Source: a virus. Taken from it: a DNA stretch of 45,536 bases. Each line of letters begins with the position of its first letter. Position 1 is the first letter of the stretch. Shown here in pieces: positions 1 through 45,536 of the stretch. Location: positions 1 through 45,536 of the IMG/VR virus record IMGVR_UViG_3300027857_000028; one strand, given 5' to 3'. The notes below the pieces were generated by a model. The model was not told where the DNA came from, made no database searches, and saw only the letters and a list, made by a program, of their open reading frames with translations. Position numbers and translations under genes: made by a program.

Positions 1-163
1 ACGCGATACGCCTCGGTTGGCACATTGCGCCCCGTATCGGCCTGGAAGTATTTGCGGGCCTGTGCATAGAATTTCGGATCGGCTTGCGAACGGTCAAAAT
101 CCAGCCGCAGCGTATAGGGTCCGTAGTCCGTCACAAACTGGAAGTTCAGCACGCTGTTGCCTT
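1..163. repeat. Terminal overlap, left copy
   Basis: Bases 1-163 are repeated in the same orientation at 45374-45536. I find one difference, T at 37 against G at 45410. Both copies lie inside the helicase gene, and joining the ends restores one uninterrupted reading frame. I read this as the overlap of a circular assembly rather than a packaged direct terminal repeat. Confidence 0.9.
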
Positions 164-1691
164 CGGGCGTGACCTGCATATCGATCACCGGCAGCTGGCG
201 CGTCAGCTTGCACGCCTCGTCCTTGAGTACCACCGAGTCTTCATCGTGCAATTCGTAGGAATCGCCGTCATCGAAGATGGACCGCTCGACTTTCTCGCGA
301 CGCTGACGTACGGCCATGAAGCCCTGGCGCGGCCGGCCGCATTGCCGACAGAGCATATGCTCGGCATCGTTGAGGTAGCCGCATGGCTCGGTGTCCTTCT
401 CCATCAGCTCAAGCACTAAGCGCAGATCCGGCTCGGGCTGCGTAGCATTATTGACCGGAAAGCGGATGGATGATTTCTCGCGCATCGTCGTCTGCTTGCC
501 TGCTTTGACGGGCGTGTGCACCACTTCATCGGTGCAGCGCCACAACCCTGCCCGCGAATCGCCCTCATCCACGCTGGCGTTAATCGGTCCGTGCCGCGCG
601 ATGTTGCCACCGCCGTCTAGCAGCAGCACGTTCTCTTTGCCTGGGTAAGGACGGAAGCCTCGGCCGACGATCTGACGCCACAGCACTAATGACTTGGTAG
701 GACGCAAGCCCACCAGGCAATCCACGAACTTGGCGTTGAAGCCCGTCGTGAGCATGGCCACGCTGACAATGTGGCGCTGCTGCTTGAGCAGATAGGACTC
801 GATGCCCTCCACGCGCTCGCCGTGCTCTAGGTCGCCATGGATCAGCACGGACGATTCGCCCGCGGCGACTAGCGCGGCATGGATCATGCGCGCGTGCTCG
901 ATGTTCACCGCGAACCACATGAAGTGCTTGCGGTCGGTGGCGTTCTCCAGCGCGACGGCTACCGCCTCCTCGGTAACCTCCATGGCGCGACGGGCCAGCT
1001 CGGCTTCGTCGAAGTCGCCGCCCTTGGTCTTCACGCCTTCGGTGTCGATCTGCGGGAAACGGATGGTTGGGGCCACCACGGGCGCCAGGTAGCCTTCGCG
1101 CACCAGCCGGTTATAGTTGCGCCCGCCGGTCAGGTCATACACCTTGGCATTGAACAGCCCGCATTGTGTAAGCGGCACGACTTTGAGCCCCTTCATGCGA
1201 AAGTCGGTCGCGGTAAGGGCGATGAACTTCACATAGGGATTATTGGCGCGTAGCTCGTCGACGATCTTGCGCGCGGTTTTGGCGCCGATGTCGAACACGT
1301 GGGCCTCATCCACGATCACAAAATCGATCTTGCCAAACCGTTTGGCCTGGCGGCTGACTGATTGCGGCGTGCCGAAGGTGAACTGCGACAGCCGGTCTTT
1401 CATCTTAAGGCCCGCGCAGTAAATACCCACGCGTGACACCAGTGCGGGCGGCAGGTAGCCCACAGCCTCGTCCACGTTCTGCTTCACCAACTCCATGGAC
1501 GGCGCCAGCACCATCACGCGTGCGCCAGGCCATGTGAGATTGATCTCCTCAGCCACCATAGCGGCTAGCAGGGCTTTGCCGCCGCCGGTCACGATTGCCG
1601 CCACAGGGTTAGCGTTGACGGCGGACGTGAGTGCACCCATGATGGCGCTGCAGGCTTCGGCCTGATACCAGCGCGGAACCAGCTTACCCAT
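1..1691 (-). CDS. SF2 DEAD/DEAH-box DNA helicase (5' part; runs off left edge, completed at 45235)
   Basis: A superfamily 2 helicase, probably for replication or recombination. The frame opens at ATG 1691 (the TAAGG upstream is a ribosome binding site) and stays open to base 1. Joined to the right end of the window it continues to the stop at 45235, giving about 609 residues. Visible motifs are a phosphate-binding loop TGGGKALL near residues 35-42, motif II DEAH, motif III LTAT, TTGFN, and motif VI QIVGRGFR. A Cys cluster (CGYLN, then CRQCG) in the C-terminal third looks like a zinc finger. The loop has Ala where GKT/GKS is expected, which is unusual for an ATPase. A CCACCACATAAGG leader precedes the start, like several other leftward genes. 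The long open frames on the opposite strand here are shadows of this gene. Confidence 0.9.
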   Translation of the reverse strand, partial: MGKLVPRWYQAEACSAIMGALTSAVNANPVAAIVTGGGKALLAAMVAEEINLTWPGARVMVLAPSMELVKQNVDEAVGYLPPALVSRVGIYCAGLKMKDRLSQFTFGTPQSVSRQAKRFGKIDFVIVDEAHVFDIGAKTARKIVDELRANNPYVKFIALTATDFRMKGLKVVPLTQCGLFNAKVYDLTGGRNYNRLVREGYLAPVVAPTIRFPQIDTEGVKTKGGDFDEAELARRAMEVTEEAVAVALENATDRKHFMWFAVNIEHARMIHAALVAAGESSVLIHGDLEHGERVEGIESYLLKQQRHIVSVAMLTTGFNAKFVDCLVGLRPTKSLVLWRQIVGRGFRPYPGKENVLLLDGGGNIARHGPINASVDEGDSRAGLWRCTDEVVHTPVKAGKQTTMREKSSIRFPVNNATQPEPDLRLVLELMEKDTEPCGYLNDAEHMLCRQCGRPRQGFMAVRQRREKVERSIFDDGDSYELHDEDSVVLKDEACKLTRQLPVIDMQVTPEGNSVLNFQFVTDYGPYTLRLDFDRSQADPKFYAQARKYFQADTGRNVPTEAYR

Positions 1692-1750
1692 TGTTTAGCC
1701 TTATGTGGTGGATTTCAGGCGGTTAGTTTAACGTGGCGGGCGGGCCTGCA

Positions 1751-2443
1751 CTAGGGCTTCCTGAAGCGGTAACCCACCGTCAAGGTGACTTGCGACTTCC
1801 ACAGCGGCGGAAAGAAGTCATCAGAACCATGCAAGTTTACGCCATCATGGTGATACGCCAACGAGCCGTACCAGCGGTCATGTGTTAGGCGCAATTCGAC
1901 TACATGTCGCCACGACCAGCGCGTTGCGTGCAAATGTACGTTGTATTGCGTGGGCCCGACGATGGCGGCGCCCTTGGTCGGGAACCATTCCGGCAAATCA
2001 ATGGTCCAATCGTTGCGATAAAGAACCGGACCCGCGGCGACGCCCCATTGCCAGGCGCCTGTGGTGTGAAGTTCGAGCAGGGCGCTCACGCCCGCCGTGG
2101 AGCCGTGCCCGATGAAACGGAGCAGCGGCGAACACGGGCCGCGGCAGCCTGTCGGTGAAGAATTGTCGTAGGTCTCGTCACTCACTGCCCAGGCATCGCT
2201 ACGGAAGCGTCCGAGAAAGAACGCCCGCGTATCGATGGCAACCCATGGCAGAACATCCGTGCGCGTTCCGATTTCAAACGCAGGGGCGTCCTTGTGCAGC
2301 ACGTGCGGGAACTTATCCTGATACCACGTGCCATCCGACCACAAGCGACTAGCGGTCAGACCCGCGCCCATCTCGAACGTTGTCTGCGCGTGCACACAAG
2401 GCATGGTGGCCAGGACCAGTAGGTAGGCAAGCATGCGCTTCAT
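1751..2443 (-). CDS. Exported beta-barrel-like (outer-membrane-like) protein
   Basis: A 230-residue protein with a clear signal peptide: MKR, then a hydrophobic segment ending in HAQ at about residues 18-20. The mature part alternates short amphipathic stretches rich in aromatic residues and Gly (such as AIDTRAFFLGR and VELRLTHDRWYGSLAY). It ends in TLTVGYRFRKP, the pattern of a closing beta strand in small outer-membrane barrels. ATG 2443 overlaps the stop of the membrane-protein gene upstream (ATGA) and has GGAGG in front. Phages rarely encode such proteins; known roles include surface alteration and superinfection exclusion, but nothing in the sequence fixes the role. It could instead be a soluble periplasmic beta-rich protein. 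Confidence 0.72.
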   Translation of the reverse strand: MKRMLAYLLVLATMPCVHAQTTFEMGAGLTASRLWSDGTWYQDKFPHVLHKDAPAFEIGTRTDVLPWVAIDTRAFFLGRFRSDAWAVSDETYDNSSPTGCRGPCSPLLRFIGHGSTAGVSALLELHTTGAWQWGVAAGPVLYRNDWTIDLPEWFPTKGAAIVGPTQYNVHLHATRWSWRHVVELRLTHDRWYGSLAYHHDGVNLHGSDDFFPPLWKSQVTLTVGYRFRKP

Positions 2444-2631
2444 GGCGTCGACCCTCCGGCCAGTAAGAACTGCACGAACGGCAGGCCCAGCAGCGTCAGG
2501 CCGCAGACCACGATGCACCAGCACAACATGGCGACCAGCACCATCGGCCAGGCGGCGGGGCGTTCGGGCGTATGACCCCGCGCGATACGATCATTTGCGC
2601 GACGGGTGAAATGATTGATAGGTGTGTTCAT
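2440..2631 (-). CDS. Small single-TM membrane protein
   Basis: A 63-residue protein with a basic N-terminal half (about 28 residues), then one long hydrophobic helix (about residues 30-57: VLVAMLCWCIVVCGL and onward) and a short tail. An N-in inner-membrane anchor is likely. ATG 2631 lies just after the stop of the Ala-rich gene (GTGGAGGTGTGACATG), which also supplies the ribosome binding site, so the genes are translationally coupled. A longer upstream frame in the same phase reads the Ala-repeat DNA as poly-Pro and is rejected as a start. No homology recognised; its place between the Ala-rich and the exported-barrel gene suggests one three-gene cassette. Confidence 0.65.
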   Translation of the reverse strand: MNTPINHFTRRANDRIARGHTPERPAAWPMVLVAMLCWCIVVCGLTLLGLPFVQFLLAGGSTP

Positions 2632-2632
2632 G

Positions 2633-3295
2633 TCACACCTCCACCAACCGCGCAAGCAGTCCGCACGGGTTGAAGTGCTTCCACTCGGCGGCGCGGGCGG
2701 CGGCGCGGGCGGCATCGGCGGCGGCGCGGGCGGCACGGCCGGCGGCGTAGGCGGCGGCGCGGGCGGCATCGGCGACGCGGGCGGCATCGGCGACGCGGGC
2801 GGCGGCATCGGCGGCGTAGGCGGCGGCGCGGGCGGCGTAGGCGGCGCGGGCGGCATCGGCGACGCGGGCGGCGGCATCGGCGGCACATGCCGTCTTATCG
2901 TTGCACATAGCCCGCCACGACTCGCCAAAGCCATATTTATCGGCTACAGGTTGCAAGTGAGGTAGTACGCCATCCCACACCCAGGCCAACACCAATGCCA
3001 GGCGCTGTTGTTCATCGTCTGCAGCGCGACCCGTGCCTGCTGCCAATGGGAGAAGCCGTTTCCATTCGGCGCTGTTACGCATGGCCGCCGGCATAGCGTC
3101 CTGCACTACAATGATCCAACGCCCGATGACAGGCGACATGCAGGCCGGGATCCTGTCGGTCAGCTCGCCCGTCAACGCCAAGTTAATGGCGGCAATGCTA
3201 CATGCGGACTCTTCGGAGCCAATGCCCGCTGGCAGCATGTGCGTATCCAAATAGGCAGCAATCTTTGCTTGTTCTTCTGCGGTGATGGTGCTCAT
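2633..3295 (-). CDS. Ala-rich repeat protein with conserved N-terminal domain
   Basis: A 220-residue protein. Residues 1-130 look like an ordinary globular domain (SACSIAAINLALTGEL, then RNSAEWKRLLPLAAGTGR), a type seen in uncharacterised bacterial and phage proteins. Residues 135-205 are low-complexity repeats built on AADAAAR, VADAARA and AAYAAR units, which would form a long Ala-rich helix. The last 15 residues leave the repeat. The start ATG 3295 follows CACAAGGAACCGACC, a good ribosome binding site. A consensus-like sigma70 promoter lies at 3327-3355, so this gene heads its own leftward unit with the membrane protein and the exported barrel protein. Function unknown. Confidence 0.75.
   Translation of the reverse strand: MSTITAEEQAKIAAYLDTHMLPAGIGSEESACSIAAINLALTGELTDRIPACMSPVIGRWIIVVQDAMPAAMRNSAEWKRLLPLAAGTGRAADDEQQRLALVLAWVWDGVLPHLQPVADKYGFGESWRAMCNDKTACAADAAARVADAARAAYAARAAAYAADAAARVADAARVADAARAAAYAAGRAARAAADAARAAARAAEWKHFNPCGLLARLVEV
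2690..2885. repeat. GC-only imperfect tandem repeats coding the Ala-rich helix
   Basis: On the plus strand this stretch is made of short variants of GGCGGCGCGGGC, GGCATCGGCGAC and GGCGGCGTAGGC repeated in mixed order. The block GGCATCGGCGACGCGGGC recurs several times. It lies wholly in the Ala-rich gene and keeps its frame, so length changes by slippage in multiples of three would be tolerated. Confidence 0.8.
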
Positions 3296-3326
3296 GGTCG
3301 GTTCCTTGTGATGTGGATGTGGTGCT

Positions 3327-3355
3327 AATGTAAAGGCAATTTCGTGCCGTGTCAA
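3327..3355 (-). promoter_or_regulatory. Sigma70-like promoter for the Ala-rich/membrane/barrel cassette
   Basis: On the minus strand TTGACA (3355-3350), a 17-bp spacer and TACATT (3332-3327). It is followed by a leader with CACCACATCCACATCACA and then AAGGA before ATG 3295. The -35 box contains the TGA stop (3354-3352) of the gene upstream. Confidence 0.75.
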
Positions 3356-3651
3356 GCACTATTTGCAGGCACGTAAGGAGCCGTTTCCGGGTGGGTCTGG
3401 AACACCAGCCGAATCACCTCGGCGCAGTAGGTCTTTTCCTGCGGCCAGGGCTTGTCGGGCGTGGGTTTGGCGCCCATCGGGTGCTTGTGCATGCGCGACA
3501 CCATGGCGCAGTCCTTGCCGAGCTGTTGGAGCAGCTTCAACGGCACGGGCTGGGCGCAGGTGAGCCAGCGCGAGGCTTCCTCGACGGTAAACATGTCGGG
3601 CGTACCAGCGGGCACGGCGTCATCGTAGACGGTAGGTTTGTAGTCGCTCAT
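3352..3651 (-). CDS. Hypothetical phage protein, 99 aa
   Basis: Starts at ATG 3651, which overlaps the stop of the preceding gene (ATGA) and follows AAGGACACCACACC. The protein is soluble, with a Trp/Cys-containing middle (SRWLTCAQPVPLKLLQQLG) and a Lys/Pro-rich loop (HPMGAKPTPDKPWPQEK). I do not recognise the family. It is the last gene of the primase operon; its TGA stop lies inside the -35 box of the next promoter. Confidence 0.65.
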   Translation of the reverse strand: MSDYKPTVYDDAVPAGTPDMFTVEEASRWLTCAQPVPLKLLQQLGKDCAMVSRMHKHPMGAKPTPDKPWPQEKTYCAEVIRLVFQTHPETAPYVPANSA

Positions 3652-3857
3652 GGTGTGGTGTCCTTGGGTACGGCCGCAGTGCGGCCAAGTTCGCGCGGCC
3701 ATGCTGCGTAGTGGGGTGTGTCAGGGCCAAAGTCCACAACCACGATGGACGAGGCGCGACCAACGAGGCGCACCGTCCCGGGTGTGTTGAACGCGACTCG
3801 GCGGTTAGATTTAGCGCGAAACCACACGCGATCGCCTACCTGAAACTGCCGGTTCAT
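3648..3857 (-). CDS. Small SH3/KOW-like hypothetical protein, 69 aa
   Basis: Begins MNRQFQVGDRVWFRAKSN and has a second beta-rich stretch TVRLVGRASSIVVVDFG. The QVGDRVWF opening followed by short strands is typical of small SH3-like (KOW-type) barrels. ATG 3857 overlaps the stop of the gene upstream by four bases (ATGA) and GGAG precedes it. It resembles its upstream neighbour (KVGDRVRYIG), so the two may be diverged paralogues. Function unknown. Confidence 0.6.
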   Translation of the reverse strand: MNRQFQVGDRVWFRAKSNRRVAFNTPGTVRLVGRASSIVVVDFGPDTPHYAAWPRELGRTAAVPKDTTP

Positions 3858-4087
3858 GGCACCAGCTCCAACACGCCTGGCACGTGCGACCACGTGCGCG
3901 TGTCAGTCTCTTTGCAGTAGCGCAACCGGCTACCCCACGTCACCTTGATGGGATTTCCCGCCCACGAATCTGCTGGCGGCACTTCGACGACAGTGCCGTG
4001 CGTGCCTGGAAACGGCGACACATAGAACGGCACATAGTGCCCGATGTAACGGACGCGGTCGCCTACTTTGAACTTAAGCTGCGGCAT
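3854..4087 (-). CDS. Small SH3/KOW-like hypothetical protein, 77 aa
   Basis: Begins MPQLKFKVGDRVRYIGHY, with a following GTHGTVVEV strand and a late WGSRLRYCKE strand, the pattern of a small beta barrel. ATG 4087 lies 14 bases inside the 3' end of the primase-helicase gene. GGAGAGCC just upstream can act as ribosome binding site, so translation is probably coupled to the primase. It overlaps the next small gene by four bases. Function unknown. Confidence 0.6.
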   Translation of the reverse strand: MPQLKFKVGDRVRYIGHYVPFYVSPFPGTHGTVVEVPPADSWAGNPIKVTWGSRLRYCKETDTRTWSHVPGVLELVP

Positions 4088-6569
4088 GGTGCGGCTCTCC
4101 GGTGGTAGCGAAGGGGTTAGGCGTAGCTTGCACAACACTTTGGCAAATGTCAATGAAAGTTTGCGGTGCGGTGTAGTAGCGCATGCCGCGCCCATCAGCG
4201 CCGGGTGTCCAGCCGCGCGCCTTGAGCCAGCGGGCGACTTCGTGGGCGCTGAACTTGCGCCCGGTGGCCTGCACGTCCAATGCAGTGCGGATGGCGGATG
4301 ACTGCACGCGATGCCGCTCGTTCATCAGCCGCTCCAGGTGCGGCGGTAAGATGTCGTCCAGATCCGATACCGGCATGCCTTCGCCACGGCTCATGGCGTC
4401 CTGGTTGAACTCAAACACCGCCACAGCGGCTTCACGTATCAGCCGGTAATACGCTGCCAGATCAGTACAGTATTTCGCCTTAGCTTCTGCCAGCATTTGC
4501 GGCACTTCGACCGACCAATCCGGTGCCGGTGGGTGAATAGTCAGGACAGGCATGAAGCGGCGATTACCAGTTTCGTCACGGTTGAGTTCGTTCTTGTTGG
4601 CCGTGCCGATCAACACGAATCGGCGCGGGTGGGTTTCCTCGGTACGATCATAGGGACGCCGATAAACGTCCTGTGTGTCCGTGACCCACCGTTTAACATC
4701 CTCGGCGTCGCGCTTGCCCAAGCCCGCCATTTCGCACAGCTCATCCAGCGGCGCCCTGGCGGCCGCCATGGACATGCGCCGATCGTCAGTGAACGCAAGC
4801 TCAGTCGGCGGGGGAAACCCCATTGCCTTGGCCAGATCCGCAATGAACAGCCCTTTGCTGTGCCCTTGCGGACCGATCAGCACCGGCACCACAGGGGCAG
4901 GCGCTCCGGGGAGTAGCTGGCGCATGACCAGGCCCGCCAGCACAGCTCGTGCGGCGTAGGACTGCGCCTCGCATGGCATGGCGCCGAAGGTGTCGACGAA
5001 AAGCGAATCTACGCGAGGTTTACCGTCCCATGCCGGCAGGCTCAATACAGCGTCTTTCCACGGGTCTACCGGGTTCGCTTTAGCGAGCGCCTCAAGTGCT
5101 TCGCGCAGCGTGCCCGCAGACACGCAGGAACAGCCCAGCCGCGTCACAGCGCGCAGCCATTCGCTCTCGGTGGGCGCCTCATCTCGTGAAAGAGCGTCTA
5201 GGCACACGTCAAACGTCAAACGGATATCCGCCTGTTTGGCCAGCAGGCCTACGGCGTACATCACGTTAGCCAGGCTGTTGCGCTTCTTGTCCTTTCTGTC
5301 TGGCCACTCTTCGATCACGCCGCATAGATTCTCTGCGGCGATGTCCAACGGGGTGGATAAGTCAGCCTCGCCATCCATGCCAAACTCAAAGAAATCCTGC
5401 AGCTTGTGTGACCACACGCCCGGACGCCCATGCATGGACACGATTTCAGCTTTGGTCTTGTGTCCTTCCGTCAGATCCGGCCGCAGCGTATCGAATGGAT
5501 CGGCGCAGAAGCGCCCGATATAGGCCGCCAGGTTGCCGAGGATGGCACCCACCGGCACGGGAAGGGGGCTACGAGCCAACGCCAGCGGCCAGGAGGGCGG
5601 CAGACGCTTGTCCCCTAGGGCACGTAGTGCCTGGGCTCCACGTCGGTCGCCATCGTCCAATCCGGCGGCCATAGCGTTGGCTTTGTGGTAGTTCAAGGCA
5701 ACCTGTTTAGCCTCGACGCGCATGCGGTCTTTCGCCTGCCGCACGGCTACTTCAAATCGACGGCGCTCGATATCGCGCAACGGTGGAAGTTCTTGAGCGT
5801 CCAACCAACCTTCGGGAGTTTTGTATTTCGCTGGTCGCCCTTGCCCAAGTTGAGCGGGGCGCTCTAGCCATACTTCCCCCGCAGGCACCTCACGTATCAC
5901 GCCCGCTTCCAATTGCGGGGCGGCCTCGAACATCAGGCGAGACGGTTGATAGACCAATGCATCGGACAGCTGGCGTACCAGCAATGCGCCCGACTTGCTG
6001 ATCATCACGTAGCCGCGGCCGGCCGCCCATTGTTCAATCTGCAGACGTTTCCCCAATTCGGGTATATCCGTGCCGCGCGACACAGGCACATAGACATGCA
6101 CGCCACGCAGCCCGCGTCCGGCCACGTAGGAAGAGGACGATGGCCGTGCCACGCGATGAACGTGGCGGAGCCAGGGTGAGGCAGCCTCCAGCGCGTCTAA
6201 TACTTCACCTACTGTGCGATACATGCCCGTAGCGGTGTCGACGTCGATCGGCAAAAGCGCTGGCGCGTCCAGATAGCGAAAAGCTTCGTTAGTGCGCGCC
6301 ACAGCGTTAGCGTTGAATTCGGCTCCGGCTCGCGTGGTGAGTGGGGTATCCCCCACCTGCGGCACACCACACGTGATGGCCTGGTTGGCGGCGAGTAGTG
6401 GCAGAAACGTGGCGAGTTGTTCGGGACCGTCTATCTCGATGACCTTGGCGTGCCCTGCTGTCATGTGCGCGATGGCTGTGCTGGTGACATTTCCAAAAGC
6501 GTCTTGGGTGAAGGTCTTGGTCATCGCGCAGTTATCCGCGGTGACGAGAGTGAAGCGAATGGAAGGCAT
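4074..6569 (-). CDS. Primase-helicase (AEP-like primase plus VirE/VapE-type P-loop domain)
   Basis: An 831-residue replication protein. The N-terminal part shows archaeo-eukaryotic primase-like signs: LPIDVD near residue 105 (a D-x-D pair) and GLRGVHVYVPV near residue 155 (the conserved His strand). The C-terminal half matches the VirE/VapE or D5-type helicase layout: VLIGPQGHSKG near residue 568, DELCEMAGLGKRD (acidic Walker B/C area), and VLIGTANKNELNRDETGNRR with the sensor Asn and Arg finger. The Walker A is odd, with Ser-Lys-Gly where Gly-Lys-Ser/Thr is expected. I place the start at ATG 6569 (MPSIRFTLV). The frame runs 41 codons further up, but those lie in the promoter region. It probably primes and unwinds with the PolA-type polymerase. 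Confidence 0.85.
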   Translation of the reverse strand: MPSIRFTLVTADNCAMTKTFTQDAFGNVTSTAIAHMTAGHAKVIEIDGPEQLATFLPLLAANQAITCGVPQVGDTPLTTRAGAEFNANAVARTNEAFRYLDAPALLPIDVDTATGMYRTVGEVLDALEAASPWLRHVHRVARPSSSSYVAGRGLRGVHVYVPVSRGTDIPELGKRLQIEQWAAGRGYVMISKSGALLVRQLSDALVYQPSRLMFEAAPQLEAGVIREVPAGEVWLERPAQLGQGRPAKYKTPEGWLDAQELPPLRDIERRRFEVAVRQAKDRMRVEAKQVALNYHKANAMAAGLDDGDRRGAQALRALGDKRLPPSWPLALARSPLPVPVGAILGNLAAYIGRFCADPFDTLRPDLTEGHKTKAEIVSMHGRPGVWSHKLQDFFEFGMDGEADLSTPLDIAAENLCGVIEEWPDRKDKKRNSLANVMYAVGLLAKQADIRLTFDVCLDALSRDEAPTESEWLRAVTRLGCSCVSAGTLREALEALAKANPVDPWKDAVLSLPAWDGKPRVDSLFVDTFGAMPCEAQSYAARAVLAGLVMRQLLPGAPAPVVPVLIGPQGHSKGLFIADLAKAMGFPPPTELAFTDDRRMSMAAARAPLDELCEMAGLGKRDAEDVKRWVTDTQDVYRRPYDRTEETHPRRFVLIGTANKNELNRDETGNRRFMPVLTIHPPAPDWSVEVPQMLAEAKAKYCTDLAAYYRLIREAAVAVFEFNQDAMSRGEGMPVSDLDDILPPHLERLMNERHRVQSSAIRTALDVQATGRKFSAHEVARWLKARGWTPGADGRGMRYYTAPQTFIDICQSVVQATPNPFATTGEPHHAAA

Positions 6570-6604
6570 GGGCGCCCCATGGTTGAGTGTGGTGTGGGTA
6601 GCCA

Positions 6605-6634
6605 GTCTAGGCTTGCTGTCAGGCGAAAGTAAAG
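6605..6634 (-). promoter_or_regulatory. Possible promoter for the primase operon
   Basis: On the minus strand TTTACT (6634-6629), an 18-bp spacer and TAGACT (6610-6605), four of six matches in each box. It is followed by a CCACACCACACTC leader like those of other leftward genes. It lies between inverted-repeat copy A and the start at 6569. Confidence 0.45.
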
Positions 6635-6669
6635 CGATGGGTTTGTCCCATTCCGACCTCCCACTTACC

Positions 6670-6839
6670 GACACTGTACTGACAACTGACAACTTTCTAT
6701 ATATCCACTATATAAGCAATATAAAGTGAAAAAGTAAATCAATTAGTATGTTAAGGAGAGTATAAGGGTATATTTATGCGCGTTTTGCGTTATAGGGTAT
6801 ATATAGGAAACTGACGATCAGAACCTCAGTTCGTCAGTA
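6670..6839. repeat. AT-rich long inverted repeat, copy A
   Basis: A 170-bp element, far more AT-rich than the rest of the window, whose reverse complement is at 22565-22734. Bases 6738-6839 match exactly; five differences fall in 6723-6738. It contains the tandem pair CTGACAACTGACAAC at the outer end. At the inner end is the hyphenated palindrome CTGACGA (6811-6817) with TCGTCAG (6831-6837). In between are many TATA-like strings (CTATATATCC, TATAGGGTATATATAGG). It fills the gap between the divergent primase and tail operons (6570-6899), where I see no gene. Candidate roles: bidirectional promoter/operator, replication origin, or recombination site. Confidence 0.93.
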
Positions 6840-6899
6840 TTTGGGAGCGACAAAAACTTAACATGCGAAAAGTGGATTAATCCCGGAAACCGCGCTAGC

Positions 6900-7292
6900 A
6901 TGCGGTTTATGGACACTTTGGCAATTGATGTGAGTCTGTGGGACTTGGACGTCGACAGCCGTGGCAACATCCGCACGGTCGGCGACGCCACGCCCCAAAG
7001 CGATCAAACCGGACCGGGCATGCGGCTAGCCCAGGACGTCGCCACCCGTGTGCAGGCGTGGCGCGGCGAGGTGTACTTTGACACGACGCAGGGCATCGAC
7101 TACCCGGTCCACTTCGGCGGTCCGCCCAATCTGTCCTTGCTGCAGTCGGTGTTCAACACCGAAGCCCTCAAGGTGCCGCTGTGCGCGACCGCGCTGGCGC
7201 AGTTCACCTTCGCGGCGGGCGCCAAACGGGTCATCGGCGGCACGCTAACCGTGTCCGACATCGCCGGCAACGGCGGCCAGGTGTCGCTATGA
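6900..7292 (+). CDS. Baseplate wedge protein, gp25/gpW-like
   Basis: A 130-residue protein with the gp25-like signature MRLAQDVATRVQAWRGEVYF followed by DTTQGIDYPVHFG. This is the region in which family members present an Arg and a Gly-Ile-Asp-Tyr segment. In contractile injection systems gp25 links the wedge to the sheath. The start ATG 6900 has GGAAA twelve bases upstream; an in-frame ATG at 6909 is an alternative. It is the first gene of the rightward tail block after inverted-repeat copy A and overlaps the next gene by four bases. Confidence 0.75.
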   Translation: MRFMDTLAIDVSLWDLDVDSRGNIRTVGDATPQSDQTGPGMRLAQDVATRVQAWRGEVYFDTTQGIDYPVHFGGPPNLSLLQSVFNTEALKVPLCATALAQFTFAAGAKRVIGGTLTVSDIAGNGGQVSL

Positions 7293-7612
7293 GCTATCAG
7301 GTCATCCCGCTGGCTGCCCTAGCCATCCAACAGTTCTCGTGTGTGCTGGATAACCAAACCGCGCAGTTCACTTTGACCACGACTGAGGATGGCCTGTTCG
7401 CGGACATCGTCTACAACGGCGTGAGTATTGCCGCCGGGCGGATCTGCCTAGATCGTACGAATCTCAATTCGTCACCTTACACCGGGTTGCCCCATGGGCT
7501 TTTCTTCGTCGATCTGCTAGGCACGTCTGATCCTGTGTACACCGGTTTCGGCACGCAGTATCTGTTGCTTTATGGCGATCCGGACGCGAACGGCGGAGTG
7601 ACCTATCCATGA
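7289..7612 (+). CDS. Baseplate plug-like protein (DUF6983 type)
   Basis: A 107-residue protein with a start overlapping the wedge gene stop (ATGA). Its layout (LDNQTAQFTLTTT, IVYNGVSIAAGRICLDRTNL, then GLFFVDLLGTSDP and QYLLLYGDPD) fits the small beta-rich baseplate plug proteins found beside gp25 in simple myovirus baseplates. In that role it would close the tube below the hub. The family name is assigned by eye. A strong terminator follows at 7720. Confidence 0.55.
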   Translation: MSYQVIPLAALAIQQFSCVLDNQTAQFTLTTTEDGLFADIVYNGVSIAAGRICLDRTNLNSSPYTGLPHGLFFVDLLGTSDPVYTGFGTQYLLLYGDPDANGGVTYP

Positions 7613-7719
7613 GCGATCGCGATGGTATTTGACAACGATACGCAGGACGGTTAGGGTATTTGCGTCTCCCGTGGTGCGGTGCGACGTGGCTTGCGCGGTT
7701 GTGGTGGCTGTGGCAAGCG

Positions 7720-7752
7720 AAAGGGCGAGTCTACGGACTCGCCCTTTTTCTT
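7720..7752 (+). terminator. Rho-independent terminator
   Basis: Stem AAAGGGCGAGTC (7720-7731), loop TACG, and the exact complement GACTCGCCCTTT (7736-7747), followed by a T-rich run. It separates the wedge/plug pair from the RMF-like gene, in the middle of what otherwise reads as one tail operon. Bases 7613-7719 hold no gene that I can see. Confidence 0.85.
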
Positions 7753-7836
7753 CCAGCCACTTGACAATGCCATAAGAGGTTCCTAATATCGCTCCCACGC
7801 ACACAAATGGCTTCGGTCAGCACTGAGGAAACATAG

Positions 7837-8022
7837 GTGACAATCGATGATGCATATAGAGCTGGCAAGCGTGTTTTCAGCGAGGGCAAGGGACGTGAAG
7901 ACAATCCCTATGCATGCGACGGAATGATTGAAGCAACAAGGGCATGGCGTGCTGGCTATGACGATGCGGCTAAAACCTTGCTGCCACAGCAACGCTACGC
8001 CATCGACGCCTTCAACGAATGA
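7837..8022 (+). CDS. RMF-like small protein
   Basis: A 61-residue protein starting at GTG 7837 after GAGGAAACATAG. The spaced elements AYRAGKRVFSEGKG, DNPY and TRAWRAGYDDA resemble ribosome modulation factor and its phage/plasmid relatives, where a Gly-rich helix and an NPY motif are followed by a W-x-x-G-(Y/F) motif. RMF dimerises and silences ribosomes in bacteria. In a phage it could alter host translation or be a small structural adaptor; nothing here decides. It stands alone, with a terminator before it and a gap of about 100 bases after it. Confidence 0.55.
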   Translation: MTIDDAYRAGKRVFSEGKGREDNPYACDGMIEATRAWRAGYDDAAKTLLPQQRYAIDAFNE

Positions 8023-8121
8023 CCGCCTGTGCATGCCGCCACACCCGGCGGCATGCACAGGCGATCCGTCCGCTACACAAGCATCACACCCAAGCACCGA
8101 GGATAGCGCCATGTACATCGA

Positions 8122-8277
8122 TTGGATCACCCGCCATCGTCGCCCAAAAGTCGCATCCGCCGCTGGTGGTATCGTCATAGCACAAGTGTGCTGTTCGCAA
8201 CGCTGCTGTTATGCTGCGGCTTGTTAGGCGCACTGATCGCGGCGATGCTGCTTCACTACGCTCATGTGTGTTTGTGA
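8122..8277 (+). CDS. Possible small membrane protein, TTG start
   Basis: A 51-residue frame with a basic N-terminal part (SRIRRWWYRHS) and one strong hydrophobic helix (VLFATLLLCCGLLGALIAAM). Its TGA stop merges with the GAGGAA ribosome binding site of the next gene, as expected in an operon. The only start near the front is TTG 8122, with AGGA too far upstream, so the start is uncertain and GTG at about 8191 could be used instead. A 38-codon frame from ATG 8111 overlaps it but has no recognisable character. Confidence 0.35.
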   Translation: MDHPPSSPKSRIRRWWYRHSTSVLFATLLLCCGLLGALIAAMLLHYAHVCL

Positions 8278-8286
8278 GGAACTGTC

Positions 8287-8475
8287 ATGATCGCCATACA
8301 CGTAACAATTCAGGACGCAATCAACGCGCTACCAAAAGGCGACGTGCTTGAGCCGGTCGACGCGGCCGCAGCGGTTTACGCACGCACGAACGTCGACTAC
8401 GAAAGCGACATCGTGCGCATGCGTCTTGTTTTTGCACTAGACGCATTCATCAATGCTCAAGACGACGCGGGTTGA
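8287..8475 (+). CDS. Hypothetical protein, 62 aa
   Basis: Starts at ATG 8287 after GAGGAACTGTC. The small soluble protein (IQDAINALPKGDVLEP, then YARTNVDYESDIVRMRL) has no family I recognise. It overlaps the first tail chaperone gene by 23 bases, which suggests coupled translation. Confidence 0.5.
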   Translation: MIAIHVTIQDAINALPKGDVLEPVDAAAAVYARTNVDYESDIVRMRLVFALDAFINAQDDAG

Positions 8476-9025
8476 TCTGACCGGCCGCGACGCCGGCCGC
8501 ACGGTCGAACTGACCGAGCTGCCGGCGCTCGTTGCGGACCGCTGCGCTCGTGCCGCCCTGTTGGCGATCGACCAGCCACCCGAGGGCGGCGTGGTGGCAC
8601 TCGCGCTCAAACACACGGACGACATTCGGGCGCTCGGCGAGCGTGGCTCGCTGATGCTGTTGCCCTTTGTGGACGGGGTACTGACGAGCGGCGAGCGGCT
8701 AGATGTCGTCCACCATCTCAAGGACTGGCGCAGCATTTCGCGGTTGCAGCAAGCCGCCCTCTTGCTTCACGTGGGCTTTCTCATTGGCCGCGAGACGGTA
8801 GAAATTCCCATCTCCATGCAGATCGCCGCGATCAAGGCAGGCGACCCCGACACGCGGGCGGCCTTCTGCGCGCCTCATATCGCGGCGGTGTTACACTCCA
8901 AGCAAGCCACCTACCGCGAGCTGGAAACCGTGTTGAGCACTGAAGACGTGTTCAACCTGGTCGAACTGGTCAACGTTGAGGCGATCCATGCTTGGCGCAC
9001 CTTCCAACAAGCCCCCAAGGATTAA
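8453..9025 (+). CDS. Tail assembly chaperone-like protein
   Basis: A 190-residue, mostly helical protein between the tube genes and the tape measure on the circular map, the usual place for tail assembly chaperones. The segment LPALVADRCARAALLAIDQ and the later LPFVDGVL fit the small helical chaperones of simple myoviruses. No frameshift link to the next gene is seen: the two frames are separated by a stop and three bases. The start ATG 8453 has a weak ribosome binding site and overlaps the upstream gene. Called from position and character. Confidence 0.55.
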   Translation: MLKTTRVDLTGRDAGRTVELTELPALVADRCARAALLAIDQPPEGGVVALALKHTDDIRALGERGSLMLLPFVDGVLTSGERLDVVHHLKDWRSISRLQQAALLLHVGFLIGRETVEIPISMQIAAIKAGDPDTRAAFCAPHIAAVLHSKQATYRELETVLSTEDVFNLVELVNVEAIHAWRTFQQAPKD

Positions 9026-9028
9026 CCG

Positions 9029-9442
9029 ATGGAAGACACGAAAACCACCACTCTCTATGGCACCTACGGACGCGACCAGGCCAAGCGCTTCGAGGTGGCC
9101 GAAGTTGACCCGCTAGCCCTGTCGGGCTATGTGCTGCGGCTGCTGTCTGCGCTCAAGGTAGCCAGCTACGAAGCGCTTTTGCTGGCGCTGACGCCTAAAA
9201 AGGAAGGCGATCCAGAAAACGACATCGAAGCTATCGATGCGGTACTGCAGATCCTGCAGGGCGCCGATCCGGATGCTGTACACAAACTGGTCACCGAAGC
9301 GCTGCGCTACGTGCGCATCGCGCCAGATCCGCAACATCCCGAGGCATGGCGGCCTTTACTTCCCACTGACATTCGCGAAATCCGTACCCTTGGGGATATT
9401 CTGATGGCGTTCGTCAAGCTGAACTTCGACATCGGAACTTAA
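9029..9442 (+). CDS. Second tail assembly chaperone-like protein
   Basis: A 137-residue acidic, helical protein (ALSGYVLRLLSALKVASYEA, then EAIDAVLQILQGADPDAVHK) directly before a baseplate gene and the tape measure. Short helical proteins in this place usually load the tape measure during tail assembly. It starts three bases after the stop of its neighbour. Called from position and composition; no catalytic motif. Confidence 0.5.
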   Translation: MEDTKTTTLYGTYGRDQAKRFEVAEVDPLALSGYVLRLLSALKVASYEALLLALTPKKEGDPENDIEAIDAVLQILQGADPDAVHKLVTEALRYVRIAPDPQHPEAWRPLLPTDIREIRTLGDILMAFVKLNFDIGT

Positions 9443-9444
9443 CC

Positions 9445-10038
9445 ATGACCGCATCGGTGGCAGCCTTCAATGCCTTGGCGCTTATCGCGTCAAACATTCC
9501 TAGCCTGAATCCACCGACGCCCATTTATGCGGTGGTGATGTCCGATACGCTGATCCCACTGACCGTGCCATCGTCGTGGGGAGAGTTCTCGCCGCGCTAC
9601 GAAACGCAGATTTCCGACTATCCGGTCGAGACGGGCGCGTTCGCCCTTTACAACAAGGTGCGCCGGCCGCAGACGGTTACCGTATCGCTGACCAAAACGG
9701 GCAGCGACATCGCCCGTTTTTCATGGCTGGCGGCGATTCGCCAGCAAGAAGCGAGCAACCCCTTGCAGCTCTACACGCTCATTTCGCCGCAGGACGTTTT
9801 TGTCGACTATACCCTTACGGGTTTGTCGTACGAGACGCGGCCTGACCGCGGCAGCAACATATTGCGCCTGCAGCTGACTTTCACGCAGGTAACCCAAATC
9901 GATTCCAGCGCAGGCGGCTACACCAACCCGCTGGAAGCCTTCGCAGGGCCGGTGCAACAGCTGGGCCAGCTGTTCACGTCCGCCGCCAGCCTCCCGCAAA
10001 CCGCGCTCGCCAATGCCAGCGCCTATATCACGGGGTGA
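9445..10038 (+). CDS. Baseplate/tail tube-end protein (hub-adaptor-like)
   Basis: A 197-residue beta-rich protein. The pattern VSDTL-like opening, GEFSPRYETQISDYPVETGA, LYNKVRRPQTVTVSL, then PLQLYTLISPQDVFVDYTL fits phage baseplate proteins that adapt tube to hub. These share a Y-N-K-V segment after an ETG turn. The C-terminal 35 residues are Gln/Ala-rich. It lies two bases after the chaperone gene and three before the tape measure. Family assignment is tentative. Confidence 0.5.
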   Translation: MTASVAAFNALALIASNIPSLNPPTPIYAVVMSDTLIPLTVPSSWGEFSPRYETQISDYPVETGAFALYNKVRRPQTVTVSLTKTGSDIARFSWLAAIRQQEASNPLQLYTLISPQDVFVDYTLTGLSYETRPDRGSNILRLQLTFTQVTQIDSSAGGYTNPLEAFAGPVQQLGQLFTSAASLPQTALANASAYITG

Positions 10039-10041
10039 CCT

Positions 10042-11901
10042 ATGGCTGATGCAACGGTTGTCGATGAACTTGTAGTTCAGCTCCGGCTGGATGCAGAGCA
10101 ATACAAGAAGGCAGAAAAGCAGGTTGAAGATCAGGCCAACCGGATCGAGACGAAACAAAAAGACCGTGATGTAAAGCGCAAGCGCCGCGATGAAGACCAG
10201 CAGAAGCGCTGGCGGACACTCACGACCGAAGCCAAAGCCTTTACGCGCACCATGGGCGCCGTTGTGCTCGCCGTGGCGGGGCTTGGCGCCGCTGTCGTGG
10301 GCTCTCTCACTTCGCTCAATGCATTTGAGCTAGGTCTGCGTCGGCAAGGCGTCAGCACGGGACTATCTAATCGTGAGCTGCAAGCGTGGGGCTCTACAGC
10401 CCGCCGCCTGGGCGCCGATGCAGACGCCGGAGCAGACGCCATCGCCAATCTGGCCAAGGAACAGAAGCAGTTTCGTTTGACAGGCGAAGCGCCGACCTTG
10501 CAGGCATTCGCGCGTGCTGGTATTCGCGTAACGCCCGAGATGGCCATTCCCGACATCCTGGCCAACGCGCAGCAGGTCTACCGCGGCGCAGGACCGGCCC
10601 AACGCCAACAGCTCGAATCGACACTGGCGGCGCAAGGCGTGTCGCCGGATCTGATTCTGATGATCAAGTCGGAGAAAGATGCGCGGCAGGAGTACACCCG
10701 ATCGCTGGCGGAAGCGTCGACAGAAAATCGCAAGGCGCTCGATGCCATGTCCGACGCGCTGGCCGCCATGAAGGCCAGCACGATCAGCCTTGCCAATACG
10801 CTGGCAACGGCGCTGCAGCCGGTGACCGAACGCGTGGCCAGCTGGCTATCGCAAGCTGCGGTAGCCGCCAGCGACTTCACGGACAAGGTGATGGCAGCGG
10901 GCGGCGGCGTTAACGGTTTCCTGACCGTGCTCGATCAGCAGGCACCGGTGCTGTCGGCGGCGCTGCGCGAGTTGGCGGACATCGTGGACGTCGTGCGACT
11001 CGGTCTTACCAAGATCGCCGAAGTCATCGGCACTATCACGAATGTCGGCGGGGGCTGGGCAGACAGTTTCAATGCGCGCGTACAGGCAGAGATTGCCAAG
11101 CCCCGGCATAATCCATTGTGGGGTGTCGTCAATACGCTGCAAAATGTGGGCAAGACTGTCGCAGGCACGGCTAAGAATTTGTGGCAGCAAACTGTCGAAG
11201 AGGCCCACACCGAAGGATTCAACATTCAGGCGCCAGCGCCCGCGGCTTCGACGCCTGCCGCGCCTATCGCCGCACCTGCGCCTGGGCAAGTCGCGTCTAT
11301 CGCCGCACCTGCGCCTGGGCAAGCCGCGCCTTCCAATGCCCTAGCTCTCACGGGCAAGTTGGTGCAGAGCGGGCTCAGCGTGCCGCAGGCGGCCGCCGTG
11401 GTGGCTAACTGGCAGGCGGAATCGGGGCTCAAACCTTCGTCGTTCAATCCAGCGGGCGGCGGCACGGGCGCGCGAGGTTTGGCCAACTGGCGCGGTGCGC
11501 GCACGGCGGCCTTCGTGGCGCGTTACGGAGTGACTCCGGACAAGGCGACGATTGATCAGCAAGTGCAATTCATGCTGACCGATCCTTACGAACGGACCAA
11601 ACTGACAGAAGCCTTCACCGGTGGCGGAAACAACGCTGCGGCATTGGGTGAAGCCTATTCGCGCATCTATGAAGCGCATGGCGACGCCGCAGAAGACGCA
11701 TTGCGTGGTCAACGTGCCGCCACCTTGGCCGCGCAATACCGCAACACCTTGGGAAATCCGAGCGTGAACGGTTCGACAGACGGCAATGGCAATACGTTCT
11801 CCATCCAGTCCATGACGGTCATCGCCAATACGCCCAACGAGCTGGCGAGCGGTATCGCGCGCCAATCGGGAGTCAGTCCCTATAACTCGGCGGTGCGCTG
11901 A
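10042..11901 (+). CDS. Tape measure protein with C-terminal tail-lysozyme-like domain
   Basis: A 619-residue protein that sets tail length. Residues 10-65 are a charged helix (EDQANRIETKQKDRDVKRK), followed by a hydrophobic segment (MGAVVLAVAGLGAAVVGSL, about 70-90) and long Ala-rich helices, as in tape measures. After an Ala/Pro linker with an 11-residue repeat (about 395-430) comes a phage tail lysozyme-like domain. In it VVANWQAESGLKPSSFNPAG carries the likely catalytic Glu, followed by GLANWRGAR. The enzyme part would open peptidoglycan during injection. It is shorter than many tape measures, so a short tail is expected. The gene overlaps the hub gene at the stop/start. Confidence 0.85.
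   Translation: MADATVVDELVVQLRLDAEQYKKAEKQVEDQANRIETKQKDRDVKRKRRDEDQQKRWRTLTTEAKAFTRTMGAVVLAVAGLGAAVVGSLTSLNAFELGLRRQGVSTGLSNRELQAWGSTARRLGADADAGADAIANLAKEQKQFRLTGEAPTLQAFARAGIRVTPEMAIPDILANAQQVYRGAGPAQRQQLESTLAAQGVSPDLILMIKSEKDARQEYTRSLAEASTENRKALDAMSDALAAMKASTISLANTLATALQPVTERVASWLSQAAVAASDFTDKVMAAGGGVNGFLTVLDQQAPVLSAALRELADIVDVVRLGLTKIAEVIGTITNVGGGWADSFNARVQAEIAKPRHNPLWGVVNTLQNVGKTVAGTAKNLWQQTVEEAHTEGFNIQAPAPAASTPAAPIAAPAPGQVASIAAPAPGQAAPSNALALTGKLVQSGLSVPQAAAVVANWQAESGLKPSSFNPAGGGTGARGLANWRGARTAAFVARYGVTPDKATIDQQVQFMLTDPYERTKLTEAFTGGGNNAAALGEAYSRIYEAHGDAAEDALRGQRAATLAAQYRNTLGNPSVNGSTDGNGNTFSIQSMTVIANTPNELASGIARQSGVSPYNSAVR
11264..11323 (+). repeat. 33-bp in-frame tandem duplication in the tape measure linker
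   Basis: A 27-base string beginning CTATCGCCGCACCTGCGCCT occurs at 11264-11290 and again at 11297-11323. The period is 33 bases, or 11 residues. It lengthens the Ala/Pro linker before the lysozyme domain. Confidence 0.85.
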
Positions 11902-12824
11902 TGCCTTTCAATCCTTTTGTCGCGCGCATCGCTCAAGTGGTCGTGTCAGTGACACGGCCGGATGCCAACGGGAACGCCGCGCAGCAAACCTATACGTTCC
12001 AGCAGCATCGCATGCGCATCCAAGTGCGGCAGGGCGGTAAGCAATTCGGTAATGCCAAGCTGGAAATTTATGGCGTGCCGTTGTCGGTTATGAACCAGAT
12101 TGCACGCCTTTGGCTGGAAGCTCTGACGCCGCAAGGTACGGATACGGTACAGGTCAATGTGTGGGATGGCTCGCAGTTTGTTCCGTTCTTCCAGGGCGTC
12201 ATCACCTGGTCGGCTGTCAACGCCTCACGCATGCCGCATGTGTTTCTGGATATCGAAGCGAACGCGGGCATGGCCTTAACCCTGCAACCGACAAGCCCGT
12301 ACAGCACTCCCGGCGGCGTGACGCTCAAAAGTGCCTTGCAGGCCATCGCGCAGCCTGCCGGGTTCCAAGTGGACTATGCAGCCAGTGCACCGACATATCA
12401 GCTTTCGGCTGTACGTGTCACGGGCGCCCCGCTCGATCAGATCGGGCAACTCATGGCGCATTACCCCGATCTAACGTGGATGCCCAATCTGCAGCGTTTG
12501 CAGGTACGTTCCGCGCTAGCCCCGCTTGGCACCGATCAGATCGACATTTCCTCCGACACGGGCTTGCAGGGTTATCCCGTCTATTCGACTAGCAGTTTGC
12601 AACTCGCTACGCTATTCAACCCGCTTATCACACCCGGCGCCGCTCTTAATGTAGTGACGCCTGAATTTGATTTCGTCACGCGTACGCTATGGGTCGCTTC
12701 AGTGCTAGCGCACACATTGGAAGCCAATCTGCCTGGCGGTCAATGGACGACTCAGCTCGCCGCGAACTCATTTGGTGCAAAAGGCAACAACAACGGACAA
12801 CCCCTAGGAGGTTCCAGTGGCTAG
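11901..12824 (+). CDS. Baseplate hub protein (gpD/gp27-like)
   Basis: A 307-residue protein with the hub layout. An N-terminal beta domain (RMRIQVRQGGKQFGNAKLEI) is followed by VNVWDGSQFVPFFQGVITWS, an LQAIAQPAGFQVDYA helix, and LDQIGQLMAHYPDLTWMPN. This order is typical of gpD/gp27 relatives, which trimerise at the tube end and carry the spike. ATG 11901 shares its first base with the tape measure stop. The gene ends eight bases inside the next small frame. Confidence 0.7.
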   Translation: MPFNPFVARIAQVVVSVTRPDANGNAAQQTYTFQQHRMRIQVRQGGKQFGNAKLEIYGVPLSVMNQIARLWLEALTPQGTDTVQVNVWDGSQFVPFFQGVITWSAVNASRMPHVFLDIEANAGMALTLQPTSPYSTPGGVTLKSALQAIAQPAGFQVDYAASAPTYQLSAVRVTGAPLDQIGQLMAHYPDLTWMPNLQRLQVRSALAPLGTDQIDISSDTGLQGYPVYSTSSLQLATLFNPLITPGAALNVVTPEFDFVTRTLWVASVLAHTLEANLPGGQWTTQLAANSFGAKGNNNGQPLGGSSG

Positions 12825-12993
12825 CACGGTAGCGCAGTACCTGGCGACACTCGCACACCCTATCTATCCGCAGCGATCCCGCATCATCTACGCGCCAGAC
12901 TTGGCCACTGCGCAAGCGTATGCCGCAGCCGCCATCAAAGGCACGCTTTGGGCCATCGTGAGCGTGGCGCTCTTTTCGCCACAACCCCAGTAG
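12817..12993 (+). CDS. Small hypothetical tail-operon protein, 58 aa
   Basis: GTG 12817 follows AGGAGG at ideal spacing, one of the best ribosome binding sites in the window. The frame runs 58 codons to TAG 12991-12993. The protein is Ala/Tyr-rich (STVAQYLATLAHPIYPQRSR) with a short hydrophobic end (AIKGTLWAIVSVALFSPQPQ), possibly one weak membrane or packing helix. It sits between hub and spike. No family recognised. Confidence 0.6.
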   Translation: MASTVAQYLATLAHPIYPQRSRIIYAPDLATAQAYAAAAIKGTLWAIVSVALFSPQPQ

Positions 12994-13002
12994 ACTTGCA
13001 TC

Positions 13003-13713
13003 ATGAGCGTGACCACACTTACCCCTGCGCCCAAATACAACAGTCCGTTCGAAGCACAATTCGACCCGGATCAAGCCCAGCTGTTCATCATTTCTAAACT
13101 CTTGCGGGGCTTGCATACCGCTGACTTGGTGAAGGTATTGGCGGTTTACCCTACATCGGGGAAGGTGGGCTTTGTCGACGTACAGCCGCTGGTGTTAGAC
13201 CAGGACACCAACGGCGTGGTAATCGCTCAAACGCCCATCTACAAGATCCCCTATTTCCAGCTGCAAGGCGGTAACTCTGCCGTCATCTTGGCGCCTGTCA
13301 TAGGCGATATCGGTCTAGCCGTCTTTGCCGAGCGCGACATCACCAATGTGATTGCTACGCAGAAAGAAGGTGCAGCACCAACGGCCCGGACCTACAACAC
13401 GGCCGATGGACTCTATATCGGCGGCGTGCTCAATCCTGACCCAACCCAGTGGGTGAAATTCAATCCGGCGGGCGGGATCGACATCAAATCGACCGGCACG
13501 TTGACGCTAGAAGCCGCCACGACTATTACCATGAGTGCGCCCAATGGCATCACTCAGACAACCGGATCGGGTTCTTGGCAAATGACCGCTAGCGGCATTA
13601 CGACCAACCTAACCATCAACGCGCCCGATGTCACTTTGCCGCGCGGTAGCGTTAACAACCACGTGCACTTTGTGCCGGCCGCGCCGGGTACGTCCAACAC
13701 TTATACCGGGTAG
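13003..13713 (+). CDS. Baseplate spike protein (Gp138/gpV-like)
   Basis: A 236-residue spike. The N-terminal OB-like part (VKVLAVYPTSGKVGFVDVQP, then PYFQLQGGNSAVILAPVIGD) matches the Gp138/gpV type. It is followed by repeated beta turns (GTLTLEAATTITMSAPNGIT) of a triple beta helix. The tip NNHVHFVPAAPGT carries the H-x-H pair that binds an iron ion in P2 gpV and phi92 gp138 spikes. It would pierce the outer membrane. It starts nine bases after the small gene upstream. Confidence 0.8.
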   Translation: MSVTTLTPAPKYNSPFEAQFDPDQAQLFIISKLLRGLHTADLVKVLAVYPTSGKVGFVDVQPLVLDQDTNGVVIAQTPIYKIPYFQLQGGNSAVILAPVIGDIGLAVFAERDITNVIATQKEGAAPTARTYNTADGLYIGGVLNPDPTQWVKFNPAGGIDIKSTGTLTLEAATTITMSAPNGITQTTGSGSWQMTASGITTNLTINAPDVTLPRGSVNNHVHFVPAAPGTSNTYTG

Positions 13714-13723
13714 AATCCTCGCC

Positions 13724-14992
13724 ATGACGACTAACGTACCCCTGCCGATTTTTACCCCGACTGGCGTGTCCGTCCCCGCGCCGCAGGCCGTACTGACAGG
13801 CGTGCAACAGGATTGGGTACAGGCGTTCGCCGCGACGGGAAAGACGCTCAACACGGAGCTGACCACGCCGCAGGGTCAGCTGCAGCAGTCGCAGTCTTAC
13901 ATGGTATCCGCGTTCTTCGCGGCGTTGGCGCAAATGGTGGCTAACGTCGACCCGATGACCTCTTCGGGCACGTATCAAGACGCGCTGGGCCGCATTTATT
14001 TCCTGACGCGGCACGCTGCTACGTTTGCTACTGTATCCGCGACCGTCATAGGGACACCTGGACAGCTGCTGCCACAGGGTGCCCGAGCCAAGTCGAGCGA
14101 TGGCACGATTTGGGTGACCACTACGGCCGTGACGTTCGGGCCGTTAAGCACGGCGACAGTCACACTACAGGCGTCCGTAGCCGGTAGCGGTCCAGCTGCG
14201 GGGGTTAATGACCTGACCATCTATCAGCAGCAACCGGGCTGGGAAAGCATCAGTAACAGCGCGGCCAGCACACCAGGCGCAGACACGGAATCGCGCCAAT
14301 CGTTCGAACAGCGGCGTTCCGAATCGGTCGAGATTGGCGGCACAGGCCAACCGGCGAACGTGCGGGCGGCGATCGGCAATGTGACCGGTGTCACTGATGC
14401 CTATGTGTTCAACAATGGAGGTGACACGGCCATCACGGCGGGCACCAGCAACTACCCCATTCCGGCACACTCGATCGCCATTATCGTGAGCGGTGGCGAT
14501 AATACCGCTATCGCCACTGCCATCAATTCAAAATTGGACTGCGGCTGCGGTCTACCAACGTCGGCCGGCCTAGGGACGCTGATCACGGTCAACGTGCAAG
14601 ACACCGTGAACTATGTGGCGCCCTTTCCGACCTATCAAGTGCGTTTTGTCCGCCCCGCTGTCTTGCAGGTTTACTTCACGGTGAACGTCGCCAATCTATC
14701 CACACTTCCGGCGAACTACATTCAGCAAGTGCAGCAGGCGGTGGCTAATACGTTCGCTAATGGCTTTCTGTCCGAAGACGGCACCATTGCCGTGAGTCGC
14801 GCCCGCATCGGTGGTCAGATCGTCGCGGCCGAATATGCAGCGCCCTTGCTGGCACTGCAGAACATCACGCCCGTAGCCATTTTCGTAGGCACGAGCGCGA
14901 ATCCGCTATCAGGAGCGTCTTTGACGCCAGGTATCGATCAACAGCCAGTGTGCGCGCAGCTCAACATCACTGTGAATGCGGTGTCGATCTGA
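13724..14992 (+). CDS. Baseplate J-like protein (gpJ)
   Basis: A 422-residue protein with the baseplate J pattern: early DWVQAFAATGKTLN, a middle GTPGQLLPQGARAKSSDGTI, then GADTESRQSFEQRRSESVEI before AAIGNVTGVTDAYVFNNGG. gpJ proteins form the wedge periphery and bind gpI and fibres. The start ATG 13724 is ten bases after the spike stop; a longer frame upstream overlaps the spike gene and is rejected. The stop overlaps the next start (TGATG). Confidence 0.8.
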   Translation: MTTNVPLPIFTPTGVSVPAPQAVLTGVQQDWVQAFAATGKTLNTELTTPQGQLQQSQSYMVSAFFAALAQMVANVDPMTSSGTYQDALGRIYFLTRHAATFATVSATVIGTPGQLLPQGARAKSSDGTIWVTTTAVTFGPLSTATVTLQASVAGSGPAAGVNDLTIYQQQPGWESISNSAASTPGADTESRQSFEQRRSESVEIGGTGQPANVRAAIGNVTGVTDAYVFNNGGDTAITAGTSNYPIPAHSIAIIVSGGDNTAIATAINSKLDCGCGLPTSAGLGTLITVNVQDTVNYVAPFPTYQVRFVRPAVLQVYFTVNVANLSTLPANYIQQVQQAVANTFANGFLSEDGTIAVSRARIGGQIVAAEYAAPLLALQNITPVAIFVGTSANPLSGASLTPGIDQQPVCAQLNITVNAVSI

Positions 14993-15675
14993 TGAGCCAA
15001 TACCTCGGCAAGACCGTCATGAAGCAATACAGCAATAGCGCTACATTGCTGGCGCTGTTGGCCGCCTTCGACCAATGGGTTGATGTGTCCAAATTCAGCG
15101 ATGCGTTTTTGCTCAATGTGTGGGACATATCCACTGCACAGGACTTTGGCTTAGACATTTGGGGCCGCATCCTCGGGCAGTCGCGCTATATACAGATTGC
15201 GCAAACGCCCGGCGACAACTTTGGTTGGAACATCAACGCGCATCCTGGTACGCAATGGAAACCCTGGAGCCAGGCGCCCTGGTATGGCGGCGCAGCGGCC
15301 GGCACGACTGCCTTTCCGCTGCCTAACGCCTACTATCGCCAACTGTTGTTGGTGAAGGCAGCAGCCAATATTGCCAGCTCGGACTGTCCGTCGATCAACG
15401 CGCTCATGCGCTCGATGTTCGGTAATCGTGGCCGCTGTTACGTAGGTTACGATCCGGCCAACCCAATGCACATTGGCTATCATTTCGAGTTCTTTCCGAC
15501 GCCCGTAGAAAAGTCCATCATCCAATCGGGATTGTTTCCTCAACCTGCCGGCACCACAGCAGAGTATATTTACGAAACGCTGACCTACTCGCCGTTCGGC
15601 TTCGCTGGCGCCAATCGCGGTGCCGATCCGGCCGCCGTGACAGGTTGGAGTCAACACCCGTTCTATCAGCCATAA
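14992..15675 (+). CDS. gpI-like baseplate protein (DUF2612 type)
   Basis: A 227-residue protein following gpJ, as gpI does. The segment STAQDFGLDIWGRILGQSR (LDxWGxILGxxR) is the hallmark of DUF2612-type proteins that join gpJ to the tail fibre. The middle is rich in Trp and Tyr (GWNINAHPGTQWKPWSQAPW), and NAYYRQLLLVKAAANIASS continues the family pattern. ATG 14992 overlaps the upstream stop. Confidence 0.8.
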   Translation: MSQYLGKTVMKQYSNSATLLALLAAFDQWVDVSKFSDAFLLNVWDISTAQDFGLDIWGRILGQSRYIQIAQTPGDNFGWNINAHPGTQWKPWSQAPWYGGAAAGTTAFPLPNAYYRQLLLVKAAANIASSDCPSINALMRSMFGNRGRCYVGYDPANPMHIGYHFEFFPTPVEKSIIQSGLFPQPAGTTAEYIYETLTYSPFGFAGANRGADPAAVTGWSQHPFYQP

Positions 15676-15684
15676 GGGCCCGCC

Positions 15685-17094
15685 ATGCAGATTTCCTCGT
15701 CTCCTCTCAAGTGGACTCTTCCTTTCGCCACTAACGACAGCGCGAAAGTGGAAATCCCTACGACCACATCGGACCCTACGCGGTTCTCTTTGTCGCTCGG
15801 TTCCCCGCCGCTGACTGGCCAGCCGCCGGAATCGGGTGGTGTCCCACCTCAGCTGGAAGACTTCAACGGTGCGATGAATCAGTTGTCTCGCATCACGTGG
15901 TGGGCTATGGGCGGCGGCCCATTCCCGTTCGATGCTACGTGGTCATCCGATCCCAATGTTAACGGTTACGCCAACGGTGCGCGCATCGCCACCGCTGACG
16001 GCCGCGGTGAGTGGATTTCGGTGGTGGACAACAACACCGTCAACCCCGATACCGTAGGCACCAATTGGGTGCCGGGATACAACTACGGCACGTTGGCCCT
16101 AACGGGGCAGACGGGCGGCACGGTTACGCTGACACCTGCGCAAGCCGTAAAGCGCTCGATGAGTGTCGCCGGAGCACTGACCAGCAACTTGGTGGTCATC
16201 GTGCCGACATGGCTGCAAGAGTGGATAGTCACCAATACGACGACTGGTGCGTTCACTGTCACGGTCAAAACCGCTGCCGGTTCGGGCGTTGTCATTCCGC
16301 AGGACAGTTCGCCAACACGTGTGCGCGGTGATGGCACGAACATCACCCAATTGGCAGAGAATGTCGCGGCGGCAACAGCGGCCACGCATGCCTTGCAATC
16401 ACAGCAAAAAGGCGTGCAGCGGTTTACTTCGGGCGGCATGTGGGTTTGCCCACCAGGTGTTACGGTGGCGTGGGTATCGGGCTGCGCTGGTGGTGGTGGT
16501 GGTGGTGGTTCCTCCAGCGCTGGTACAACATTGGGGTCTGGCGGCGGCGGCGCGGGCGGCGGCGCGGGCGGCTACGTCACGCGCTCGCCTATTGCGGTCA
16601 CGCCGGGGGCCACTTACACGATCGTCATCGGCACGGGCGGGCCCGGCGGCGCGGGCGGCGCTCCAGGTGTCGGAGGAACGGCAGGCGGTAACACAACGAT
16701 CAACGGTACGGGAGTTGCTATCACACTGTCAGGTGGTAGTGGTGGGGGTGGGGGTACGTTCAGCGCCACACAGCCGTCAGGCGGTTTTGGCGGCGCAGGT
16801 GGCGCTATTTCTGGTATAACGAACGGTTCGGCCGCATCCAATGGTGGCGATGGTGGCGATGGCAATCCGACGACATCGGTATCTGTTGCAGGCTTTGGCG
16901 GCATGGGCGCGAACGGCCCCTTTGGTGGCGGTGGTTCACTGATCCGCAGCGCTCAAAATGCATCACGCGCCGGTAACGCCGGAGGGGGCTTTGGCGGCGG
17001 CGGCGGCGGCGCTTCATCGTGTTATGGCACGGCCAACGTCGCCGGTGCGGCGGGGGGTAATGGTTCACCGGGTGTAGTTATTCTTGAGTGGTGA
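15685..17094 (+). CDS. Tail fibre with glycine-rich C-terminal domain
   Basis: A 469-residue fibre. The N-terminal part (ESGGVPPQLEDFNGAMNQLS, then RITWWAMGGGPFPFDATWSS) is a typical fibre attachment region. RFTSGGMWVCPPGVTVAWVS near residue 250 opens the glycine-rich domain found at the end of many phage fibres. The remaining 200 residues have runs of Gly broken by short loops, compatible with a polyglycine sandwich tip that recognises the receptor through variable loops. It is the last rightward gene of the tail block and faces the lysis genes across a terminator. No fibre chaperone gene follows. Confidence 0.82.
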   Translation: MQISSSPLKWTLPFATNDSAKVEIPTTTSDPTRFSLSLGSPPLTGQPPESGGVPPQLEDFNGAMNQLSRITWWAMGGGPFPFDATWSSDPNVNGYANGARIATADGRGEWISVVDNNTVNPDTVGTNWVPGYNYGTLALTGQTGGTVTLTPAQAVKRSMSVAGALTSNLVVIVPTWLQEWIVTNTTTGAFTVTVKTAAGSGVVIPQDSSPTRVRGDGTNITQLAENVAAATAATHALQSQQKGVQRFTSGGMWVCPPGVTVAWVSGCAGGGGGGGSSSAGTTLGSGGGGAGGGAGGYVTRSPIAVTPGATYTIVIGTGGPGGAGGAPGVGGTAGGNTTINGTGVAITLSGGSGGGGGTFSATQPSGGFGGAGGAISGITNGSAASNGGDGGDGNPTTSVSVAGFGGMGANGPFGGGGSLIRSAQNASRAGNAGGGFGGGGGGASSCYGTANVAGAAGGNGSPGVVILEW

Positions 17095-17100
17095 TATTGC

Positions 17101-17129
17101 AAAGCCCAGTGCTTACTGCACTGGGCTTT
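17101..17129. terminator. Bidirectional terminator between tail fibre and Rz
   Basis: Perfect 12-bp stem AAAGCCCAGTGC (17101-17112) with GCACTGGGCTTT (17118-17129) and a five-base loop. It lies between convergent genes. The loop bases TTA (17113-17115) are the stop codon of the leftward Rz gene. Confidence 0.88.
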
Positions 17130-17652
17130 GTTGTCGTTCGGCCTCTAGCAGCGCTTGTAAGGCGATTATTTGCTGATCGAGGACGTGTTCGCGTTGGTCG
17201 GCTTCATCACCGGCTCGAACAGCAGCGATTGAATCAGCGAGGCGCTGTGTAGCGGCACTGGCGGTGGCAGCATCAGCGATGCGGGCACGGGCGGCAACGA
17301 CGGGCATTTGACCGCTACATACTGCGGCGGATTCATCGCGCAGCCGGACAGTGCCAGCAGCGACAGCAGGAGCAAGGTGTTCAGCAAAAGACGGTTGCGG
17401 CGCATGGATGGCTTCCTCATATTTGGCGGCTAGTGCGTTGAACGCGTTGCGTTGGTTGTCTTCGGTCGCACGTGTCTGTAACGCCTGTTCAGCCGCCGCA
17501 GCGGTTTGAACTGCCTTGGCGGCGTCCCAACGCGTTTGCACGCTCAAAGCGCCTTCGTGATGCCCCCACATAAACAGCGCAGCTAGCGCTGCCAATACGA
17601 GCAGCACGCCCGCTAGCTTGGCGTAGAGGCCGGTTAGTAAAGTGAAAGGCAT
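17113..17652 (-). CDS. Rz: Spanin inner-membrane subunit (Rz-like)
   Basis: A 179-residue protein with one N-terminal membrane helix (about residues 8-28, LYAKLAGVLLVLAALAALF). A long periplasmic helical region follows (QTAAAAEQALQTRATEDNQR, then LLEAERQQSPVQ). This is the layout of i-spanin Rz, which with the lipoprotein Rz1 fuses the membranes at the end of lysis. ATG 17652 follows TTGGAG; the reading frame extends ten codons further up without a better site. The stop lies in the terminator loop. The Rz1 gene is wholly inside it in another frame. Confidence 0.85.
   Translation of the reverse strand: MPFTLLTGLYAKLAGVLLVLAALAALFMWGHHEGALSVQTRWDAAKAVQTAAAAEQALQTRATEDNQRNAFNALAAKYEEAIHAPQPSFAEHLAPAVAAGTVRLRDESAAVCSGQMPVVAARARIADAATASAATQRLADSIAAVRAGDEADQREHVLDQQIIALQALLEAERQQSPVQ
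17166..17405 (-). CDS. Rz1: Spanin outer-membrane lipoprotein (Rz1-like), nested in Rz
   Basis: A 79-residue frame inside the Rz gene. It has a lipoprotein signal LLLSLLALSGC (lipobox LSGC, Cys at about residue 22). The mature part is rich in Pro and Ser (SLPPVPASLMLPPPVP), the mark of Rz1. The start ATG 17405 has AGGAAG seven bases upstream; ATG 17420 is the alternative. Fully embedded Rz1 genes are known in lambda and others. It pairs with the surrounding Rz. Confidence 0.85.
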   Translation of the reverse strand: MRRNRLLLNTLLLLSLLALSGCAMNPPQYVAVKCPSLPPVPASLMLPPPVPLHSASLIQSLLFEPVMKPTNANTSSISK

Positions 17653-17678
17653 GTCATTTGCTCCAATAGAGATAGGGC

Positions 17679-17930
17679 TCAAGGCTTGTGTTCCGTGATG
17701 GCCTTGACGGCAATCGCCGCGCCTAATGCCGCGATGACCAGCGAGAGCCCTTCGCCATAATGGTCGTGGTCGAAGGGCACTTTGTTCACGATGACATTCC
17801 AGGCGCTGAGCGCCAGATATTCAATACCGCCAATGAAAGCCAAGATACCGCCAACGATACGTACCACGTCAGGCGTCGCGTTGTCACGCTCGCTGAAGAG
17901 ATGCAGCAATAGCTGACGGATCTTTTCCAT
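17679..17930 (-). CDS. Holin-like membrane protein, 83 aa
   Basis: Two hydrophobic segments (about residues 25-45, VRIVGGILAFIGGIEYLAL, and 63-78, LSLVIAALGAAIAVKAIT). They are separated by a charged loop with FDHDHYGEG, and both ends are charged. Size, two membrane passes and position directly before Rz fit a class II-type holin that releases the endolysin. Three other membrane or Ala/Pro-rich proteins lie between it and the endolysin, so which of them is the actual holin is not certain. Confidence 0.6.
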   Translation of the reverse strand: MEKIRQLLLHLFSERDNATPDVVRIVGGILAFIGGIEYLALSAWNVIVNKVPFDHDHYGEGLSLVIAALGAAIAVKAITEHKP

Positions 17931-17936
17931 ATGGGC

Positions 17937-18320
17937 TTACTTCGGCGGGGGCGTCAGGATGGTGATGCTATCCGGCGCGGGTTCGACATTACCTGTCACC
18001 GCTGCGGCGGCGTCGTGCGACCCTTCGGCAGCCGGAGCTGGTACGGGAGCCGGGATTTCAGCCACGACGACCGGAGAAGCCTCGGCAGCCGCCTCTGCGC
18101 CCTGAGCCACGATTTTGACAGCCATTGCGGTAGCGTCGATCTGTGCCTGTGCAAAGTCGCGCAGCTGTTCGAACGAATCGAAGCGGTAACCTTCGTGGCC
18201 CAGCAAGTGCAGGAAGTCCTCGCCTACGCGCGCAGCGAGGCTATGCTCTGTCTGCGCTACAGTGTTGGTGCCCGCAGTCTTAGCCTGCGATGGCTTAGGA
18301 GTCAGTACGATGATGCTCAT
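17937..18320 (-). CDS. Ala/Pro-rich hypothetical protein of the lysis block, 127 aa
   Basis: The N-terminal half is globular and helical (AARVGEDFLHLLGHEGYRFD, then SFEQLRDFAQAQIDATAMAV). The second half is Ala/Pro/Val-rich (VVVAEIPAPVPAPAAEGS). The two ends carry similar tags, IIVLTPKPSQ near the start and ITILTPPPK at the stop. No signal or membrane helix is seen. It lies six bases from the holin-like gene in the lysis operon. Function unknown; it could be a virion-associated or lysis-regulating protein. Confidence 0.55.
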   Translation of the reverse strand: MSIIVLTPKPSQAKTAGTNTVAQTEHSLAARVGEDFLHLLGHEGYRFDSFEQLRDFAQAQIDATAMAVKIVAQGAEAAAEASPVVVAEIPAPVPAPAAEGSHDAAAAVTGNVEPAPDSITILTPPPK

Positions 18321-18323
18321 GGG

Positions 18324-18650
18324 CTATTTTCCTGTGGTTTTGTTGAGTTGTGGGGCCATCATGTAAATGGCATCTACATGGTCTTTCATGTTCAGGTATA
18401 GCATGCCGCCACCGACCAATGCCACGATAGTGATAACGGTCATCAGCCCGCACAGCACGACCGAAAACAGTGATAGCCACAGCATCCGTTGCGTTTTACT
18501 ATCGTCGACACTGACGGATATGTTGCCCGTCTGTGCCGCGACACCTGATGGCCAACCCGAAGGATGTCGCTCTCGGAAATGCTCCATCGTTGCCTGCAAG
18601 CTACGAGCGGTAGTGATCCATTCGCGCGCCAATTCGGGATCTAGGTCCAT
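18324..18650 (-). CDS. Single-TM membrane protein of the lysis block, 108 aa
   Basis: An N-terminal soluble part (about 55 residues, AREWITTARSLQATMEHF), a hydrophobic helix (about 58-85, LWLSLFSVVLCGLMTVITIV and onward), and a short charged tail. It could be an antiholin, a second holin or a lysis regulator. It starts at ATG 18650 and ends three bases before the Ala/Pro-rich gene. No family recognised. Confidence 0.55.
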   Translation of the reverse strand: MDLDPELAREWITTARSLQATMEHFRERHPSGWPSGVAAQTGNISVSVDDSKTQRMLWLSLFSVVLCGLMTVITIVALVGGGMLYLNMKDHVDAIYMMAPQLNKTTGK

Positions 18651-18663
18651 GCGATGCCCCTGG

Positions 18664-18912
18664 TTAACTGATGTTGAGATGGCCAGCGATACGATGTGTC
18701 AACTGCGTCAGTCTCTGCAATTCGCTATACATCCGGTCGAGCAGTTCTTTCCCGCCATCGTGAGCAGCCATGCGGGTCTCTAACTCACTGACGCGGGTTT
18801 CGAGAAAATCGACGCGCTTGTCCTGACGAATGATCCATGTGCGAATGATCCAGGCACTTGCCGCCGCCGCCGCGCCGATAGCCCATAGCACAATCGGGTC
18901 GTTCAACGTCAT
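18664..18912 (-). CDS. Membrane-anchored coiled-coil protein, 82 aa (possible antiholin)
   Basis: One N-terminal membrane helix (PIVLWAIGAAAAASAWIIR, about residues 6-25), then a heptad-like helix (VDFLETRVSELETRMAAH and ELLDRMYSELQRL). The start overlaps the endolysin stop by four bases (ATGA). Small proteins of this shape beside endolysins are often annotated as holins or lysis regulators (DUF2730-like). The assignment rests on topology and place. Confidence 0.55.
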   Translation of the reverse strand: MTLNDPIVLWAIGAAAAASAWIIRTWIIRQDKRVDFLETRVSELETRMAAHDGGKELLDRMYSELQRLTQLTHRIAGHLNIS

Positions 18913-19379
18913 GCGAGTGTCCCTCCCGCGGTCACATAGGCGACACGCAAGGCGCCGATATGGTTCTCATGCTGGCCATAGCCCGCACCCGGCAAACTAG
19001 CCCATATGTTTGACACTTTCGCCACGGCCTGGTCAAACCGTCCCGCTTGAATATCGGCAATGGCGCCTCGTTCACGAATCTGCTGAATCGCAACGCGGTC
19101 CTGACTGACGGGGCCGAAATCGGTCAGTTGTAGTTGGGATTTATAGGGCAGCCACCAACGATGCAGCAATTGGTAGCGCCCGGCTGCTGTTGAGTTCAGT
19201 TGCGCATTGAAGATATTCGGATGGTCGTCGTAACTGGAAAACAATTGGCCGCCTACAAGCACGTTGTAGCCGTCGTCGCTACTGGCCAGTAGTGCAGCAC
19301 CAATTTCTGACATGGCGAGCATGTCGAGAAAGGCACAGACATTGATGCCGCCGGCTTGGTCAGGCGATATGCAAGGCAT
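18909..19379 (-). CDS. Endolysin, lambda R-like lytic transglycosylase
   Basis: A 156-residue enzyme that cuts the glycan strands of peptidoglycan. It follows the lambda R pattern closely: FLDMLAMSEIG (catalytic Glu25), YNVLVGGQLFSSYDDHP, STAAGRYQLLHRWWLPYK, SQDRVAIQQIRERGA and SNIWASLPGAGYGQHE. There is no signal peptide, so a holin is needed for release. The gene is 48 bases downstream of the RusA-like gene and begins a run of overlapping lysis genes. ATG 19379 has GGAACG upstream. Confidence 0.92.
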   Translation of the reverse strand: MPCISPDQAGGINVCAFLDMLAMSEIGAALLASSDDGYNVLVGGQLFSSYDDHPNIFNAQLNSTAAGRYQLLHRWWLPYKSQLQLTDFGPVSQDRVAIQQIRERGAIADIQAGRFDQAVAKVSNIWASLPGAGYGQHENHIGALRVAYVTAGGTLA

Positions 19380-19407
19380 GGGCGGCGTTCCGTAGGGGCA
19401 TGGCTAG

Positions 19408-19413
19408 AGTATA
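19408..19413 (-). promoter_or_regulatory. Possible -10 element ahead of the lysis genes
   Basis: On the minus strand TATACT lies in the short gap between RusA and endolysin. The best upstream box is TTGCGC at a long 19-bp spacing, so the promoter is weak or depends on an activator. It would allow late expression of lysis genes apart from the recombination genes upstream. Confidence 0.3.
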
Positions 19414-19427
19414 ACGTGACAAGTACC

Positions 19428-19802
19428 TTATGGCGCAACCTCGCGGATAGCCAGTTCCACACGACCTTCGCCGCACGGTGCGCCGCGCACGATCATCAGG
19501 CAGTCAATCTGCGAGTCATCGGCCCATATGCGCTGTTCGGTAAGTGTGTCAAACATCACTTTCTCGCGGTTGCAGATGTCCCACACCGGCCCGATCGACT
19601 CAGGTGCGTGCAACACTTTCCATACCACTAGACGCCCGGTCAGTGTGTGTACCGGGCCATTTGGCAGCGCCGCCGCCAGCCGTTTCTTGTATTGCCGGGC
19701 CGCCTTTGACAGCAGAATGCGGCCCAGCACCGCTCGCCATATATTGTTGGTGGATGGTGGCCAAGGCAGTGTCAGCAGTATCGTGCGGCCTTGATAGCTC
19801 AC
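19428..19802 (-). CDS. rusA: RusA-like Holliday junction resolvase, altered active site
   Basis: A 124-residue protein with the RusA fold signature: LPWPPSTNNIWR at the N-terminus, then WDICNREKVMFDTLTEQRIW and ADDSQID. RusA resolves Holliday junctions during phage recombination and packaging. E. coli RusA uses Asp70, Asp72 and Asp91. Here the D-x-D pair reads D-I-C, so the middle Asp is Cys (codon TGC), while the last Asp and the Lys are kept. Activity may be weak or changed. It overlaps the Cys-rich gene upstream by four bases. Confidence 0.82.
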   Translation of the reverse strand: MSYQGRTILLTLPWPPSTNNIWRAVLGRILLSKAARQYKKRLAAALPNGPVHTLTGRLVVWKVLHAPESIGPVWDICNREKVMFDTLTEQRIWADDSQIDCLMIVRGAPCGEGRVELAIREVAP

Positions 19803-20050
19803 GTGAGCGACGACTCAGTAGGCCGATCGTCGAAAGATCGCAAGAAATCGATCACACAATAGGAGCAAATGTCGAGCGAATAATCAGCAGGTCCGCTCGG
19901 CAATGTGACTTTCACCTCAACCGTTACATTCTGGCCCAGCTCTGTTACGCAAGGGCGGAACCATTTGGTCAGCTCAACGCCTGCCCAATTCCTAGCCGTG
20001 CCTTTTATTTCTTCACCGCAGCAGTCGCAAAAAGTGTGAGTTTCTTTCAC
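19799..20050 (-). CDS. Small Cys-pair (zinc-ribbon-like) protein, 83 aa
   Basis: GTG 20050 follows AAGGAGACGCCACC. CDCCGEEIKG near residue 8 and CSYCVIDFL near residue 62 form two Cys pairs (C-x-x-C type), likely a zinc-ribbon. Between them is a beta-rich segment (NVTVEVKVTLPSG). It lies after a strong terminator and overlaps RusA by four bases. No specific family; DNA or protein binding is plausible only. Confidence 0.6.
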   Translation of the reverse strand: MKETHTFCDCCGEEIKGTARNWAGVELTKWFRPCVTELGQNVTVEVKVTLPSGPADYSLDICSYCVIDFLRSFDDRPTESSLT

Positions 20051-20068
20051 GGTGGCGTCTCCTTAAGA

Positions 20069-20092
20069 ACAGGGCGCCCGAAGGCGCCCTGT
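20069..20092 (-). terminator. Leftward hairpin terminator after the ssDNA-binding gene
   Basis: Perfect 10-bp stem ACAGGGCGCC (20069-20078) and GGCGCCCTGT (20083-20092). In the leftward direction the loop is TTCG, a stable tetraloop, followed by TTCTT. It separates the ssDNA-binding gene from the RusA/lysis genes; the short T-run may allow read-through. Confidence 0.75.
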
Positions 20093-20110
20093 GTTTCACG
20101 TGGAACATGA

Positions 20111-20755
20111 TCAAGCAAACGGATTAGCCGTCGTGGGTTTGGCTGACTGCTGGAACGGATCAGCCGATCGGTTGCCTGACGTACCAGCGTTGGTCGTACT
20201 CGCGCTAGCCGCCTGTGCGGCCGTCGCCTGTGCGGCCGCTACGTTCGGGTCCACATAGCTAGCGAATGCGTTAGCCGCCGTGTTGCCGATGTTGAGACGC
20301 TCGCCGTCACTCACAGCCATGACGCCACTGAGGTCGAACGAGATACCGCCGCCTTCGTTGGGCCAGTAAAACGCCGAAATCGCCGCACGCACTTTTTTGC
20401 CTGCATAGAACTTCACGCGAATGGCTGCTTGCTGCGTGTCTTGGCTCAGCTGGTTACCGCCTTCGTCAGCCAGATATGGCGGAAACTGCGTGGAAGCGCG
20501 GATGATGAACCAGTCGCCCGGCACGCCCGGAATAGGCTTGTCGAGTTGCTGATTACGGCGCACGCCGACCTTCAGTCCAGTGAGCGAGCCGCCGGGAGCG
20601 ACAGCAGCAGAGAGGGCTTGCAAGTCGCCAGCGGCGGCCGGAGGAAACGCGAGCACGGAATAGAACTGCAGCGGCTTGCCAGCTTTCTTGCGGTTAGGCT
20701 GCGCCTGGGCCAATGCGTGATGCGTAAGGATTGCGATGTGATCGGTGATAGACAT
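20111..20755 (-). CDS. Single-stranded DNA-binding-like protein (DUF2815 type)
   Basis: A 214-residue protein. LQFYSVLAFPPAAAGDLQAL, LTGLKVGVRRNQQLDKPIPG, DWFIIRASTQFPPY and RVKFYAGKKVRAAISAFYWP match the order of the DUF2815/gp2.5-like ssDNA-binding proteins, an OB fold with aromatic strands. The C-terminal 50 residues are an Ala/Thr-rich flexible tail, as expected for an SSB. It probably coats ssDNA in replication and recombination. ATG 20755 follows GGAG. A structured 190-base leader with inverted repeats precedes it. Confidence 0.72.
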   Translation of the reverse strand: MSITDHIAILTHHALAQAQPNRKKAGKPLQFYSVLAFPPAAAGDLQALSAAVAPGGSLTGLKVGVRRNQQLDKPIPGVPGDWFIIRASTQFPPYLADEGGNQLSQDTQQAAIRVKFYAGKKVRAAISAFYWPNEGGGISFDLSGVMAVSDGERLNIGNTAANAFASYVDPNVAAAQATAAQAASASTTNAGTSGNRSADPFQQSAKPTTANPFA

Positions 20756-20794
20756 TCGATAGACTCCGAAGTTTGAGTATTGCGGTTAGAAGGT

Positions 20795-20874
20795 GTGGCA
20801 GCACTGGTGCGCGGGAATGACGTCAGGGGTTACGTCCTATAATCGGCAGCCAGTGCTGCCACGATTGTGGCAGC
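20795..20874. other. Inverted-repeat element in the leader of the ssDNA-binding gene
   Basis: GTGGCAGCACTGG (20795-20807) is the exact reverse complement of CCAGTGCTGCCAC (20850-20862). The end of the second arm also forms a hairpin GCTGCCAC-GATT-GTGGCAGC (20855-20874). The 8-mer GTGGCAGC/GCTGCCAC thus occurs three times, and the two hairpins exclude each other. A perfect TATAAT (20838-20843, plus strand) lies between the arms without a clear -35. The 190-base gap 20756-20944 holds no gene. Confidence 0.7.
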
Positions 20875-20944
20875 GCGAATCGGTGGTCGCAATCGCGGGA
20901 GGGTTTCAATTGCTGTAGTCGATCCGCGTCGCCACGGTGAAACG

Positions 20945-21271
20945 TTATGCGATGTTTTCGGGCTTGTCAAGTGCTAGTAAGCGATCAATTTCAGCGGCAA
21001 GCAATGCGCCAGCCTTCTCCAACTCGCGAATACGCGAAGCGTTGGAGTTGTCACCGCCCGGTTTCCACCATGCGAAAGCCCATGGCCAATAGCTAGGTTT
21101 TACATGCCGCAGTGCGTCACGTACTTCATCACTGCTTCCCGCCTGGATGACGTAGCAGACCGCGGCCATATTCAGATCGCCGGGCGTGCCTCGTGCGTCA
21201 TGTGCGGCGCCCCAACCTTCGACGTCGATTTGACGTTGGCGCTCGCGCGCAATACGTTCCGCTCCATTCAT
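20945..21271 (-). CDS. Conserved phage hypothetical protein, 108 aa
   Basis: Begins with ERIARERQRQIDVEGWGAAHD and continues PSYWPWAFAWWKPGGDNSNA, then SRIRELEKAGALLAAEIDRL. This pattern (ERQRQ-x-EGW-x-HD ... WPW-x-WKP ... KAGALLxAEIxR) is common in small phage proteins of unknown function often placed among replication genes. It overlaps the nuclease gene upstream by four bases. Function unknown. Confidence 0.7.
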   Translation of the reverse strand: MNGAERIARERQRQIDVEGWGAAHDARGTPGDLNMAAVCYVIQAGSSDEVRDALRHVKPSYWPWAFAWWKPGGDNSNASRIRELEKAGALLAAEIDRLLALDKPENIA

Positions 21272-22464
21272 GGCGTCACCTTCTGCGCGTATTTGTCGAA
21301 TGTGGCCGCGACAGTCAGCGGGTCGGCCGCTTCGGTGGCCAAGATGGTCTTGGCACCATTGGCACGTTTGACCAGCTCGTCATGTATATCAGCTGGAATC
21401 AAGTGCAGCACGTCGCCCAAGGCGGCTGGAGTCAGCGCATCGATATGTCCTAACGCCAGTAAGGTTAGCACGGCGGCTTTTGGGTTCGCCCACATCTTGC
21501 GGCCTGTGGCCACTTTCACTACCAAGCCAGCGGTCCCCGCATCGGCCATTTTGCTGATACGTTCTTCCACGTCTTCCCAGAAGTTTTTGAAAGCGGTACG
21601 TACAGCCCACAGAGCAATCAGTTCTGCATCGGACAGGCTATGCAATGTTGCAGGTGTCACATACGCCTGCAAAGCAGTCTTGCCGGCATGATTCACCGCC
21701 GAACAGCGCAGCGCCTTGGCGGCCTTGCAGTAGCGGCAATGGCTGCCCGGTACGGGTGGCGTGCTCGGATCGGCAAACGCCGCTTCGACAGCCCGTGCCT
21801 CCGCCAGCAGCTTGGCACGTTCGCGATGTAACCATGCAGCATCGACGAGCAGTACTTGCCCAGGCTCGCCGTGGATGCGCCGAGGCTGGTAGATGGCTAG
21901 TCCTAATGACGCTGGCTCCAAATTGAACGTATCTGCAGCGGCCACCAGGTAGCCGGCTACCTGCTCGTTGGGCGCGTCGGCAGTACCCACGTCCACTTCG
22001 CCGAAGCCGTATTTGTAGTCCACGCCGCCGAGACGCTTGATGCTCGGAAACCACAGTAAGAGATCGGCCGTGCCGAACAAAGGGGGCGAAATGCCCTGAA
22101 CTTCGACGCGTCGTTCGAGGACGATGTGCACATCGGGGTAGTTACCCACCAAGGTGGCGATAAATGCGGCGTAGTCCATGCCGTGATGACGAAGCTTATC
22201 GTTCCACTGCGTAACCGTCAGGCCTTTGAGGTCAAGTCCCGCAGGTGGTTGGTATTCGCCGGGATCGCCCGACCGTGCGCCTTCCAGACCGAATCGCTGG
22301 CGCACGTAGAACTCGGCCACCTTGTGCGCGATGGCGCCTTCTTCTGCTTCTGGCCCCGACTCGTCGGGCAGCCCTTCGGACAACGTTACTGATACGGCGC
22401 ACTTGGACCAACGTGAGCGGGCAGACATGGACAGCTTGCTATGAAGCGCTTGAGGTTCACTCAT
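21268..22464 (-). CDS. PD-(D/E)XK nuclease, DUF2800 type (Cas4/RecB-like)
   Basis: A 398-residue nuclease. The active-site order is visible: AHKVAEFYV (N-terminal His helix), PPLFGTADLLLWF near residue 131 (catalytic Asp), VDYKYGFGEVDVG near residue 148 (D-x-K), then NEQVAGYLVAA. CRYCKAAKALRC near residue 240 supplies Cys residues for an iron-sulfur cluster, as in Cas4/AddB-like enzymes. It likely acts as an exonuclease with the ssDNA-binding protein. I choose ATG 22464 (AAAGG upstream) over the frame start at 22506, which lies in the promoter. First gene of the leftward recombination unit. Confidence 0.8.
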   Translation of the reverse strand: MSEPQALHSKLSMSARSRWSKCAVSVTLSEGLPDESGPEAEEGAIAHKVAEFYVRQRFGLEGARSGDPGEYQPPAGLDLKGLTVTQWNDKLRHHGMDYAAFIATLVGNYPDVHIVLERRVEVQGISPPLFGTADLLLWFPSIKRLGGVDYKYGFGEVDVGTADAPNEQVAGYLVAAADTFNLEPASLGLAIYQPRRIHGEPGQVLLVDAAWLHRERAKLLAEARAVEAAFADPSTPPVPGSHCRYCKAAKALRCSAVNHAGKTALQAYVTPATLHSLSDAELIALWAVRTAFKNFWEDVEERISKMADAGTAGLVVKVATGRKMWANPKAAVLTLLALGHIDALTPAALGDVLHLIPADIHDELVKRANGAKTILATEAADPLTVAATFDKYAQKVTP

Positions 22465-22496
22465 GATTGGGCCTTTGTGGTGGATATGTGCGCGGA

Positions 22497-22525
22497 ACGT
22501 TAGCACAATTTGGGGCGAACGTCAA
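22497..22525 (-). promoter_or_regulatory. Sigma70-like promoter for the nuclease/recombination unit
   Basis: On the minus strand TTGACG (22525-22520), 17-bp spacer, TAACGT (22502-22497). It is followed by TCCACCACAAAGG before ATG 22464. It lies between inverted-repeat copy B and the gene, outside the repeat. Confidence 0.65.
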
Positions 22526-22564
22526 TTAAATGAATTTCCCGAACGTCAGCTTCGTGAAAGGTGT

Positions 22565-22734
22565 TACTGACGAACTGAGGTTCTGATCGTCAGTTTCCTA
22601 TATATACCCTATAACGCAAAACGCGCATAAATATACCCTTATACTCTCCTTAACATACTAATTGATACACTTTTCTATTTTATATTGCTTATATAGTGGA
22701 TATATAGAAAGTTGTCAGTTGTCAGTACAGTGTC
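22565..22734. repeat. AT-rich long inverted repeat, copy B
   Basis: Reverse complement of 6670-6839, with positions paired as x and 29404 minus x. Bases 22565-22666 are identical to copy A. Weaker similarity extends outward to about 22765 (GGAATGGAACAAACCC against the copy A flank). It lies between the divergent nuclease and terminase units (22465-22788), where no other gene is seen. The CTGACGA/TCGTCAG palindrome faces the nuclease; the CTGACAA tandem faces the terminase. Confidence 0.93.
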
Positions 22735-22788
22735 TGCAGGGGGAGAGGCGGAATGGAACAAACCCTGGCGTTAAGTTAAAGTCGCCCC

Positions 22789-23265
22789 ATGAGCGCGACG
22801 GCACACGACCTGCAGCCCATCAAGGCGTCCCTAGTGGCCGACCTGGTGGGGCTGATCAACATCAACCTTGCGGACCTTCTGCAGGTAAAGGCGTATACGT
22901 GCCACAGCTGCGATGGCGGGGGTACGGTCGGCAGCGAGGAAGAACGCACACTCGCGACATGTGCGACATGTGGCGGTATCGGCGCGGTAGAGCAATTCAC
23001 GTTCGACATGACGCGCATGAAGTCCGTGCAGTTTGGCCGCCTCGTCGAAGGTTGGGACGTGAAGCAAGGGCAGATCGTCCCGAAGATGCGCAGCAAGGAC
23101 AAAGCCTTTGCCACGCTGGTCAAGCTGCTTGGCTTCGACAAAGCCATTCTCGAAATTTCTAACGCAGCACCGTTCGCCGAATCTATTTCGGATGAGCAAC
23201 GCGCGGCTTATGTGGAGCAGCTAAAAGAACTGGCCGCCGCCGGCCTTCTGGATGCCCGCAAGTGA
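22789..23265 (+). CDS. Terminase small subunit with zinc-ribbon
   Basis: A 158-residue protein just before the large terminase. The middle CHSCDGGGTVGSEE then CATCGGIGAV has two DnaJ-like C-x-x-C-x-G-G knuckles, a probable zinc ribbon. VPKMRSKDKAFATLVKLLGF fits the C-terminal part of small terminases. It should recognise phage DNA for packaging. The start ATG 22789 is the first ATG after inverted-repeat copy B; its ribosome binding site is weak (TTAAGTTAAAG). The stop overlaps the large subunit start. Confidence 0.7.
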   Translation: MSATAHDLQPIKASLVADLVGLININLADLLQVKAYTCHSCDGGGTVGSEEERTLATCATCGGIGAVEQFTFDMTRMKSVQFGRLVEGWDVKQGQIVPKMRSKDKAFATLVKLLGFDKAILEISNAAPFAESISDEQRAAYVEQLKELAAAGLLDARK

Positions 23266-24785
23266 GCAGCGCGTGCCTAGCCGCTACACCCCTACCGGCT
23301 AACACCTGCGCGGGGCAGGAAGACGGCAAAACGACAGCCCTAGACCCCGTTGCGTTTCTGGTCGAGGCTGCTCGCACCAACTACGCGGCTTATGTGAGCC
23401 TGGTGCACCGTCCGCGGTTTAAGCATTCGGCGTTCAGCGCGCGCGTTTGCCGCCAAGTAGACCAGTTCGTCGAAGACGTCATTGTGGGCAAGCGCCCTGT
23501 GCTGATGCTCACTGCGCCTCCGCAACACGGAAAATCATCGCTGATCTCACGGTGCCTGCCGGCCTATCTATTCGGCCGATTGCATGCAGAGCTAGGGTCC
23601 GTGCGCATCGCGGGCGCGTCCTACGCTCTCAAGCTGGCGCGCCGTAACGCCCGAGACACCAAGCAGATCATGTCCTCTCCGGAGCATCGCGCGGTATTCC
23701 CTGATGCGTCCCTGATCGGCTTTAAAGGCGTGAGCACTTCGGACGAGTTTGATGTACCGGGCGGTTCACATTTTCAGGGCGTTGGCGTTGGCGGCGGCCT
23801 GACGGGTTTTTCGGTTGATGTGGCGCTGATTGACGACCCGACCAAGGACGCCATGCAGGCGTTGTCGCCGGACGTACAGGAGAATATCGAAAACTGGTAC
23901 GAGTCGGTCATCCTGACGCGCTTACAGGAACGTTCGGGCATAGTGATCATCGGTACACCCTGGTCCGCCAACGACCTGTTGGCACGCGTCAAGCGAAAGT
24001 TGAAAGACGACACGCGTTTCACCTTGCTGTCATTCCCGGCACTCAATCGCCCCGGCGAGTCCGGTTACCGCGAGGATCTGCCTGAAGGCGCGTTAGTGCC
24101 GCATTTGCACAGCGAAGCCAAACTCAAGGAAATGAAAGGAGCGCTTAGTGCCTTCTGGTGGTCCGCAATGTTCCAGCAGACCCCCATGGCCGAGTTTGGC
24201 GCCATCTTCAAACGAGAAGGCTTGCGCTATTACCGGCGCGCCGAGCTGCCCGAGGCGTTCGAACAGGTCATCATCTCGGTGGATGCCACGTTCAAGGATG
24301 GCGCGGCATCGGACTATGTCGCCGCGGGTGTATGGGGCAAGACGACGGACGGGCGAGTATGGCTGATCGCCAAGCGGCGCGAACAGCTCGCCTTCATGGC
24401 CACCGCCACGGCAATCATCGATCTCAAGAAAACCAATCCACGCGTGACGCGGGCATTCATCGAGGATGCTGCCAACGGCGCAGCCTTGGTGGATATGCTT
24501 AAGAAGCACATTCCCGGGCTAGTCGGTGTGCCGCCACTCGGTTCCAAAGAATCACGCTGGCATGCAGTATCGTGGGTATGGGATGCTGGCCAAGTCATGC
24601 TGCCGCATCCCGAGGAAGACCCCAGCATTGTGGCGTGGGTGGACGAAATCACGTCAGTGCCCGATTCCACCAGCGGGCATGACGATACCGCCGACTGTAT
24701 GGCAATCGCCTTGCAACAGCTATGCTTGCGCTCGCCGATCGCGGCGCTCATCACCAATGATATTTTGCGGATGGCTTCCCAATGA
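23262..24785 (+). CDS. Terminase large subunit
   Basis: A 507-residue packaging motor. ATPase: Walker A LTAPPQHGKSSLISR (about residues 84-98) and Walker B VDVALIDDPTKD (about 184-195), then a coupling-type segment VIIGTPWSANDLL. Nuclease: VIISVDATFKDG (first Asp, about 339), AFIEDAANG, and GHDDTADCMAIAL near the C-terminus. All catalytic residues look normal. GTG 23262 overlaps the small subunit stop (GTGA). The packaging mode cannot be read from sequence alone; circular assembly is compatible with headful packaging. Confidence 0.95.
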   Translation: MSSACLAATPLPANTCAGQEDGKTTALDPVAFLVEAARTNYAAYVSLVHRPRFKHSAFSARVCRQVDQFVEDVIVGKRPVLMLTAPPQHGKSSLISRCLPAYLFGRLHAELGSVRIAGASYALKLARRNARDTKQIMSSPEHRAVFPDASLIGFKGVSTSDEFDVPGGSHFQGVGVGGGLTGFSVDVALIDDPTKDAMQALSPDVQENIENWYESVILTRLQERSGIVIIGTPWSANDLLARVKRKLKDDTRFTLLSFPALNRPGESGYREDLPEGALVPHLHSEAKLKEMKGALSAFWWSAMFQQTPMAEFGAIFKREGLRYYRRAELPEAFEQVIISVDATFKDGAASDYVAAGVWGKTTDGRVWLIAKRREQLAFMATATAIIDLKKTNPRVTRAFIEDAANGAALVDMLKKHIPGLVGVPPLGSKESRWHAVSWVWDAGQVMLPHPEEDPSIVAWVDEITSVPDSTSGHDDTADCMAIALQQLCLRSPIAALITNDILRMASQ

Positions 24786-26428
24786 CTAAGCGCCGGAAAT
24801 CCAAGCAGCAACCGACTCGCCGTCCGACTGTGCCGGCGAATCTCCCCAAGCCTGCACAACCGGCTAAGCCTGCTGCGCCCGCCGATCCTGTACATATGCC
24901 ACTGAAAGGTCCGGCTGTTGGCCTGAACGCCCTGCTGGACGCGCCTGCGGATGTACCGAGTTTGTCGCTAGCCCAAGCCACGGCACACCAAGTCGATCCG
25001 TCGACTTACCGCCCTGTAGAACGCAAAGCGGCAGAAATGGCGCTCGATTTCAGCGGGCAAGCGGCCAACGCGTTGACATTCGTGGAAGCTACCAGTTTCC
25101 CCGGGTTCCCGACGCTCGCCTTATTGGCGCAGTTGCCCGAATACCGCACGATGCACGAGACACTTGCCGATGAATGCGTACGCATGTGGGGCAAGGTGAA
25201 AGCTTCGGGCGATGCATCGCCTGAGACGATAGCGGCCATCGAGGAAGAACTGAAGCGCATTGACTTGCGCACGCACGTACGGCAGGTAGTCATCCATGAC
25301 CAGGCGTTTGGCGGCGCGCATGTGTTCTTCAGCATGAAGGATGACAAAACCGCGCGCGACACACCGTTGATCTATCGCCCCTATAGCGTACCCAAAGGCT
25401 CGTTCATTGGGGTGCGCGTCGTCGAGCCCTACTGGGTGACGCCGAACTTTTATAACTCGATCGATCCTACCGCCGCCGATTTCTATATTCCGTCGTCCTG
25501 GTGGCTGCTCGGTATCGAGGTGCATGCCACGCGCTTGCAAACGGTCATCTCCCGGCCCGTGCCGGACATGCTCAAGCCGACGTATTCGTTCCGCGGCATT
25601 TCCATGTCGCAGCTGGCGATTCCTTACGTGGACAATTGGCTGCGTACGCGCCAATCCGTGTCGGATACAGTCAAGCAGTTCAGCGTGTCAGGCGTGGCGA
25701 TGGATCTGGCGCAGGCGCTGCAGCCCGGCGCCAACGTAGCCCTGCAACAGCGTGCCCAGCTCATCAACGCCTATCGCGACAATCGCAACCTGTTGTTGCT
25801 GGACAAGGCGACAGAAGAATTCTTCCAGGTCAATACGCCGCTGTCCGGACTAGATGCGCTACAGGCACAAGGTCAGGAGCAAATGTCAGCGGTGTCGCAC
25901 ATTCCGCTGGTCAAGTTGCTGGGCCTGACGCCTACGGGCTTGAACGCCTCCAGCGAAGGCGAGATCCGCGTGTTCTATGACTACGTACGCGGCTATCAGA
26001 GCAACGCGCTCGGCACGCTCATGCATAACGTGTTGCAGGTGGTGCAGCTATCGTTGTTCGGCGCCATCGACCCGGGTATTACATGGGAGTGGGCGCCACT
26101 GCATGAACTGACTGCGCTGGAAGAAGCAGATCGTCGCAGCAAGGACGCTGACACGTCGGTTAAGTATATCGAGGCCGGCGTGCTCAATGCGCAGATCGTT
26201 GCGGAGCATCTGGCCTCTGACCCAACCAGCGGCTATTCAGGTTTGCTCGGTGATACGGAAATGATCGAGCCCGCAGACGACGATATCAAAGGCATCACCG
26301 AGCAGATTTTGCAAATAGGCAACGAAGGCACCTTCCATGAAAATGCAGACACCGGACAAGAAGGAAAAGAAGCTGCCCCCGATCTTGCCGAATCACGCCT
26401 CGGAGTCGGTTTACAAGACGGCGCTTGA
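24782..26428 (+). CDS. Portal protein (DUF1073 type)
   Basis: A 548-residue portal. The family pattern is clear: VEPYWVTPNFYNSIDPTAA, SWWLLGIEVHATRLQTVISR, FRGISMSQLAIPYVDNWLRT, LSGLDALQAQGQEQMSAVSH, IPLVKLLGLTPTGLNASSEG. The first 50 residues are Lys/Pro-rich and probably disordered. Twelve copies form the DNA channel to which terminase docks. ATG 24782 overlaps the terminase stop. The 3' end overlaps the next gene by 92 bases, a long overlap. Confidence 0.92.
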   Translation: MTKRRKSKQQPTRRPTVPANLPKPAQPAKPAAPADPVHMPLKGPAVGLNALLDAPADVPSLSLAQATAHQVDPSTYRPVERKAAEMALDFSGQAANALTFVEATSFPGFPTLALLAQLPEYRTMHETLADECVRMWGKVKASGDASPETIAAIEEELKRIDLRTHVRQVVIHDQAFGGAHVFFSMKDDKTARDTPLIYRPYSVPKGSFIGVRVVEPYWVTPNFYNSIDPTAADFYIPSSWWLLGIEVHATRLQTVISRPVPDMLKPTYSFRGISMSQLAIPYVDNWLRTRQSVSDTVKQFSVSGVAMDLAQALQPGANVALQQRAQLINAYRDNRNLLLLDKATEEFFQVNTPLSGLDALQAQGQEQMSAVSHIPLVKLLGLTPTGLNASSEGEIRVFYDYVRGYQSNALGTLMHNVLQVVQLSLFGAIDPGITWEWAPLHELTALEEADRRSKDADTSVKYIEAGVLNAQIVAEHLASDPTSGYSGLLGDTEMIEPADDDIKGITEQILQIGNEGTFHENADTGQEGKEAAPDLAESRLGVGLQDGA

Positions 26429-27266
26429 ACGTGAAGTCAAACTGATGGTCAAAAGCTATCTGTGGTGGCTCTCTAATCGTTACCGTGATGCCGTCGAATC
26501 CAATGCGGACGCCGGCCGCGTCCCTGATCTTGCACAAGATGCTGCCCCTAAGAGCAGCCAGCAGCGCCTGCTGAGCGAGCTTACGCGCTTGCAAAAACAC
26601 TGGGAAAACCACTTCAAGGAACTAGCCACACGTCTGTCGCGGCGATGGGTAGGTCAGAGTTATCGAGATAACGCAAAGGCGTGGAAGGCGCAGGCGCGCA
26701 AGGCAGGCTTTACGGTTGACATGCAGCTAACGCCTGCACAACGTTCCGTGCTAGACACGACCGTATCTGAAAACGTGGCGTTGATCACGTCTATCCCCCA
26801 GCAGTTCGCCACGGATGTGCAGGGCATCGTGACGCGTTCGTTCCTAGCCGGTCGCGATCTAGCTACCATGGCCGACGAGCTGCGTAAACGCGGCGGTGTC
26901 ACTGTGAATCGTGCAGCATTCATCGCTAACGATCAATCCAATAAGCTTACGGCTTACATGAATGCGGGACGCCAGCGTGAATTAGGTTTGCACTGGGCTG
27001 TGTGGAAGCATTCCAGTGCAGGGAAAGAGCCCCGGCCCGATCACGTACGGGCTAGTCGTGAAGAATGGATCTTTGACACGCAGATAGGTATCGACTTCGG
27101 CGATGGCTTTGGTTTTGTGCTGCCAGGGGTAGCCATCCGCTGCCGCTGCGGTAGTCGCACGATCATTCCAGCGATCGGCCGGCATCTTGCCAGCGGCAAG
27201 GTGTTCGATCCCGACAAACTAATGCCTGTGCCCGGATTTCCGGGCGCCTATCGGCAAGGAGATTGA
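26337..27266 (+). CDS. Minor head protein (Mu gpF-like)
   Basis: A 309-residue protein. The C-terminal part has the Mu F-like signature: RAAFIANDQSNKLTAYMNAG, then HWAVWKHSSAGKEPRPDHV and GVAIRCRCGSRTIIP, with conserved His and the RCRC pair. Such proteins join portal and capsid and may be injected. The N-terminal third is basic and helical. ATG 26337 lies inside the portal gene, with GAAGG upstream; internal starts are possible. Confidence 0.88.
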   Translation: MKMQTPDKKEKKLPPILPNHASESVYKTALEREVKLMVKSYLWWLSNRYRDAVESNADAGRVPDLAQDAAPKSSQQRLLSELTRLQKHWENHFKELATRLSRRWVGQSYRDNAKAWKAQARKAGFTVDMQLTPAQRSVLDTTVSENVALITSIPQQFATDVQGIVTRSFLAGRDLATMADELRKRGGVTVNRAAFIANDQSNKLTAYMNAGRQRELGLHWAVWKHSSAGKEPRPDHVRASREEWIFDTQIGIDFGDGFGFVLPGVAIRCRCGSRTIIPAIGRHLASGKVFDPDKLMPVPGFPGAYRQGD

Positions 27267-27268
27267 GG

Positions 27269-27727
27269 ATGTCTACAGGCGTCAAACAGATCGACCCGGC
27301 GCTATCGCCTTCCGACATGGCTGCGGCTATCCACGCGTTGTGGCGAGACGTCCGTATCGTCAACACCTACTGGGTTCCACTTCTAGGCGGCACGGCCCGG
27401 GATTGGGATCGCAAGGCCATCTATCTGGACTGTCGTTTCCCGCGCTATATCGACTTCGGCGGTCGTCATGTTGACGTATGGCGGTACGTGCTCATTCACG
27501 AATGCGTAGAGCGTACACTCATGGATGAGCTGAATCTGCCTTATGCAATAGCGCACACTTTCGCTACGGCAGCCGAGCGCGCCGCTGTCGAGGCAGACGG
27601 CCACTCATGGGATGACTACACGCTAGCGTTGCGTCCGTGGATTGACTTGGCGCGGACTAGACCGAAAGATGCCCAGCTCGCGCCGGGCATCGACATGCGT
27701 CCTATGCAAGCAGGACATCGGCACTAA
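27269..27727 (+). CDS. Hypothetical protein with HExxE-type metal site
   Basis: A 152-residue protein starting at ATG 27269 (AAGGAG upstream); TTG 27263 also opens the frame but is less likely. The helix YVLIHECVERTLMDEL then AIAHTFATAAERAAVEADG shows an H-E-x-x-E pair and a later His and Glu. These could bind a metal ion as in small peptidase-like phage proteins. A zinc peptidase acting in head maturation is conceivable, but no family is certain. It ends the first head operon segment. Confidence 0.65.
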   Translation: MSTGVKQIDPALSPSDMAAAIHALWRDVRIVNTYWVPLLGGTARDWDRKAIYLDCRFPRYIDFGGRHVDVWRYVLIHECVERTLMDELNLPYAIAHTFATAAERAAVEADGHSWDDYTLALRPWIDLARTRPKDAQLAPGIDMRPMQAGHRH

Positions 27728-27739
27728 GTCATAACCGTC

Positions 27740-28156
27740 TTACTTGTACTCCGCGATGAGGTCGGCAAGGTCTTCCGTACGTACACAGCTATCAAAGCAG
27801 CCTGCGTACTTTGTTAAAGCCTCCAACCTCTCCACTGGCACGCTGGCGGACTTCGGTGGGGTGAGTGCGTAATGGAAAGTGTGGTCGTATAGATAGACGA
27901 CTTTACCAATCATATCTTTTGGCAACCACATGAGAACACTTCCGATATCGCCGTTAGCTACGACCGTTCCAGTCTGGACGAATGAAACAATTTCATTCAC
28001 AGCATCCTTGCCATCCGGCACACCCGATGCCTGGGCGCGGGCTTGCCATGCCTCAATAGCAGCCCTCAATCCTGAAATACGCGGCCAAATGTGCGTTTCA
28101 CGATGATAGGCAATGCGAGCCATCTCAAAAGCCTCTCGCTCTGCGTTGTTAGTCAT
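27740..28156 (-). CDS. Hypothetical protein, 138 aa (leftward islet)
   Basis: Begins EREAFEMARIAYHRETHIWP and has AAIEAWQARAQASG, the alpha-helical opening common in small mosaic early proteins of phages. Later IGKVVYLYDHTFHYALTPPK is beta-rich, and AGCFDSCVRTEDLADLIAEY closes the protein. ATG 28156 has AAAGGA upstream and overlaps the Cys-rich gene by eight bases. Function unknown. It faces the head gene at 27727 tail to tail with no clear terminator. Confidence 0.6.
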   Translation of the reverse strand: MTNNAEREAFEMARIAYHRETHIWPRISGLRAAIEAWQARAQASGVPDGKDAVNEIVSFVQTGTVVANGDIGSVLMWLPKDMIGKVVYLYDHTFHYALTPPKSASVPVERLEALTKYAGCFDSCVRTEDLADLIAEYK

Positions 28157-28334
28157 GGCTGCTGTCCTTTACTTCAATGTTGTGTCTTTTATCCAAGACA
28201 AGCGAATGATAGGGCCGCGCTTCCGGCGTATCGGCCAAGTGGAAGTCATCAACGCAAATCTCAATCTCACCTTCAAATTGCAAGGCAGGATGGCATTGTG
28301 GATAGGGCGAGCCGCATGTTGGACACTTACTCAT
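28149..28334 (-). CDS. Small Cys-rich protein, 61 aa (leftward islet)
   Basis: Begins MSKCPTCGSPYPQCHPALQF, a C-x-x-C knuckle with a third Cys and a His, likely zinc-binding. The rest is short and acidic (EIEICVDDFHLAD). ATG 28334 overlaps the stop of the upstream gene by eight bases; the frame continues upstream but without a ribosome binding site. Unknown function. Confidence 0.55.
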   Translation of the reverse strand: MSKCPTCGSPYPQCHPALQFEGEIEICVDDFHLADTPEARPYHSLVLDKRHNIEVKDSSHD

Positions 28335-29271
28335 GACTTTCCCCTTTGCTCGCGGCGTCGATACGCTCATGCAGATCGATTTGCATTCCATCGCCAACCC
28401 CATCACGTTCCCAAATCCATGCGTCGGTTTCAATGCGATCAACGTTTCTGATTATCCACCTATATCGTTCTGCGTCCTCCCTATCCCGCGACGCGACGGC
28501 GGAGAGGGCGGCGCAATGTAACTCATTAAGCAATTTAAGCGTTGCCCTAATCCCATCGGGATGCCTGACAGTAATGCTGTAGCCACCCATGTCTATGCTT
28601 TCTTCATCCCTATCGCATGTGACATGCATGCCTGTAACTCGATCATGAATCATCTCATGATCAATAAAGAATCGAGGATCATCCGTCACCTCCGCCGCGT
28701 TGCGCTGGGGCGGATTAGTGCCTTCTATCGCTTCATCCAGAGCTTTTAGCTCATGATTCCAAAGCGCAGCGTCATCGGTTTCGGTCGGTAATACCTCCGC
28801 ATGTTTTCTCGCAAGACATATAGCCATACGAATTTTCCCCTCGTGGGTGCGCAAGTACTCAGACGCCACCGGCTCATCGTTGCGCCGTCCCGTTAACTTA
28901 TCCGTCACAGCTTGCATGCGATCGACATCATCACCTTGCATCGTATGACCAGCGAGTGCATGATCTTCTAGACAGTTCAATGCTTCGGAAAGGGTGATTT
29001 CATTGGGAGAGCTGCGCTGTTTGGCTTTTTCAATAACATCATCGACGTTATCACCGTCCGCACCCAACAACGCAGCTACTTGATCCCAATGTTGCTTGCC
29101 TTCGTCTATTTGCGACAAGAGTTCATCCACGTTTCGCTGCTTGGCTAGCTCGGCGTCGAGGGCTGCTTTCCATCGACGCATGCGCGCTGGTCCAGCCAAT
29201 CCACCTAACAAGCAATCGTCAATATCAGCACTAGCGCGCTCAAGCGTCATCTGTTTCGGTGTGGTGGTCAT
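28327..29271 (-). CDS. Hypothetical mosaic early-type protein, 314 aa (leftward islet)
   Basis: A soluble, mostly helical protein (ADIDDCLLGGLAGPARMRRW, ELLSQIDEGKQHWDQVAALL). The late part DREDAERYRWIIRNVDRIET is typical of Ead/Ea22-like phage mosaic proteins. ATG 29271 opens MTTTPKQMT. A leftward promoter with TTGACA is upstream, and codon use appears similar to neighbours. The three-gene islet interrupts the rightward head block between the metal-site gene and the DUF2213 gene. Function unknown. Confidence 0.6.
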   Translation of the reverse strand: MTTTPKQMTLERASADIDDCLLGGLAGPARMRRWKAALDAELAKQRNVDELLSQIDEGKQHWDQVAALLGADGDNVDDVIEKAKQRSSPNEITLSEALNCLEDHALAGHTMQGDDVDRMQAVTDKLTGRRNDEPVASEYLRTHEGKIRMAICLARKHAEVLPTETDDAALWNHELKALDEAIEGTNPPQRNAAEVTDDPRFFIDHEMIHDRVTGMHVTCDRDEESIDMGGYSITVRHPDGIRATLKLLNELHCAALSAVASRDREDAERYRWIIRNVDRIETDAWIWERDGVGDGMQIDLHERIDAASKGESHE

Positions 29272-29299
29272 GGCAATAGCTCGGTTGTGATGTAGACAC

Positions 29300-29328
29300 A
29301 TCGTCGCATCATAAGATTACCCTGTCAA
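29300..29328 (-). promoter_or_regulatory. Leftward promoter of the 27.7-29.3 kb islet
   Basis: On the minus strand TTGACA (29328-29323), 17-bp spacer, GACGAT (29305-29300). The -35 is perfect, the -10 weak. Its -35 box forms a palindrome with the -35 of the rightward promoter (TGTCAA-TAGC-TTGACA). Confidence 0.55.
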
Positions 29329-29332
29329 TAGC

Positions 29333-29362
29333 TTGACATCATAAACCCGATAGCGCGATAAT
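29333..29362 (+). promoter_or_regulatory. Rightward sigma70-like promoter for the capsid genes
   Basis: TTGACA (29333-29338), 18-bp spacer, GATAAT (29357-29362). Transcription would start near 29369, about 20 bases before ATG 29389. It is back to back with the leftward islet promoter. Confidence 0.65.
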
Positions 29363-29388
29363 TGCATCCGTACGCATGGCTAGTTAAC

Positions 29389-30774
29389 ATGCGATGCATG
29401 CCCGAGAACCGGATCATTTTTGCCTTTGATAAGCAAACCGCGCGCAGTCGTGACGCGGACGGGCGCATGCGCGTCAAGAACTGCATCCTGTCGACGGCGG
29501 AAATCAATCCCTATCGCGGTTCAGAGATCCCCGGGTGTGACACGTTGGGTTTGAAGCCCAATCATGTCTACGATTTGTATCGCCATCCTGATGAGATGGC
29601 TAAGGCGGCGCCGACCTTTGAGGGCGTGCCGCTGATGATCAAGCACATCGGTCAGACCGCCGAGGAGCCGCGCAAGGAGTACCAAGCCGGCGCGATCCAT
29701 TCGGTAAAGTTCGACGGCAAGCACCTGCGCGGCGACTTGCTGGTGTCCGATGGCAAAGCGATCGACTTGATCGAGTCGGGCGCCATGACGGATTTGTCGT
29801 GCGGCTATCGCTACGAACCGGATATGACGGCCGGCGAAGTGAACGGCCGGCGCCACGATGGCGTCATGCGAAATTTGGCCGGTAACCACGTAGCGCTCGT
29901 GGACGACGGGCGCGCTAGTGGCGCACACGTCGCAGATAGTGCACTATTTGACCCGCAAGGGCCGAACCCATCCATGCAAGGAGTTGACGAAATGGCAGGT
30001 GAAACGAACCTCCCGGCAGGTGGGCCGCCCGGCTCGGCTGCAGGCGAAGAGCACGAACAGTCGGCACTGGAGATGGTAGGCCAGTCCCTCAAACACATCG
30101 CAGGCTTGCTGGAGAACATCCATGGCAAGCTGAGCGGCGGCGAAAGCGAAGCCAAACCGGCTGCCGAGCCAATGGCCAATGCCGAGAAGGCCGAAGATAA
30201 AGACGAGCACGAAGGTGCCAAAGACTTCGAGCTTGATCCCGCCGTGCGTGAAGGTGCGGAAGGCAAGCACGAAGGCGCCGAAGACGAATCGGACGAGGAT
30301 GAGGAAGGCGAGCCCGAAGGCGCCATGGACGAAGACGACGGCGCGGGCGAGTATCCGATGCCCAAGCAGGCCCCCCAGGAAGGCACGCCGGCACGTGGCG
30401 AAAAGACCATCGCCATGGACGCCGCCAGCATCCGCAAGCACACCCAAGCGGCTGTTGAAGCGGCCGTCAAACGCGAGCGTACCCGCGCCTTGAACGTCGA
30501 ACGCGCCAAGCGGGACGTGCGCGGCGTGCTTGGCGAGGTGTACGGCATGGATAGCGCTGCGGCGATCTACCGCGAGGCACTGGCCGCGGTCGGCATCGAT
30601 CCCAAGTCGGTCCCCAAGGGCATGGCACGTGTCGCGTGGAATACCCACTGTGCCACCGCCGCCCGCTCGGCCGGTGCGCGTCCGCAGGCCGAGATGGCCA
30701 TGGACTCGGCAGGCGTCGAGAAGTACCAGTCTGGCGTCCTTGCCAGCCTGTCCAAAATTCGCAACCTGGGCTAA
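29389..30774 (+). CDS. DUF2213 protein (putative head maturation protease/scaffold)
   Basis: A 461-residue protein. The N-terminal 180 residues show the DUF2213 pattern: RMRVKNCILSTAEINPYRG, NHVYDLYRHPDEMAKAAPTF, GVPLMIKHIGQT, and the AMTDLSCGYRYEPDMTAG then NLAGNHVALVDDGRA segments. LAGNHVALVDDGRA resembles the His-containing strand of prohead proteases. The C-terminal half is very acidic and Ala/Glu-rich (DESDEDEEGEPEGAMDEDDG) and helical at the end, like a scaffold. Thus one gene may act as protease plus scaffold. The start is either ATG 29389 or ATG 29398; both lack a strong ribosome binding site. Confidence 0.8.
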   Translation: MRCMPENRIIFAFDKQTARSRDADGRMRVKNCILSTAEINPYRGSEIPGCDTLGLKPNHVYDLYRHPDEMAKAAPTFEGVPLMIKHIGQTAEEPRKEYQAGAIHSVKFDGKHLRGDLLVSDGKAIDLIESGAMTDLSCGYRYEPDMTAGEVNGRRHDGVMRNLAGNHVALVDDGRASGAHVADSALFDPQGPNPSMQGVDEMAGETNLPAGGPPGSAAGEEHEQSALEMVGQSLKHIAGLLENIHGKLSGGESEAKPAAEPMANAEKAEDKDEHEGAKDFELDPAVREGAEGKHEGAEDESDEDEEGEPEGAMDEDDGAGEYPMPKQAPQEGTPARGEKTIAMDAASIRKHTQAAVEAAVKRERTRALNVERAKRDVRGVLGEVYGMDSAAAIYREALAAVGIDPKSVPKGMARVAWNTHCATAARSAGARPQAEMAMDSAGVEKYQSGVLASLSKIRNLG

Positions 30775-30786
30775 AGGAAAACAACC

Positions 30787-31287
30787 ATGTTTCAGAATCA
30801 GGTTTACATCAACCCGGCCCAGGCGGTTCCCGGCGACTTCGCGTCGACCAACCCCGCAGTGTTCAAGCTGTCGGGCGCGGGCAAGTGCGTGGCGGACACC
30901 TCGGGCGTCAGCGTGGGCCGCTTCGCCGTGCTCAACACGACCGGCACCGTGACGTCCATTCCGGGCGCCGCACCGTCGCCGATCCAGCGCCTCGGTTTCG
31001 TGAACCGCGTGAACAACGCGCAGATCGTGACCTTCCTGGCCGAATCGGGTTACACCATCCAGCCGGGCCAGCCGGTGTCGCTGTTCGGCACGGGCGACTG
31101 GTTCGTGAATGCCGATGCGATCACGGGTTCGCCGACGCGCGGCGCTACGATCGCGTGGGACTTCACCACCGGTCTCATCAACATCGGCGCAGCCATCGCC
31201 GGCAACCTCATCGACACCGGTTACAAGCTGGTGAGCGAATCGGCGGCGGTCGGCCAGACCGTCATCATCAGCAATACGGGCGCATAA
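30787..31287 (+). CDS. Capsid decoration/cement protein (DUF2190-like)
   Basis: A 166-residue beta-rich protein between the DUF2213 protein and the major capsid protein, the usual place of decoration proteins. PAQAVPGDFASTNPAVFKL, GVSVGRFAVLNTTGTV and ESGYTIQPGQPVSLFGTGDW fit the structural cement type. It starts after AAAGGAAAACAACC. It would stabilise the capsid surface. Confidence 0.75.
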   Translation: MFQNQVYINPAQAVPGDFASTNPAVFKLSGAGKCVADTSGVSVGRFAVLNTTGTVTSIPGAAPSPIQRLGFVNRVNNAQIVTFLAESGYTIQPGQPVSLFGTGDWFVNADAITGSPTRGATIAWDFTTGLINIGAAIAGNLIDTGYKLVSESAAVGQTVIISNTGA

Positions 31288-31299
31288 GGGAAAACGACC

Positions 31300-32307
31300 A
31301 TGAAAGACTCTCAGCTTATCGCCCAGCTCGCCGCGCGCGGTGTCGTGCTGGCACCGGGCGTGACCGACATCTCGACCCCGTCCAGCCAGTACGCGATGGA
31401 CGCGGCGAGCCTGACCCCGACCTTGGTGGGCACCCCGAACGCGGGCATTCCGACGTTCCTGACCACCTACGTCGACCCGAAGGTGATCGAAGTCCTTGTG
31501 GCCCCGATGAAGGCCGCCGAGATTGTCGGCGAGTCCAAGAAGGGCGACTGGACCACGCTGACCGCTGCGTTCATCCAGGCCGAGCCGACCACGCGTGTTG
31601 CCACCTACGGCGACTATTCGTCGGATGGCACCAGCAACACGAACGTCAACTACCCGCAGCGCCAGTCTTACTTCTTCCAGACCTGGACCCGCTGGGGCGA
31701 GCGTGAACTGGCCATGGCCGGTGCGGGCCGTGTGGATTGGGCCGCCCAGCTCAACTACTCCAGCGCGCTCGGCATCGCCAAGTTCCTGAACTCGACCTAC
31801 CTGTTCGGCGTGGCTGGCCTGCAGAACTACGGCCTGACCAATGACCCGCGCCTGGTGGCACCGGTGGCGGCCCCGGTCAATTGGGCGACCGCAACGCCTG
31901 ACGCGATCTTCAACGATGTCGTGCGTATGTACAAGCAGCTGCAGACGCAGTCGTTGGGCATCATCGAACAGGAAGACGACCTGCGCCTGGCCCTGCCGCC
32001 GTCTGCCGCCGGCGACCTGAACAACGTCAACCAGTACGGCCTGTCGGCCGCCAAGCTGCTGAAAGACGCGTTCCCGAAGCTCAGCTTGGTCACCGTACCG
32101 GAGTACGACACGGCCGGCGGCCGTCTGGTGCAGTTGTGGTGCCCGGTCATCGAGGGCCAGGAAACGGCGACCTGTTCGTTCACCGAGAAGATGCGCGCGC
32201 ACGCGATCGAGCGTTACTCGTCCTACTACCGCCAGAAGAAGTCGGCGGGCACGTGGGGTGCCGTGATCTTCTGCCCGCTTGGTTGTGCTCAGACCCTCGG
32301 GGTCTAG
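31300..32307 (+). CDS. Major capsid protein (DUF2184 type)
   Basis: A 335-residue capsid protein. FLTTYVDPKVIEVLVAPMKA, SKKGDWTTLTAAFIQAEPTT, YPQRQSYFFQTWTRWGEREL and AKFLNSTYLFGVAGLQNYGL follow the DUF2184 family, an HK97-like fold. The C-terminus ends IFCPLGCAQTLGV. Strongly biased codon use (nearly all GC-ending codons) fits high expression and makes long open frames on the opposite strand. No N-terminal cleavage site is obvious. A terminator follows at 32354. Confidence 0.92.
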   Translation: MKDSQLIAQLAARGVVLAPGVTDISTPSSQYAMDAASLTPTLVGTPNAGIPTFLTTYVDPKVIEVLVAPMKAAEIVGESKKGDWTTLTAAFIQAEPTTRVATYGDYSSDGTSNTNVNYPQRQSYFFQTWTRWGERELAMAGAGRVDWAAQLNYSSALGIAKFLNSTYLFGVAGLQNYGLTNDPRLVAPVAAPVNWATATPDAIFNDVVRMYKQLQTQSLGIIEQEDDLRLALPPSAAGDLNNVNQYGLSAAKLLKDAFPKLSLVTVPEYDTAGGRLVQLWCPVIEGQETATCSFTEKMRAHAIERYSSYYRQKKSAGTWGAVIFCPLGCAQTLGV

Positions 32308-32353
32308 TTTTCACACTTAATTCACACCAATTAGCCAAAGGTGTGTTAGCATC

Positions 32354-32382
32354 AGCCCCACTCTAAACAAGTGGGGCTTTTG
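32354..32382 (+). terminator. Terminator after the major capsid gene
   Basis: Stem AGCCCCACT (32354-32362) and AGTGGGGCT (32370-32378) with a seven-base loop, then TTTTGTT. It ends just before the homing endonuclease ATG (32385). A smaller inverted repeat CACACC/GGTGTG lies upstream at about 32323-32345. Confidence 0.82.
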
Positions 32383-32384
32383 TT

Positions 32385-33314
32385 ATGGAACAGATTCATT
32401 TCGTCTATTTGCTGACATTTGCCAACGGCAAAGTGTACGTCGGCATGAGCAAGACCAACGCGCGCGGGCTGACTACGGATCGATACCGCCGCCACGCTTA
32501 CGACGCAAATACAGGCAAAGACTCACCCATCTACAATGCATGGCGCAAACACGGCGCGCCCGTGCGGACGATTCTGTCGACGCACACAACCCGTGACGAA
32601 GCCGCACTCGCAGAAATTGGCGCCATCCAAGCCCACGACAGCATGAGCCCCGCACGCGGTTACAACCTGCAGCCTGGCGGCCAGGGTCTCCACGCGCCGG
32701 TCGGTTCTGCTGTCTACGAACTGATGCGCGCTAAGGTGTGGAACAACCCCGAGCGCCGCCGCAAGTCATCCGAAGCACTGAAAGGCAAGCCGTTGCCGGA
32801 AAGCGTACAGGCGGCCCACGCCGTTTGGCGCGTCACCCCCGAGGCTAAAGCGCAGTTCGCTGAAATCGCCAAGCGGCCCGAACGAAATGCAAAGGTGGCC
32901 GCAAGCACGAGGGCGCGGCACGACGCAGGGTTCTACGCACCGATGCATGTAGCGCAGCGTGGTCGCGGCGACATACGAACATCTGAAGGGCACGCTCGCA
33001 ACGCCGCCAAGCGCAAGGCGTTCTTGGCCACACCGGAAGGCAAAGCCGCATCGCGCAAGGGAATGAACAACATGCGCGCCAATCCCGAGAACGAAGCCAA
33101 GCGGCTCGCTGGTTTGAGCACCTTCCTGCACTCAGACAGCAACAGGGCACATTGCGAAGCCATGGCGGCCAAGTCGCGTAAGCCGGTCAAGGATCTAGCT
33201 ACGGGACACGTGTACGACTCACGACAGGCGGCAGCCCGCGCGTTCGGCGTGACGGGGCCGACTGTCGGGCACTGGGTCAAACAGGGGAAATTCGCGTATA
33301 TTGAGGCCGTTTGA
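32385..33314 (+). CDS. GIY-YIG homing endonuclease
   Basis: A 309-residue free-standing homing nuclease. The catalytic domain starts at once (FVYLLTFANGKVYVGMSKT, with the GIY-YIG strands as VYL/VYVG). It continues with DRYRRHAYDA (catalytic Arg) and EAALAEIGAI (catalytic Glu, near residue 75). The middle (WNNPERRRKSSEALKGKPLP) is a NUMOD3-like DNA-binding stretch, repeated loosely downstream. The C-terminus KPVKDLATGHVYDSRQAAAR then FGVTGPTVGHWVKQG is an IENR1/NUMOD1-type HTH. It is inserted after the major capsid gene and bracketed by terminators. The likely target is an uninterrupted capsid downstream region in related phages. Translation may be limited by the hairpin just before the start. 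Confidence 0.9.
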   Translation: MEQIHFVYLLTFANGKVYVGMSKTNARGLTTDRYRRHAYDANTGKDSPIYNAWRKHGAPVRTILSTHTTRDEAALAEIGAIQAHDSMSPARGYNLQPGGQGLHAPVGSAVYELMRAKVWNNPERRRKSSEALKGKPLPESVQAAHAVWRVTPEAKAQFAEIAKRPERNAKVAASTRARHDAGFYAPMHVAQRGRGDIRTSEGHARNAAKRKAFLATPEGKAASRKGMNNMRANPENEAKRLAGLSTFLHSDSNRAHCEAMAAKSRKPVKDLATGHVYDSRQAAARAFGVTGPTVGHWVKQGKFAYIEAV

Positions 33315-33353
33315 GACCTCCGGCGGAGTGGGCGCCGCCGCAGCTCGAACAGG

Positions 33354-33380
33354 AAGGCCGCCGCAAGGCGGCCTTTCTTT
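33354..33380. terminator. Terminator after the homing endonuclease
   Basis: Stem AAGGCCGCC (33354-33362) and GGCGGCCTT (33367-33375), loop GCAA, followed by TCTTT. It lies between the rightward endonuclease and the leftward islet, so it may serve both, more strongly rightward. Confidence 0.8.
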
Positions 33381-33606
33381 ATGTCGGCTTGTGCCACTCG
33401 TTCATCAATACACGTGCCCTATCTAGTGTTGACGAAATCCGGCGGTGTTGTAGCGCCGTCGACCGCTGGTGCACGCAACTGTAGACACTGCAGCGGCGCT
33501 TCCAGGCGTAGTAGGCGGCGCTCGCCACATGTCCCCAGCCCAGCCAACGGCCGTCGCTGCAGTACCAGATGCCGCCGGCCCCGCGATAAATGTGCGGCTT
33601 GTTCAT
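33379..33606 (-). CDS. Hypothetical protein, 75 aa (leftward islet)
   Basis: Begins MNKPHIYRGAGGIWYCSDGR and continues WLGWGHVASAAYYAWKRR, a short Trp/Tyr-rich domain seen in small phage proteins of unknown role. ATG 33606 overlaps the upstream stop (ATGA). It is the last gene of the 33.4-34.65 kb islet. Confidence 0.6.
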   Translation of the reverse strand: MNKPHIYRGAGGIWYCSDGRWLGWGHVASAAYYAWKRRCSVYSCVHQRSTALQHRRISSTLDRARVLMNEWHKPT

Positions 33607-33983
33607 AACTGCGGCCACTTCACGCGACGCAGCACACCGTGGCGTGCCGCGATTTCGTCAAGTGCGGCACCTGATGCTATGCGAACGTCATCGGCATCTT
33701 TGCTCAGCCAGTGGGCACGGCTCATTCTAAGCAAGCGGTCACGCAGACTGGCGTCACTTTCAATTTCGGGCCCCGAACGCTTCGCTGTGGCCGCGGCCAG
33801 ATCCGCTTCAAGCTTGGCTATATGGTCGAGCATGCCGACCAACCACGAATCCGGATGCAGGCTCACGCTACCGTTTCGCATATACATCAGGTGCAGGCCG
33901 TCGGCGGTGCGGCCGAAGCCGACGTCACCGCGGCCATAGTGTCGAATCATCGGCAGGGATGGGTTGAGCTGCGTCGCGCTCAC
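33603..33983 (-). CDS. Hypothetical protein, 126 aa (leftward islet)
   Basis: GTG 33983 follows AGGAGATTTATTC and overlaps the stop of the small Cys gene (GTGA). The protein has a beta-rich start (HYGRGDVGFGRTADGLHLMY), a coiled segment (MLDHIAKLEADLAAATAKRS) and a basic helical end. No family recognised. An earlier ATG at 34004 is less likely because it lacks a ribosome binding site. Confidence 0.55.
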   Translation of the reverse strand: MSATQLNPSLPMIRHYGRGDVGFGRTADGLHLMYMRNGSVSLHPDSWLVGMLDHIAKLEADLAAATAKRSGPEIESDASLRDRLLRMSRAHWLSKDADDVRIASGAALDEIAARHGVLRRVKWPQL

Positions 33984-34153
33984 GAATAAATCTCCTGGCC
34001 ACATTCATCGCAGTATTGCGGCGTAACGCTGTCAGCCGCTTCGACAGCCGCGATTAAACGTTTGCGCACACTGATCAGAAGGGGCGTCTGCGATTCGCTG
34101 TCGAGCAGCCGCAGAAATTCTTCGTCAGTCAGGTTGTCATACGGCGTGTACAT
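33980..34153 (-). CDS. Small protein with C-terminal C-x-x-C, 57 aa (leftward islet)
   Basis: ATG 34153 follows AAAGGAGACCT, a strong ribosome binding site. The protein is MYTPYDNLTDEEFLRLLDSE at its start and ends QYCDECGQEIYS, with one Cys pair. The helix and Cys knuckle could bind zinc. Its stop overlaps the next GTG. No family recognised. Confidence 0.6.
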   Translation of the reverse strand: MYTPYDNLTDEEFLRLLDSESQTPLLISVRKRLIAAVEAADSVTPQYCDECGQEIYS

Positions 34154-34234
34154 AGGTCTCCTTTGGTTCAGGCCGGAAGCGCACCGACTGGCGCGCTTGG
34201 CAGGCTTTGCGGCGGCAGCGGCAGGGCCAAGACA

Positions 34235-34435
34235 TCAGTCAACATCCGGTTCGGCAATGGCTTGCAGTGCCTGCCACCAAGCGCGTAACCGACGGTTTTC
34301 CTTGCGTGCAGCGCCAAGCTTGGTCTCCAACAGCACGCGCTGCCGGCGCAGTTCGACAAGCTGGGCGCTCTGACACGCCACGTATTCGCGTAGCGAATCA
34401 ATTTCGGCGCGTAGCTGGGCGGCGGAACGGGTCAC
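34235..34435 (-). CDS. Small coiled-coil protein, 66 aa (leftward islet)
   Basis: GTG 34435 overlaps the upstream stop (GTGA). The protein is one long amphipathic helix (LRAEIDSLREYVACQSAQLV then ELRRQRVLLETKLGAARKEN) ending in a Trp pair, so a dimeric coiled coil is likely. A competing open frame on the same strand (34401-34168) is Arg/Leu-rich and judged a shadow. Bases 34154-34234 hold no gene. Confidence 0.55.
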   Translation of the reverse strand: MTRSAAQLRAEIDSLREYVACQSAQLVELRRQRVLLETKLGAARKENRRLRAWWQALQAIAEPDVD

Positions 34436-34650
34436 GACTTTGTCCGCTTAACGAGACGTTCCATACCGCGACCAATGGTCACTTGGTTGTCGACGTGCTC
34501 AACTCGCTGCCCTAGAAAAGTGTGGTAGCTGGCAAATTCCACTCGCATCACACAGCCTGCGCTACTGGTTGTCGTGTAGATGTCAAACACTTTGCAATGT
34601 CTGCCGTTGTGGTCCAACCATTCAGTACCTACGCGAGGGCGGTAATCCAT
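34432..34650 (-). CDS. Small SH3-like hypothetical protein, 72 aa (leftward islet)
   Basis: Begins MDYRPRVGTEWLDHNGRHCK, then VFDIYTTTSSAGCVMRVEFA, a short beta barrel like the two small barrel proteins next to the primase. ATG 34650 has GGAGACAAAGCT upstream. It heads the leftward islet from a near-consensus promoter. Function unknown. Confidence 0.6.
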   Translation of the reverse strand: MDYRPRVGTEWLDHNGRHCKVFDIYTTTSSAGCVMRVEFASYHTFLGQRVEHVDNQVTIGRGMERLVKRTKS

Positions 34651-34677
34651 AGCTTTGTCTCCGGTGGTGTGGAAGCG

Positions 34678-34706
34678 ATATTAGGCGCATCTCACGGTGT
34701 TGTCAA
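34678..34706 (-). promoter_or_regulatory. Strong sigma70-like promoter of the 33.4-34.65 kb islet
   Basis: On the minus strand TTGACA (34706-34701), 17-bp spacer, TAATAT (34683-34678), the best match to consensus in the window. A leader with CCACACCACCGGAG follows before ATG 34650. Confidence 0.8.
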
Positions 34707-34731
34707 CAACTATTTTAGGCCGGTTTTGTTT

Positions 34732-34739
34732 GGTATGCT
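34732..34739 (+). promoter_or_regulatory. Possible extended -10 promoter for the connector genes
   Basis: TGGTATGCT at 34731-34739 fits an extended -10 (TG-n-TATnnT) with no clear -35. It lies 40 bases ahead of ATG 34782 and faces away from the islet promoter. Confidence 0.35.
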
Positions 34740-34781
34740 GACCGCGCGATTCCACCCCATTCAACCCACTGGAGCCCACCC

Positions 34782-35156
34782 ATGGCTAACGTCAAACGTT
34801 CCGCAAAGACCGTCTCCATCGCCTGCAAATTGCCGCAGGGCCTGACCATTCATCTGACCGGTCAGCGTGAACCGGTGCAACTGCACGGCGCCAACTCGCA
34901 TTTCAACATTGCCGGCCATGGCATCACGCAGAACGTTCCGGTCGAAACTTGGGAAGCCATCCAGAAGCAGCACGCGCATGCGCTGTGGCTCAAGAACGGC
35001 TTCGTGTTCGCCAACAGCGACGGGGATGATCTGCAGGAAGAAGCCAGCGACAAGAAAGCATTGCGCAACGGCTTCGAGCCTATCGATCCGAACAGCCCCG
35101 ATAACCGCGGCATGATCCAGCCGGAAGGTAAGCAAGATCCGGGCGAAAAGGCGTAA
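34782..35156 (+). CDS. Hypothetical head-region protein, 124 aa
   Basis: Begins MANVKRSAKTVSIACKLPQG and has a beta-rich front (GLTIHLTGQREPVQLHG) and a helical middle (VETWEAIQKQHAHALWLKNG). The disordered acidic tail ends DPGEKA. Proteins of this kind regularly lie between capsid and connector genes in this phage type. Their role is unknown; a small structural or connector-associated protein is likely. Confidence 0.6.
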   Translation: MANVKRSAKTVSIACKLPQGLTIHLTGQREPVQLHGANSHFNIAGHGITQNVPVETWEAIQKQHAHALWLKNGFVFANSDGDDLQEEASDKKALRNGFEPIDPNSPDNRGMIQPEGKQDPGEKA

Positions 35157-35159
35157 TCC

Positions 35160-35630
35160 GTGGCAATCGTCGTCTTCGATCCCGTCGCCTTCGCGGCTGC
35201 TTATCCCGAGTTCGCCTCGGTGTCGACGGGGCGGACGACAGCCATGTTTACGCTGGCCGAGCAGAGCATCCTCGACAACACGGACAACTCGCCCGTGATG
35301 GATGTCAACTTTCGGACCCAGTTGTTCTACATGCTAGTGGCGCATTTGCTCACCCTATTGGGCGGTGCGCCAACCGTGCCGACCAATACGCCTCCGGGGC
35401 GTATCTCGACCGCAACGGAAGGCATAGTCACGGCTGCGTTTGAATACATCCTGCCGCCGGGCTCCGCCATGGCGCCTTGGTTCATACAAACCAAATACGG
35501 CGCAATGTACTGGACCATGACCGCGCCGTTCCGCTCGTTGCTGTATGCCGTCAACGGCGGCAGCGGAATTGGGTTCGCCATCGCTTACGGCGCGGCACCG
35601 TTCAACGTACCTGAAGGTTCGTTCCCGTGA
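35160..35630 (+). CDS. Head-tail connector (DUF4054 type)
   Basis: A 156-residue protein starting at GTG 35160. FDPVAFAAAYPEFASVSTGR then FRTQLFYMLVAHLLTLLGGA and the end PFNVPEGSFP follow the DUF4054 connectors, helical proteins that join portal and tail. The end overlaps the next GTG by four bases. Confidence 0.8.
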   Translation: MAIVVFDPVAFAAAYPEFASVSTGRTTAMFTLAEQSILDNTDNSPVMDVNFRTQLFYMLVAHLLTLLGGAPTVPTNTPPGRISTATEGIVTAAFEYILPPGSAMAPWFIQTKYGAMYWTMTAPFRSLLYAVNGGSGIGFAIAYGAAPFNVPEGSFP

Positions 35631-36112
35631 GCGTACGTCGTCGCGGCTTGCATCTACCTGCGCACATGGCCGAGTTGTTCAAGCCGGGCGTCGTGCGGGC
35701 AGGCGTACTCAGCGGCGCGACCTATCCTGCGGCTAACCTCACGAATGCTGCCACCGGTGAGGTCGTGCCTGATCCTCGTGCCGGCATGCCGGTTGCGGTC
35801 ATCGCAGCTGCGCTCGAATACGGCGAAGGACAGAATCATCCCCGGCCCTTCATGGCTACCACTGCCGCTAAGCAAGGCGACACCTGGGCGCATGCGTTCG
35901 TCACATTGCTCAAGCAAGGCTCCGGCGCCAAGCATGCGTTGGTGACGACTGGGCAAGTCATGAAAGAGGACATACAAGCTACCGTGCTGGATTGGCCGGC
36001 GGACAACGCACCGTCATGGGTCGATTTCAAAGGGTTCGATCACGGCTTAGTGCTTTCCGGGCACCTATCACGCTCGATCGATTCGGAGACGATCATGGCG
36101 GGAGGCGGCTGA
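35627..36112 (+). CDS. Head-tail/neck protein (gp10-like tail completion)
   Basis: A 161-residue protein. VAVIAAALEYGEGQNHPRPF then MATTAAKQGDTWAHAFVTLL resembles the core of HK97 gp10-like head-closure/tail-completion proteins, including the YGx(6)RPF element. GTG 35627 overlaps the DUF4054 gene. Role inferred from this motif and position. Confidence 0.65.
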   Translation: MSVRRRGLHLPAHMAELFKPGVVRAGVLSGATYPAANLTNAATGEVVPDPRAGMPVAVIAAALEYGEGQNHPRPFMATTAAKQGDTWAHAFVTLLKQGSGAKHALVTTGQVMKEDIQATVLDWPADNAPSWVDFKGFDHGLVLSGHLSRSIDSETIMAGGG

Positions 36113-36113
36113 C

Positions 36114-36545
36114 GTGGGCTTTAATCTCGACATGCACGGTATCGTGCGCGGGGCCATCACGTCCGTGAATGACGACGTGCCTGCTACGTGGTACAGCTCC
36201 ACGGGCTATACCAACAATCAAGGCATTCTGACGCCGACATTCACCACATTACCCGTTACGGTGCAGGTGCAAGCGAAAAGCCATAGCGGCCTGATACATG
36301 ATCGCGCGTTGAATTACGCCACCGATTTCACGACGATCTATGCATTCGGCAATATGGGCGATCTTAACCGCCCCGACGAACAAGGCGGCGATATCCTCAA
36401 CATTAGCGGCAAGTGGTGGTACATCACTCGCGTGAATGAGTGGTGGCCCACCTGGTGCAGCGTGGAAGTGTCGCGGCAGGTCAATGCGACCACGCTGGCG
36501 CAGCTGCAAGCGTTGATCGCTAACGGCTCGGTGCCTGCGCCATGA
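36114..36545 (+). CDS. Neck/tail-completion-region protein, 143 aa
   Basis: GTG start at 36114. The beta-rich protein (TLPVTVQVQAKSHSGLIHDR, then FTTIYAFGNMGDLNRPDEQG and KWWYITRVNEWWPTWCSVEV) resembles uncharacterised proteins between connector and sheath in simple myoviruses. Probably a neck or stopper component. Its stop overlaps the next ATG. Confidence 0.6.
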   Translation: MGFNLDMHGIVRGAITSVNDDVPATWYSSTGYTNNQGILTPTFTTLPVTVQVQAKSHSGLIHDRALNYATDFTTIYAFGNMGDLNRPDEQGGDILNISGKWWYITRVNEWWPTWCSVEVSRQVNATTLAQLQALIANGSVPAP

Positions 36546-37078
36546 GTGCGACAATTCTGCCTTCGCCGACCGAAGACGTCATCTTCAATGGAGTATGGAA
36601 ATTCCTTGCGTTGCTGCTATCGCCGACGGATCAGCTCAATCTGTCCAAAAGCAACCAGAACATGACGGCGACGCCGGTTGGCACCTATGCGGTGATTCAA
36701 CCCGGCATTGCAATGCGCCAGAACCAAGGCGTTCGTACTTATGACGCGGTGAACCTACTGCAGAACGTGGAACGCTCCACGACGTACTGCTACCAGGTGG
36801 ATTGCTATGGCCCGTTGGCAGCCGATTGGGCCAATACGTTCGCCATCGCTTGGCGGTCCTTGTGGGGCTGCGACAACAATCCCGCGCCGACTGTCTTCAC
36901 GCCGCTTTACGCCGATGAGCCCGTACAGCTTAACTTCGCCAACGGCGAACAAATGTACGAACAGCGGTTCATGATCAAGCTGTACGCCCAGGTTAACACC
37001 GTCGTCGGCTTGCCGCAGGACTTCTTCACCAACGTACCCCCGACAACGCTTATTGTGGCGGACGACTTGCCGCCTTGA
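36542..37078 (+). CDS. Neck/tail terminator-like protein (LIC_12616-like)
   Basis: A 178-residue protein directly before the sheath gene. The middle YAVIQPGIAMRQNQGVRTYD then CYQVDCYGPLAADWANTFAI fits phage tail terminator-type proteins that cap the tail tube (QVDCYG motif). Assignment by eye and position. Confidence 0.65.
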   Translation: MSATILPSPTEDVIFNGVWKFLALLLSPTDQLNLSKSNQNMTATPVGTYAVIQPGIAMRQNQGVRTYDAVNLLQNVERSTTYCYQVDCYGPLAADWANTFAIAWRSLWGCDNNPAPTVFTPLYADEPVQLNFANGEQMYEQRFMIKLYAQVNTVVGLPQDFFTNVPPTTLIVADDLPP

Positions 37079-37080
37079 TT

Positions 37081-37091
37081 TGCTATAGAAT
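37081..37091 (+). promoter_or_regulatory. Possible extended -10 before the sheath gene
   Basis: TGCTATAGAAT (37081-37091) has the TG-n-TATAGA form without a clear -35. A similar GGTAGAATCC string precedes the gpJ-like gene (about 13709). It would boost sheath and tube expression. Confidence 0.3.
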
Positions 37092-37142
37092 CCACCAGCG
37101 AGCAACGTATCGCTGATTCGACCCCATCAGGAGCCATGTCCC

Positions 37143-38630
37143 GTGACTATCCCTATTAGCAAGAAAGTGCAGGTGCTGCCGGGTGTCGTCCCGGGTGGCG
37201 GTGCGGTTTCCAGCCAGAACGGCCTGGTGGTGACGCAAGATCCTTCCGTGCCGCCCGGGCAAGTGCTCGACCTGACCAGCGCGCTAGCTGTCTCGAACTG
37301 GTTCGGTCCGAACGCTCCCGAAACCACTTTGGCCAACAACTACTTCCCGGGCATCGTCAACGGCGGCCAGCTTCCCTACGATTTGAAATTCGTGGGCTAT
37401 GCCGTTACGGCCGCGCCAGCGGGCGTCTACGGCGCATCGACTGCGAACCTGACCTTGGCGGCCCTGCAGTCGCTCAGCGGCACGCTGATCGTGACCACGG
37501 CGGCCCTGCACACGTCCAGCACGATCAGCTTGGCCGCAGCGACCAGCTTCGCCAATGCGGCCACGATCATGCAGGCGGCTTTCACATCGCCTGACTTCAC
37601 GATTGCCTATGACTCACAGCGTCAGCGCTTCACGTTGACCACGACCGCAACAGGCCCGACTGCAACCTGTTCGCCTGTCACCGGTACGTTGGCCACTGCG
37701 GTGGGTTTTTCCGCAGGTGCTGGGGCATTCAACCAAGCGACCGGCGCGGTCGCCGATACGCCCGCGTCGGTCATGAACCGCGCTATCAGTCAAACGACCA
37801 ACTGGATGACCTTCACGACCAGCTATGCGGCCGTCATTGCAGACCGACTGGCCTATGCCGCATGGAACAGCGGGCAAAACTTTCAGTACGCCTATATGGC
37901 GTGGGACACCGAAGCTGCATCGATCGTGGCAAATAATCCTGCCTCGTTCGGCGCACAAGTGTTCGCGCAACCCTATCAGGGCACCGCGCCGATTTATGGT
38001 GGCGTGGACACAGCAGGCGCCTCGATGGGCTGGGCCGCGTCGGTCAACTTCAGCGTACAGAATGGCCGCACGAACTACGACTCGCGCCAGTTCGTTGCCG
38101 GCACCGCGGCCACAGTCACGGATGCGCCGACCGCTGCGGCCCTCGACTCGAACCATTACAGCTACATCGGCGCGTTCGCCAATGCCGCAAACAGCTATAC
38201 GACAGCGGTAAATGGTTTCCTGTCGGGGTCGTTCCTGTGGCTCGATACCTACATCGACCAGATATATCTGAACCGGCAGATTCAGTTGTCGCTCTACAAC
38301 GCGCTGTTGGCTTACAACTCGATTCCGTATAACCAGGACGGCTACACCGAGCTTTACCGCGCAGTGGCCGACGTGGCGAACCAGGGTGTCACCTCCGGCA
38401 TCATCCGCACGGGCGTCACCTTGTCGCAGAGTCAGGCACAACAGGTCGACGCGCAAGCCGGGCGAACCATCTCCACGACCTTGCAGACGCAGGGCTGGTA
38501 TTGCCTTTTCGGCGATCCAGCTAACGTCGCGCAGGCCCGTCAGAACCGCACGAGCCCCAGTGCGAAATTCTGGTACACCGATGGCGGTTCGATTCAGCAG
38601 ATCACCATCAACTCTACCGCAGTTATCTAA
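37143..38630 (+). CDS. Tail sheath protein (DUF3383 type)
   Basis: A 495-residue sheath protein, the contractile shell of the tail. GTG 37143. VLDLTSALAVSNWFGPNAPE and ANNYFPGIVNGGQLPYDLKF at the front, RLAYAAWNSGQNFQYAYMAW in the middle, and LDTYIDQIYLNRQIQLSLYN near the C-terminus follow the DUF3383 family. It shows the phage has a contractile tail. Confidence 0.9.
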   Translation: MTIPISKKVQVLPGVVPGGGAVSSQNGLVVTQDPSVPPGQVLDLTSALAVSNWFGPNAPETTLANNYFPGIVNGGQLPYDLKFVGYAVTAAPAGVYGASTANLTLAALQSLSGTLIVTTAALHTSSTISLAAATSFANAATIMQAAFTSPDFTIAYDSQRQRFTLTTTATGPTATCSPVTGTLATAVGFSAGAGAFNQATGAVADTPASVMNRAISQTTNWMTFTTSYAAVIADRLAYAAWNSGQNFQYAYMAWDTEAASIVANNPASFGAQVFAQPYQGTAPIYGGVDTAGASMGWAASVNFSVQNGRTNYDSRQFVAGTAATVTDAPTAAALDSNHYSYIGAFANAANSYTTAVNGFLSGSFLWLDTYIDQIYLNRQIQLSLYNALLAYNSIPYNQDGYTELYRAVADVANQGVTSGIIRTGVTLSQSQAQQVDAQAGRTISTTLQTQGWYCLFGDPANVAQARQNRTSPSAKFWYTDGGSIQQITINSTAVI

Positions 38631-38639
38631 GGAACCGAC

Positions 38640-39071
38640 ATGGCAGGTACATTGACTGTTGCAAACTCGGTCCTCGCGATGACGACCGAGGCGTTGTTCC
38701 CGCAGGCTCAACGCCTGCAGGGTTATGGCGCGGACGACGCTTTCGACTTCGAGAACGTCGAGAATGGCGAATACAGCATGGGCATCGACGGCAAGCTGTC
38801 AGCGGGTTTCGTATTCAACGAAATCCCGCTCGGCGTGACCTTTAAGGCCGACAGCCCCTCGCTGACGCTGTTCGAGCAGATCTATCAGTACGAAGTAGCT
38901 AACCGCACTAAGCTAGGTCAGAACTTGACCATCACGCTGCCGGCGGTGTCCAAACGCTATGACCTGACGGGCGGCTTCATGCGCCGTTACAAGGCGCCAA
39001 GCGGCAAGAAGATTCTGCAACCAGGCGTCGTGGAGTTTGTCTTTGCCCGCCTAGCGGTTAGCTCGCTGTAA
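38640..39071 (+). CDS. Tail tube protein (DUF3277 type)
   Basis: A 143-residue tube protein following the sheath. LQGYGADDAFDFENVENGEY, MGIDGKLSAGFVFNEIPLGV and LTGGFMRRYKAPSGKKILQP fit the DUF3277 family. ATG 38640 follows AAGGAACCGAC. Its last base is the first of the next ATG. Confidence 0.85.
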   Translation: MAGTLTVANSVLAMTTEALFPQAQRLQGYGADDAFDFENVENGEYSMGIDGKLSAGFVFNEIPLGVTFKADSPSLTLFEQIYQYEVANRTKLGQNLTITLPAVSKRYDLTGGFMRRYKAPSGKKILQPGVVEFVFARLAVSSL

Positions 39072-39466
39072 TGGCTCGGGCGCGGTGGGTGCGTGATGGA
39101 CTTGGGCGCCTTTATGGCGTCCAGGTCGTATGCCCTGGTTGCACCGCACACGTGCAGGCGCAAGCCGCCGGTCACACTCGCTACCACACTCTGCCCGTGT
39201 CGAATTTGCCTACCGGCGAGACGGAATCGCGCGCTGCCGCAAACGCGCCGCACTGGGGTTTCAACGGCGACATGGAACGTCCAACACTCTCACCGTCTAT
39301 TCGGGCCACGCATCCACTGTACGATGACAATGAGCACAACATCGGCACTTATACGTGTCACTCGTTCGTCACCGATGGTCGGATTCAGTTTCTAGGCGAT
39401 TGCACGCATGCCATGGCCGGGCAGACGGTCGATTTGCCAGAATGTCCGCCGGAGACTCATGCGTGA
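39071..39466 (+). CDS. DUF6527-like protein
   Basis: A 131-residue protein. CPGCTAHV (C-x-x-C), [40 protein letters not shown] and [15 protein letters not shown] match the DUF6527 pattern found in many phages, with Cys/His residues fit for a zinc site. Function unknown. It overlaps the tube gene by one base and the Nudix gene by four. Confidence 0.75.
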
Positions 39467-40044
39467 CACCGAGCGCGGCAGGCGTCATGTTCATGCACGG
39501 CGGACGGGTGCTGTGGCTCAAGCGGCGTCCATCCGCCGTGCAAGGTGGCCGTTGGGGCTTTCCGGGCGGCACCATCGAGCAGGACGAATCGCCGGAGGAA
39601 GCAGCGCGTCGCGAAACCAAGGAAGAGACGGGTTACGACTACACCGGCCCGCTGACGCCGCTGTTCACGACCAAGGACGGCTTTCAATGCTTCGGCGCCG
39701 CACTGGCTGACGGTTTCGTGCCTGAACTCAACGACGAGCACACCGCATCGCGTTGGGCGGCGTATGATGATCTGCCAGAACCGGTCATTCCTTCCACTCT
39801 CACGGAGTTAGCTAACATGCCACTCATCGAAGGCAAGAGCGACAAGGCGCGCTCCGAAAACATCAAGAAAGAGATCGAAGCTGGCAAAGATCCCAAGCAA
39901 GCCGCTGCGATCGCCTACAGCGTGCAACGCAAGGCTGGTGGCAAGGACAAGGCCGCGAAGGACGGCTATGACGTGCAGGCCGCTCTGATGGCGCTGACCG
40001 GCATCGCCGATGGCTGCCTAGTCATGGATCGTAAACGCAAGTAA
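39463..40044 (+). CDS. Nudix hydrolase fused to a small GKS-type helical domain
   Basis: A 193-residue protein from GTG 39463. Residues 1-110 are a Nudix domain: [20 protein letters not shown] then RETKEETGY forms the full GX5EX7REUXEEXGU box, so pyrophosphohydrolase activity on a nucleoside-diphosphate-type substrate is likely. From about residue 120 follows [40 protein letters not shown], a module known as a stand-alone or tail piece in other phage proteins. The fusion joins the two within the structural operon. A separate frame from 39355 upstream is rejected because it overlaps the DUF6527 gene. Confidence 0.85.
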
Positions 40045-40098
40045 GAGCGAGTAGGCTGTAAGCGGCGCCCGCATCATCTCGCCGCAAAGGAGCCCATT

Positions 40099-40971
40099 AT
40101 GGGCCTCACCCTTATCAGCATCTCACTCGCCAATGGCGTGACTTCGGTGCCGTTGAATTCCGGTGCCATCGGTCAATTTGAAATCACTCTTAACGATTCG
40201 GCCGGCGCGCCATCCGCCGGCACACTCAAGATCGAAGGTCTGAATTGGTCAGGCAACTACGACACCATCGAAGGTGCAAGTGCCATTCCTCTGACGATCC
40301 TCGCTTCCGCACCGATCCTCGCCAGCGACTACGGCCACTTTCAATCGCTACGCCTGACGCTATCAGGCGTCGTGGGTGGTGTTGGTTTGCTCTATGGCGC
40401 AGTCGTCGTACAAGCGGCTAGCCTGCCCGATTACGTGGCCACTGGTGGCCGCGCGCTCAATGTGCAGACCTATACGGAATCCAACACTAAGTTCGGCACA
40501 CAGTTCTATTTCCAGACGACACAGGCTAGCGTGGCCGGCGGTGCGACTTACAATATGGTCTTCACGACCGGCGCTAAACCTGTGCTCATCAAGCAACGCA
40601 CGCTCTACACCAACGGCACAAACTTCTCGCTGCAGTTGTTCAAGACGCCTACAGGTGTCTCAGGCGGTACGGCCATCGCCGTGCAGAACTACAACGACAT
40701 CAATCCTGTCGCTACCACAGTGAGCGTACTGGGTGGCGCTACGGTAACAGGCAACGGCACGGCCTGGGGCGACAAGGCGCATATCTGGAATGCTAGCGCT
40801 AACGGTCAGGGCCAGCAGTCGGGTTCAGGACTTCCACCCGGTGCAGACCGCATCCTAGGGCCCAGCAAGTCCTATTTGATCCAGCTCATCAATAACGATC
40901 TTGTCAATGCGGCACCGTTCGACTACTTCCTGACCTGGTTCGAAGGGCAGCCGGATCTGCCGCGGCAATAA
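40099..40971 (+). CDS. Unknown structural-like protein, 290 aa
   Basis: ATG 40099 has AAAGGAG upstream. The protein is beta-rich and Gly/Ser/Thr-rich (SISLANGVTSVPLNSGAIGQ, YGAVVVQAASLPDYVATGGR), with a closing SYLIQLINNDLVNAAPFDYF then LTWFEGQPDLPRQ. This composition is that of a virion surface protein (decoration, head fibre or receptor-type). It ends the rightward structural block and is followed by a terminator. No family recognised. Confidence 0.6.
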   Translation: MGLTLISISLANGVTSVPLNSGAIGQFEITLNDSAGAPSAGTLKIEGLNWSGNYDTIEGASAIPLTILASAPILASDYGHFQSLRLTLSGVVGGVGLLYGAVVVQAASLPDYVATGGRALNVQTYTESNTKFGTQFYFQTTQASVAGGATYNMVFTTGAKPVLIKQRTLYTNGTNFSLQLFKTPTGVSGGTAIAVQNYNDINPVATTVSVLGGATVTGNGTAWGDKAHIWNASANGQGQQSGSGLPPGADRILGPSKSYLIQLINNDLVNAAPFDYFLTWFEGQPDLPRQ

Positions 40972-40974
40972 GCA

Positions 40975-40998
40975 AAAGGCCCGCGCGAGCGGGCCTTT
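40975..40998. terminator. Terminator between convergent blocks
   Basis: Perfect 10-bp stem AAAGGCCCGC (40975-40984) and GCGGGCCTTT (40989-40998), loop GCGA. It lies four bases after the structural gene stop and before the end of the leftward 41040 gene, so it may work in both directions. Confidence 0.85.
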
Positions 40999-41039
40999 CA
41001 CTGCCACGGTGTTGACGGTCTGTGTGGCCGCGACCGGAA

Positions 41040-41720
41040 TCAGCCTTTCTTGGTCTTGTTGGCCGCCATCCATGCCATTGCTGAACGGTGACGACTGACT
41101 TGCTCGGGCGTATGGTTCGCGATATTGGCCGGTACATCCGCAAGCTGTAACGTATCGTTATACGACGGAAAGCCGTGCGCCTCGATGAAGCTGCGGCCTT
41201 CGTTGAGATGCGCCAATTTATCGTTACCGTCGAACAACGCAGCCTGTTCTATCATCTTTTCACGTGCCCAAGCCCATGCGTCTCCATCAGGTGCGTCTGA
41301 CGGTTCGCTCTTGAGATTGTCCAGCGGATTTGCTTGCGATGCGGAATGCTGCACAGCTTGAGCGATTTCAGCCGCAGCGGTTGTTGCGCTTAGTACAGGC
41401 TGCAAACCAGCCGCAGCGTCTTGTGCGGCCTTGTCGGCTTCAACCTCGGCCTTGGTGCGGCGCTTACGCCTAGTCGTGGGCTGCTCGGAATCGGACTGCT
41501 CGGCGGCGCCACCGCCACCGCCACCGCCGTATGTAACTACGCCGGAACCCAGTGGTACGACGAGAGTGTTATCGTCAGGGACCGGATCGCGCCACAGTTT
41601 AGCCGGTCCGGAACTCATATTAATCGAGGTACGTATCTCGCCATCAGCTTCTTCTCTCACAAGGCCAATGTATTTCAGGAAAGCGTCTAGTTCGAACAGT
41701 GAATCGAACGTCAGTTGCAT
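41040..41720 (-). CDS. Hypothetical early protein with Gly hinge, 226 aa
   Basis: An N-terminal domain (MQLTFDSLFELDAFLKYIGL) is joined to the rest by a run of seven Gly (near residue 67). A basic stretch TTRRKRRTKAEVEADK follows, then Ala-rich and helical C-terminal parts. The basic patch may bind DNA or RNA. ATG 41720 has GGAGAACACC upstream. No family recognised. It is the last gene of the leftward unit begun at 42037. Confidence 0.6.
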   Translation of the reverse strand: MQLTFDSLFELDAFLKYIGLVREEADGEIRTSINMSSGPAKLWRDPVPDDNTLVVPLGSGVVTYGGGGGGGAAEQSDSEQPTTRRKRRTKAEVEADKAAQDAAAGLQPVLSATTAAAEIAQAVQHSASQANPLDNLKSEPSDAPDGDAWAWAREKMIEQAALFDGNDKLAHLNEGRSFIEAHGFPSYNDTLQLADVPANIANHTPEQVSRHRSAMAWMAANKTKKG

Positions 41721-41746
41721 GGTGTTCTCCGATGGTGATGGTCAGG

Positions 41747-42037
41747 TTAGCCGCGCTGTGCGCGGCGGATGGACTGCAAGTTGCGCATTTGCACCAGGCG
41801 TGCACGGGCGCCTGTCTCATCCATACGGATGGCCGCCTGCAGCAAGGCAACACGCTCCAGACCCATCTCGTTGGTGTTGCGCACGGTGTAGATCGCCCGA
41901 CTGGACGTGCCCAACAACTTGGCCGCGCGCTCAATGCCCAGCGCGTCAGTCAGGTCCGTGACCGAGAACAGATCTAGCGGCAGGGTGTAGTAGTCCTCGG
42001 GTTTACGCTCAGCGAGTACGGCGGTCTTGGATGTCAT
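41747..42037 (-). CDS. Putative HTH regulator, 96 aa
   Basis: The middle (ALGIERAAKLLGTSSRAIYT then VRNTNEMGLERVALLQAAIR) has the order of a Cro/YdaS-type helix-turn-helix, with AAKLLGTSSRAIYTV as the likely turn. It could regulate early transcription, perhaps at its own promoter. ATG 42037 has GGAACG upstream; ATG 42052 in the same frame is closer to the promoter and lacks a site. Codon 42052 gives five extra residues. Confidence 0.55.
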   Translation of the reverse strand: MTSKTAVLAERKPEDYYTLPLDLFSVTDLTDALGIERAAKLLGTSSRAIYTVRNTNEMGLERVALLQAAIRMDETGARARLVQMRNLQSIRRAQRG

Positions 42038-42068
42038 TGTCAGGCGTTCCATGTGTATATGTGAGCGT

Positions 42069-42098
42069 AGTGTAATGCTTTGTTTTGGGTGCGGTCAA
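42069..42098 (-). promoter_or_regulatory. Sigma70-like promoter for the HTH gene
   Basis: On the minus strand TTGACC (42098-42093), 18-bp spacer, TACACT (42074-42069). The TGA inside the -35 is the stop (42097-42095) of the gene upstream. Confidence 0.7.
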
Positions 42099-42499
42099 TC
42101 TACAATGCGATACGCGATGATGTCGTGTGCGCCGTGCCCCCAGCCCCAAACGAATGCATCGGCACGGCCCGGCGGTGACTCAAAACCACCACGTGAACGA
42201 ATTGCAATTCGTAAGCAGTTGCCGATAGGTTGCGTACCGCCATCATAAGGCGTCCATTGACCATGTATGGTCGCATTAGCCAGGGTAGACATCTCGGGCG
42301 GGCGCTGATTCGCCCATTCGGCATAGCCGGCTAGTTGTTGCCAATCCTCGGCCTTGACACCATCGACCACCATAGCGGCGATGCGGCGTAGCACGGCATT
42401 CATGGCAAGTTCTTCCGATGGGGACAGAGAGGCCCAGTGGGCACCGCGCCTGACAGCATCGGCGAGGGCGGCGTGAACTTCGATAAACGTGGCGCTCAT
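42095..42499 (-). CDS. Hypothetical early protein, 134 aa
   Basis: ATG 42499 follows AGGAGGACGAAGC and overlaps the upstream stop (ATGA). The protein has a helical front (FIEVHAALADAVRRGAHWAS, ELAMNAVLRRIAAMVVDGVK) and a Trp/His-rich end (RADAFVWGWGHGAHDIIAYR). No family recognised. Its stop lies in the -35 box of the HTH promoter. Confidence 0.6.
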   Translation of the reverse strand: MSATFIEVHAALADAVRRGAHWASLSPSEELAMNAVLRRIAAMVVDGVKAEDWQQLAGYAEWANQRPPEMSTLANATIHGQWTPYDGGTQPIGNCLRIAIRSRGGFESPPGRADAFVWGWGHGAHDIIAYRIVD

Positions 42500-42729
42500 G
42501 CTTCGTCCTCCTGCGCGTATTCCATCGGCCAGCTTTCAATAATCAAGCCGGCCTCCTCAAGCGTGAGGCGTTCATCCTCGACCAACTTGTCCAACAAGTT
42601 GGCGAACATACGAGATAACGTGTCTGCGTCGATACTTCCGCCGACTATATGCCGGCGCGGATCGAGCGCACTGCATTGATCCGTGCAGTAAGGAGTGCCG
42701 TAAGGCGCATGAATAATGACTTTAGACAT
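42496..42729 (-). CDS. Hypothetical early protein, 77 aa
   Basis: Begins MSKVIIHAPYGTPYCTDQCS, with two Cys, and ends in an acidic helix (LVEDERLTLEEAGLIIESWP). ATG 42729 has AGGTAATACATC upstream with a CCACCACAGG leader. First gene of a small unit transcribed from a strong promoter at 42759-42787. Function unknown. Confidence 0.6.
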   Translation of the reverse strand: MSKVIIHAPYGTPYCTDQCSALDPRRHIVGGSIDADTLSRMFANLLDKLVEDERLTLEEAGLIIESWPMEYAQEDEA

Positions 42730-42758
42730 GATGTATTACCTGTGGTGGTTAGATGAGC

Positions 42759-42787
42759 AGTTTACGTTGATGTAATGGGCTTGTCAA
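42759..42787 (-). promoter_or_regulatory. Sigma70-like promoter downstream of the polymerase gene
   Basis: On the minus strand TTGACA (42787-42782), 17-bp spacer, TAAACT (42764-42759). The TGA in the -35 is the stop codon (42786-42784) of the DNA polymerase gene. A CTAACCACCACAGG leader follows. Confidence 0.75.
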
Positions 42788-44757
42788 TCCTTCCGCCAGC
42801 GATCAGCCACATAGCCGGCGGCTTCCAGCGGCAAACCTGGACACCAGCTAGGCGCAATACGCATACGGGCGAGCAGTTGTTCCAGGCGTTCGTTGGCTCG
42901 CTCGCGTGGCACCTCCAGCACCATCTGGTCATAGACCTCGTGCACGATGTCTTCCACCTTATCGACCGACAGCATGATCAGCCAGAACAAATCGCGGGCT
43001 AGCCCCTGCGTCATGTTGTTGGAGATGATCTTGCGATCGAGCGTCTCCACGTAACCTTCGGGCTTGTCGTAAATGGCAATCGGCGCGCTGGCGCCCGGGT
43101 CCAGATACAGTCGGGCGTTGTGGTAGCTGATAGCGCGCCCGCTTGGCAGTTCCATACGTAGTGCGTGCTGATCGCGTACAAATATCACTTCGGAGCACCA
43201 GCCGCGTCCTACCGGCACGCGCACGCGCTTGCCCGGCTGGTCTAACGCGATCAACACGGCGTATTCCAGCACACTCCACCAGCGTTCGAAGGCGGGACGC
43301 GCCTCGCGCCACTTCCAGACGATATCGGCCACTGCGTCGGGCTCAAGATGCACGCCATAGTTAGCGGCCATGGAAATGAACGCGCCTTCACCTCCGCCAT
43401 AAGTTAAAGCCAAATCAGGCACTTTACCGCACGATTGGCGCTGATCTTTGGTCACTTCCTCATAAGGCACGCCGCATACCGCTGATGCAGTGCGTTTATA
43501 GCCATCTACGCCGTTTTCATAATCCTGCAGCTTCTGCTCGTCATTGGCTAGCCATGGCGCCATGCGCGCTTCGATTTGTGAAAGATCCGCATCAACCAGC
43601 ACATGCCCGGGTTTGGTGGCGCAGAATAGTGCGCGCTGCGCATCGGCTAGCGCAGCCAGAATTGGGCCATGTTCCGGCGAGGACAGGAACACCAGATCAT
43701 GCCGTTTGGCCGCCTCCAAATAGGCTTCGCAGTCTTCCGCCGAGCGGCCAGGACGCGGGCGGGCGACGTTGAGCAACTGCACGCCGCCGCAGCCGCGCGC
43801 AGTGGAGCGACCCGACAGGGCGCCGTGGTAAACGGTCGCATGACACATGCGGCCATTGACGTGTGCGCGCAGGATCGCCGCCGCTTTCTTCGGCGCGCGG
43901 GAAGCGTCCAGGCGCAAGACCAGCACCTCGCGCAGCGCCGCTGGCAAGTCCGGACGCCCTATCATGGTCTTGAGCGACTCGCGGCCAGCGTCGTCCATGT
44001 CTTCGCCCATGGTCGCTGCGTAGTCCTTGATCTTGCCTACCTCGGTGGTAGAGAGCAGACCGCCCTGCGTAGCCACGGCCAGATCGTAGTTAAGCTGGGC
44101 CTTGGCAAACACGGTCAGGTCTTCCATCGCCCGCGCGCCTTCCACGTCGCAGCCGAGGCCGCGCATGTTGATGCGAGTGTTGAGTTCAAAGAACTGTTGC
44201 TCCAGCGGCGGCAACGGGACGGTCGCGTACCACAAGCCGAACATCGCATCGGTGTCAGTCAACGCGTACTTGTAGAGCCGCGCGTACTCTTCAGGATGCG
44301 TCTGTGGCGTGTATTCGGGATGAGCGGCCAACAGCAGCATAATAGGCTTGGCATCGGTATCTTTCTGCACCGGCAGCCCCATCGCCTCGCAGGCATCGGC
44401 CAACGATCCGGGCAGACCGTTGTAGCGCGCACGGGCTGCTGAGCATCGCACCTGCGACAGTTGCAGTTCGGGCAAATCCATATAGCGTGGATCTCGCCGT
44501 AGCACGACGTTCCATATCTCAAAATCAAACGGCGCATTGTGAGCGACGAACTCGCCGCCGGCAGCAATGTGCTGCACGATGCGCTGCGGCGCTGGCTGGC
44601 CAGGCTCCCACAATTCAGCTGTAGGCATGTCAGGGAAACGCCAGGTGAAGCACGTAACGCGCGTAGTGGGATCGGCTAGATAGCGCGCCAAACCCGCTTC
44701 AGCTAAGTCCGTCTTACTAGTGGTTTCAAAGTCGAAGAACAAGGGATTGTTAGTCAT
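42784..44757 (-). CDS. polA: DNA polymerase, family A with 3'-5' exonuclease
   Basis: A 657-residue replicative polymerase. Exonuclease: FDFETTS (residues 8-14), GEFVAHNAPFDFEIW, and a later Tyr/Asp region (YALTDTDAMF). Polymerase: motif A HVLVDADLSQIEARMAPW (near 390), motif B RQSCGKVPDLALTYGG (near 440; the Phe of the Pol I motif is Leu), and motif C IVHEVYDQMVLEVP (near 600). The usual HDE of motif C reads YDQ; the Asp is kept. It should replicate the genome with the primase-helicase and SF2 helicase. ATG 44757 is nine bases from the upstream gene, with AAGG in front. Confidence 0.93.
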   Translation of the reverse strand: MTNNPLFFDFETTSKTDLAEAGLARYLADPTTRVTCFTWRFPDMPTAELWEPGQPAPQRIVQHIAAGGEFVAHNAPFDFEIWNVVLRRDPRYMDLPELQLSQVRCSAARARYNGLPGSLADACEAMGLPVQKDTDAKPIMLLLAAHPEYTPQTHPEEYARLYKYALTDTDAMFGLWYATVPLPPLEQQFFELNTRINMRGLGCDVEGARAMEDLTVFAKAQLNYDLAVATQGGLLSTTEVGKIKDYAATMGEDMDDAGRESLKTMIGRPDLPAALREVLVLRLDASRAPKKAAAILRAHVNGRMCHATVYHGALSGRSTARGCGGVQLLNVARPRPGRSAEDCEAYLEAAKRHDLVFLSSPEHGPILAALADAQRALFCATKPGHVLVDADLSQIEARMAPWLANDEQKLQDYENGVDGYKRTASAVCGVPYEEVTKDQRQSCGKVPDLALTYGGGEGAFISMAANYGVHLEPDAVADIVWKWREARPAFERWWSVLEYAVLIALDQPGKRVRVPVGRGWCSEVIFVRDQHALRMELPSGRAISYHNARLYLDPGASAPIAIYDKPEGYVETLDRKIISNNMTQGLARDLFWLIMLSVDKVEDIVHEVYDQMVLEVPRERANERLEQLLARMRIAPSWCPGLPLEAAGYVADRWRKD

Positions 44758-44766
44758 TGTTCAAAC

Positions 44767-44991
44767 TTACCTTATCCCTGGAAGGCTGTACATCCACACG
44801 CTGCGGCGAATGGATTGGCCGCGCTCGCTCGGATGAAACAAACTGCGCTGCAGATGGCCGCGTACCCACAAATCGCGCAAGTGAACGCCGATCAGTCTTG
44901 AATCAGCATTTAGTTCGAGTCCTATATCGGTAGCCGTGCCAGGGCCGTCAGCGAGGGCACGTTCGATGCGTTGCCGTAGTGTGGTGGTCAC
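44767..44991 (-). CDS. Small winged-helix-like protein, 74 aa
   Basis: GTG 44991 overlaps the upstream stop (GTGA). MTTTLRQRIERALADGPGTA, TDIGLELNADSRLIGVHLRD and LWVRGHLQRSLFH make a helix-turn-helix followed by a beta wing, so a small wHTH protein is likely. It may regulate or assist replication genes. No precise family. Confidence 0.55.
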   Translation of the reverse strand: MTTTLRQRIERALADGPGTATDIGLELNADSRLIGVHLRDLWVRGHLQRSLFHPSERGQSIRRSVWMYSLPGIR

Positions 44992-45251
44992 GCGGTCACC
45001 TTGCCGGCGAACTGCCGCGCTAGATGTTCCATCAGTGACTTGTCTGTCAGGCTGCACAAGGCTTCCGCGGCTACGCTTTGAAAAGCGTTACCGTGATATT
45101 GCTCGACCTCACGCTGATCAAGAGTGCGAGTAGCTGAAAGTCCGACAAGTGTTTTATCCATAACACGGCCGTCTGCGTCGGTCTCGGCCACAGTAACTGT
45201 CACAGTTACAAAACGATGAATCAATTTCTGCGTATCAGAATCGCGGATCAT
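44988..45251 (-). CDS. Hypothetical early protein, 87 aa
   Basis: ATG 45251 follows AGGAGTTTCCGAT and lies 17 bases inside the helicase 3' end. The front is beta-rich (LIHRFVTVTVTVAETDADGR), the rest helical (EVEQYHGNAFQSVAAEALCS). It resembles small phage recombination/replication accessory proteins only in context. The open frame extends 30 codons further upstream, inside the helicase gene. Confidence 0.55.
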   Translation of the reverse strand: MIRDSDTQKLIHRFVTVTVTVAETDADGRVMDKTLVGLSATRTLDQREVEQYHGNAFQSVAAEALCSLTDKSLMEHLARQFAGKVTA

Positions 45252-45536
45252 ATCGGAAACTCCTGAGATTGCCTTCATGAATGAATCGGCATTCCGTAAG
45301 GAACACTTGACCATTTTCATACTTGGTAAGGGTGATGTCAACCGGCGCAGGAATTAGCTCGCGCTGTAAAACGACGCGATACGCCTCGGTTGGCACATTG
45401 CGCCCCGTAGCGGCCTGGAAGTATTTGCGGGCCTGTGCATAGAATTTCGGATCGGCTTGCGAACGGTCAAAATCCAGCCGCAGCGTATAGGGTCCGTAGT
45501 CCGTCACAAACTGGAAGTTCAGCACGCTGTTGCCTT
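45235..45536 (-). CDS. SF2 helicase, C-terminal part (continues the gene at 1-1691)
   Basis: This is the 3' end of the helicase whose 5' part is at 1-1691; the frame crosses the circle junction without a break. Bases 45374-45536 repeat 1-163, and the unique tail is 45235-45373. The end of the protein (ELIPAPVDITLTKYENGQVF then LTECRFIHEGN) is beta-rich. At the single difference between the copies this end encodes Ala (QAATGRN) and the left copy Asp (QADTGRN). The open frame from 45525 is a fragment of this gene, not a separate one. Confidence 0.88.
   Translation of the reverse strand, partial: GNSVLNFQFVTDYGPYTLRLDFDRSQADPKFYAQARKYFQAATGRNVPTEAYRVVLQRELIPAPVDITLTKYENGQVFLTECRFIHEGNLRSFRYDPRF
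45374..45536. repeat. Terminal overlap, right copy
   Basis: Direct repeat of bases 1-163 with one difference (G at 45410, T at 37). It shows that the assembly closes on itself. Confidence 0.9.

Follow-up and report, generated by a model that had tools for sequence, protein, structure and literature searches.

The DNA analysed here, referred to as the window, is a 45,536-nucleotide stretch of a virus record (IMG/VR IMGVR_UViG_3300027857_000028) and belongs to a soil phage. It contains an AT-rich element in two inverted copies, each lying between gene clusters that diverge. This locus raises the question of what such an element does, and of whether the block between its copies can change orientation.

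The two-copy element and its setting

The two arms are found both by BLASTN and by a repeat finder, at 6639-6839 (copy A, minus strand) and 22565-22765 (copy B, plus strand). They are 201-202 nt long, 93-94% complementary (E 5e-83) and separated by a spacer of 15,725 nt, and the block enclosed by them makes up about a third of the phage genome. A sequence-only reading of this DNA had counted by hand a repeat of 170 bp with five mismatches and 102 identical bp. That count is correct for the core (6670-6839 and 22565-22734), in which the five substitutions are all clustered in one short stretch and the longest identical run is 102 bp; the total extent had been set slightly short, as a further 31 bp at the end facing primase and TerS are also similar, less strongly than the core. 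The two copies had also been called the only AT-rich blocks of the genome, which is essentially right: over 120 nt both have an AT content of 72.5%, and the next-ranked genome window has 60%. The two elements are the top two AT-rich windows in all six complete genomes checked.

The GC skew of the window was uninformative. An Rfam search at copy A found no known RNA element, a tRNA search found none, and single-strand folding of the element is just mildly above that of shuffled sequences (z -1.7). The window has two other repetitive features. Positions 1-163 and 45374-45536 form a 163-bp direct repeat with one mismatch, indicating a circular contig or an overlap of assembly ends, and a very GC-rich tandem array of GGC-type units lies at 2685-2884, within a coding region of unknown function.

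We name the ends of the element x and y. In copy A x is on the left and y on the right, in copy B the reverse. Copy A separates a leftward primase gene from a rightward baseplate wedge gene, and copy B separates a leftward exonuclease gene from a small rightward gene followed by the large terminase subunit (TerL). The x end points towards primase at A and towards the gene in the position of the small terminase subunit (TerS) at B, the y end towards baseplate at A and exonuclease at B; this arrangement of diverging clusters, with one repeat end facing both primase and terminase, had been read correctly from the sequence.

The gene to the left of copy A (4074-6569, minus strand) encodes a VapE/D5-type primase-helicase, the candidate initiator. 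Its probable start is the ATG at 6569; the longest-ORF start at 6692 is probably wrong, because relatives fit the former. Its best match both in sequence (7pds, E 2e-31) and in fold (E 8e-14, TM about 0.5 on the target) is PriRep1 of SaPI5, the fold match being limited to the helicase part and the predicted model only moderately confident. In this model the C-terminal end contains a winged-helix-like segment. The baseplate wedge gene (6900-7292, plus strand) is the first gene of the rightward cluster within the block. The first gene of the leftward cluster within the block encodes a PD-(D/E)XK exonuclease (21268-22506, minus strand). One operon beside copy B contains this gene together with those for a Gp2.5-like single-stranded DNA-binding and annealing protein (20111-20755, minus strand) and a RusA-like Holliday junction resolvase (19428-19802, minus strand), both putative partners in recombination. 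The resolvase was identified through PHROGs; the Pfam RusA family (PF05866) has no match in the window. On the other side of copy B, the TerS-position gene (22789-23265, plus strand) belongs to a PHROG of unknown function and is called TerS by position only. It is followed by the TerL gene (23262-24785, plus strand).

The element consists of an AT-rich core flanked by short, lineage-specific iterons, mostly in inverted order. In copy A the x end carries two copies of ACTGACAA (6678-6692, plus strand) and the y end an inverted pair of ACTGACGA (6810-6838); in copy B the inverted pair of ACTGACGA lies at 22566-22594 and the two copies of ACTGACAA at 22712-22726 (minus strand). The element is nearly palindromic, since one iteron is present at both edges in inverted sets, and it is able to sit in either orientation. 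The window iteron, ACTGACRA, has 8 of its 11 sites within the two elements, where the expectation for the whole genome is 2.2.

The element in related phages

The nearest kin of the window are Naesvirus and Kantovirinae phages, and its TerL and primase are 58-65% and 51-59% identical to those of isolates. The DNA of copy A has no match in the phage collection searched. When the genomes of Bcep781, Bcep1, KPhi1 and XapPhi1 were compared with themselves, each showed a two-copy repeat in the two corresponding intergenic regions. Targeted comparisons extended this to PhiXhv-28 and to most of the near-complete metagenomic relatives, so that a two-copy element occupies exactly these sites in nearly every relative in which both divergent control regions could be compared. 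Examination of Naesvirus-type relatives at both loci had been proposed as a check on the repeat; it returned the element at the same two sites.

Copies within one genome are usually 90-99% alike, and between lineages they cannot be aligned. This pattern supports the suggestion that the copies are kept identical. Weaker pairs occur in 44735_30 (64 bp at 80%) and 44259 (514 bp at 81%). In the Bcep and KPhi1 groups site-specific differences between the copies are still present, and homogenisation is therefore slower than the splits within these groups.

The inverted repeat of the window is not a constant feature. The copies are inverted in the window, KPhi1, 11628, 14647, 2974786762, 44946 and 2974771932. 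They are direct in about half of the relatives: among isolates in the Bcep group, PhiXhv-28 and XapPhi1, and further in 11530, 21076, 29982, 49728, 10399, 44735 and 44259. Direct copies are also consistent with a contig pair of sample 32954 judged by eye (L023 and L060) and with the cross-pair of 46535 and 48088, which are 94% identical phages. The element can flip in place: compared with L040, L042 and L056, which like it have the second of the two gene orders described below, the element of L041 is reversed in situ (about 76% over 153 bp, minus strand). Such reversal explains the mixture of direct and inverted pairs.

The iteron changes from lineage to lineage. It is TGACAGAT in the Bcep group, TACGGAGG in 10399 and the 21076 group, GGTGGGA in 44735 and ACAGACG in 44946. 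11628 and L059 have a near-perfect terminal inverted repeat. In several genomes the iteron occurs 10-15 times, counted over the genome or the fetched locus, and nearly all of these sites lie within the two elements.

The most distant relative, the outgroup 30503_128 (primase 41%), has a single copy, located at the primase gene, and none between exonuclease and TerS. The element is thereby linked to the primase, and an origin becomes more likely than an operator serving four promoters.

Some observations on individual relatives may be added. L082 (2974771932_000001) has the second gene order and a primase just 29% alike over a short stretch, and it still has the element in two copies that seem to be inverted, with 74% similarity over 188 bp. 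In L031 (2974786762_000001) the primase is divided between two open frames, covering residues 3-526 and 535-817, through a frameshift, a sequencing error or the existence of two proteins. PhiXhv-28 (L006) has a 41-bp inverted repeat (93%) at both convergent cluster junctions, 13532-13572 and 40065-40105, perhaps a pair of terminators. A search of bacterial genomes for copies of the element yielded one MAG contig only. This 48-kb contig (NZ_CANSMR010000042.1), in a Bradyrhizobium MAG, holds a relative with the second gene order and is a possible hint to the host or a binning error.

Origin or operator

With moderate confidence we propose, from the sequence comparisons, that an iteron-type replication origin is present twice, as the two arms, and that recombination keeps its copies alike. 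Among the functions suggested earlier, paired replication origins are the best supported. SaPI origins contain an AT-rich part, as does the core of the phage element. In SaPI Rep and in Cch2 a C-terminal domain binds the helicase to an iteron origin adjoining its own gene, and helicases related to PriRep1 act likewise on iteron origins next to the genes that encode them (PMC7581432). The phage element likewise places short iterons beside the gene of an initiator-helicase, as do SaPI origins with PriRep and SCCmec with Cch2, and its primase, like SaPI Rep and PriRep, is a D5/VapE-group helicase with a C-terminal winged helix. As in an origin of the SaPI/PriRep type, an AT-rich region is bracketed by short iterons, and these iterons are almost confined to the element. 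A helicase of the same family adjoins copy A and also the single copy of 30503_128. The SaPI origin differs in being present in one copy downstream of rep, whereas the phage element is upstream of the primase gene and doubled. Also unlike the SaPI origin, the phage element has copies about 16 kb apart, is nearly palindromic and appears to serve as a crossover site.

The primase-helicase beside copy A would use its C-terminal winged helix to bind the iterons at either edge of the two copies, and would open the AT-rich core and start bidirectional replication. Near each origin the forks would then run in the same direction as transcription of the four gene clusters. A partial Mantel test on k-mers, which asked whether the iterons vary together with the primase more than with TerL, did not support such a link. 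10399 and the 21076 group, which have TACGGAGG in common, are sisters in the primase tree and stand apart in the TerL tree; this single case is suggestive of co-variation between iteron and primase.

Alternatively, the element could be a shared bidirectional operator or enhancer, at which a phage regulator bound to the iterons co-ordinates four promoters just outside both copies, and the copies would stay alike since one protein reads both. The position of each copy between divergent promoters agrees with this, as does the near-exclusive occurrence of the iterons in the elements. A strict scan for consensus sigma-70 promoters found none in either region of the window. A weak sigma-70-like site for the exonuclease operon (22497-22525, minus strand, TTGACG-17-TAACGT) matches at 8 of 12 positions, no better than shuffled sequences, and lies outside the repeat. 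Several relatives have early sigma-70-like sites at the element edges or outside them, the depositors of phiXaf18 annotated promoters there as well, and a TACACT box stands close to the start codon of many late genes. The AT-rich core itself is probably not a promoter, because the sigma-70-like sites are at or beyond its edges and the TACACT boxes near start codons. The element may nevertheless have a transcriptional role, given the promoter-like sites at its edges in relatives and the phiXaf18 annotations. An operator is, however, rather unlikely as the main explanation: one and the same element end is next to early genes in certain genomes and to late genes in different ones, the single-copy relative retains the element at the primase gene only, and a long AT-rich core would be unnecessary.

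In relatives such as L003, L043, L053 and L071 a TGCGTTACACT box is conserved a few bases ahead of the start codons of the TerS-position and baseplate genes. Such boxes are candidate late promoters that would yield nearly leaderless transcripts.

Two genome layouts

The phages of this family are found in two layouts. Layout I, that of the window, has primase beside baseplate and exonuclease beside TerS; layout II has primase beside exonuclease and baseplate beside TerS, and is equal to an inversion of the block between the elements. Related species show both orientations, and the breakpoints fall at the repeat. The comparison of layouts covered 32 and 33 loci, some of which share a contig. A tape-measure search found 22 isolate records, and every one of them has layout I, judged by tape measure and portal lying on one strand. 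By best estimate the TerL tree requires six layout changes (bootstrap 5-7), at least three of them forced by well-supported branches; the primase tree requires three, two of them forced. Layout II in genomes with direct copies cannot come from misjoining at the repeat, which would delete the block and not invert it. As judged from these trees, the block has been inverted several times in the evolution of the family, so the inversion predicted from the window alone is real on an evolutionary scale.

The crossovers, as read from the gene order around the element, are at or within it, because each of its ends remains beside its own genes and the switch of neighbour falls at its edge. L038 (layout II) is about 79% identical to the window over an aligned 3.8 kb and has the order baseplate-y, x-TerS. 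L127, an exonuclease contig of the same phage type, likewise bears the y end. An alignment of L035 (layout I) with L038 extends from close to the y edge as far as the TerS-position gene (274 bp, 77%); at the y edge exonuclease gives way to baseplate as the neighbour. In 44946 (layout II, inverted copies) x faces primase and TerS and y faces exonuclease and baseplate. It had been predicted that every operon would remain attached to its own control element after inversion, and this holds in the closest pairs of opposite layout.

The origin reading offers an account of these events. A crossover between inverted copies would invert the enclosed block, and homologous recombination by the phage exonuclease, the Gp2.5-like annealing protein and the RusA-like resolvase could both homogenise and invert the copies. 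General homologous recombination by the phage's own enzymes is most simply taken as the mechanism, as no site-specific recombinase was detected. The genome has no PF00239 (serine recombinase) or PF00589 (tyrosine recombinase) match, and a site-specific invertible segment of the Gin/Hin or integrase type was rejected on this ground. If the copies are origins, inversion would be tolerated since every cluster would still read away from an origin, and this rule would explain why both layouts survive.

A stronger form of the idea is active isomerisation, in which the block flips so often that both layouts share one phage population. The inverted copies with 102 bp of identity and the presence of both layouts in the family speak for it. 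So does a case in two samples: in 3300038405 the exonuclease and TerS contigs of one phage type (L127 and L037) end at the same base inside the element, and in 3300039441 a 99.8% identical TerS contig (L038) runs on into baseplate. This is a candidate natural isomer pair, representing a mixture of layouts or an unresolved repeat. Near-identical contigs or isolates compared for layout, however, never differ, so that the coexistence of two isomers in one phage, as earlier proposed, is not supported, and the many genomes with direct copies are unable to invert the block. A search of IMG/VR with the exact core pattern returned two contigs of the L038 phage type and no same-species isomer of the window. 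Active isomerisation is therefore doubtful. The same doubt attaches to a picture in which two identical, nearly palindromic bidirectional origins let the genome flip freely between two isomers within one infection, because after inversion every cluster still points away from an origin; if true, it would be genome-scale phage isomerisation driven by duplicated origins.

Combined origins and control elements occur in several plasmids and phages, and the element could be both; its position between promoters and its origin-like anatomy would fit, but nothing separates this reading from that of an origin only, and we think it unlikely. A recent chance duplication or assembly artefact is conceivable, since the window is a metagenomic contig whose ends overlap by 163 bp, but it is dismissed by the E value of 5e-83 and by isolates, sequenced independently, that carry the two-copy element at these sites.

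Returning to the proposed duplicated origins, other systems offer partial parallels. Satellite phage P4 has a primase-helicase, alpha, and shares its iterons between two cis sites far apart, ori1 and crr, the latter described as a helper site. The phage family resembles it, as these sites are described, in combining one primase-helicase with two distant cis sites; we know of no block inversion in P4. In herpes simplex virus inverted repeats carry origins and give genome isomers by inversion of the segment between them. The likeness lies in origin copies (putative in the phages) within inverted repeats and inversion of the intervening segment; the phages are unrelated to that virus, their repeats are about 200 bp, and their layouts are seen between relatives. 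The closest parallels are Naesvirus, Kantovirinae and their relatives (Bcep781, KPhi1, XapPhi1), which have the same genome plan and two-copy element as the window.

A word search of open papers on the phage family found no inversion, rearrangement or origin of replication, though the Bcep781 genome paper may mention the repeat. The parts are of known kinds: an iteron origin, a D5/VapE initiator and homologous recombination at inverted repeats. The combination of duplicated, recombining, origin-like elements that yield two layouts in a lytic phage family appears to be new, and brings together in a single small genome the duplication of putative origins, their concerted evolution and the inversion of a block. 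It provides origin candidates at sequence level for a widespread lytic family of soil- and plant-associated phages for which no published origin was found, and the element accounts for the two genome layouts of the family.
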